A DNA stretch of 64,000 bases from Antedon mediterranea (Eukaryota > Echinodermata > Crinoidea > Comatulida > Antedonidae): contig NC_092671.1 in the NCBI RefSeq assembly GCF_964355755.1, forward strand, positions 3,793,001-3,857,000. The letters run 5' to 3'. A program made the translations under genes and the position numbers. The notes beneath the pieces were generated by a model. The model made no database searches. It saw nothing but the letters and a program-made list of their open reading frames with translations, and was not told the origin of the DNA. This document shows positions 1 to 64,000 of the stretch, piece after piece. Numbering within the stretch: the stretch's first letter is position 1; each line of letters begins with the position of its first letter.

Positions 1-1850
1 TTTTGTTAAAAATAATAAGAAAAAAACTTTTACCCATGCTCAGGATCAATAAACTTATAAAATCTAATATTTATAGTTGGCTTCTTAAAATCAAAAACTT
101 CTTTAAATTGTAATGTTTTTCCACATGTTGGCTCTGTCTCTTCACCTAAATCCCACCCCAGTTCACTGTAGCTTTATTATGAGCTGCATCAACACACCAA
201 GAGTCGTCCAAAAACTATTCTTCCAAAAATGTATACCTTTATTTTTGTTGAAATTAAGTTATTTTACCCAAAAATGGTGACATTTTTTAGTTGCAATTAC
301 AAAGGAATTGCTAAACCACTGAGTTATATTGGCTTTTGTTTTTCCTGACCTGTTATTTTTGTTTTTTATTTGGTCAAATAAATATGGTAAATGAAGAGAA
401 TTCAGCCAATCAGAAAGCAGAAAATGTTAAGTTTAATTTTTACCATAAACCTATTTTTTACATGTTACATTTATACAAGACTTTTTATTTTTATCCTACA
501 GTACAAGAATTCTAGTAAAACCTTGTATTATTATGTTATTATGTAATACTGTATTAATAACATCATTTTCATAAAAGAAAAACGATGTTGCCCTCATAAA
601 ACTTTGGGAGAAACAAGGTTTTGAAAGAATAGATACAATACTGTAGGTGAATATTTTGCTGTGAATATTTGTTGCTTCTATTAAACTGTACCAATCAACT
701 ATCTGAGAAATTAACAAAATGTAAACACTCCAAAAACCAGAATTCCCTAAAATGTTTTCTTATTAATATTTACAATTTATGAACACCTATTCCTTTGAAT
801 AAGCCTTAAGATTTTGGTTTGGAGAGTATACTTTTTCATGATTAACAACACTTATATTATAAAAAAAGTATTATTGGCCAAACAAAATAACAAATTTAAG
901 ATGTAAAGTTATACAGTAGTTCTGTCAAAAAATAAAAAACATTAACTTGTTGCTCTGCTGAAGGCTAACAACACATTGTAACAGATATTTAAACACTACT
1001 AAATGACCGATAACAATAACGAGTTGAGCCCCAGAACTGGGGGATTGGAAGGTATGCACTTTACTGATATACCACAATAAGTGCTGATGTAAAACCTATT
1101 CTACTTAAAAAAGATCTAGATTATGTAACTGATTAGAGTCAGAGATGAATCCCCAGACTTTGGTATTGGGAAGCATGCACTTTGCTGATAATATACCAGT
1201 ACCATACTATACTATACTATTACTAATGTAAAAATCTACTGTACTAGTTAGTACAGTTTAATCGTGGAGGACTAAGTTACTCCATGGTTTAATACAACAC
1301 ATGTTCCTCTTAAAATTAGCACAATATGATTTTTCTTGTTGTTTTAATGATGATTTATTGCTCAATTAGTTAGTTTGGTTTTACTGATCTTAAGTAGGTT
1401 CCACAAATTATTCACAATGTTCCTCAAGAGAAACATTCAAACAAAGAGAATATTTTAAAATCAGGAAGTTGGCAGTAAAACTTATCCAAACAAAGAAACA
1501 CATTACAGTTGGTTTACTTCATCATGAGGTTCTTTTAGGGTTTTTTTTTGGTCTTCTTTTCCAAAAAAAACAATTTTTGAATACTATACTAAGTTTATTT
1601 TTATAATAAATAAGATTGTATTGCTGTATGACAGAGTTTAGTCTACAAAAGTTGGCAAAGATTATTTTACTGGGATTTACCAAATGTGTCTGTATGATAC
1701 AGTAATAGCAAGCTTTTAAAACAAGTGGCGCAGTGCAGCGTGTACGACGACGTGCAATCTAGTATGCAATTTACAGGTGCATAGGGATACAATAAACTTC
1801 AATGTACCGTTGCCTGGAGGGAGTCAACGCAAGGCAGTTTGTGTAGGTAC
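1..1850. other. Intergenic, no gene seen
   Basis: AT-rich sequence with short open frames only, none with codon structure or a recognisable domain. I see no RNA gene here. An untranslated first exon of the CDK4/6 gene could lie in or before this stretch but cannot be identified. Confidence 0.5.
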
Positions 1851-1851
1851 T

Positions 1852-3010
1852 TTTCAATTCAATTCAATTCAAGGAACATTTATTCACGTCCAAAAGACAA
1901 AAGTAACATAAACAAAATGGCAAGTGATAAAACAAGAAAATGGACGAAGGCAAATCCCAAAAAGATTACAATCTTGTGACGGGATTGCCTTTACAAAATA
2001 TTTAAATAAGAGAAGAAAAAAAAAAAAAAATATATAAATAAAGAAAATAAATTAATTAGACAATAAAGAAATACAAAATATATATAAAACCAGTAGATAA
2101 AAGTTGGAATAAAAAATAAAAAAAAGAACAGAAAAAAGTACAGCTGCATGGCATATAGCGAATATGATGACAATTGAATAATAAAGATAGCAAGTCACGG
2201 AACATGGAAAAAACGACCATATCAATCATATCGATCAGTAATGAGACAAAAGGTAATTTTTTATGTTATTATTAAATGAATAGCGGTTGGCAGCACAGGA
2301 AATTGAGGGGGGTAAATTGTTAAACAATAGAGGTCCAGAATATCTAATGCTATGTTGAAAATAATTGGTGTTATGGTTAGGGATATACAGTATATGTTAT
2401 TTCTTGTTCTAGTATAATATTTATGAACGGTATTATTAGGAGCGAAAAGGTCGTTTAGATGGCAAGGGAGAAGTGAGTGAGTGGCCAAAAAAACAAAGAC
2501 ACCTTGCTGGGATAGGTTAATGTCCGAGAGTTTGAGAAGATTGAGTTTGGAGAATAAGTGGGAGGAATGTGACAGTGGATGAGCGCCAGATATAGTCCTG
2601 ATAGCTTTTTTTTGTAGGATAGAGAGTTTAATGATGTTTGAAGGGTAAGTGTTGGCCCAGACAATGTTACCATAGCTCAAATAAGGAAGGATGAGTGTGC
2701 AATAAAGGGTCCTGAGAATATTAGTTGGGAGGAAGGAAGAAAGCCTAGAAATGATCCCAAGGTTCTTAGACACTTTGTTCTCAATTTCTTGGATATGGGG
2801 TTTCCATGAGAGAGAGTTGTCGATGATAATGCCAAGAAATTTATTATACTTAACAGAGGGGATTTCTTGATTATCAATAACGACTTTAAATGGGGACACA
2901 TCAATACCTCTAGTCAACTGCGGGGTTCCGAATAGGATGTAACTACATTTATTATGATTGACCATGTGATAAAGACAATGTGATGAAGACGATCGCGTCT
3001 TGTACAGCTC
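1852..3010 (-). mobile_element. 5'-truncated non-LTR retrotransposon (CR1/L2/Jockey-type), decayed
   Basis: The minus strand encodes the C-terminal end of a LINE reverse transcriptase ORF. The landmark KFLGIIIDNSLSWKPHI is followed by LRTLYCTLILPYLSYGN and by LQKKAIRTISGA, all hallmarks of the thumb and post-RT region of CR1/L2/Jockey-type elements. Near 2390 the frame shifts by one base: the usual ending RYSGPLLFNNLP continues in another frame to about 2240. The 3' end is marked by pentameric GAATT tail repeats at about 1852-1873, as expected for target-primed insertion of this LINE class. The 5' part (endonuclease and catalytic RT motifs) is missing, so the copy is dead. The exact clade cannot be assigned by eye. 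Confidence 0.8.
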
Positions 3011-3049
3011 AAAACAGCTTCTAATTCGAGGCGCAGAAGTCATCCAACA

Positions 3050-4390
3050 GCAATTTCATTCATGGTTGATTGACTTCTCACTTCCCTGCAGTCGCAACTT
3101 TGAAAGCTCCGTAACATAATTCGATCTGGATCTAAACTTTAACTAGATATCGCTACTGAAATAATTTTTTAGTAGTCAATTTTGTAAACTTTTCTGGAGT
3201 GCCTTTGCTCTTTCTGTCACTAAATAAACTCAAAAAAGAGATGTCAATAATAGAGATTTGATGGGCTTCAGAGGTGGATCAACTATTTTTTAGGAGCCCT
3301 ATATATAATACCTAATAATAGTGTTTAAAAGTTATCTAAAAGTTGTTATTTTAGCTGTCAAAAATGGGAAGGCCCAAGGTATTCTACTGTAACCCAAAAA
3401 ACTCTGAAATAATAATACTTAGTTCTGGTTAATGTTCTTTTAAATCTGGACTGAAAATTCACATCAAACAAAAAAATGTAGGCTTTGCCCAACTTTTACT
3501 AATAACTATAGTTCTTGTCCATGGACAAATTGGAGAGCTGTCCATCTACAATGTTGACCCTTAGAAAAACCAAATTCATTCCAGTTCATAAACAATCCAG
3601 TTTATAACCTTTCATCCTCTGGAAAAGGGAGTGCCAAAATACATAATCATCTACACTGTTAGAAATGAATGTTACCTTCATCTTTCAAATTAAATACTAT
3701 CAAACATTCTATCAGAGAATACCAATTTGCAAACTGACAGTTTTATCAGCAGAAAAATTGTAAGAATTTATGCCAAATATTTGTATAATCATTTAATAAT
3801 ATTGTAAACTAACCATCTCCAATGTTTTGCTTTAGACTCTGAAGGTTAGAAGGCATCAGAATGTAAGGAGAAAATTGAAACCACATGTTGAACTATCTTC
3901 AGGTCCCACACACACACTTGTCTATGCTTAGATTTTGTTGAAGTTGACTGGCCTAAGTGCATTCTATATTGTTCGTGAGACCTGATCAGTAATTACTAAT
4001 TATTTAAGTAAGTAATTAGCGCACGCTTTGTTTAGAAGATATATCTAAAAAGGTTTTTGTTAAAATATTTTTACTATTTTTAATTAGCAAAAATCATTAA
4101 AACAACAATACATCTTTAATAAATTTATTAATTTAACCAAGGAAATCTAACAACATGATGTTGAGTTCAAAAAGTTTATCTGTGGTTGGAACACGATCAG
4201 TTCTAAGCCCTTAACAGGCACAGCACGTCGAGGATATGTCCATACTGTTAGTATTTGTCGCAGGCAGACATAGGATCAAAGGACTGAGTCTAAGTCTAAC
4301 TCAGTGTCCTGTTAGATTGCCTTGATTTAACTAATTAAACAAATTGTGTTATTTATTCAAAAAGGCGTGTAAAAATATCTAAATTTTTTT
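3050..4390. other. Intergenic or 5' intron of CDK4/6, no gene seen
   Basis: No coding signal. Because a splice acceptor lies at 4394-4395, this stretch is probably intron between an unseen untranslated exon and the first coding exon of the downstream kinase. Confidence 0.4.
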
Positions 4391-4448
4391 TATAGGCACT
4401 TGGCTTTACCATGTTGTGTTTGTGATATGTTTGGCCTGCTATGGGACA

Positions 4449-14339
<9,891 letters not shown>

Positions 14340-14619
14340 TCTTTCTGGAACAAAATTAGAAAATATATATTTTTTATTAAAAGTTTGTTTTTTTGGTTGC
14401 TACCAATAAGAGAAAGAATATTATGTTTTCATTTGATGAGCCTCAGGAAGGATGATGTTAATTTAAATACAGTTACAGGTGTTTTCAAGATTTTATTATG
14501 CAAAATATTTGTACCAGGTGTTTCAAATGGTTACTAAGTCACATCTTTACACACTTAATGTGGGTATGAAAATAAGTTTGAAAAAGGGATCAAAATACTG
14601 TAGATTGGGGTACATTTCC

Positions 14620-14829
14620 TAAAGGCCAATTCAGACAACATTGTACGACGAGGCCCGATGAACCGTCTCGCCAGGAGGAAATTAAACATATTTACAGTTC
14701 TCCTGACGACCTAAAAACAACGCCCGAAGCTATTTTGACTCGTCATGTCGGGATTAAACTCGGACAGTACTGACAATTCAAGACGTTTTGTCGGGCCTCG
14801 TCGTACATTGCTGTCTGAATTGGCCTTTA
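14620..14829. mobile_element. MITE with 38-bp terminal inverted repeats and TA target duplication
   Basis: The left end (14621-14658) begins AAAGGCCAATTCAGACA and contains TGTACGACGAGGCCCGA. The right end (14791-14828) is its reverse complement with two mismatches in 38. TA dinucleotides flank both ends, the target duplication of Tc1/mariner-type elements. About 210 bp, no coding capacity. It lies about 280 bp after the CDK4/6 stop codon and so probably within its 3' UTR. Confidence 0.85.
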
Positions 14830-17800
14830 TTCTGTAATAAATGGTTTGTTTGCAGTTTGAACATATATTTAAAATCTATATTTCACCTCTTTGTTTACAC
14901 ACCGTATGCAGACAAAACACCATTTCTACTAAAATGTTACAGCATATGTGTTCATGTGTAGTATTTATTTACTTACTGTCAACAAAATGGCTAGCACTTA
15001 CATTGAGGAAACTACTACCGAGTAATTATAACATTCTTTACATTAATACTACATACCATGTATGAGACTGCCCAGTTATAGTAATACTGAAATAAATAAG
15101 GTGTATAAATAGTTAAGATAGGAAATCTGTAAGAGAGTGAAAATATACATAAATAGTAGAGTATCTAGGCAGTATTGATCTAGCAGGGCCTTAGCCAGCA
15201 TGAGGCAGATGAGGCGCTTTTCAATGTTTACTACCCACCACCCCAATTCCTCAGCAAAGATCGTATATTTTAAAGCATCTTTGCTTCGTCTGTTTTCAAC
15301 CTCTCGCTACGGCCTTGTATAGGATTTTTCTTTACTATGATCAGACAACTAGCATGGTAGGGCCTAAGAATTAGTCCTAAGAGAGTGCATAGCCAGTAAT
15401 AATCTCTCATTTCTACCACAAATTCCAATGATGCAACACTCTTTTTTAAGTCGCCAATCCCTTTCAGCTTTAAGTATGTTATGAAATTTCAAGTTTTTAA
15501 TCTGCAACAGCCAACATGTAGCAATAAATTGTTAGTAAATTCTAAATACACAGTATCATATACATAGCTTAAATGCAATTTCAACAGTAAGATTTTTCCA
15601 AAATACTCACCAAAACATGTGCTGTATCACTATTACAACTAGGGAGTTCCCTGAAGTTGCAGCCTGAAGGCCAGGCTCTGTAATGCAGTCCCGAGATTTC
15701 CTCAAAACAGACCAGTGAGATAAAGCCTAATTCCAGCAACTTAACAATGGTTGGATTCTAGTTCAAACTATGCTAGTCTTTAAACATTTCATGTAACCAG
15801 TAATATAACAATATTTGACAGGTGCTTTCAGCATTTTATTTCGTATAAAAATTTAAATATTATTAATTACATTAATCTTGACTATACTTAGGAATTTCTT
15901 ATTTGTTGTATAATAAAATCAGGGTGTAGTATTAACAAATTTGAATACACATTTACATTAAAAACTATGGTAATACAATTTAACTTAATACAGTAACCAT
16001 CTACAAAATTATGGAAGTAATTAATTGTAATTGTAAACTAATCAAACTTGGAATAATTGTTTGTAAATATTATTTTAATATTTGGATATTACAAATGCCA
16101 TCTGGCAGTATTCAACATTCAAATAAAATACTTTTATCATGTGTTGTAAATTTCATGACAAAATTCATACATTGATATTCTGTTTCCATCACTAATAATT
16201 GAAAACCATTCAGTGTTCTCCCAATATAGAAATCAATTTTGGACAATTTATTGATTCTATAAGCTGTAACTAATCTACTAAATACAAAAAAGTCAAATAT
16301 TGTGATAATGTACTAGGTCTATCCGATTGACTAAATATAGCCTTCGATTTCTCTTGGTCTATGTTTTTAATGGCTAGGTCTAACCAACCGCCACTAGATA
16401 AGTGCTTATTTTATGTACACAGTAATTTTCTTGCACCATTTTGAATACCGGTTGGAGCCAGTTTAATCCGGAAAATCTTGCTGGAAAAACCTGCTTTGGG
16501 AGAACACTGATTCAATAATAGTTCAATGCATTTAGGAATCCTTGTATAGAATATAATAGTTAGTTTGATCATGCTTTTAATGTAGTCTGCTATAGTAGTG
16601 GATGTTGTAAAGACAGAAATTCAGAGGTTCAAATTTAATCATGAAAAAGCGCCACAAATCACATTTAATACATCATGCATAACAACAAAATAAAACCATG
16701 GGTCTTTTAAAAGGTTTATTTTGGTCATTTTAAAATTATTCTTTATTTTCTACAGAATGAAAAAAGCTTTGTGTTCTTGTGTGCTGTGAGTTGTATACTG
16801 CCATAGATTTTTATAATACCTAGTATTTCAGGGTGCCGATTTTAGGGGTAAAAGAGCTAAATGCCCCATGTTTATTTAAAAAAGGTTGAATACATTTTAA
16901 GAAAAGTAATGTTTATATTCTAAATTTTAATTGTATGGCCCTTTGTTTGACAAATTTTGGGCCAGTTGGTACTACAGTATAAATAGAGTTATCTTTGTAT
17001 TAATTGTGGGGCTGAAGTTTACCCCTGGAATGGAGTATAATTTTGTGAGTTAGTAGTAGTATTCAGAATATATTGAATTTTGTGAATGTTGATAATACAA
17101 TGCAAGTACTGTTTACATAACAGTAGAAAAGTAATATTTGTTGTTGTTACTCTTTTGATTGCGATGAAAATATTTTTGGAGTGACTAGTTTTTTGCTTAG
17201 TATTTTTAAGCAAATTGTTTGTTAAATAATTATGACAAGTGACAATTTTTGAGACAATAAATTGTTGGAATTATTTTGCTAGATAACCTATGTGTGATTG
17301 TCTTTTTTCTGCTGTGTATTTTAGTTTATTAGCATGTGTAGGTTAGTGACACCCCAGGGAACACGCTCTGACTTTTGAAGAAATTGAGTCTATGGCCGCC
17401 GTTCACCCACTCCTTAAAAAACATAAATATTAGATTATTTATGAAATTATAAATTATTATCATTTAAAAAGTAACTCTGTATTTTGACTAAAAGTATTTG
17501 ACTACGAGCAAAAATATATCATTTAAACACTACAAAATAAAGAGGAAGTCAATACAACACATCTATGTGTTCATTGATGGCGATTATAGATATCTCAAGA
17601 TGCTTTCAATAATACAGTACTTCTGTAACTAAATTTCATACAGTACTATAATCCAAATATTTGCAGCCTAACTAATATATAAATATATTATTTATTTTTA
17701 TATTATAAGTATTTACGAATTTGTAGGCATACAGCCAAAACACCCAGTGATATAATGGTTTTAAATTAAACCGACATGATCTATTATAATGTTATTTTAA

Positions 17801-18039
17801 ATGTATTCTTTTATACCATATTTATTCAAATAAACGCCTCCCTCAAATATCCACAGCATTAATTTTTTTAACCATTATTCTGCATTGAATCTGTGCTTAC
17901 TGTAAATATATATATATATCTTTGTGCTGAAGTAATTTGAACAAGTCTGAAATACACAAAAGAATGGATGAATATTTAAAATCAACTAACTGATTATATT
18001 GCTCTTTATATTTGATTTGGTCACTGCTTCAAAAGAGTC
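14830..18039. other. CDK4/6 3' region and intergenic, no gene seen
   Basis: AT-rich, with AATAAA-type polyadenylation candidates just after the MITE (about 14836) and near 15090. No open frame with domain character. Several short frames are random. Confidence 0.5.
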
Positions 18040-19624
18040 TCAATCGATAATCTCTCCGTATCTGACGGTATAGATGTTGCGATACATTCTTGCATATAGG
18101 AAGGTTAAGAACGACCACTTCCAGCTCATGAATACCCATATAGAGGCCAGATAATACCCGCACGGGTTACAGTTTAAAGTCGTCAAATCTAAACAGCAAA
18201 AATAAAATATTGGAAAAGAATATTTATTTTTTGAAATAGTGTAAAGCAGAAACTGAACAAATTTCATATAACAAGTTAATTGACTAAAAAACAGTTTCAT
18301 TTAACCGACTATAGCTGTACAATATTAAGTTGCAGTGGTTTTTTGATTGACCACTGTTGTCTATGATGTCAACTACCATAATAGTGACCGTTTGATTGCT
18401 TGACCATCCAACAGATTAAACAGAAATGCGGTTGGTATAAATCATATTGCAAACAAAAGTTTACTAATGTAGACTTCTGCAACTTGTTTTCTGCAGTTTA
18501 ATAATATTTGTTCTTATATAGCGCTTATTGCACAACACTTCTAAGCGCTTCACATTATTACCCCGAACATTTTTTTGGGATCAAACACGTATGAAAACAT
18601 ACCCCATAATGCAGCTAGTAATCAGCGCAAAGTTGTCTTGACCTTACAAGGTACCTTTATATACACCTGGTTTTTCAACTGGACTACACAAACAAAATTG
18701 CTTAAGTTTGCAAATAGGAGTTTGCTTGTGTAGACTGAGGATAATTTTGTTTGATTTTGTTGCAACTTGCCTAAAAGTATTTAGAAAAAATCTTGAGAAA
18801 TGTATAATGTTTTACAGTACCTTGTTTCTGCTCGACTGCCATCACAATATACGTGAAGAACGCCACAATACATCCCATCTGTGTTACAAGTCCTATGATC
18901 AGTAGGATTGATAAGACAGGGATGTACCTTTCTTTGCTATTGTCTTTATTGTGTTGAAGATGAAGAAATAGACACACCATTGCAAATAAAGCTGTAAAAA
19001 CGTTTAAATTATCAGTATCATTAAACTTTATCTTTGAATTTATATTGATTGATAAAATATAGATAATTATCAGAAATAATATATAGATAACATACTATCG
19101 GTCTGTAGACGTTTATTATCAATTTATGCGTTGTTTAATTAATTGAAATTATAATAAAATAATTTGCCACGCTCAACATACCGATGTTTACCAATAGATG
19201 GCAATATCTTTAGATTTTTCATAAAGCCGACTATGATTTTATGTATTTTAGAAATATTACAGCACCCTCTACAGTTTGGATATGATTTCAGAAAACCACC
19301 CAATGTTTCATTTTTCCATATTGAGAGGTCTGAGAGGTTAAAAAACCATGAACAATACTTCTCATAGAGATTTGATTGATATGAGGCCTAATCTTAACCA
19401 GCTTCATTTAGATGAAATTTGAACAAAAGAATTCTAAATATCTTTTTTAGAACTGTACAAGATTTTGACTTACAACTGAATCCTCCCCAACAGGCGACAT
19501 GATAATTACGAAACTTCTCATCAGCTAAAAAGACGATTAAAACCAGCAAACCTAAAGAAGTTCCGGTAACTGCATAACCAATTCGAAGCCTTATTCTCGA
19601 GAGTGATGATGCACTTCTCTCCAT
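18040..19624 (-). CDS. slc48a1: Heme transporter HRG1 / SLC48A1, three exons, 156 aa
   Basis: Moves heme from endo-lysosomes to the cytosol. Coding exons on the minus strand: 19474-19624, 18821-18991 and 18040-18188, joined by GT-AG introns in phase 1 and phase 1. The protein has four hydrophobic segments (about 14-34, 51-62, 74-103, 118-138), the HRG1 fold, and length is close to human HRG1 (146 aa). The C-terminal block YYLASIWVFMSWKWSFLTFL (119-138) followed by YARMY corresponds to the family's YYLSSVWSFISFKWAFLLSL / FARKY region. Candidate heme-ligand histidines are His61 and His64 at the end of TM2. The ATG at 19624 follows a splice acceptor by about 10 nt, so the 5' UTR is split; a candidate first exon lies near 21.2 kb. 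Confidence 0.87.
18497..18665 (+). repeat. Interspersed repeat with GCGCTT motifs
   Basis: TTCTTATATAGCGCTTATTG and AAGCGCTTCACATTATTACC is a motif pair I recognise from dispersed SINE/LINE-tail repeats of many aquatic animals. It lies in intron 2 of the heme transporter gene region, just before its last exon on the plus-strand map. Family assignment is uncertain. Confidence 0.5.
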
Positions 19625-20789
19625 TTTTTCAGTTTCTGAAATACAATAGTTTTTAATATTGGTCTAAAAAATTAATTTCAATATAATACATCAAAAAATC
19701 AATTTTAGATGATCTAGGTCAGCCTAATGCACATTGATTTGATTTGTCGTAACCTTAAAGACACTAGACCTACAGTTTTTGACGTTTTGTAAAAATAATG
19801 CATATATAACTTTATATATAAAGTTTTTGTAATTTATATTTGTAAAGGGGGTTAAACTCGAAATCTATTTTTTAACCTCCTATTGCCATGCTGTAATCGT
19901 TTTAAAAATATATATATATTTTATTGTGGCAATAACAGTTGAATACAAAACATTAAACCAGGTCATTTCTTGTCTTAAAATAATTGTCTTTCCTTTATTG
20001 GCAGAATCCAAAGTGGGCAAGACCTGGTATTTTAGCTGAAAAGTTACAGTTATTTGTTTGTTTACCCTTTCACATGATCGATTGAAGTGGGTGCATCACA
20101 TCAAAATATGAAAATATCAATCCGTGCGCGATGCATGTTGGGACTTAGAGCAGGCCGCTAAAATTATTAGAATCAACTTATTTTTCACATTTTTAACAAT
20201 TTAAAGATGAAAAAATTTGTCGCAATAGGTCCATATGGTATTTATTTTTACATAAGATGTAGTGTGTGACCTTAAATTAGGTCAAAAAAATGTAGGTCGT
20301 GTCTTTAAGTTAAAGGAACATGAATGATAAATATTTGGCTTCGGTGGTGAACCATGGTCCATGGATGTTGTCATTTATACGCAGCAGCAGAAATGAATGG
20401 TGATCGATAAGCAATTGATTCTTTCTAGGCCATTTCATTAATGCATGGAATTCTATTTCTTACCAGTGCCACATTCTTTGAAATCCAACATTTTTAAACA
20501 AACATGACTTGCAAAATCTATACGAGAGGAGATTTTAATAAATACCTATACAAGTTTATTATTTTATTACTCCTTCTTTTTTGCCTCCTTATCTTTTTAT
20601 TACTATTAGGCCTATTCTTATAATAAATTATTGCGGTGTATTCTTATTTCACTTTTAATTGGTAAATTGAGAATCACTTAATTTAAGACGAAGAAGGATT
20701 AGGTAGGAAAGTACTGTACACTTTTATAAAAGGGAAGCTGCTAAAATGTAAAAAAAGGCAGGCCCAAACGACCATTTGAAGGGCATATA

Positions 20790-21075
20790 GACTACTAGTA
20801 GTACGTGCTATAGCCTAACGTCCTGGCTTTAGGCTATGTTACTGGTGGTGGCGGTACTCACTTTAGCGAGGCCTACCTAGCCTAGTAGTGGGGACTAGCC
20901 TAGCCCACTAGAGGTAGGCCGGCCTAGGGTCTAGCAACTTACACTGTACTAAAGGCCTAGGGCCTAGGCCTAGGTAGGCCTAGGGCCTAGGCCTAGGGCC
21001 TAGAGGCTAGCTAGGCCCTACTAGGCTAGGCCTAGCTAGAAAATCTACCTAGGCCTACTACTTGCTATATATGGC
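20790..21075. repeat. Low-complexity TAGGCC-rich stretch
   Basis: Dense irregular repeats of TAGGCCTAGG (for example about 20948-21000). It is a local GC-rich island in AT-rich DNA, within the presumed first intron of the heme transporter gene. Confidence 0.75.
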
Positions 21076-21154
21076 AACTAGGCCTAGTTGGCAGCAGTAA
21101 AGTGTGCGTTAGAATTAGATAAAACATATATTCTCTGATACATTAAAATCAAGT

Positions 21155-21325
21155 TTACCCTACGACTACAAGTTTCAGATGTTTGGCGATGTCATGTGTG
21201 TCAACAAATAAAAACAAGACTCTCTTGCTGTGTCGTCACAGATCGAGTACGACGAGTGGTTATATAGAGGGCTCAAATCCAAAAACAAAATAATAATTTT
21301 AGAGAATCTGATTGACGTCAGTGAG
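21155..21325 (-). promoter_or_regulatory. Candidate promoter and untranslated exon 1 of slc48a1: CRE plus TATA
   Basis: A perfect palindromic CRE, TGACGTCA, at 21313-21320 lies about 50 bp upstream (minus orientation) of a TATATAA box at about 21261-21267. A donor-like GTAAAC follows at 21158, which would end a short untranslated exon; the acceptor just before the ATG at 19624 fits this. No transcript evidence is available. Confidence 0.4.
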
Positions 21326-21909
21326 TGAAATTACCAATAAAGCCGCGTGTTCAAAAATCAACACACGCCCTCATAAATTAACACCTGAGCGACTGTAAAA
21401 ACTAATACTTATTAACATTTTATTATAAATTATTATAATATACAGTAATTACGTTTTGTCGACTACCGAACCAAACTCGCAGGTTTTCTTTTACCATTAT
21501 ACATACAATAATACAAAACAATAAACAAATTAAACAATATATTTTTTAATGGATTGTGGGAGAGGGGGGGGGGGGGATTTTAATATTTATATTGAAGTGT
21601 GCCTTAATATTTTACTTGAACTTTTTGTAATTCCTCATACCAGAGGAACTTTGACATCCACATTTTAACACGCTTGAAAGCATTTGGAGCTTTCATCAAA
21701 ACAAGCTTTTATTTGTGTTTACCGTTACTACTGGATGAATTAATTCCAGTATAATAAAGGATTTTCTATAATTTACATTCTATATAAAATGTTAAGCAAA
21801 CAAGTGGGTGTTTGTTGCAAATAGATTCAATAGAGAGACAGAATAAAAGATTCTGGTTCGTCGATCTGCTTTGTCATTCATAATTTATATAGGCTAGTTC
21901 TCTCAGTTA

Positions 21910-24626
21910 CTAATTGTACATTTCGTCAAGTATTCCTTCAATATTAGAGCACATATCTCTGACTACAGTTATTGTTTTCTCCGAGTTTTCCAGTGCGCAT
22001 TCATGTTTGTCTTTGTTGTTATAATCACTGAAGTATTTGAGCCATTCAAACTTACTATTAGTTGCGGGTTGAATCTAAAAGAATAAAAAAAAATGTAAAG
22101 TTGTATTATTTACATATAAGTTTAATACAATTATTAACCATGATCAATATTTGAGATTTAGCTACTTCTAAATGATACCCAATTTTGCAGCTATCACTTA
22201 CATTTTAACTGACTATCGCAAGTCATCTAGATATGAGTCTGTACATAGTGACAGTTGTAGGATCGAATGTAAATGACAATAATAGAATATATATAAGAAA
22301 GAATCATACACTTACCGATACAAAGTAATCAAAAAGAAGTTTGAATTTAGTTTCAAAACCTGTCCAATTAAATCTGACGACAGATTTATGATCTGTGTTC
22401 CGAATAATAATGAAATCTAAAGATTTGAATCTAGGTATTTTGGGCTTGGTACTAGAGTCTGTCGGCTCTACGGGATAACCATATTTGTTTCCAAATTTCT
22501 GCATAGCATGGTTTAGAATATTTCGTCCCTTCTGCAGCACAGTGGAGATATGATCAACTACATCGTCATCACCCATTACCATTAGAATACTGTATTCCAA
22601 TTCAAGTTGGCATTTTCTTAATGTTTTTAATTCCTCACCCATCAAAGATCCATCATCAGAAGAAGACAACAGTTCTGCAAGTTCCTGTTTCAGATTAATC
22701 TCTTTAGTCCACTTTTCGTTACCTTTAGCGACAGAAGCAATACTTTTCAAAGCAGACATTCTCAATTCAGTGTCGTCCGTCTTTTTCGTTTCTTCTAATA
22801 ATCGTTTTGCACCAATTAAACTTTGCATTTTTGTTGACTGCGTAAACTTTTCTATCGCTTTACGTTTATCTCCTGATTCTGCTGCTTTCTCTCCTTCTGC
22901 TACAAGTAAGTCCATTATAACTTTTTGACGAAAATCTTCTTGCTCTTTCGTACAACTCACGCTTCTAATACTGTCTAGCATCTCCCTACAATCATCAAGA
23001 TTACCAATCTCCAGATTTACCTTGGTGATCTTCAGACATATCTTTGTCGACAGCTCCTGATCCTGGTTTGCATGAGTTCTAAACTGTTTCAAAGCGTCCT
23101 CATAGTATGAACAAGCCTTTTCAAAGTCACCTATTTTTTCATGTAAAACTGTGCATTTTCTATAGTCGGTTGAACTTTATCTCGACCTTTTGAATCCCGA
23201 ATTTTAAGATCAAAACGTTTTTTTAAATAGGTAATTACTTTAGCAACATTGCTCTGCTGTTCATCGATAAATTCAATCGGTCCTTTTCTAGGAGTGTTTT
23301 TTACAAATGACTTAAGAGCAATCTTCAAACACTCTTGATTTCTGAAAATTGCCTGATCATATTGTTGTTTTATCGATATAAACAAACGTGCATATTTTTG
23401 GTTTACGTCAAACAAGACAAATTGATCGTCTTTAAAATCAGATAATAGATTATCATATACGACACTCGCATCCTCATGTTTTCCCAGATAGAGTAAGGCC
23501 TTTGCTTTTTGCATTTTGGCTCCAACGTCAGATGGTTGCAGTCTTATGGCATTTTCAAGACATTCCAGTTGTCTGTTTGGCTCATTCTTTTTTCTGTAAA
23601 GAACTGCCTCTTGAACAAAGATACATGCTGCGTCATTGTATTTTTTCTTCGTATATTCTATAACGTTTTGAGCTTCTTCAAAGTATACGGAATTATTATC
23701 GTTCGGCCTAGTACACGTTATTTTACGTTTTCGTTTACATCTACAATCACCCATTCGGATATAGCATTGAGCTATGAGACTCAGAACTCTTGGTCTGGAA
23801 GCCTTTTCCTTTGCTTCGCTGAGAAGATTCATAATTTGTACTATACGAGGATCATTCACATTTTCAAATATAAGACTGTGGCCAACATCTTGGTTAAATG
23901 CTGTATTGCTCATAGAATGTTGCTCATATTTTCGTCTGTATATATCAGCTAAGATAGTCTTGGCGTATGCATGATCTGCATCTCCTCCAAGACCTCATTC
24001 ATGATTTTCTTAGGTCGATTAATTTTATCAGACCACTCAAACTTATTTATATTTGTGTATCTTCGCCATGTTATGAGTCCAAGCTTAAACTTCCACTCGA
24101 CATTGTCTGGACATATCTCTGTTGCTTTCTTTAGCTCAGTCTCGCTTTCCTTGTACCGACAATATTTCAACTTTGACCCTTTGGTTGCATGAACACTCGC
24201 TTGAAACTTTCTTTTATCTTCTCCTACGGAACCTTGATATTTTGTAAGAAGGATTTTGAGATCCCTGTAATGTTCTTTCCTTTCGCGTTCGTTAGTTGTG
24301 AGCCAACACTTTAATGCTAAATATATTGATTTATACCCATCTTTGATTGATTCAGGTATTCTATCAGGTAATTCTGATATGCCACGAAAGGCTTCCTCAT
24401 TTATTTCTTTTGCTTTTGCAATATCCTTCTCAACATTTCCTTTAGAATCTGACTTGTATAAGAAGCTTTCAAACAAAAGTTCTTCAATGGTGAACGATTC
24501 TCTGTTTTCTCGATGTTCATTAATAGATTGTATTAGGGATTGAAAGGATTTAGATATGGGCTTACTTGCAAGTTCCCAATTATCATGAAAGTCAACATTT
24601 TGTAAATCAATATCTTCCGATTCCAT
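21910..24626 (-). pseudogene. IFIT-like TPR gene copy 1, two frameshifts
   Basis: Main exon 22306-24626 and terminal exon 21910-22074 (minus). It starts MESEDIDLQNVDFHDNWEL, matching its paralogs, and carries the same TPR series and C-terminal module (GRNILNHAM, then IQPATNSKFEWL ... KDKH in the last exon). Compared with the copy at 40.7-42.9 kb, one base is missing near 23985 (in the EVLELD segment) and two extra bases occur near 23145 (in the ENAKLHE segment), so the frame is broken twice; either damage or assembly error. The splice sites and the ORF between the breaks are otherwise clean. A splice acceptor lies 14 nt upstream of the ATG, implying an untranslated first exon, as in every copy. 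Confidence 0.75.
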
Positions 24627-25009
24627 GGTGTAGGCACATACTGAAAACAGACAATTAGAAGATTTAACTAGGAAGATTAGAATAACTTTGTAGATTAATG
24701 GCATAGAAATAAATGTCAATGTTGATACTGGATTGTTATCTTTCTTAAGAGACTAAGTACACTAAAATACGATGAACTGGTTTCAATACGATTCAATCCA
24801 ACGCACGGCCGTATTTGGTTTAATTCAATCAATTGTTCAAATTAATTTTTGTTTTGGCGACAGATACTGTTTGTCTCTTGACATTCTTTGGCACAATTAT
24901 ATTTTTACTTATGTTTTACCGAAATCAATAATTGATAACATAATTATTGCGGCCAATGACATTCCAACATTTTTGAAATTCTGGAAATATGAATACGAAT
25001 TTGTATTAT

Positions 25010-25145
25010 AGTGACACTTAGTGTCACAACCTACATTGGTAAAGGGCCAACTGAGACAAGTTTACTTCTAGGTTGGTTCTCAGTTTTATACTCTGTAATA
25101 ATTTGTATAACGTTTTGAATAAATAAATGTTTGTTGAATTGAATT
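25010..25145 (+). mobile_element. LINE 3' end (CR1/L2-type tail)
   Basis: The short plus-strand stretch ends in TGTTGAATTGAATTGA after AATAAATAAATG, the same kind of GAATT tail as the copy at 1852. No coding part is recognisable. Confidence 0.55.
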
Positions 25146-25555
25146 GACTTTAGTGATGTGTGTTACATATGCCTATACTCTGCGTCGAAAATAGAGAGAA
25201 ATAGAGGCATATTGCGTAATTCAATAAATCAAACGTTATTGTTATCATGGATATTCACCTTACTTACAAATGCGTGCTGATTAGACTTTATGACTCTCTC
25301 TATAAAATTACACATTTATTTAAGCCACTAACCTCCTTTTCTTATCTAACTGTAGTGAAATGTCCACAAACTAACTTCTAATTCGAAAAAACAAACTTCA
25401 AGCAATAAAACAGGCCTGACACGCAATCTTTGTAGAATTCAATATAATGACGTAATCATCATCAAACATTAACATAATATATGTCAACATATTGACTCCT
25501 ATCACAATGGTTTTCGTTCAGATATTATACATGTATTATACTTCCAAACTGTCCT

Positions 25556-25580
25556 GGAAATTCCTCGCATTATACGCATG
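25556..25580. promoter_or_regulatory. Kappa-B-like site plus GCATG, upstream of TPR copy 1
   Basis: GGAAATTCC at 25556-25564, then GCATGG starting 20 bp after the first G. About 930 bp upstream of the copy 1 ATG. A nearby GTTTAAACATGC is shared with the copy 2 upstream region. Confidence 0.5.
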
Positions 25581-26328
25581 GATGACTGTATTTATTAGAC
25601 AACTTGTTTAAACATGCAGTGAATCGTAGGAACTCATTCTTGTTCTATTATTATTAAAATCAATGATATTTTCATAGACATGTTGTAGCACAACCTAAAG
25701 TAGAATCATTAACGTACAATCTAATTTCTACTTATCCTATTATAATACCTGTATCGTTCATTTCGCCTGCTGTCCCTTCTTTCAAATGTTCCTCTCTTTT
25801 TAATGTACAATAAGCTACCTTTTTATTTCATTTAGCAAACAAAAACCATGAAGCAGCTGGATGGACATTGTATTACAATTATTGAATTGTGTTAGAGAAT
25901 TGATTTTTCTTTTGTGGGGTTTTCCCACTTTTATTTCTTCGAAATACGGTAGTATTTATTAAATTGATGTGCACAAATTATCGCACTTAATTTAATGGAC
26001 ATCAATAGTTTCAGGAGTTTTTTTAAAGATACTTTTTTTGTTATAGGCCTATAATATATTTTTGGATTTTTTTTTACTGTTTTTTAAAATCTATTATAAT
26101 TACGATTACATTAAGAAAAGAGGTTTTAATTAGCAATACACAATTAAAACAGCACACAAGCATCCTAAACTATCACGGTACATTAAAAATGATACATTAA
26201 AATAAAGTTGCCACACAAACAAATCTACAATTGTTATATACTGAACAGTAAAAGGTTGATGTGGAAATTGAGGATGAATACGAACCATTAATTCTCTTTT
26301 TTGATATGCAGAAAATCTACAACTGTCA

Positions 26329-26640
26329 TCTATATATACATTTACGTAAGGGCAAAAATCGGTAAATCGAGCGTTATTTCTCAATATATAAATTTACGTA
26401 AGGGCAAAAATCGGTAAATCGAGCGTTATTTCTAGAATGTTTACGCGATCGTATATAAAGTTGGTTAGAATCTCGGTACTGATTTTAACCACCTGATGTA
26501 ACCCTGTTTACTAATTAAATTGAGTTAGATAATTAGTTATTGACAATTAAAACGAATTTAGGTTCAACGATTTGCCCCAAATAGGGGTGTTTTTCGATCG
26601 TGGTATACACTGTCTAATGGATGTCCGTCTTGAAAAATCG
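26329..26640 (+). mobile_element. Truncated Helitron, 5' end with internal tandem duplication
   Basis: Starts TCTATATATACATTTACG after an A, matching the 5' ends of the Helitrons at 54321 and 57282. The first ~50 bp (ACGTAAGGGCAAAAATCGGT) occur twice in tandem (26345 and 26396). It continues with TTTGCCCCAAATAGGGGTGT and stops matching near 26640; the 3' hairpin end is absent. Confidence 0.8.
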
Positions 26641-26877
26641 CACACTATATACAGCGTCTTCTTCTGTAGTATCTTGATTGTAAGAAAGCTTTTGAGTTTC
26701 TTGTAGTTTTCTCTCTTTTCTTTGGTTTGTTGTAAACAAGTACGTTAATGCCAAGCATAATAAACGTTTTCAATAATGTTCATGAGTTCCTGTTGTGTAA
26801 GCAGAAAACAATACGTTTTATTAATTTACTTATTGGCAATGCAAAAAAGAAACAGTTTTAGGGTTCATAGACTAAAA

Positions 26878-29180
26878 CTACTTGTCAAGTGATTTTTCTG
26901 GCAAGAGAATAAGGAAAATAGTTATTTTAATGTTACTTTCCAGAAAAAAATCACATAACTGAAAAAAATAATCTCTAGAATATTATATTTTAAAGAAAGA
27001 ATATTATTATGTTTGAAAAATTTGGAAAGACAAATAATTTTTCCTGTTGATGTACGACTTACATTACAAAGACTAACTTCACTAATAGCCCGTGATATTT
27101 CCTGCATCTCATTCTGTTGAAAAAGCACATTCAGAAAAATAATAAGTAATACTCCGATAGGTTGTGTTGAGATTGTCAGTAGGGATGTACTTCTACTGGC
27201 AAAGTGTTATTTTTGTATCCAGAAATGGATTGCAGAATTACAGCGGCGATGTATAAATTATAGCTAGAAAGCATACATAATACAAGCATTACTTTTAAGT
27301 TTCTTATAATTGTAATATATCACAACTGAATATTGATATTATCGATTCTATATTTACCTTAGATGTGCTACATCTTTCGGATTTGTCTGGTCCGGAAACA
27401 GTGTGACCTATGTACACAAGTAGAAACATGGCATTAGTGTAAGTATTTTGTATGTGGTATTTCTGAAACAAGATTTTACTAGCAACACATTTCAGGTGCA
27501 AGCTGTTATAGACAAAGCCTTGTCATGCGGTACAAATTATTGTTATAATTTTACATAAAAAGCGAGTCGATAAGTATTCATTACATATGTGATGTTTCTT
27601 AGAAGGTAAGTTTATTGAAAGTAAACTCAACTTTAGAATCAATACGTTTCCACAGCGAATGTTTGGCATACATTTTAAATTTTAAAATTGTGTTTGTTTT
27701 GTTCGTATAGGCCTCGATTCTAATTTCGCAAGCAAATAAACGCATACCCACCTATGAACTTTAATGAAATAAAAGTGAGATTAAGTTGAAAAATAAAATT
27801 CACTGTCTTCCATGTTTTATAACTTTAACATCAACAATAATAGCCCTTCCCCAACTCTAACAGTAATAATTGGGTGAGCATGTCGCATTGTTGGCCTGTT
27901 AAAATTAAAATATCTGGGTAATAAAAACACGTTAAATTACATACTGTAATTAATCTCTCCTTTCCCGTCGAGCGTTTGAAGAGCACCTTCATATGCTCCT
28001 TGATCAAACTTTGTCTCCCAAGTTTGCTCAAATTCTTGCCGATGTCTCTCTGTAAAGAGTATTCCCGCTATGTCTTTCAGAAGTTGTCCGCTTCGATGCA
28101 GATTCCATAAATTCGTAAGAGCAATGGGATCAACTAAAGAAACATGGAATTCTATAGATCCTTCTGTTAAAATCAAATCTTCACTGGAACCACGGAAGAA
28201 AAAGTAACCAATCAGTTTTTTAAGTTTATCACAACATAATGCAAAGATCTCCTGAAGTGACATTCGGTGTGGAAATTGATGGTCTTCAGATTCCTCATCT
28301 GTTGGCGTTAGGATTATGGCTACTGCAACACCTTTAATAAAACATAAATATATTTTTACACAAAAGTGTTAATCAACAGAAGAAGAAGAAACTTTTATTA
28401 TTTAAACAAAACACCACTGTATACAGGGGATCTAATAGTTTGTTTTGGGCTTATACGGTATAACCACAATTTGCATGTAACATACCACATCGAAAAAGTT
28501 GTTTCTTACAAATATCAAGTAATAGTGAGACTATGTTTTCTACAAATCGTTCAGCCTTTTTATCCGTTAATCACTTAATTAAATGTAATTACACATTTTT
28601 GCATACTGAGTGTTAATGTTATTGTGATGATTATAGCAAAGAAAAAATACATACTATTGTTAAGGAGATGATTCTTCGCTCTTTGGTTAAGACAATGAGC
28701 AAACCTTGCTATTTTTGTGGAATCATCTTCCAGCAAAGCATCTCTCTCCAATCGTAATATTAAATCCCAAATAGTTGGGAATAAACTGGCTGACAACCCG
28801 TAGCGAGCACTAATGTCTTTCAACTCATCATTTCCAACATCTCGCAATGCATTAAACAGGTTTTTACGATAGTTTGACATCTTTCTTGTTGCCGTATTTT
28901 GACGATTTGACTTCATGTACTCTTTTACAAGATCTTTTGCTGATTTTAAATATGAAAGTTCGGCGATTTCTAATAAAAGATGAACATTATCAGGTGCAAT
29001 AAACCCACGCTCTTCTAGTGAATTTAGTAACTGAGGTCCTGAATCTGTAGCGGTAAGGTCATTGTAACGTAGATCATCAAATAAGCAGAATCTCAGCCAT
29101 CTAATATGGGATTCGTCGTAAATTTTGCCGAATGTAAATTTTAATGTTTTGAAATTCTCAATGTCATCACTGTTTGCCAT
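26878..29180 (-). CDS. Double death-effector-domain protein with TRADD-N-like domain
   Basis: Proposed exons on the minus strand: 28655-29180, 27945-28331, 27358-27407, 27063-27113 and 26878-26958. All have GT-AG sites and matching phases, giving 364 aa; the last three exons are small and less certain (the frame alternatively stops soon after exon 2). Residues 22-90 look like a DED: SHIRWLRFCLFDDLRYNDL then SLEERGFI then LLLEIAEL. Residues 103-172 look like a second: LFNALRDVGNDELKDI ... LILRLERDALL. Residues 225-297 (GSIEFHVSLVDPIALTNLW, HRSGQL, GILFTE) match the pattern of TRADD-N-like modules that accompany death domains in invertebrate adaptors. Likely a cytosolic apoptosis or inflammation adaptor without caspase domain. 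It lies inside the TPR cluster on the same strand. Exon 2 could instead begin at 28322. A splice acceptor sits about 24 nt before the ATG. Confidence 0.7.
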
Positions 29181-30034
29181 TTCACCAAACGTGTTTTTGT
29201 CTGCAAAGCAATGAAATTACAATAAACAAATTCATGGAGGAAATGTATTTAATTATGTTATGCTAAACTTGTTTTTGACTTTTGACTTCCATTGAGAATA
29301 AGGAAATTACTATATTATTATAACTAATATTAATACTGTTAATGAAAATGCAGTAAATTGTGTTTATTTTTATAACCTGCATGTCTGTGTCAACGTCTTG
29401 CTTGGCATGGTACTAAACCACTTCTGTATAAAAACTATATATTATATAGGTTTCAATTAAGTATGCCAATATTATTAGAAAATTTTATAAGAAATGTTGT
29501 AATTGAGTCTAATATAAGAAGAATAATATTAAAGATTTGTGCTGAAAATGTTACAGTAGGCGATTATAGAATAGAGAATAACACATTTAGCGTTACGTTT
29601 GTTTTCAAATGCTCTCAGTACATTGTATCTTTAAAAATTTAAATATATACATGGTTGGAAACCAACAAAAAAAACCATTGCAAAAACAAACTTTAATTGC
29701 ATTATTAAAAGTATACGATTTTTGTTAATGCTTTTAGAGCTCTTATAGTCGATAATACATAATACAAATAACCATACCATTTATTGTGATGAATCCAAGG
29801 ATGATTGATTTCAAACAATGACTAAAGGTACTATTATATACATCGAATGGTATGTTTGCTTTTGCTATCAATTTGTCTGTTTTAATTTAGGATGGTATAC
29901 CAAATTTAACCTGACTTCTTATACACTCCCCCACCTCCCTTTAGATGATTTACTGCTTCATCCTCTTTAAATGTATTACGTTGTTGTCTCACAAAAGCCA
30001 TAATAATGAACATAGCTAGTTCATCATTCGAGAC

Positions 30035-30112
30035 TAGCAGGGGGATTACCACCTATCTGATAGGACAGTGATTCATTTACTGTTTGTAATCCTTGACCAC
30101 ATGTGCATAAAC
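30035..30112 (+). repeat. SINE 3'-part fragment
   Basis: AGGGGGATTACCACCTATCT and GATAGGACAGTGATTCA match the 3' half of the SINE at 38315-38677. Confidence 0.65.
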
Positions 30113-31059
30113 ACAATATAAATTCATTATATATGAAGACGTGGGATAATTCATGATTTTTCAGTCACACAGAAATTAAATATCTTAAGTATATTGTGTA
30201 GCATTCAGCAATAACAGGTTAGCATTCAGGAACAAACAAGAGAAAGTCTATATACTTTTGCTAATCAAAGTTGCGAGAAATGCATATTTGGAGAGCTCCC
30301 CCACCCCAATGTATTTGTATAGTATGTCAAGCATTACTTATATCTAACAACAATTACCGAAACATTTTTTTCAACAATAGTTATTTGCCTTTCACGCTGA
30401 AAGTTGTTATTGCCGACGATACAATACAATATATTGTGATAAAGCCTAAGCATGACTGATTTTGAAAAAAAGATCACAAACGTTTGAGTATACTATTGAC
30501 AATAAATGAGGTATACATTATCTAAATAAATGCATTTCTTCTTACATGATTTTCTGTGAATCAAAGTATAAGGCGCGACTAATTCCAGCTTCTTTTTACA
30601 GTTTGTACGTTTTATTATCTTTGTACATAGATCTTACTAACTTAGCTAAAAAGTAAAAGGTAGTAATATACATCAAACGAACTAAAACATATGAACGCAT
30701 AATTAAAATGGGTCGGGAATTTACAGTGGGTTATTTTAATCAAGCATTATTGCTTTGTTTTCAAATGGCTTACCTTAAGTAAGTTGTTTTAGAACACCTG
30801 TTTGTTAATATTGAAAAAAAAAAACCAACACGGAACCGACACGGCAATTAGATTGCCAACGTCTCACTGCTGTAGGTACTCTCTAACGGCACTTATACCA
30901 AATATCGTATATTTATATACGATCTTTGCTTATACAACGGCAATAATTAATTCACAGCGCCTCCTATAGATACAGGAATATACGCTTTTTTTTAGAAAAT
31001 GTAGGCTTTAAGTTTTCACAAGACAAACTACTAATGGCATAATTGATATATATATCACT

Positions 31060-31338
<279 letters not shown>

Positions 31339-32004
31339 ATGTTTTATGTTTATCAGACCTGTTAGAGGATGTTTTCGCTGTTGGTTTCGATCGAATGAAA
31401 TAAAATAATACATTGATTTAATATATTTATTTAAAAAAATAAAATACAGCCGTGTCTAATGATAATAAAAAAACATACAATTTAATCAAAGTCATCTCCT
31501 TTATAAAAGAAATAAATCATGTTCTTGATAGTCCTCAAAATAATTATTTTAATGAATTATTCATTATTTCTGATAAAAAATAATGCGGCCCGCCATACTC
31601 AGTAATTATGGGGGATAAATACAGAAAAAGAAATATAAAAAATAGAAATAGAGTGTAAACAGAGTGGATGTGCAAGATTGTGCATTGTATTATCTAAAAT
31701 AAATAGTGATTTAAACATTCATACAACACTGTATACACTATAATGTTTAATAAAAAATGCAATCGCTTGCAGGATTATAAAACAATATTTTGATTCTGGA
31801 TAAAGGAAGGCATATCATGAAAAAGACGAGAAACAATTATTTTAAAATAAACATTTCACATAGAAGCGATGCAGATTAAAAATTAAATGTTACCATAGCA
31901 TAATCCTCACTTCTTTATTTACAAGAGGTACAAAATGAGAAAGAAAATGGAGCTTTGTGTAGACGCTGATCTTCTTTGTCAGCGTTTATCTTTTTATCAG
32001 TGAT

Positions 32005-34725
32005 TCAGCACCATTTGTAAATTTCTCGGAGTATTCTTTCAATGTTAGAACACATATCTCTTGCAACAGAAATGATTGTTTTATTTGAATCTGCTTGCGG
32101 GCGTCCATGTTTATCATCGTTGTTGAGATCACTGAAGTCTTGCAGCCATTTAAACTCAACATTAGTTGCAGGTTGAATCTTGAAAAAACGAATGAAATTA
32201 CAGATGTGTATTATGTATCTTTATAACATTTATTCGGAAGAAACATTTAAAAAACATTTTAAATATATACCAAGTCGCTTGCTTGGTTGATTATGCAAAA
32301 CGATAATATTGATAATTATATATTAGCATCTTAGTATTACATTCATAATTGCTATAATAAAAGTTTGTGTCATTTCATTACGTGACCTTACTAAGTGGAA
32401 TCTGTATAACAGACACTTACCGTTTTAAGGTATTCAAACAGATCTGGTAATTCATTTTCAAAGTCTATCCAATGGCTTCCTTTTAGTTGCTTTAGCATTT
32501 GGTTTTCAACAGATGCTCGATTTTCGTTTCGAATAATAATGAAATCTAAAGACTTGGGGTTAGCCTTAACCTTCTGCTGCTGCTCCTTAGGTTTGGGATA
32601 ACCATGTTTGTTTCCTAATAACGCCATAGCATGGTTTAGTGAATTACGTCCTTTCTGTAGCACGGTAGATATATTAGCAGATATGTTATCATCATCCATT
32701 AGAATGCTGTATTCCATTTCAAGTTGACATTCTCTTAATGCTTTTAATTCTTGGCCCATCAAAGATCCATCATCAGAAGAAGGTAACAGTTCTGCAAGTT
32801 CTTGTTTCAGGTTAAACTCTTTACTCCAGTTTTCGTCATCTTTAACGACTGAAGCAATACATTTCAAAGCAGACATTCTTGATCCAGTATCTCCCGTCCG
32901 TTTCGTTTCTTTCAATAAACGTTTCGCACCATCCAAACTTCCAATTTCTGTTGCTCGTGTAAACATTCTTATCGCTTTAATGCCATCTCCTGACTCAGCT
33001 GCTTTCTCTCCTTTTGCTACAAGTAAATCAATTGTAAGTTGACTGACGTGGTCTTTCTCTGTCACACATGTCTCGCATTTAATAATCGACAAAACACTAC
33101 TGCAAACATCAAAGTTACCCATCTTCAAATTCACTTTAGCAAACTTAACGAGTGTCGCAACCTCCTGATCATGGTTAGTATTTGGTGTTTTATAGTGAAA
33201 TGCTCGCAAGGCACCCCTATAATACGAACAAGCGTTCTTAAAGTCAACTATCTTTTCATGTAGCGTTACATTTTCTAGATTTGGTTTAACTTTATTTCGA
33301 CCTTTCGAATTTTGAATTTTGATATTAAAATGAGTTTTTAATTTTCGTATTATTTCATTAACACGCCTCTGTTGTTCCGTTATAAATTCAATGGGTACAT
33401 TCTCAGAAATATTCTTGGCGAATTGCAATTTCAAAACAATCCTTGTTTTTGGAAGCTTCTTCATCATATTGGTTTAGTAATTAAAAAAAATGTGCATAGT
33501 TTTGGTAAATATGAAACTTGGTGAAGAACGGATCATCTTTGAAATCAAATAATAGATTAGTATACACGGTACTCGCCTCATCATGTCTTCCAAGAGAGGC
33601 TAAGGCATCTGCTTTTAGCATTTTGGCTCCGGCATCAGATGGGTGTAACCTAATCGCATTTTCAATACACGTCAATTCATTGTTTGTGTCATTTTTTTCT
33701 CGGCAAAGAACTGCTTCTTGAACAAAAATACACGCTGCTTCACCGTAATTCCTTTTAGAATATTCGATAACGTCATGAGCTTTTTAAAAATATATTGAAT
33801 CGCAATTAGGCTCACTGCACTTCCGGTTTCCTTTCAATCTACAACTACAGCCACCCATTCTGATATAGCATTGAGCTACGAGACCCAATACCTTCGGTCT
33901 TGAAGCAAGCGTGTTGCTATATTTAGTAAATTCATTATTTTTTGTATACAAGGATCATTGACATTTTTAATACAAGACTGTGTGTACTGGATCTTTTCTT
34001 AGATCTTTTCTTAGACCTTTTCTGATGTTTTCGTCTGTGGATATCAGCTAGAATCGTATTAGCATATGCATGACCAGCATATAGTTTTAAAACTTCATCC
34101 ATAACTGTTTTAACATGATCCATTCCATCAGACCACTCAAATTTGTATATATAACTCGTTGGTCTTCGCCAGGTTATAAGTCCAAGCATAAACTTCCAAT
34201 CGATATTTTCTGGACAAATCTCTGTTGCTAGTTTAAGCTCAGTCTCACTTTCTTTGTACCTAGAAAATAATAACCTTGACCACGCAAAACCTTTAGTCAC
34301 ATGAATACTTGCTTGAAACTTTCTTCTTTCTTCTTCCGCACCTTCCTGATATACCACGAGAAGGCCTTTAAAAGTTCCAGGTAATTTTCTTCTTTTTCGC
34401 TTTGATTAGTTGTAAACCAACACTTTAATGCCAAATATATTGATTTATAAACATCTTTGATTGATTCAGCGGCAGGTAATTCTGATATTGCACGAGCGGC
34501 TTCCTCGTTTTTCGCTTTTGCAATATCCTTCTCATCGTTTCCTTTAACATCTGACATGTATAAGTAGCTTTCAAATAAAAGTGCCTCAATGGATAACATG
34601 TCTTCTTCCTGGTGTTCAATACTTGGCTGATTTAACGATTTAAATGATTTACTTGTATTTTCAAGTTTCCAGTTGGCATGAAACTCAACATCTTGTAGGC
34701 CTAATTCAATATTTTTCCATTCCAT
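32005..34725 (-). pseudogene. IFIT-like TPR gene copy 2, multiply disrupted
   Basis: The start matches paralogs (LQDVEFHANWKLEN). Defects relative to intact copies: frameshifts near 34370, 33968 and 33910, an in-frame TAA at 33784-33786, and another stop with frameshift near 33470-33480. The 3' part is open for 358 codons (32421-33467 of the main exon) and joins correctly to the terminal exon 32005-32178, which ends KWC-stop. Its middle TPR part resembles copy 6 (NTNHDQE, CETC, GIKAIRMFTRATE), whereas from about 32800 downward it is almost identical to copy 5, so the copy is mosaic. A KKRSKKRS run near 34000 is unique to this copy. Confidence 0.85.
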
Positions 34726-35709
34726 GGTGTTGGCCTATATTAAAAAATACTTATTAGAATATTTGAATGACGTTGCCAGATTGGTTTATAATTAACCAAG
34801 TGTTTACGCCATGATACACGGATTAGAAATGAAACAAAATATAAAATAAATAAAAGTCAACATTTCAAACAAAACGCAATTGTGCCGCTATGTACAAAAA
34901 GAACAAAATGTTAAACAGAAACTACCGACGTTTGAAAAACAATAAAATAATAATAATTATAATTCAGCTCTTTGTATATGAACTGCCCATAAATTATAAT
35001 CACAAACACATGGCCTACAGTTGTTTTCTATATCGCATGTATGTATTCTCTAACGAAACATTACGTATAAACAAAGATGTTTAAATCGATTAAAATAGGA
35101 TACGATGGGTTATCATTCATCGTCTCTGGTTCCGTACCCATCGAATTTCAATCGCCAATGCTTTTCCTCAGCACCAGCATTGTTTTATTTATCACTACCC
35201 GTACCCATGGAAACATTGATTAAAAATGTGTATAACAGTCTTCTGTGAAAGACCCCTTTTACCTGTTAAACCCTACAATTCTAAATATATTTTTATAGTA
35301 TTGTTATTGTATACTAAAACCTAGTACATTGTGCGACTTATCCACGTCTTACGCGAAAACAGGGGGCTCAGTAAGATTGTGTAATATTGTGCGGAACACA
35401 AAGGAGTGACAACTAAGAATTTCATCCTTGTAACCAGACATGTTTAGCTCACAAGGAAAATGTACTTTTACTCAACTCATTAATCTTGAATCCGCTAACT
35501 TCAACTTCAAGTACGAAAGAATAATATATTATATTCCAAACACTAAAATAGACGCAATCTAATTGATATAAGTCAATACAATGATGTCATCATCACGAAT
35601 AATGTATGCCAAAATATTGATTCGTTATCACAATGTCATGTATTCATTACTTGGGTCATCGATCTGTTTCTCATCGTCGTAATTATACGTATACATTGTT
35701 CTATTATCT

Positions 35710-35735
35710 GGAAATTTCCAACAATCTATGCATGT
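35710..35735. promoter_or_regulatory. Kappa-B-like site plus GCATG, upstream of TPR copy 2
   Basis: GGAAATTTCC at 35710-35719 with GCATG starting 20 bp after its first G. About 985 bp upstream of the copy 2 ATG, followed by GTTTAAACATGCA as in copy 1. Confidence 0.5.
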
Positions 35736-36239
35736 TTACGCTTGTTTAAACATGCATAATATGGTAAATTGTAAAACAATAATCATTATATATACCATGA
35801 ATCTCGTTGCTTAATCTTTTGATGACAAAACACAATTGAACGTCATTTGTCATGTCATGTTAAACATCGGTCGCTAATGTTTTATTTTATGATGGTACTG
35901 CTGCTTCATTTTTTTTAAACAATTTTTTAGCCTACCCTCTACTACATTATATTAATAATGTTCACAAAAATGTTTTATTATGTAAAATTACCTCGTAAAT
36001 CATATGCATATGAATTTAAATGAAGGTAAGCATCTTGCACTTCAAATGCAAACAATTGCTTTATTATTACAACGACCGAAAAAATACAAGTCCGCTACAT
36101 TTGATGATACACAATTAAACTAAACTAAAAATATAAAACTATAAGCAATGGAATAGCCGTACATCTAGACATTAAACTACATTAATTATTATGTCATTAT
36201 GAAATAACTTATTTTATACAACACATTGTCCTAATATCT

Positions 36240-36270
36240 GGAAATTACCCACATTATACGCATGGGTAAC
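36240..36270. promoter_or_regulatory. Kappa-B-like variant plus GCATG, orphan
   Basis: GGAAATTACCC then GCATGGGTAAC at the same 20-bp spacing. No TPR coding exon directly follows, so this may be the leftover promoter of a lost copy or a second site for copy 2. Confidence 0.4.
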
Positions 36271-36670
36271 CATTTAGGTAGCTTTGTTAATTCAATAATG
36301 CTGTGCATTTGTTGCCGCGTGAAATACTTTTTTATAAATACGTACTGGAACAAAAAAGCGTGGTACCAGAAAGCCAACCAAAGAATGACCAGTTGCATTC
36401 GTTTAATGTAGCCAAAGTGCCACATAAGTTACTGTGTAAATACACTATTGTCAGCATTAATGGGGAAAGGTGTTGTGTTAGGTACATCATTTTTATTTTC
36501 AAATAAATTGAAAGAAATCAGTGATTACGCGAGGCTAAAATTCCGATCAACCTTTTTTTTTTTTAAATGTTTTTACTAAACATGCCTACAATATCGAACG
36601 AATATTGCACGCGTATCTCAATCAAAGTAATGTTAAAGGATGCATTACCATAACTTGGACCTACATAATT

Positions 36671-36725
36671 CTCAGTTCAGTTCAGTTTTTTCAGTTCAAT
36701 AACATTTATTCAATAATGATGGTAT
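36671..36725 (-). mobile_element. LINE tail fragment
   Basis: TTCAG pentamer repeats followed by TTCAATAACATTTATTCAAT, resembling the reversed LINE 3' end at 1852-1890. No coding part. Confidence 0.45.
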
Positions 36726-36925
36726 TATTAGGATCAAGATTAGAAGTGGGTACTTAAGCACACATAAGGTATAAAATATACTGATTCAAAAGACAAATAT
36801 TATTATGACCGTTGATGAGCTTTGCAGGTTCAATTTAATTATAAATATTATTATTTATCTAAGTTATGTAGTATTAATTTCACATGTAAAAACTGGAAAT
36901 AAATAATTAATTTACTATTAATGCT

Positions 36926-37050
36926 TGGTTCCCACTGCATACGGAACACAAGGACGTAACGCAACGCAAGTGATTCGACCAATCACAAGCGATGGATTAT
37001 TGGAAATGTCGCTTTGGTCAACTCGCTTGCGTTGTTACAGAATGAGCTTT
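36926..37050. repeat. MITE copy, GGTTCCC family
   Basis: GCTTGGTTCCCACTGCATAC, then ACGTAACGCAACGCAAGTGA, then ACCAATCACAAGCGATGGAT, ending in ACTCGCTTGCGTTGTTACAG. Confidence 0.65.
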
Positions 37051-37099
37051 AGAGTTAGGATAATATTTTTTTCCAAAACTCCATAACGTTATTTAGGAG

Positions 37100-37356
37100 G
37101 AATTAGTGTTAATAATGATCGTATTATCCTCCATTAAGACGCTATATTCAATTTTGAATTGGCAATTTCATAATGCCTTTAATTCTTGACCTATTAAAGA
37201 TCCGTCATCACAAGACGTTCTGCATGTTCTTGTTTAAAGCTAAACTCTTTAGGAAAGTTTTCGTCATCTTTAGCGATCGAAGCAATGCTTTTTAAAGCAT
37301 ACAGTCTCAGCTTTTCTGTATTTTCTGTCCTTTTCGTTTCTTGTAATAATCGGTTA
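37100..37356 (-). pseudogene. IFIT-like TPR relic (copy 3), main-exon fragment
   Basis: The minus strand reads RLLQETKRTEN, then LYALKSIASIAKDDENFPKE and FKQEHAE, then decayed matches to the DDGSLMGQELKAL block, corresponding to about residues 600-690 of the intact protein. Ends are cut and frames broken. A kappa-B-like promoter relic lies about 350 bp upstream, so most of the gene has been deleted between them. Confidence 0.8.
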
Positions 37357-37702
37357 TAATAATAATATAATTTTAAACTGTTAAGATAAAAGGGGTCAAG
37401 ACTGTTCTGCATAATACGTGACACTATAGTTGATAGGTTGTAACTTTGATACCGTAAATGTGACTTGTCGGCGCCGATGCTATTATAGACAGATACAGAA
37501 CTGTGAGTAGGCCTAGGCCTATTGAGGCCCAACGTCAAATCTCTATGCTTAAAATAGAATTATTGATTATGTAGTAAAAATAAAACTTCTGCTGTAGTGC
37601 CTATTATCATTAAACCACAGCCTACCAGTGAAATTAGATAATACTTAACCTCCTTGTCCTAAGCTAATGTCGTTATTGTGATTACTATAGTGATATTTAT
37701 CC

Positions 37703-37733
37703 GGAAATTTCCTACATTACGCGCATGCGCGAC
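37703..37733. promoter_or_regulatory. Kappa-B-like site plus GCATGCG, upstream of TPR relic
   Basis: GGAAATTTCC at 37703-37712, GCATGCGCGAC beginning 20 bp after its first G. Confidence 0.5.
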
Positions 37734-37755
37734 CACATAATTATAATTAAGTTGA

Positions 37756-38113
37756 GTGAGTGAGTGGCCGAGCGGTTAAGACAGTGGAACAGTAATTAAG
37801 TAGCCATAAAATCGGCAAGGGTTCGAGGCTCACTCGCTCCATGGTTCTGGTGGTAGAACGAGTCTTCTCGGATAAGGACTAGAAACCGTAGGTCCAGTGT
37901 ACACATAGCTCATGCGCACTTTAAAGAACCTAGTAAATCTTTCGAGACGAGTAGGGGGTTACCCCGGTGTACTAGTCCACACAAACACAGCCACTGTCAC
38001 ACACAGCCACTGTGCAAATTGGGACTGGGCCGTTTTAGAGGTGTTTACCACCTGTTGGTCCAGATCCTTCACTAACTGAATTAGTGAGAAGTCGAATAAA
38101 TAAAATAAATAAT
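37756..38113 (+). mobile_element. tRNA-derived SINE, full length
   Basis: The head is tRNA-like (Leu/Ser type): A box TGGCCGAGCGGTTAAG near 37765, B box GGGTTCGAGGC near 37819. The body contains TCTTCTCGGATAAGGACTAG and GTAGGTCCAGTGTACAC, and the 3' tail is AATAAATAAAATAAAT. Shares the body with the reverse copy at 38315. Confidence 0.85.
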
Positions 38114-38314
38114 GCTGTTTACAGTAAAAAGGCTACGTGTAGAGAACAATTATTCACTATCAACAATTTTATGCATTTTATTTTATAATATTCAATTAAC
38201 ACAATGTACAAATAATCTCTGTTCCTCGTGCCAGCTGTCGTCAATCATTGTGTTAGCTATCGGTAACCGTCATGAATTCTTACATTTTTATCCAAAAAAT
38301 ATATGTAGTGTCAA

Positions 38315-38677
38315 TTTATTTATTTATTTATTTTATGTCTTTAGGCACTGTGGCCAAGGATTACCAATAGTGAATTAATCACTGTCCTATCAGATAGGTG
38401 GTAATCCCCCTGATACAGAGGCTACGGTATTGTGTGAACCAGTTCACCGGGGTAACCCCCTACTCTTTTTCGAATAATGAACTGGGTTCTTTAAAGTACA
38501 CACAGGTTATAACTGTGTACACTGGACCTACGGTTTATAGTCCTTATCCGAGAAGACTTGTTCCACCACCAGAACTAGGAGCGAGTCGGCCTCGAACCCT
38601 TGCCGATGTTGTTGTTGGCTCTTTAGGTACGATAAACGGCGCCCCTGCCTTAACCGCTCGGCCATATGACTCGCTAC
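38315..38677 (-). mobile_element. tRNA-derived SINE, full length, opposite orientation
   Basis: Read on the minus strand: A box TGGCCGAGCGGTTAAG, B box GGGTTCGAGGC, body with TCTTCTCGGATAAGGACTAT, 3' part with GGGGGATTACCACCTATCTG, tail of AAATA repeats. The two SINEs lie tail to tail about 200 bp apart. Confidence 0.85.
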
Positions 38678-38874
38678 AAATAAATGCCAAATAATAAGCT
38701 CTTTTTTACACACCTTTGCTGCAAGACTAAACAAAGTTATCTTAAAAACATATTATAGGCATTATTAAGAACAATTTTTATAACTGGTATAGTAATACAA
38801 AAATCTGGTTCAATGGTCAGACAAAATTAACGTTTTGTGTTCGTAGACCTCCTTACCATCGTATACCGATGGAT

Positions 38875-39040
38875 TCACCTCTTTAACCAGGGTTCCTTCT
38901 CAGTAAACCAGGACCATTTCTATATATTTCTTCAAGTATTTCTTCAACGTTAGAACACATATCTCGAATATATCTAGAATAAATAACATATTTCCTAGGA
39001 ATACACAAATTAATTATAAATAGATATATATCTATATGAT
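38875..39040 (-). pseudogene. IFIT-like terminal-exon and intron relic (copy 4)
   Basis: The minus strand reads RDMCSNVEEILEEIYRNGPG, the end of the terminal exon. It is joined directly to intron sequence (AGAATAAATAACATATTTC, AATTAATTATAAATAGATAT) that matches the copy 6 intron at 44963-45030. The exon's first half (IQPATN to DKH) is deleted. Confidence 0.8.
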
Positions 39041-39044
39041 TTTA

Positions 39045-40200
39045 TTTTTATTCTATTTGAACAATATTTAATGAGGGTGATCCATCCAGCATAAACTGAT
39101 CCAGTACATGTGAATTCTTTCCACAACTTTGGTCCATATATGTGTATAAATTGCTGACTGCAAGTCAATCTCGTAAAGGGAATTTCGAATTCAGTTTCTT
39201 TTCTGAGGTTATGAGTAAAACTGGCACAGTAACTAAACATATTTAAAATATGATATGGTAATTATTTGCATCTTACATTTGCCATAATATGACGTTTAGG
39301 TTACTTTGTGAATATCATAAACGTTAAATAGTTTCAGTTTCTTAAACAATGGCTCTGAGACTTTTCTGAATTGAGAGAAAGTAATGCATTTTACAACTCT
39401 CTTTTGGAGCTTTAAGAGGACTTCTAATATAATTATATTCACATAGGACTATTGTGTCATGAATATAACCAGTATATAGCGACTTCCAGTGGAAAAGGGT
39501 CGAGGTTTATCTGGCGGCGAAGGTGAATTAAATTCTAAAGATTGTAGTCCTTTTTTTTTTATTGTTTATGAAATATAATGCTATGAACCTAATTTCCATT
39601 ACTTGCTTTTTTCAACGGAAAGTTTTAAAACAATGGAAGAAAACAGGTCTCCTAATCGAATTGTTCCGTCCATTAATATGATTATCTCCCCCCCCCCCCC
39701 TTATTTTCAACAATGTCCTCTAAGTAAAGTAACCTACTTCGCGCGCTTTTAAAACATTTCAAGACGTCACAGCTACAGACGGCTTTCATTCTCACATATT
39801 GCCCGTCTCGAATAATAGAATATTCCCTGTATATTCTCTGCACACAGTTCTGTGAGAAATGGTACGAGATGAGTTGATGTTTATTACTAATTTTTAAGAT
39901 AAGTATATATTTTTAAGATAAGTATTTGCTTTGTAGAATTGGGGTTCCTTAGCTTTTGTTATGTATTTGCATTTTATTTATGTTCTCATTGTTTAAATTC
40001 AGCCATTTCATTTTTTATTCAATTGAATGAATGTGTCTTGAACTATTTAACTATTTAGCAATAATATAACACAACAACAATAGAAATACAAACTAGATTA
40101 ACTTAAAGTGAGACAAAATAAAGCTATGTTGATGTTTTGTAATTACCAAACCCCCATAGATTCAAGTCATGAATCAAAATTCAGATTCTTTTGAAGTGGC
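39045..40200. other. Intergenic, no gene seen
   Basis: Contains a C-run near 39690-39700 and short AT-rich stretches. Nothing coding recognised. Confidence 0.45.
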
Positions 40201-40740
40201 CTAGCACCATTTGTACATTTCTTCAAGTATTCCTTCAATTTTAGAACACATATCTTTTGCAACAGAAATGGTTGTTTTATTTAAATCTGCTTGTGGGCGT
40301 CCATGTTTGTCATCGTTGTTGAGATCACTGAAGTCTTGCAGCCATTTAAAATCATCATTAATTGCAGGTTGAATCTAGCAAAAACGAAATGAAATTACAA
40401 ATGTGTGTTATGTGCCTCTGTAATATTATACAATTTGGAAATAACATTTAAAAAACATCTTAAATAAAAGTCGCTCGTCTATTTGGGCAATAACGATAAT
40501 ATTTATTATTAGTAGTAGCAGTCTATTATTCAATTCATAATCATTTAATTATGTAAATTTTGATAATTATACGGTTTGTGTCATTTCATTTAGGTGACCC
40601 TACTAAGTGGAATTTATATAATAGACACTTACCGATTTAAGGTATTCAAACAGATCTGGTAATTCATTTTCAAAGTCTACCCAGTGGCTTCCTTTTAGTT
40701 GCTTTAGCATTTGGGTTTCAACCGATCCTCGATCCTCGTT
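40201..40740 (-). pseudogene. Orphaned 3' part of TPR copy 5 beyond its nonsense codon
   Basis: After the TGA, 36 codons remain open to the donor at 40632-40633 and the terminal exon 40201-40374 is intact (IQPAINDDFKWLQDFSDLNN, DDKH, ending KWC-stop). All splice signals are preserved, so the region is otherwise a functional-looking end of copy 5. Confidence 0.75.
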
Positions 40741-42945
40741 TCAAATAATAATGAAATCTAAAGACTTGGGGTTAGCCTTAACCTTCTGCTGCTGCTCATT
40801 GGGTTTGGGATAACCATGTTTGTTTCCTAACAACGCCATAGCATGGTTTAGTGAATTACGTCCTTTCTGTAGCACGGTAGATATATTAGCAGATATGTTA
40901 TCATCATCCATTAGAATGCTGTATTCCATTTCAAGTTGACATGCTCTTAATGCTTTTAATTCTTGACCCATCACAGATCCATCATCAAAAGAAGGCAACA
41001 CTTCTGCAAGTTCTTGTTTCAGATTAAACTCTTTACTCCAGTTTTCGTCATCTTTAGCGACTGAAGCAATATTTTTCAAAGCAGACATTCTCAAATCAGT
41101 ATCTTCCATCTTTTTCGTTTCTTCTAACAATCGTTTCGCACCAACTAAATTCCCCCAGTTTGTCGACTCCGTGAACTTTTCTATCGCTTCAAGTTTATCT
41201 CCTGCTTTAGTTGCACTCTCTCCTTCTGCTACAAGTAATTCTACTCTAAGTTGTTGACGGGTGTCGATTTGCTCTTTCGTACAAGTATAGTTTATTATAC
41301 TTTCTAACATATCTCTACATTCGTCAAGGTTTCCTATCTTCAAATTCATCTCAGCGACTTTAAGACGTGTAGCTGTCAATAACTTCTGATCGCCATAGTT
41401 ATATGGAAATGATCGCAAGGCTCCTTTATAATAAGAACACGCATTCTTAAAGTCACCTATCATTTCATGTAGTTTTGCATTTTCTAGATTCGGTTGAATT
41501 TTATCTCGATTTCTCGATCGTTTAATTTTAATATTGAAATGTTTTTGTAAAGATGTGATTAGTTTATTCACGTGACTCTGCTGCTCATCTATAAACTCAA
41601 TATGCCCATTCTCGGAAATGTTCTTTACGAATGACGTAACAGCAATCTTTAAACACTCTTGCTTTCTGAAAACTGCCTCATCATATTCCGTTATATTGTT
41701 CAAGTACTTTGCATAATTGCGGTTTATGTCGAAGCTATCAAATTGATCTTTAAAATTAGATAGTAAGCTACCATACACTAAAACAACTTCGTCGTGGTCT
41801 CCCAGCAAGGCTAAAGCATTTGCCTTATCTATTCTAGCTCCGACGTCAGATGGTTTCAGACTGATTGCAATTTCAAGACACTCCAATTGTTTGTTTGGGT
41901 CATTCTTCTCCCGGTAAAAAACTGCCTCTTGAACAAAGATACATGCTGCTTTATCGTAATTTTCTTTCGCATATTCTATAACGTTATAAGCTTTCTCATA
42001 GTATATTGAATCGTATTTAGGTTCACTGCATTTCCAGTTTCCTACGCTTCTGCATCGGCATTCACACATTCGGATATAGCATTGAGCTATAAGGCTCAGA
42101 ATTCTTGGCCTGGAGGCGTTTAGTGTTGCTTCTTCGAGTAACTTCATTATTTTCATTATACAAGGATCAAGTTTGTTTTCGAATACAAGACTGTGGCCAA
42201 CATCTTGTTCGGATTGTAAACGGTTCTTGACCTCTTGTTGATATTTTCTTCTGTATATATCAGCTAAGATCGTCTTGGCATAGGCATGATCAGAATCTAG
42301 TTCCAATACTTCAACCATGATTTCTTCAACACGATTCATTTCATTAGACCACTCACACTTGTTTAGATTATGTTTCTGTCTTCGCCATGTTATGAGTCCA
42401 AGCATAAACCTCCACTCGACATTTTCTGGACATATCTCGGTTGCTACTTTCAGTTCAGTCTCACTTTCTTCGTACCTAGAAAATGATAACCTAGACAGCG
42501 CGAAACCTTTGGTCACATGGACACTTGCTTGAAACCGTCTCTTGTATTCTTCTGTAGAATCTTCATATGTTTTAAGAATTCTGTCCAATTTATGGTAGCT
42601 CTCCTTTTTTTTACGTTGATTGCTTGGAAACCAACACTTTAATGCCAAATATATTGATTTATAACCATCTTTTATTGACTCCGCGTCAGTTAATTCTGAT
42701 ATGGCACAGAACGCTTTTGCATTTTTTTGCTTCGCTGTCGCAATATCCTTTTCATCGTTTCCTTTAAATTCTGACATGTACAAGTAGCTTTCAAACAAAA
42801 GTGCCTCAATGGTGAATGATTTGTTATCCTCCTGGTGTTCAGCAATTGATTGTTTTAACGATTTGAATGATTTAGAAGTAGGCCTAGGCTTATTTTCAAG
42901 TTTCCAATTAGCATGAAAATTGACGTGTTGTAAATCACGTTCCAT
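40741..42945 (-). CDS. IFIT-like TPR protein copy 5, truncated by one nonsense codon
   Basis: One open exon of 734 codons. The N-terminus LQHVNFHANWKLE resembles the start of IFIT proteins (CHFTWNL-type), followed by helix-turn-helix repeats throughout, for example SRYEESETELKVATEICPEN and KQLECLEIAISLKPSDVGAR. Vertebrate IFITs are TPR solenoids that bind viral or non-self RNA ends. After the TPRs come GRNSLNHAM and KSLDFIII; then the next codon, CGA (Arg) in copy 2, is TGA here. The protein thus loses the last 93 residues, including the terminal exon with DKH. An acceptor at 42960-ish just upstream of the ATG implies an untranslated first exon. It may be a recent null allele or a working short form. 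Confidence 0.8.
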   Translation of the reverse strand: MERDLQHVNFHANWKLENKPRPTSKSFKSLKQSIAEHQEDNKSFTIEALLFESYLYMSEFKGNDEKDIATAKQKNAKAFCAISELTDAESIKDGYKSIYLALKCWFPSNQRKKKESYHKLDRILKTYEDSTEEYKRRFQASVHVTKGFALSRLSFSRYEESETELKVATEICPENVEWRFMLGLITWRRQKHNLNKCEWSNEMNRVEEIMVEVLELDSDHAYAKTILADIYRRKYQQEVKNRLQSEQDVGHSLVFENKLDPCIMKIMKLLEEATLNASRPRILSLIAQCYIRMCECRCRSVGNWKCSEPKYDSIYYEKAYNVIEYAKENYDKAACIFVQEAVFYREKNDPNKQLECLEIAISLKPSDVGARIDKANALALLGDHDEVVLVYGSLLSNFKDQFDSFDINRNYAKYLNNITEYDEAVFRKQECLKIAVTSFVKNISENGHIEFIDEQQSHVNKLITSLQKHFNIKIKRSRNRDKIQPNLENAKLHEMIGDFKNACSYYKGALRSFPYNYGDQKLLTATRLKVAEMNLKIGNLDECRDMLESIINYTCTKEQIDTRQQLRVELLVAEGESATKAGDKLEAIEKFTESTNWGNLVGAKRLLEETKKMEDTDLRMSALKNIASVAKDDENWSKEFNLKQELAEVLPSFDDGSVMGQELKALRACQLEMEYSILMDDDNISANISTVLQKGRNSLNHAMALLGNKHGYPKPNEQQQKVKANPKSLDFIII

Positions 42946-43654
42946 TTTGGCAAGTCACTGTCAACAGAAAAATTATTAACATTATTTAATTTGACTGATA
43001 AGAACAATAACGTACAATATATCATTCTGTATTGACACTGACAGATCTCTTATACGATCAAGTCCGGTAAATAAGAACTTTGGACATCATTTAACTCCCT
43101 ATATGATAATATTGCGGAAATTCTTTATTGGTCCTAATTAGAAATAGGTTATGGCTAGTCACAGATATAACTCATGTAGTCAAGTCTTCAACATTTTCTC
43201 ACTCCAATTAAAAGTATAGTGGGGTGAGGCGATGTTATAAATCTCAGAAAACTCCATTATATATATATATATTTGGCTGATTGGATTTAATCATCCACCA
43301 CTGAACATTTTTTTTTGCTAGCACCTCAAATACGGTAGGCCTACAGACATAGGTCCTACGCATCCCATTTGGCCTTAACTAATACCAATTTCAATTATAT
43401 TCTGCTTCTAAAATGCGTGTAACATAATTGCAGCACATGATTAAACGTATTGCTTTGCAGTAAAGCATTATAAATGTCAGTGTTCTATGGCATCACAATT
43501 CCGACAGGTTTAGTATTGATTATTTAATGTTACTACGTGGCAGTGATCATAACAACGTTTTTACAATAACTATATATTTAATACTACATAATATAATATA
43601 TAGTAGTTTTTAAGGCAGAGGCTTTTTTATACGATTAGGTAGATGTAGAAGTGT

Positions 43655-43705
43655 AATGCAATGTAACGTCCTTGTGTTGCGTCATAGTGGGAACCAAGCT
43701 TTTAC
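43655..43705. repeat. MITE end, GGTTCCC family
   Basis: AATGCAATGTAACGTCCTTG then TAGTGGGAACCAAGCTT, the right terminus of the family. Confidence 0.55.
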
Positions 43706-43949
43706 GGGCATCAATACAGTTTCCAGTAAGTTTGGCCTAAGATTTTAGACATAAACCACAACACGCAAAATAGGCATCTAAAAGTGTTATCAGATAATGT
43801 TTAGCTCACGTTATGTGAATGGTAATTAGATTATAAATGATATCATTGTTTCAAACAATAACATATAGGCATACTTACAATACTATGTTACCCTTAATTC
43901 GTTGTCCTTCAGTGTCATTATAATTGTGAATAATATAATTATTTTATTT

Positions 43950-43980
43950 GGAAATTCCCGGTACCATGAGCATGCGTGAC
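43950..43980. promoter_or_regulatory. Kappa-B-like site plus GCATGCGTGAC, upstream of TPR copy 5
   Basis: GGAAATTCCC at 43950-43959, GCATGCGTGAC starting 20 bp after its first G. About 1.0 kb upstream of the copy 5 ATG. A GTAAGT donor at about 43876 could end a first exon. Confidence 0.55.
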
Positions 43981-44387
43981 TTTAGACTGTTTGTTTATAC
44001 TTTGTGAAATATATAATGTACCGACGTGTGGTTTGTAATCTCCATAATGATTTAAAATCAACATTTTGTTAATATTGTATTTTAATTGAAACCTATTATT
44101 CTACTACAAAAATTGTGTTTAATTTCCGGTTTCTTGCGCCATTACGTGTTTTCAACATTGTGTTTAGGTCAATTATTGGAAGATATTGTTTACAACCAAC
44201 TAAATTAGTTGAAAACTGCAGCTTTCCTTAAATGAAAATTATTAAAACAATCAACATAGATGTTGATATAACGTTTGCAGTAGTCTGAGTTCCAGACGGA
44301 GTTTTGACTTAATAAGCTTCAGCTAGACAAACATCGAAGAAAAGCCCCGAAATAACTACATACTTTGCGCAAGTCTATGTTTGCAGG

Positions 44388-44455
44388 TACACCACGTATA
44401 TATGGTTCTGAAAAGAACTGTTGAGTTTCGACGTTTCCTCAGGAGTGATATATAA
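44388..44455 (+). repeat. Interspersed repeat with GTTCTGAAAAGAAC hairpin
   Basis: GTACACCACG, then GGTTCTGAAAAGAACTGTTG, then TTTCCTCAGGAGTG. The same block occurs reversed at 60688-60778. The superfamily is not determined. Confidence 0.55.
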
Positions 44456-44731
44456 ATAAACATAAACAAATAATATTGTTTTTCGCTAATTAAGACACGT
44501 TACTCTAATAATCATAACATTATACTCTAAGGTAATTGACTGACACTTTAGCAAGTAATTTGTCAAATCACAAACAGCGGTTTGGATGATGATTCATCGC
44601 GCAAGAAAAACATACTAAGTAAATATTTAAGAACCAATGATAGAACTATCACTACTAATCAGTAGACAAAATGCGCAGATTCAATGGGGAGACAAACACA
44701 CGTTGTCATACCCATACGTTCAATTTTTCAA

Positions 44732-47451
44732 TCAGGGTTCTTTTTCAGTGATCCAGCACCATTTGTAAATTTCCTCAAGTATTTCTTCAATGTTAGAACA
44801 CATATCTCGTGCAACAGAAATTGTTTTACTCGAGTTTTCTTGTAACCGTCGATGTTTGTCATCGTTGTTGAGAGTATTGACAGCTTGTAACCATTCGAAC
44901 TTAGCATTTGTTGCAGGTTGAATCTATCAGATAAAAATTCGTATTATTATTAGTATATGTATCTCTAGAATAAATAACATATTTCGTAGGAATACACAAA
45001 TTAATTATAAATAGATATATACCTATATGATGTGTCAAATTACTACAAAACACTTATATTACTTTAAATATTTCAGGATGCAGAATATGAGACAGTTTGT
45101 TTCTACTTAGATGTTGCTACTCAAAGAAGCTATATAAAGGGAAACAAACTTACCGATACAAGATATATCAACAGAGGTTTGAATTTATTTCTAAAATCTT
45201 TCCAGTCTCTCTGTTTTAGTATCTTTTGAATTCGTTGATCAACAGTTTCAGGTGGTGTTACTTTCGGAATAATAATGAAGTCTACAGATCTAGCTTTGGA
45301 ATTTGGATAATGTTTGTTTCCAAATTGCTCCATAGCATGGTTTAGTATATTTCGGCCTTGCTGCAGTACAATAGAGATGTTAGTGGCTATTTTATCATCA
45401 TCCATTAGAATGCTGTATTCCATTTCCAATTGACATCCTCTTAATGCTTTTAATTCTTGGCCCATCAAAGATCCATCATCACAAGAAGGCAACAGTTCGG
45501 CAAGTTCTTGTTTCAGATTAAACTCTTTACTCCAGCTTTCGCTACCTTTAGCGACCGAAGCAATACTTTTCAAAGCAGACATTCTCAATTTGGTATCTTC
45601 CGTTCTTTTTGTTTCTTCTAATAGTCGTTTCGCACCAACTAAACTTCTCAATTCTGTTGCCCGAGTAAATATTCTTATCGCTTTAATGCCATCTCCAGAT
45701 GCAGCTTCTTTCTCTCCTTTTGCTACAAATAAGTCCATTGTAAGTTGACGGACATCTTTCTCTTTTACACAAGTCTCGCATTTAATAATCGCTAAAATAT
45801 TACTACAAACATCAAAACTACTCATCTTCAAATTCACTCGAGCGAATTTAACAAGTGTCTCAATCTCCTCGGCGTGGCTTGTATTTGGTGCATGTGCATA
45901 GTGATATGCTTTCAAACCCTCTTTATAATAAGAACAAGCATTCTTAAAGTCACCCAACTTTTCGTGTAGCTTTGCATTTTCCAAATTTGCTGCAATTTTG
46001 TCTAGACCTTCTGAATGTTTAATTTTGCTATTGAAATGGTTTCGCACATATTTAACGATTTTATTAACAGCGGTTTTATACTCATCTAAAAATTCCACAG
46101 GTCTATTCCCAGAAGTGGTTTTCGCGAATGACTCAAGAGCAATGTCTATACATGCTTGGTTGCTGCAAACTGCGTCACGATAGTCTTCCTTCAATGCAAG
46201 ATAACGTGCATAGTTTTGGTTTACGTCAAACAAGACAATTGGATCGTCTTTGAAATCAGATAATAGATTATCATACACAACATCTACATCATCATGTTTT
46301 CCCAGAGAAGCTAGAGCTTTTGCCTTTTGCATTTTGGCTGCAGGGTCAGATGGCTGCAGTCTTATCGCATTTTCAAGACACTCCAATTGTTTGTTTGTTT
46401 CATTCTTTTCTCGGTAAAGAATTGCCTCTTGAACAAAGATACACGCTGCTTTACCGTATTTTTCTTTCGCACATTCTATAACGTCATGAGCTTTTTTATA
46501 GTATATTGAATCGCATTTGGGTTCACTGCACTTTGTTTTGACTCTTTTACATTTGCATTCACCCATTCGGATATAGCATTGAGCAATGAGACTCAATATT
46601 CTTGGCCTCAAAGATGACTTCTTTGCTTCTTCGAGCAAATTCAGTATTTTGAAAATAAGGAGATTTTCTACGTTTTCGAAAACAAGACTGTGGTCAACAT
46701 CTTCAACTTCACTGTATGATCTTTTTTGGTTAAATCCTTGATGATATTTTCTTCTGTATATATCAGCCAAAATCGTCTTGGCATAGGCATGACCAGCATC
46801 TAGTTTCAATACTTCGTCCATAATTTCTTCAGCTCGATTCAATTCATCAGACCACTGAGACGGGTAAAGTTTACGTTTTGGTATTCGCCATGCTATGAGT
46901 CCAAACATAAACTTCCACTCAACATTTTCTGGACATATCTCGCTTGCTAGTTTCAGCTCAGTTGCGCTCTCTTCGTACCTAGAGAATTTTAATCTTGACA
47001 GAGCGAAGCCTTTGGTTGCATGAATACTTGCTTCAAACTTTCTCTTGTCTTCTTCACCACTATGCTTGTATACTGTCAGTAGGTTACTGAGTTCCTTTAA
47101 GTGTTCTTCTTTATTGCTGCGTTTGTTTGCAAACCAACACTTTAATGCCAAATACATTGACTTATAACCATTTTTAATCGATTCAGGTATTCTATCAGGT
47201 AATTCTGATATTGCACGAAAGGCTTCCTCATTTATTTCTTTTGCTTTCGAAATATCCTTCTCATCGTTTCCTTTAAAATCTGACATGTATGTGTAGCTTT
47301 CGAATAAAAGTAGCTCGATGGTGAACGATTTTGTATCTTCCCGGTGCTCAATAATTGATTGCTTTAATGATTTAAATGATTTACATGTATTTTCGAGGTT
47401 CCAATTAGCATGAAAGTCAACATCTCGTAAATTAATAATGTTCGGTTCCAT
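44732..47451 (-). CDS. IFIT-like TPR protein copy 6, intact, 829 aa
   Basis: Two coding exons: 45154-47451 (766 codons) and 44732-44923 (63 codons plus stop), phase-0 GT-AG intron. The only undamaged copy. Layout: LRDVDFHANWNLEN (6-19) like the IFIT N-terminus; an all-helical TPR solenoid to about residue 690 (FSRYEESATELKLASEICPE, KQLECLENAIRLQPSDPAAK, KNACSYYKEGLKAYHY); then GRNILNHAM (699-707; R700-x4-H705), VDFIII (725-ish), and in the last exon IQPATNAKFEWLQ with LNNDDKH (784-790). The order LNHA, FII, QPxxN, LNNxDKH resembles a small bacterial HEPN-like family; this is inference. The stop of the paralogs (TGC-TGA) is TGG here, adding six residues. No signal peptide or TM: cytosolic. Likely an innate immune effector, probably RNA-related, function unproven. 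An acceptor 13-15 nt before the ATG implies an untranslated first exon, possibly ending at the GTAAG donor at 47800. Confidence 0.85.
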
Positions 47452-47942
47452 GATGTCGGTCTAAACCTGTATCATATCAACAGAAAAATAAATAATTATT
47501 TATACTTATTATATATATATTACCAAATATTAATAATTCTGTATTATTTACAAAATACGTGATTATTTTTAGGGAGATCATAATCAGTTGGTAAAAACCA
47601 GGTGGGCGTGGTTATACGAAATTAGGTCAATAAAACATTGGGTGTACACTCGCTCAATATAGAAGCTCATTTCATGGAAACATCTACCATGTACCAGCAA
47701 CATTCACTTAAACTCTCTATCGTAGTATATGCCCTCTAGCTTGTAGCACATCAAACTGATCTAAGCCTTAGCCTAGGTTAGTAGCCCAAGTGTGTCTTAC
47801 CCAAGTACGTTCCTGGCTGAATCATCCGCAGGTTAAACGTATGCCTATCAAAAATAGTGATAATATTTCCAAAACACAAGATAGAATGATAGAATAGGCC
47901 TTCACTGCTAATATTACAATACATTATTTTGAGAAAATGCCT

Positions 47943-47975
47943 GGAATTTCCACACAAGACGCGCATGCGTGATAG
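47943..47975. promoter_or_regulatory. Kappa-B-like site plus GCATGCGTGA, upstream of TPR copy 6
   Basis: GGAATTTCC at 47943-47951, GCATGCGTGAT starting 20 bp after its first G. About 490 bp upstream of the copy 6 ATG and 140 bp upstream of a possible exon 1 donor at 47800. Confidence 0.55.
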
Positions 47976-48328
47976 ACATCCTGTTTTGTGCAGTGAATCG
48001 TAAGATGCCTGTATTCATGTTCTCAAGGTCATGACCTATTGTAGCATGGTAGGCCTACTGTATGTGAGTATAATAACATAAGCTACAGCCACCCGGGAGA
48101 TTTCTCCATTCTATAACACACGTCAAACTTCAAGGAATGCTAACAAAATGATTAATCATAATGAAAACATCGTTTAGACTGAATGTATAATGACATTAGT
48201 CACAAGTCTTTTCATGCGCGATACTGAAGAAATACAGTACTGTACTTCGATATATGACAAGATGTGCAGCGAAGCGTAACCAACATAATAATTTTGTCTA
48301 TGTCACAATGGATCAGCCTTTGCTTGGT

Positions 48329-50064
48329 GGGTGTCACGAAAGCTCAGACCACGAAAGCTCAGACCCCCTAAGACCCCATTTACACTTACGTTTGGGTCCA
48401 GGGCCGGTCCTGGGCCGGTTGCAAATATTTACCTTTTAGGCCGGCCCCAGAGCGTTTACACTAGCGACGCAGATTACTGGTCGTAAATAATTTTATCGGA
48501 AGTACCATTGCATGCTGGGATACGAAGTACAGTTTGTTTACATTTTTCTCTCTCGATCGTCAATTCAACTCTCCGCGCGAACCGACCGTTTTATATTTAT
48601 ACTGTATTGTTGTTTTTTGTCCCATTAAAAACAAAATGAACCCCACTGTTTTATATATAATATGGCTATATTTTATGTATATGCGAAACAAGCGGAGGAA
48701 TACTTTATTGAAAGAAGATGTCTGAAAATAAATTTAACTATATAATGAAGAAAACAAATTGTCGCCCGGAAAGGAGGAAGGTACGGTATGTACTGAGAAT
48801 GTCGGATCGTCATAACAACAACCTCATAAAAAGGTTAAACGTTGTTCACGGTTCACTGCGTAAGCCGGCCCAAACGTAAAAGCCGCTCCTGAACCTACCT
48901 GGAGAGGTGGCCCAGATCTGCGTCCGGCCCAGGGCCGGCCTAACTTTTTGGAGTATTTACACTTATCAATTGCCGACCCAGGGCCGACCCAGGGCCGGCC
49001 TAAATCGTAAGTGTAAATGGGGTCTAAGACCTAAGATCACGAAAGCTAAGACCCAACACCTAAGATTACAAATATTTATCTTTCGCACCTGCCTTGTATT
49101 TTAACTCCCAACATTTATTCTGAATACCACACCTTAGAATTGGCACTTTCATGAAAAAGAATCACATAAAAAGTAACAAATACATTTTTAAATTGATGAT
49201 TTTACAGACGTTTTTCTCGCACACAAAATGACTAGCCTACAGTACAGTAGGCCTACCCCATGGGCCATGTTCAATGTTTTTGTTTCTATGGAACGTCAAA
49301 AGAGCAAAAATTATATAGAGGGCTGAAAACTCTGTGGAGTCCATCTACAGTGTGGATGGAACAATGTAAAATTAAAATTGTAATGATAATAGTATAATCA
49401 TGCAAGTACGAAGAAATAAATACTGGCAAATAAATTTTAATTTAAAAATCATGATAAGTTTTTTTGTTTCGTTTTCTTTCTGTTTTTATACTTGTACTAT
49501 TATTGTTGCTCTTTTGGCGCTCCATAGAAACAAAAACATTGAGCATGGGGAGGAGTTACATTACAGTAGGCCTATACAAAGAAACACATCTGTAAAATCA
49601 TCAATTTAAAGGATTTATTTATTTGTTATTATGTGTTTCTCCTTCTGAAAGTACTTATAAGTCCTAATTTTAAAGTGTGGTGTTCAGGATAAAGTTAGTC
49701 AACAAATTTGGAGTCAAAATACAAGAAAGGCAGGTGCGTAAGAAAAACATCCTCTGAAGCAACACAATGGAGTAAATATATACCAACAAACAACCCGTCA
49801 AGTTTGTTTGTTGTAAAGAAAAAATATACATTTACTCAACGGGCGAAAATAATGTGAGTTTATCTATGTTTTGCGGTAGTATTAAATTATATTTATGGTA
49901 ATAAATGAAACCTACTGTGTTTAAAATTATGTATGGATAAACAAGTATTGTTTTTAAGCTGTAGTATATCTTAGTATTTGTAATCTTAGGTGTTGGGTCT
50001 TAGCTTTCGTGATCTTAGGTCTTAGGGGGTCTGAGCTTTCGTGGTCTGAGCTTTCGTGACACCC
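48329..50064. mobile_element. Foldback / MULE-like TIR element with long arms
   Basis: Terminal inverted repeat starts GGGTGTCACGAAAGCTCAGA and contains the repeated unit CACGAAAGCTCAGACC. The right end at about 50020-50064 is its exact reverse complement. The inverted arms extend inward for several hundred bases (49080-49310 against 49490-49745). Host sequence CTTTGCTTGG flanks both ends (48318-48327 and 50064-50073), a 9-10 bp target duplication as made by Mutator-like elements. No transposase frame. Confidence 0.85.
48371..49022. mobile_element. TIR element nested in the foldback element's left arm
   Basis: Ends AGACCCCATTTACACTTACG and its reverse complement at 49003-49022. The right arm of the outer element shows the uninterrupted sequence CCTAAGACCTAAGATC, proving a later insertion with CTAAGAC duplicated on both sides (7-8 bp, hAT-like). 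The interior is rich in GGCCGG and carries no recognisable protein. Confidence 0.8.
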
Positions 50065-50125
50065 TTTGCTTGGTTCCCATTAGGACGCAAAACAGAGGGA
50101 CGTAAGCGCACCAATAACATAATTG
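50065..50125. repeat. MITE end, GGTTCCC family, interrupted by the foldback element
   Basis: TTTGCTTGGTTCCCATTAGG, ACGCAAAACAGAGGGACGTA: the family's left terminus. The foldback element inserted into its CTTGG. Confidence 0.5.
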
Positions 50126-50564
50126 GTATAGGTAAAGTCACCAAAGGAAGTTTAATATTGATATTTTTCATTTTTAAATCCAACATGGCCGCCATGCAAT
50201 CAAAATGTTAGTTACGCCAAATTATGTTTGGTGACCCCATATTACCATATAATTTGCACCTAAAATCAGAACTCTAGGTGCCTTTTTAGCAGAGATATAC
50301 CTGAAAAGTGAACAGTTGGGCCATTTCATATTTTTGACACCCTAATCATGGAGTAAAGAATACTCCATGCCCTAATGAATAACTGTGCAAATTTTCAGAA
50401 TGTTATCACAATTTGAAGGATGGGTTCACTTAACAGGCCTACTAAATTGCCTGCGCAAGATCATATTGAAATGTTTGAGATCGTATAACATTATCACCTA
50501 ATAAGTTAGTTTAAAATAAAAAACGTTTATTGTGAAAAACCATTATTTAAAGATGTAATGTCAT

Positions 50565-51275
50565 TTTCTACAGGCTAGGAATAATTTCCTCTTACCGCCC
50601 TCTATAAATTCCACTTCTTGAGACATATCTAATAATTTTGCGTCTTCAAACTATGTTATTTCGGTCGAAATCTGCAGATCTGATGATCGTGTATTGTTCA
50701 TATTTCACTTCAACGATCATAATTGCCATCCGGAATAACAATATGTGATTGTGATATCGATTATTATCAAGTGCCACGATGCTATCTAACTTTAATTTAA
50801 TTACTAAGAACATACTCCATGCTAAGAACCTGGCCCGATAATAGTAATGCTGACTGGACTAATCGACAAATAATAAAGTGGACACTGAGATGGATCTGTT
50901 GACGTGATGACATTCTGCTCATCATCTACTTCTGATTGTTTACATCATAAAACATCTGCTGTTTTCGCCAGTCAACTGAATTCTTTTGCTGGAAGATGAC
51001 GCGTCTTGTGTACTTCTCAATGCTGCAAATGACAGCGTAGTGTAGTAATGAGTTAGAAATTCAAATATGGTATATACTTATTCGTTTTTTTCCTCGAGTT
51101 TAACGGTGCAATGGTTGATTTAATTGATCGTATGGATTGATACAATACTATAAAATATGTCGTCGCTGCATAAGAAAAAACTAACCCGAGCTAAGGTTGT
51201 GGTGCTAGGAAATGAAGGGTGCGGTAAGACAGGTAAGGCCGGATAAAGGGTTGGTTTTCATATGGTGTCCATTTG
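50565..51275 (+). repeat. Segmental duplication, unit a (promoter and exon 1 of GTPase)
   Basis: Aligns nearly throughout to 57220-57281 joined to 58839-59472, the second unit being interrupted by a Helitron. It covers about 500 bp of upstream DNA, the first coding exon and about 40 bp of intron. Confidence 0.85.
51157..51232 (+). CDS. Duplicate first exon of RERG/RASL11-like GTPase
   Basis: Encodes MSSLHKKKLTRAKVVVLGNE then GCGKT and ends in a phase-1 donor (CAG-GTAAGG). It differs from the exon at 59351 by a single synonymous change (AAG/AAA). No other GTPase exon follows before the second copy, so it is either an alternative distal first exon sharing exons 2-4 or a non-functional partial duplicate. 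Confidence 0.7.
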
Positions 51276-52174
51276 TGGTAATACTGTATCATTTGACTTT
51301 CAACTTTTATTCTTTTTTGGGTTTAATATGGCAGTGTGTATATATCCGGTGTGTGACGAATCGTCATACCATTCATGCTACCAGCTTACTTGGTTCAGGT
51401 CCTTTCACGGATCACTGTTTTGTTTGAGGAATGAAAATTTCCATGGAGAATATGGAACTGCTATTTGCATTCAACTGTTGCAATTAGGATATTTTTGTAC
51501 CAGTGGAGATTCATCCAATTGATAAGTATGACAAACACCACATCGTGTCGGCCTAACTACATAACATTACGCCATGTTTAAACGTAATGTTATGGACATT
51601 GTGTTATATATCTTGATTTATTTTGTAATATTTAATGCAATCAATGAGTAGCGAGTGGTATCCGTCGCATAGAATTCAAAGACTATCCGTTGAACCATTT
51701 CGAAATTTACGAAGAGAAAAGAAGTTGGTGTGTGGTACCGTACCAAATTATATATACAGCTAGTAACCCAATGGGCAAAATTGTTGATTAACACTGGTTT
51801 TGTGAGGTGTTTGTACATAACATGATTCCACGCTGCAAATCACAATTGTTATAAACTGTCTCTCCGTTGGTAGGAATATAATCGATCCTATGACTGTCAG
51901 TTTGTAATAAAAAGCCCTCAATTTATTTATTCAAGTTTATAGGTTTAATATAATCGACTCTCATCCTATATATACGTTGTTAGTGATAAAATAAACGATA
52001 GTCAGTTCACTGGAACTTTACGGTGAATTTAATTTGGTGCTTAGCGTAAAACGCCAATAACATATACAGTACCCGCCTTCTCTGCACCCTGGCAAATCAC
52101 ATTAAACTCAACCAATGGAAAACAAACCCAAATACTATGTGTATTCATGTGTGTATTCATTCAAAGAATTAAAA

Positions 52175-52700
52175 AATAACTGAAATTCAAGAAACTGTAT
52201 TCTGCCGTAACCCTTTCATTTATTATTTTAAAACATTAAAAAAAATTACATACAAATTATAAGAAAATATTGTTTAATATAATTAAAGTGGAAGACGACC
52301 TCATTCGTGACATTAGAGGACCGTCGTCGGGATTCAAACCAGGATCTTCTAATAGTACGCGAGGTAGCCTACTGCATGAGGGTAAATGCCAAGGGCAATG
52401 CGTCACCAGAACTTTAAAAACATCTTGTCTTTGAAAACCTAAAAAAATATTATGACGGTTCGCTGATTGAAGTACAGTAATAAGCTTAAAATCATTTTAC
52501 AAAGAAGCTAAATTGCCGAGAATGAGAAGCTTCTATATTATTATAAAAACAATTACTAATTTTGATCTACTTTGGAGTAGCTTTGCGTCATGGTGTTGAG
52601 TGATTTGTACTTTATACTATAAGTACATTGAGACTTGCAAAAAATTCGCAAGTAATTCTCGGGTGGGACTCGAAGATAAATACCTTCATTACTTTAAGAA
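52175..52700 (+). repeat. Tandem duplication unit 1 flanking HNH-like gene 1
   Basis: Matches 53945-54320 joined to 55227-55370. Landmarks: AAACTGTATTCTGCCGT, GGATTCAAACCAGGATCTTC, GAGAATGAGAAGCTTCTATA, GATCTACTTTGGAG. Together with HNH-like genes 1 and 2 and their upstream DNA this forms a tandem duplication of about 1.8 kb. Confidence 0.85.
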
Positions 52701-53102
52701 TCCCACTAATTCTAATGATCCGCATACTTTTCTTTTCTTGCTACTTATTTGATTGATTCCTTCTTTGTTGCTTCTTATTTTTCTTCTCAGTGTTCAAAGA
52801 AAGCACTCTAAAAATGTGGTATTTATGAAGTAGTAATAGCAATGTTAATAGTGTAGAAGTGCTTGATACATAATGCAGACCAGAATAGAAATTTAATTCA
52901 ACTTATTCCAAAAGACACTAAATCCGGTTTGTTTTATTTACTGACTGAACTGTCGACGTGAATATTATTTTTTAAAGATGATGAAAAAGAACAATAAAGT
53001 ACATACACGGATCCAATCAACTGATTTTGATTTATTTCTAAGTATCACGAGATCTGAGTACAACACTTCGATAGGCATCATGTGTATGATTAAAACACGT
53101 TA

Positions 53103-53513
53103 TTAACTTCTCTCTGGCCCGCCTCCTCTTATCCTTACATTTTCAGCTTTCCTCACTTTAACAGCTTTTGTTTTCTTGGCTTTAAACCAGCCATCTGGTA
53201 AATGTTGTTTCTTATTACATGAATGACAAAGTGGTATAATGTAGTAAAATGTGTCTGTATCTGTTTCTCCTCTAATATAAACATGGGCTCCGTCAGTGGG
53301 TTCTTTGTTCCTTCCGTTTTTTGTGTCGCAGTATTCCTCAGTAGGGCATATTTTTGGTTTACTTGTTCTGCCAACGTTTTTTAACCAAAATTGTATCCAG
53401 CTTCCTCCACCGGGAGGCGATTTATCGTGCTGGCCGGTCAAACGTACGTTTTTCACTTCTTCACCAGCTACAATATCTCGTACAGGAAACCGTTCCTCGC
53501 CACCTTCAGCCAT
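53103..53513 (-). CDS. HNH-like zinc protein 1, single exon, 136 aa
   Basis: Small, intronless. Core: GGGSWIQFWLKNVG (about 45-58), a Cys pair in KICPTEEYC, TDGAHVYI, then FYYIIPLCHSCNKKQH. The C-x5-C ... GAH ... LCxxC ... H arrangement suggests a treble-clef zinc site as in HNH nucleases. Small proteins with SWL-HW, GAHV and IVPLCxxCN motifs are common bacterial hypotheticals, from memory; no function is known to me. Start: the ATG at 53513, because upstream sequence conservation with gene 2 breaks coding character and both paralogs begin at the same point (MAEGG / MARKQ); the frame is open further upstream by chance. A basic C-terminal tail is present (RKAENVRIRGGG). It lies on the opposite strand to, and between, the GTPase exons. 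Confidence 0.7.
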   Translation of the reverse strand: MAEGGEERFPVRDIVAGEEVKNVRLTGQHDKSPPGGGSWIQFWLKNVGRTSKPKICPTEEYCDTKNGRNKEPTDGAHVYIRGETDTDTFYYIIPLCHSCNKKQHLPDGWFKAKKTKAVKVRKAENVRIRGGGPERS

Positions 53514-53944
53514 ATTCGTCAGATACCCAAAACGGTAGTGTGGAAAAAACCAATACCAATCCAAAAAATAAGCAGTACGATTGCCTGGCTGTCGATTCGC
53601 GAATACAATAATTGTGAAAATATTTCTTGAAGGTTCGATGAGTCCATTATACTTATATATTTTAGGTTTATATCTAAAGGTTTTTGTCGTGATTAGCATT
53701 ATTACATGCGGGGTAAGTGTAAACAATGATAGTTTTGCTGAAAAGAAATATTTTGTGATAGTAGTATTTCATTGTCAAGTTTTTACTACAAAATTTGGTT
53801 AGAATAACATTACGTGTTATACGTTTCACAGTAGGTTCGTTTATATAATAACCGAATTGTGGACATTTGAGTGATTCTTTTTAAAAATGGATTACTATAT
53901 TAGCCTAGACTTCTATTCATTCAAATAATGAAAAATAACTAAAG

Positions 53945-54320
53945 AACTGGTTTTCAAAAAACTGTATTCTGCCGTCACCTATTTATTTATTATTTTTTTG
54001 CAACGTAAAAACATTCAAAAAATTACATACACATTATACACAAATATTGTTTAATATAATTAGTCGAGTTAAAGCCAGATAAAACAACTATGACGAACCG
54101 TCATCGGGATTCAAACCAGGATCTTCCAATAGTACGCCATGTACGGTAGCCTATTAAATGCCAATGAAAATGAGACACCAGAAATTTAAAAACATTTTGC
54201 TGCGATTATAATAGTCTTTAAAAACTATAAAAAAAACAATACGACGGTTCGCTGATTGAAGTGCAATAATAAGCTTAAAATCATTTTACAAAGAAGCTAA
54301 CTTGCCGAGAATGAGAAGCT
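53945..54320 (+). repeat. Tandem duplication unit 2, left part
   Basis: Second copy of the 52175-52560 segment; it continues at 55227 after the inserted Helitron. Confidence 0.85.
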
Positions 54321-55226
54321 TCTATATATAAAGTTACGTTAAGGGCAAAATTCGGTAAATCCCGCGTAACTTCTGTAATTTTTACACGATGGTATATAAA
54401 ATTGGTACATACTGTCGATACTGATTTTTAAAACTTACTGAAAACCATTACACTAATTAGGTTAAGTTAGATAATGAGTTATTGGCAATTGAAACGAATT
54501 TAGGTTCAAAGATTTGCCCCAAATAGGAGTGTTTTCCGATCGTGGTATACACACTGTATAATGGATGTCGATGCTGAAAAATACCCGCACACAAGAATAC
54601 GAGGATGCTTCGCATTTATCCTATCTCCTTCAAGTTCTACGATAATTGTTTTTAATAGCTGAAAATAGCTCGAGTACAGAATTATAATGTTGAAGAAAAG
54701 CCGATTTTCTTTAAAAAAAAATACTTTTTATACAAATGTATTGATTTGCGATGAAATCTCTCAGTCTCCCAGTATAATGATTTGGTTTAACACAAGTAGG
54801 TAAAGTTTTGGGCCCTTGGGGAAAAAACTTAAAACCTTTAGATATAGTATTGCAATACTGTACTTTGGCAATACAATACTGAGTGTGGGTATACTCTGTT
54901 ACATATATAAATAAACACATAATATACAAATAAACTTTATTACTGACAGTTGCTTCTCAACGTGTGTATTAATTAATAATCACTATAAAACATGAACAAA
55001 CTATTTCGTTACTGATTGGATAAAGAATATATTTAAAAATTGTTCCTCTTTGTACCCATCCTCTTCACCATCTCTCAATCCTAATGTTACATACAAAACA
55101 CAAATTGGGTTTATTCAAACATTTGGACTAATTTCTTTCTTAACGGTGAAATTACTGTGTATTCGAGAACCATCTGTGGGAACGACCTAGATGGGACACG
55201 AGCGAAGCGAACGTGCCACCATCTAG
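54321..55226 (+). mobile_element. Non-autonomous Helitron, 906 bp, complete
   Basis: Begins TCTATATATAAAGTTACG, ends ACGTGCCACCATCTAG, with a 3' inverted repeat (CTAGATGG ... CCATCTAG around GAGCGAAGCG). The empty site is preserved at about 52540 (GAGAAGCTTCTATATTATTA), so the boundaries are shown directly. No target duplication, CTAG end, hairpin near the 3' end: Helitron features. No Rep/helicase. Confidence 0.88.
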
Positions 55227-55329
55227 TACTCTATAATAAAGATAATTACTAATGTTGATCTACTTTGGAGCTTTACGTCAGGTGTTGAGTAATTTGTACT
55301 TTATACACTATACATTGAGCATAGTTCCG

Positions 55330-55412
55330 AATTCGCAAGTAATTCTCGGGTGGGATTCGAACTCACATCACTACTAGCCTGGCGTTCATACCTCTAGACC
55401 ACCGACCTTGCG
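55330..55412 (-). repeat. tRNA-like SINE head
   Basis: On the minus strand GGTGGTCTAGAGGTATG (A box-like) and GAGTTCGAATCCCACCCG (B box) are spaced as in a tRNA. Similar B-box pieces lie at about 52660 and 12170. The cloverleaf is not complete, so I call it a SINE head, not a tRNA gene. Confidence 0.5.
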
Positions 55413-55616
55413 ATGATGGCTAGAGGTTAGATTCGAGCCCAAGTAAACAGTGGGTATTGTTTGTAACTATGTGGAGCAGCTATGCGTCAGAGTGTCGAGT
55501 ATCTGACCAAGAGTTAAGGGCTACTATTTTGAGTGTCACTTTCAATTAACAATGTTCCAAATATTAGTAGTACATTGTAGATTGTGTACCTTCATTGTTT
55601 TAAGTTATTCACCTTC

Positions 55617-55967
55617 CTATACTCCGCCACCTCTTCCTGTTATACGGTCGGTTTTCTTCACTTTCACAGCTGTTATATCATTGATTTCAAACCAACCTTC
55701 AGTTTCCCTGTGTTCGTTATTAATGCATGAACGACAAAGTGGTATAATGTAGTAAAATTTGTCTCTATCTGTTTCTCCTTCAATATAAACATGGGCTCCG
55801 TCAGTGGTTTTGTTGTTGCAATCTACAGCAGTGCATGATGTTGGTGGGTAGTCTGCTCCAACGCTATAGACCCAATAGTCAATCCAGCTTCCACCACCGG
55901 TAGGCGATAGATCTTTCGTGGTGACGTTCTTTACTCTTTTACCTTTTGCAATCTGTTTTCTAGCCAT
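55617..55967 (-). CDS. HNH-like zinc protein 2, single exon, 116 aa
   Basis: Tandem duplicate of the gene at 53103. It has GGGSWIDYWVYSVGADYPP, a Cys pair (SCTAVDC), TTDGAHVYIEGE, FYYIIPLCRSCINNEH and a GWFEI strand, then a basic tail ending GRGGGV. All putative zinc ligands (two Cys, His of GAH, Cys-x2-Cys, terminal His) are kept while the rest diverged strongly, which argues for selection on a folded protein. The ATG at 55967 aligns with that of gene 1. About 350 bp of upstream DNA is also conserved between the two genes (GTTTTGCTGAAAAGAAAT, CACAGTAGGTTC). A kappa-B-like site lies about 850 bp upstream. Confidence 0.7.
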   Translation of the reverse strand: MARKQIAKGKRVKNVTTKDLSPTGGGSWIDYWVYSVGADYPPTSCTAVDCNNKTTDGAHVYIEGETDRDKFYYIIPLCRSCINNEHRETEGWFEINDITAVKVKKTDRITGRGGGV

Positions 55968-56819
55968 ATTTATCAGATAACGAAACGGTAGTGTTGGCCC
56001 TAAACTAGTGTAAACAAAATCCAAAAGGAAGCAGTAACAGTAGTCTACGTTTTTAATTGGAATGATACATGCTGTCGATCGTGCATAGGCCTACACTTAT
56101 AATATTGTGAAGTGAAATGAGTCTATTACTTATGAATGAATGCATTATTATATCCGGGAAGAAGGAAACGCTTCCCTGATTATATACAATAGGTCATGTG
56201 GTGATAAATAATGACTCAAGTTTTGCTGAAAAGAAATCTGTTGTGATAGCAGTATTTCATTGTCAAGTTTTAACAACAAACATTTTGCTTAAAATATATA
56301 TTACGTGTACTTCACAGTAGGTTCATTTATACAATAACCGAATCGTGGGCATATAAATAAACGTACCATCATTAGTTTGATTATGTTTTTGACAAATATA
56401 CAAAACAGGCTAAAAGTAGGCTATTGCTAGCCTACCCGGAAAAATATTACGTTTACAATTTCAACAGACGTGTGATAGGCCTAATTGGAAAATATCTTTA
56501 ATCCACAGTTCTATCTTGTTTTTCAATTATAATGAATTTTGCTTTATTGGGTTTTAAATAATAAATAAAAAAAATATTGTCAAATATAGAGTCAACTGGA
56601 CCTAAATATGTGTATTTGTATACCTTTTTTATTTCAATGTTTACAATATATACATTATGTGAAAGTAGTAGCCTACGATATACGGAATATTAAAAATAAA
56701 AGACATTCTGAGGAGAATGTCGAGGGTGCAATAAATCCACAAACCATGGAATGTAGGCCTACCAATCAGTGTATCACTGGTAGGCCTACTACTGCTACGT
56801 TATAATATTGTTAGAATTT

Positions 56820-56850
56820 GGAAATTCCCCACATTTTATGGGCATGCATC
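56820..56850. promoter_or_regulatory. Kappa-B-like site plus GCATGC, upstream of HNH-like gene 2
   Basis: GGAAATTCCCC at 56820-56830, followed by CACATT and GCATGC starting at 56842 (22 bp spacing; 20 in the TPR genes). Confidence 0.45.
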
Positions 56851-57219
56851 CGTATGTAGACCGCTAATCAGCATGCCAATCCCTATAGTGTTTTCTTTCA
56901 ATATAGTGTCGTTAGCACGGTGTACAGTTTTATCCAAGTCTTCTTTCTCTATATAACTTTGCTAAATAGCCATTCTTGAATGTCAAATATTATTTATAAA
57001 ATTCTAATCTTAAATTTTGAAATAATTAATTCGATCATGATCAATGTATTCCAATTTTATACTTTTGATTGAAGGATATTTTTGAATTGTAAAAAATATA
57101 CACATCATTTTAGCAAAATAGCCTACAATGATTTCAGGCCTCAATGGTTGTATAAACCAGAAGCTCCTGAAATTAAAAGTGAAACTGATGGAGAAGTGCG
57201 TTTAAAAAATATTATATTA

Positions 57220-57281
57220 TTTTCTGCAGGTCAGGCATATTTTCTCCGTAGCGCCCTCTATAAATTCAACTTCTTGAGACA
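57220..57281 (+). repeat. Segmental duplication, unit b, left part
   Basis: TTTTCTGCAGGTCAGG ... GCCCTCTATAAATTCAACTT matches about 50567-50636. It continues after the Helitron at 58839. Confidence 0.8.
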
Positions 57282-58838
57282 TCTATATATAAATTTACGT
57301 AAGGGCAAAATTCGGTAAATCGCGCCTTACTTCTAGAATTTTTACTTGATGGTATATAAAGTTGGTTCGTACTTTCGGTACTGATTTTAACCACCTGATG
57401 TAACCCTGTTTACTAATTAAATTAAGTTAGATAATTAGTTATTGACGATTAAAATGAATTTAGGTTCAACGATTTGCCCCAAATAGGGGTGTTTTCCGAT
57501 CGTGGTATACACTGTCTAATGGATGTCCATCTTGAAAAATACCCGCCACAAAAATGCGAGGAGGCTTCGCATTTTCCTATCTCCTCCTACGATAATTGTT
57601 TTTAATAGCTGAAAACCGGTTGAACAGTTCGAGTACAGCATCATAATGTTGAAGACAGGCCGATTTTCTTTAAAAAATACTATTTTGATACATTTAATAT
57701 ACGTTTTTACAAATGTATTGATTTGTGATGAATGGAACATTCCAAATTATTTGGTTTAACCATACAGGTATAGATTTAGATTTATGGGCCCCCTCGGAGA
57801 ATAAACATAAATAGTATTGCAACGCTGTACAATACTGTTAAGGTATTTTAATGGTTAAAACCACTTTTGATCGCAATTTGAATCGCAAATTTCTTACTGT
57901 GAGTGTTGGTACTGTTAGATGTAATATAAAAATATATACAAATAAACTTTATTACTGTGAGTGTGGGTAGGCCCTACTGTTAGATTATAAACATATAATA
58001 TACAAATAAACATTCCAAATTATTTGGTTTAACCATAGAGGTATAGATTTAGATTTATGGTCCCCCTTGGAGAATAAACATAAATAGTATTGCAATGCTG
58101 TACAATACTGTTAAGGTATTAACCACTTTTGATCGCAATTTGAATCGCAAATTTCTTACTGTGAGTGTTGGTACTGTTAGATGTAATATAAAAATATATA
58201 CAAATAAACTTTATTACTGTGAGTGTGGGTAGGCCCTACTGTTAGATTATAAACATATAATATACAAATAAATAAACGTTATTACTGACAGTTGCTTCTC
58301 AACGTTTGTATTAATTAATAATTTAAAAATATATAAACGTCGTAGTGGTGTATCGTTACATGTACTTTACTATTTCAATCGACTATGACAGTGAAAGTTT
58401 TAACAAAGTACCGTATTAAATCGTAAATGTTTTACTGTATTTAGTGGTATATTATTTATAGGCCTATAAAACATTAAAAACAATATTTCGTTACTGAGTG
58501 GATAAGAATATATTTTAAAATGTTTCCTCTTTGTACCTATCTTCTTCCCCCATCCCTCAACCCTTAATGTTACATACAAAACACAAATTGGGTTTGTTTA
58601 AATGAGTCCAAATAAAAAAATTTGACTCATTTTGTTTCTCTCTCGGAAGTCATTCCCAGGGTGCTAATTTTGGTTGACTACATAAATAATTGTGTATATT
58701 TATTCGTTTCTGTAAACGACAATGTATTATAGTACATTTGAAATCTCCATTTTTTTCTCGCTGGAAATACTGTGTATTCGAGAACCATCTGTGGGCACGA
58801 CCTAGATGGTACGCGAGCGAAGCGAGCGTGCCATCTAG
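57282..58838 (+). mobile_element. Non-autonomous Helitron, 1557 bp, complete
   Basis: Begins TCTATATATAAATTTACG directly after A (GAGACA) and ends GCGTGCCATCTAG directly before T. The empty site at about 50631 reads GAGACATATCTAATAATT, showing insertion between A and T with no target duplication, the Helitron signature. 3' inverted repeat CTAGATGGTACGC / GCGTGCCATCTAG. No protein. Confidence 0.93.
57738..58272 (+). repeat. Tandem duplication of about 270 bp inside the Helitron
   Basis: CATTCCAAATTATTTGGTTT starts both units (57738 and 58010); both contain TTTTGATCGCAATTTGAATC and GTGTGGGTAGGCCCTACTGT. Near-identical, so recent. Confidence 0.9.
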
Positions 58839-59350
58839 TATCTAATAATTGTACGTGTCTTCAACTTAAGTTATTTTGTTCCCAATCTGTAGATTTGATC
58901 GTGTATTTGTTCATATTTCACTTCAACGATCATAATTTCCATCCCGAATAACAATATGTGATTGTGATATCGATTTTTATCAAGTGGCAGGATGCTATCT
59001 AACTTTAATTTAATTACTAAGAACTTGGCCCGATAATAGTAATGCTGACTGGACTAATCGACAAATTATAAAGTGGACACCGGGATGGATCTGTTGACGT
59101 GATGACATTCTGCTCATCTACTTCCGATTGTTTACATTATAAAACATCTGCTGCTTTCGCCAGTCAACTGAATTATTTTGGTGGACGATGACGCGTCTTG
59201 TGTACTTGTCGGTGCTGCAAATGACACAGCGTATAGTAATGAGTTAGAAATTAAAATATGGCATACATTTTATTCGTTTTTTTGTCTTTCGAGTTAACAG
59301 TGCAATGGTTGATATAATTGAACGTGTGGATTGATACAATACTAGAAAAT

Positions 59351-62300
59351 ATGTCGTCGCTGCATAAGAAAAAACTAACCCGAGCTAAGGTTGTGGTGCT
59401 AGGAAATGAAGGGTGCGGTAAAACAGGTAAGGCCGGATAAGGGTTGGTTTTCATATGGTGTTCATTTGTGACTAAAATTATAACACACATGATTTGACAT
59501 TTTGAATATTTTTACAGTCAGTCTGGGCAGATCTGATTTTTATTTGGAGGAGAGAAGTTCCTCAAAAAGGGGAAGGGAATTATCATTCGAAGACCGAAAT
59601 TGTGTTTAGCCCACATTCAATTTTGATACTGTCATCGTTGGGAATAGAGTAGTACTATAATCGTGTCGGACTAACACATTATTTTGAATTGTATTTACCA
59701 TTATATTGTTACATAATATTTACCATAACTAAACATACGTCATGTTTAAACGTAAATGCTTATATTATATGGTCTCAATTATGATTTGTAATATTCAATT
59801 TAATAGCAATTATTTATATACCAACTATCTAACTGACATACATGGCATAACAATTAAACGTTTAAACATTAAACCTTATTATATGAAGAAAAACAAAATT
59901 ATGTATAAATATTATACTACAAATTAAACTATTGAGCAAATTCTACATCCAAACTGATTTATTACAATAGGTTGCAAATCTAATGCCCGTCTCACGAAAA
60001 ATGTAATACAGGTAAAACCTAACCATGCCCATCACTTTATTTATTCAGTTTATAGGCAAACTGGAGAAATGATATATACCACGGTCAATTTTTAGAAACA
60101 AAGCTAAAGTTCATAAACCAGTTTAATTGTACTTGACGTTTCAACAACACTGCTCGGATTCAATTAACTACCCCACAATCTACTAAACAACTTAACCCAA
60201 TCAAAAGAAAACTAGCTACTATAAACCTTCACAATTTTTAAAAATATTACTTTAATACATAAAATATGTTTACATATAATTTGAGGTACTGTGTAGCCAA
60301 ATTAATGTTTTAACAGATTTATTATATGACGTCATTAGGGTCTAACATTCTGATGAGCTTATAGCCTATATCGCTTGATTTCCTGTTGAAAATTATTTTC
60401 TTTATGCATACTTATACAGGATAGATAAGTTATTGATTTCACTAACTGACCCAAAGAATGTTACTGTTTGAAACAGATTTTTCTAAGTATGGATGAACTA
60501 CCGGTACTGTACGCTGCGCGGTAGCGACACTGACGGGACAAAACCTTATTTGGTATAACACAACAGAACATCTTTCGACTTTTAAAAACTGGCAGCTAGT
60601 TTTATTGTACTAATGACTGTAATACTAGTAAAACTTGATAGATCAAGTAAGTCTTAAAACATTCTTATAATAACCTTAAACAATTCTCACTCCTGAGGAC
60701 GATAAAAGTATATTGATCGAAAGGACGAGGAACTTAACAGTTCTTTTCAGAACTAATCATGGTGTACCGCAACATTTATATCACCTTCAAACAATTATAA
60801 TGTCAAGCACTTTAGAATCAGAGTTGTAACCTCTTTCATTCTTCCAAGTCAGAGTGTACTGAAAGGCTTGTTCACATCACAAAATTAAACATCAAATGTT
60901 GATATTTTGAAGAATCGAAATCATTTCCTCTGTGGGTCAGCTGACAAACATCATTGATTAAAAGTTTTTTTTTTTTTCGCTGCTTCGGCCTCTTTTACAC
61001 AATCGGGTATTCTCAATTTAAGGGCGTGCGTATTGTTGACAACGGAAAACCAACCATCTGTTTCCTCGTGTTTATCTTTATTGCATCCATGACAAAGAGG
61101 AACGATATAGTAAAACGTTTTTGATTCTGGTTCAATATGAATATGGGCTCCATCAGTGGCTCCGTTAGTACATCTATACTTGGCGCAATATTTTGGAAAT
61201 TCTACATTTCGTCGTCTTGGAAATTCTTTTCTAACCTCTTCGATCCATTTTTGTTTCCAAGTACTCCATGGCAGTACATGACAACTGGTAAATTGTGCGT
61301 TTTTTATTCGTTTATCATCAATTATTCGTATGCCTAATATGTTATTTACAGATTGGCTAGGATTAGCCCCACCAGCAGCCATACTCATTAGTTAGTAGTA
61401 CACTATTAGAAAGTGTAGCAAATGTTCAAACCAACTCACACATCCAAATGGCAAGCAGTACGTTTGTAATTGAAATCATCGTCGCGCACAGTTTTTGTAT
61501 TGTATTTGTTATTTTCTAAAATTACAATGGATACAATAATCTGAATTGATTAGTGAACCATGAACCATTCTGTTTATGTAATTTAAAACTTCCAATATGC
61601 ACTCCATTGGTGAGGTTGGGTTTCAACTTCTCCAACAGATTGAAGAACACATCAGTACAAACATAACGTAGTTGAGTATTCTTATCTCATTCTTTAACAA
61701 AAAAATATCAGTAAAAAAACTGAATGGAAAAGCGCAATGCAAAAACATTTTTGAGGGCAAGTTCTTGCTTAAAAATATTGAATTACTATATGAATCTATA
61801 TATGTTATATATGCTTTCATGTGGCAATTAATAATGTATGTTTCTGATTTTATAGCATTTACGGTTCGTCTTCTAACAAAGCGTTTTATCGGAGAATATT
61901 CACAAAACGAAGGTTGGTACATTCCTTATTATCATAGTCATAATACAGATGAATCATTCTCATAATTATTATCATATTAGTTGTAGTTTACGAAATAATA
62001 ATATACGATATAAAATGTGTTCATCAGGAAAGGAATGATTATTAGGCCTATGTATGTTTCCTTACCATTTAAACAACAAAATGAGTTATGACATTTTTAG
62101 TATTATTATCTTTTAATAAGCCTATTTTATTTTTTGTTTAAACTTAATAGCTGAAATGACGTATCGGCAAGCAATGGATTTTGCTGGTGAATGCATAAAT
62201 CTGGAATTACGGGATATTAAATCTGAACTACTGGTTAGTATCCTTGTTTCATTTTAAATTAACAATAATATTTATCAAATTATAGTATATTACAATTATT

Positions 62301-63116
62301 TTATTCCAAGGGTGTATTCAATATGATTTTTATATTTGATATCCGTGTTTGAGAGATATCAAAACCTTTCCCGCCAAATTTTAACTGGACAAGACCATCT
62401 TGGTCCACATAACAATAGGTTTGGTTTCCACTAACACAGCGCGTGAACGTACATGCCACATAGAGCTTGGTTCCCTCATCGGACGCAATGCAACAACGTA
62501 GGCACAACGCATGAATTGACCAACGACAAGCGAGAGTTTCATGATTCATCATCGCGTCGTGATTGGTCAATTGACCAATTGCATTGATTCATAGCCTATG
62601 GAAACCAAGCTATATAAATAATTTACCAATAACATCATTTCTTTAATGTTTCTTTTTAGTTAATAATCTTTATGATTATTTTATATTTTTCATAAAATCA
62701 AGAAAAAAGACGAATCGATTCAACTAGAGTCTGCTATAAAATGGGCCGATGGATTTGTTCTCATATACGCTGTTGATGACAGAGAAAGTTTCAATGCTGT
62801 TTCAGACTTCCGTAAATTCATTGACATTACAAAACGAACTGTAAACACACCAGCTATAATAGTTGGCAACAAAACGGACAGTGTGAACAGAGAAGTTACC
62901 AAAGAAGAAGGCGAGCGTATTTCCGAAAACCTTAAATGTCCATTTTACGAATTGTCTGTAGCCGAAAGCTACGAGGACGTTAAGACGAGTTTTGATGGAA
63001 TTCTCTTAGAGATGAGATCAGAATATTTCAAACATTTAGCGGCTGTGGAAAAGTTTTCTCGAGCAATTCATATGAAACCGTTTAAGTCGACACGGAGTCG
63101 AAGTAAAACAATGTAG
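59351..63116 (+). CDS. RERG/RASL11-like small GTPase, four exons, 209 aa
   Basis: Exons 59351-59426, 61856-61912, 62151-62233, 62703-63116; phases 1, 1, 0 and GT-AG ends all agree (the last acceptor, TCAAG, is weak). P-loop GNEGCGKT (18-25) with Glu in place of Ras Gly12. FTVRLLTKRFIGEY (27-40) is the switch I entry typical of RERG and RASL11. The DTAGQE motif has become DIKSE (66-70), losing the Gly and catalytic Gln. NKTD (128-131) is intact, G5 is SVA. WADGFVLIYAVDDRESF and CPFYELSVAESYEDV are close to RASL11/RERG. There is no CaaX box; the end is basic (KSTRSRSKTM). Predicted to bind nucleotide but hydrolyse GTP poorly. A second first exon lies at 51157; an HNH-like gene is nested in intron 1 on the other strand. 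Confidence 0.82.
60688..60778 (-). repeat. Interspersed repeat with GTTCTGAAAAGAAC hairpin, reversed copy
   Basis: CACTCCTGAGGACGATAAAA, TCGAAAGGACGAGGAACTTA, then AACAGTTCTTTTCAGAAC and ATGGTGTACC: reverse orientation of the 44.39 kb copy. Confidence 0.55.
60951..61388 (-). CDS. HNH-like zinc protein 3, single exon, 145 aa
   Basis: More diverged member of the family at 53103 and 55617. Carries WSTWKQKWIEEV in place of the GGGSW motif, a Cys pair (YCAKYRC), TNGATDGAHIHI, FYYIVPLCHGCNKDKH and GWFSVV, ending in a Lys-rich tail (AAKKKKTFNQ). The ATG at 61388 (MSMAAGG) or three codons... two residues later at 61382 are both possible; the latter aligns with MAEGG of gene 1. Nested in intron 1 of the RERG/RASL11-like gene on the opposite strand, intronless. 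Confidence 0.7.
   Translation of the reverse strand: MSMAAGGANPSQSVNNILGIRIIDDKRIKNAQFTSCHVLPWSTWKQKWIEEVRKEFPRRRNVEFPKYCAKYRCTNGATDGAHIHIEPESKTFYYIVPLCHGCNKDKHEETDGWFSVVNNTHALKLRIPDCVKEAEAAKKKKTFNQ
62464..62612. repeat. MITE copy, GGTTCCC family, both ends present
   Basis: AGCTTGGTTCCCTCATCGGA at the left and TATGGAAACCAAGCTATAT at the right, inverted. Inside are GACGCAATGCAACAACGTAG and GTGATTGGTCAATTGACC. In intron 3 of the GTPase gene. Confidence 0.75.
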
Positions 63117-63560
63117 CGACATGTTACATCCGATTCAATTCTCTTTGCTGTATCTCCAGATATTATCTCCCCAGTATCAAGGCAAATTCTATAATACAGT
63201 AGTGTGCACATATTAATGGCATGTGTCGGTTGCATAGTTAGGACTTATGCTTATGACATGTGTGATACATCTGACACTGATCACAGAATTTTCCTGATAC
63301 TGAACAAATTACAGATACAGTACCGAGACTCGGCTAGACATAATGCTAATATACATAATAAAGTTAATTATTTATTTTCAAATATCTTGGATGTTTTGTT
63401 TTACAATAAAAATAAAGATTGTTACAAGTAGTGTATTCTTTATTGATAACAACATTTCATTTGTTTACAAGGAAAAGGAATATTGTAAGAATTATAAGAT
63501 CCTCCATACATTGTTATTGGTGAATTTAGTAAAACGTGGTGTGTACGAGAGTGGTGACGT
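63117..63560. other. GTPase 3' UTR / intergenic
   Basis: Non-coding. AATAAA signals at about 63405-63415 (ACAATAAAAATAAAGATTG) are plausible poly(A) sites for the GTPase. Confidence 0.45.
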
Positions 63561-63650
63561 CACTTGGTGATGATGGTAATGGTAATTATAGGGTTCGATG
63601 TTGATGATGATGGTATAAAAATGGTGATGATAACAATAATAATATTAAGC
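63555..63650. repeat. GATGGT-type imperfect microsatellite
   Basis: Irregular GGTGATGATGGTAATGGTAA and following TGATGATGATGG repeats. Confidence 0.7.
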
Positions 63651-63809
63651 ACAGCCTGAAATTACTTCAATATGCCAGAATAATAATATTCAAGTTGTTA
63701 TTACATCTAACATAGAAATGGTGCTTCTTTTTGATCGGTATACAATTACTGGTAATGGATTAGTACAACTGGGTACGGTCCTGTATTGTAAAGAGAAGAG
63801 ATTAAAGTT

Positions 63810-63998
63810 GAAGACCTCGATATTGCTTACAGTAGTATAATGTTAACAGTACCGATTTAAGGTAAAAAATAAAGACCGGTAATTTACACAAGGACACTGT
63901 TTAAAAGGAAAATGGAGACCTCGGTATTACTTGCAGTAGTAGAATGTTGACAGTACCGATTTACGGTAGATAAAGGACAGTCCAGTAATTTACACCTA
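63810..63998 (+). repeat. Two-unit tandem repeat of about 103 bp, running to the window edge
   Basis: GAAGACCTCGATATTGCTTA (63812) and GGAGACCTCGGTATTACTTG (63915) start the units; both contain ACAGTACCGATTTA and end GTAATTTACAC. The array may continue beyond the window. Confidence 0.85.
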
Positions 63999-64000
63999 CA

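What the first reader, a model, noticed from the sequence alone, without database searches (positions are those of the whole stretch)
21910..47451. Tandem cluster of IFIT-like TPR genes in what looks like an invertebrate
Seen: four near-full copies and two relics, all on the minus strand, sharing an FHxNWxLE start, a long TPR series and one common gene structure. From knowledge: vertebrate IFITs have a short CHFTWNL-type N-terminal motif, a continuous TPR solenoid and a tandem, fast-changing gene family, and they sense non-self RNA ends. Inferred: these are IFIT-like innate effectors, roughly 1.7 times longer than vertebrate IFITs (829 against about 480 aa). Copy-number change and decay of several members fit a host-pathogen arms race.
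Basis: partly seen in the sequence, partly recalled or inferred. Interest (0 to 1): 0.85.

Follow-up and report, generated by a model that had tools for sequence, protein, structure and literature searches.

The report
IFIT-like TPR gene cluster in invertebrate
An invertebrate genome, probably of the echinoderm and acorn-worm branch, carries a family of long repeat proteins whose first two thirds resemble the human virus-RNA-binding IFIT proteins in sequence, predicted shape and gene layout, so this antiviral family may be older than vertebrates.

Summary
In detail: four near-full minus-strand copies and two relics of one TPR gene (window 21916-47451). Copy 6 is intact (829 aa). The genome holds 14 substantial copies in two clades.

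Against: copy 6 alone finds nothing in the PDB; listed RNA-tunnel residues are not conserved above background; no ISRE close by, no expression or binding data; most copies are damaged; a 2013 paper limits IFITs to jawed vertebrates. Best reading: an invertebrate branch of the IFIT family, probably non-self-RNA effectors. Homology is well supported; function is inferred.

The parts
45154..47451 (-). Copy 6 (C6), coding exon 1: residues 1-766, IFIT-like solenoid about 6-542 plus most of the C-terminal extension
   Evidence: open frame, DNA, splice model 829 aa, AF2 + VIA match to IFIT5/IFIT1
44732..44923 (-). C6 3' exon (residues 767-829), after a GT-AG phase-0 intron 44924-45153
   Evidence: the same exon is found by tblastn in C5, C3, C1, L014, L016, L018 and, weakly (E 0.001), clade-B C10
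47467..47469 (-). possible 3' splice acceptor (CAG) 15 nt before the C6 ATG, implying a 5'UTR exon further upstream
   Evidence: C6 itself fails the strict polypyrimidine rule (9 of 14 copies pass)
40201..42945 (-). Copy 5 (C5): exon 1 42945-40633 with one in-frame TGA (40741-40743), 3' exon 40374-40201
   Evidence: exon ends are my reading of the DNA
32005..34725 (-). Copy 3 (C3): ATG 34725, exon 1 to 32421 with frameshifts/stops in its first half, 3' exon 32178-32005
   Evidence: exon ends are my reading of the DNA
21916..24626 (-). Copy 1 (C1): exon 1 24626-22313 split over three frames, 3' exon 22074-21916
37036..37352 (-). relic of exon 1 (residues 609-723)
   Evidence: also families D8, D9
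38890..38966 (-). relic of the 3' exon (residues 805-829)
32005..32727 (-). C3 side of a conversion-like tract with C5 (C5 side about 40201-40939), intron included: five 150-column blocks at 81-97% identity, against 59-84% in the 13 blocks upstream of the shared block at C6 45583
   Evidence: the block at C6 45583 is 88-93% in all six pairs and so says nothing
27940..29216 (-). neighbour inside the cluster, not part of the family: death-effector-domain gene exons
   Evidence: Pfam DED E 2.7e-5, 24.7 bits, below the gathering score 35.9; exon 27940-28365 has no Pfam match

Best explanation
The cluster is a tandem, partly decaying array of one clade (A) of an invertebrate IFIT family. Each gene has a probable 5'UTR exon whose intron ends just before the ATG, one large coding exon, and a short last exon. 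Residues about 6-542 fold as an IFIT solenoid. They would work like vertebrate IFITs: the closed TPR groove admits the 5' end of a single-stranded RNA, basic residues (Arg at the IFIT1 K151 and R187 positions, the invariant Gln and Arg at IFIT5 Q288/R294) hold the phosphates, and an aromatic residue (Phe at IFIT1 W147) faces the cap or first base, so that triphosphate or under-methylated foreign RNA is sequestered from translation. The C-terminal extension (about 543-829) adds TPR-like hairpins and helices and may serve partner binding. Shown here: family, paralogs, predicted IFIT fold, gene layout, conversion-like tract, decay. Inferred: RNA binding, ligand type, antiviral role. IRF, RIG-I-type C-terminal and STING-type domains are encoded in the same genome, so an inducing pathway may be available.
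Against: C6 alone has no PDB match below E 1. A designed consensus TPR protein scores nearly as well as IFIT5 with the full profile (1.6e-18, summed over repeats), and designed TPRs come second. Published tunnel residues: 5 of 18 identical against 24.6% background (P 0.47), 10 of 18 similar (P 0.06); with four more residues, some recalled, 8 of 22 (P 0.14) and 13 of 22 (P 0.02); Y250, R253, Y254, K257 of IFIT5 are not kept, and H287 is lost in clade A. The model rests on seven window rows; residues 1-43 are below pLDDT 50. IFIT2 entries score only 17.0 and 14.7. Foldseek by E-value puts IFIT5 fourth, after two Pol II elongation-complex chains and SPINDLY (target TM 0.12-0.19 against 0.60). GAAANNGAAA occurs 5 times in 64 kb, the nearest 2.0 kb upstream of the C6 ATG. 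PMC3688568 found no identifiable IFIT in the sea urchin and rejects acorn worm and lancelet candidates by a tree. No tree with vertebrate IFITs could be built; one genome only.
Confidence: 0.7

Rival explanations
1. A lineage-specific TPR scaffold family (protein-protein adaptor, like LGN, kinesin light chain or APC/C subunits) that resembles IFIT only because long TPR solenoids converge.
For: TPR proteins in general score (CDC27 5.8e-8, OGT 9.2e-7, a designed TPR 1.6e-18; OGT 8.1e-8); tunnel residues not above background; Pfam sees TPR-type models; IFIT2 is no better than LGN or OGT.
Against: IFIT alignments run colinear from the first residues, also outside consensus TPR regions, with IFIT5 top; Z gap of more than 3 between IFIT5/IFIT1 and the next family; CHFxW[EK]LE start; likely intron next to the ATG.
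Confidence: 0.17
2. IFIT homologs by descent, but the window clade has lost RNA-end binding and works through protein partners (as recalled for IFIT2/IFIT3), the C-terminal extension being the functional part.
For: Clade A has lost H287, has Ile at R260, and Met at K150 in 2 of 4 members; the extension is present in both clades and 60-69% identical to C6 in the other window copies.
Against: Arg at R187 and Gln at Q288 invariant in both clades; stops late in exon 1 of C5, B3 and C10 suggest that the tail is dispensable in some copies.
Confidence: 0.2
3. A mostly dead cluster: decaying duplicates with no present function.
For: Of four window copies one is intact; of the three C7 copies two are frame-broken and one is cut off after about residue 637.
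Against: C6 is open over 829 codons; C6-C5 dN/dS 0.38 and C6-L017 0.39 show long constraint; B1 and B2 are open over about 510 codons, and C10 up to a late stop.
Confidence: 0.1

Closest known systems
Vertebrate IFIT family (IFIT5, IFIT1; PDB 3zgq, 4hot, 5w5h)
   Same: Start motif region, colinear sequence, predicted fold over about residues 6-542, one big coding exon with a likely intron next to the ATG, same-strand tandem cluster with copy-number change; gene conversion between paralogs is also described in mammals (PMC4887208, passages).
   Different: 829 aa instead of about 480 (chains of 479-482), with a C-terminal extension and a 3' exon; 15-25% identity; acceptor before instead of after the ATG; several tunnel residues replaced; no ISRE close by; invertebrate host.
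Zebrafish IFIT5A (as described in a figure legend of PMC3688568, passage)
   Same: Also has a long C-terminus (residues 509-773) beyond the usual IFIT.
Acorn worm and lancelet TPR proteins listed in PMC3688568
   Same: Invertebrate deuterostome proteins with IFIT BLAST hits at E < 1e-6.
   Different: That paper groups them with FKBP4 in a neighbour-joining tree and rejects them as IFITs; whether any belongs to the present family is untested.

Membership tests
IFIT | TPR superhelix of IFIT type over the whole IFIT length | tested here: met
IFIT | Sequence closer to IFIT than to other TPR proteins | tested here: met
   IFIT5 top; but C6 used alone has no hit at all
IFIT | N-terminal CHFTWxL-type motif | tested here: met
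   CHF[IM]W[EK]LE in 5 of 6 clade-B rows, FHLTWELE in the sixth, [FY]HxNWxLE in 4 of 4 clade-A rows; the window's own clade has the weaker form
IFIT | RNA-tunnel residues | tested here: inconclusive
   5 of 18 identical, 10 of 18 similar between L010 and IFIT5, not above background; R187-, Q288- and R294-equivalents invariant in 10 of 10 family members
IFIT | Gene with the intron beside the ATG and the rest in one exon | tested here: inconclusive
   YAG 7-26 nt before the ATG in 14 of 14 by eye (no null for that), 9 of 14 by a strict rule; but before, not after, the ATG, and with an extra 3' exon; no cDNA
IFIT | Length about 480 aa (typical, not defining: PMC3688568 describes a zebrafish IFIT reaching residue 773) | tested here: not met
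   C6 is 829 aa; clade-B B1 and B2 end after about 510 codons
IFIT | ISRE elements in the promoter, interferon induction | tested here: inconclusive
   5 GAAANNGAAA in 64 kb, nearest 2.0 kb upstream of the C6 ATG; the true promoters lie beyond unknown 5' exons; induction not testable
IFIT | Binding of 5'-ppp or cap0 RNA | not testable with these tools
   needs protein
IFIT | Grouping with vertebrate IFITs in a rooted tree | not tested
   no vertebrate or other animal sequences beyond PDB chains were at hand

The most novel reading that the evidence does not exclude
IFITs did not arise with interferon in jawed vertebrates: an IFIT family with the same fold, start motif and ATG-adjacent intron already existed in the deuterostome ancestor, in a longer form with a C-terminal TPR extension. 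Vertebrate IFITs (and, separately, the 510-aa B1/B2 copies here) are shortened forms, and zebrafish IFIT5A may keep the old tail. Invertebrates would then have interferon-free 5'-end RNA surveillance that duplicates, converts and decays as mammalian IFITs do.
Probability: 0.5. Interest if true: 0.75.

Novelty: new variant of a known kind. Interest (0 to 1): 0.6.

Why it matters
A 2013 account ties the origin of IFITs to jawed vertebrates and interferon (PMC3688568, passages); a 2026 review still cites it for the family (PMC13030082, passages). A clear IFIT homolog family in an invertebrate deuterostome would mean that the effector is older than the cytokine that now controls it, and would give a system in which IFIT-like RNA surveillance can be studied outside the vertebrate interferon system. 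It also gives a direct structural question: what the C-terminal extension does.

Full report
What is there. The window is bases 3,793,001-3,857,000 of contig C2 of a 354-Mb, 18-contig genome. Copy 6 is intact: exon 1 at 47451-45154 (766 codons), a GT-AG phase-0 intron, and a 3' exon at 44923-44732, 829 aa in all. Copy 5 is open except for one TGA at 40741-40743, after which the frame stays readable to the splice site. Copies 3 and 1 carry frameshifts or stops.

The family. Searching the genome with C6, with a clade-B member and with the most divergent member gives two clades. Clade A: the four window copies; one upstream copy at C2:3.868 Mb (an ORF of 551 codons from stop to stop; homology ends at about C6 residue 578); three copies at C7:15.936-15.967 Mb, two frame-broken and one cut off after about residue 637; and a relic with the end of exon 1 and the last exon on C5. 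Clade B: three genes at C2:15.092-15.101 Mb and one each on C4, C1 and C10. That is 14 substantial copies. The third query found no place beyond these, but the tool says that counts are lower bounds. Two clade-B genes (B1, B2; dS 0.02) end after about 510 codons and so have vertebrate IFIT length; in B1, the one printed, an AATAAA follows soon. B3 and C10 have a stop late in exon 1, as C5 does, at different places.

RNA groove. Residues from PMC13197388 (one passage) and PMC7762956 (passages) were mapped through the HMMER alignments. Over 284 aligned positions of L010 and IFIT5, 24.6% are identical; of 18 listed residues 5 are identical and 10 similar, which is not above background (P 0.47 and 0.06). 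With four more (Y156, Y254, H287, Y293; partly recalled) it is 8 and 13 of 22 (P 0.14 and 0.02). Kept in 10 of 10 family members: Arg at R186/R187, Gln at Q288, Arg at R294, and Phe at W147; Arg at K150/K151 in 8 of 10; Tyr at Y157 in 9 of 10. Not kept: R253/R255 and Y254; H287 is His in 6 of 6 clade-B and 0 of 4 clade-A rows. So the phosphate-side basic residues are largely kept and part of the subdomain-II set is not. This neither proves nor excludes 5'-end binding.

C-terminal extension. Residues about 543-829 have no profile relative in the PDB (the last exon was not in that profile). Residues 522-766 folded alone from four window rows (pLDDT 80.2) give TPR-like hairpins and a long helix pair, with generic TPR matches. 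The extension is in both clades, so it is ancestral in this genome. Zebrafish IFIT5A is described with a long C-terminus; homology is untested.

Evolution. C3 and C5 are 81-97% identical in the five blocks from about C6 position 45433 to the end, intron included, and 59-84% in the 13 blocks before the generally conserved block at 45583; C3 is nearer to C6 (82%) than to C5 (63-70%) at about 45871-45583. This mosaic looks like gene conversion, as described between mammalian IFIT1 and IFIT1B (PMC4887208, passages). Pairwise dN/dS is 0.27-0.47 for nine of ten pairs and 0.67 for the young B1/B2 pair: constraint overall; positive selection was not tested by site.

Host and pathway. A 12-gene Hox cluster on C2 reads as ambulacrarian from recalled signatures; echinoderm or hemichordate is not settled. 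IRF (4 exon matches at two places), RIG-I C-terminal domain (3 full matches and 1 partial) and STING-type ligand domain (15 exon matches in one array on C1) are encoded, so an inducing pathway is possible. Interferon was not searched.

Verdict. Membership in the IFIT family by descent is well supported; membership in the functional sense (interferon-induced, 5'-end RNA binding) is untested. It is a new variant of a known kind, and it conflicts with the published view that IFITs began with jawed vertebrates (PMC3688568), which reported none in the sea urchin and rejected acorn worm and lancelet candidates.

Noticed in passing
53106-53507, 55620-55967, 60954-61382 (minus); L017:31-366 (minus): A small family of about 110-145 aa proteins with an HNH-like pattern (TDGAH...IPLC..C, invariant W and C), three beside the cluster and one beside the upstream paralog; no PDB match; Pfam gives DUF968 at 0.039 for one and nothing for another. 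Possibly a small nuclease-like or zinc-binding family.
   Followed up: partly
27940-29216 (minus): A gene with a death effector domain (and by eye perhaps a second one) sits inside the IFIT-like cluster between copies 1 and 3.
   Followed up: partly
40741-40743; L010:5756; L013:3317: Three paralogs each have a single stop at a different place late in exon 1, with coding-like sequence continuing towards the splice site: dispensable tail, or possibly readthrough.
   Followed up: no
G000:C1:19073747-19107246: An array of STING ligand-domain exon matches (15 matches), suggesting a tandem STING expansion in this animal.
   Followed up: no
whole window: The words AGGCCTA and TAGGCCT together occur 56 times (overlaps counted twice) against about 3.6 expected from base composition.
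   Followed up: no
4383-4697 (+), 62676-63113 (+): Flanking genes: a protein kinase exon (by eye CDK-like) and a Ras-family GTPase exon.
   Followed up: partly
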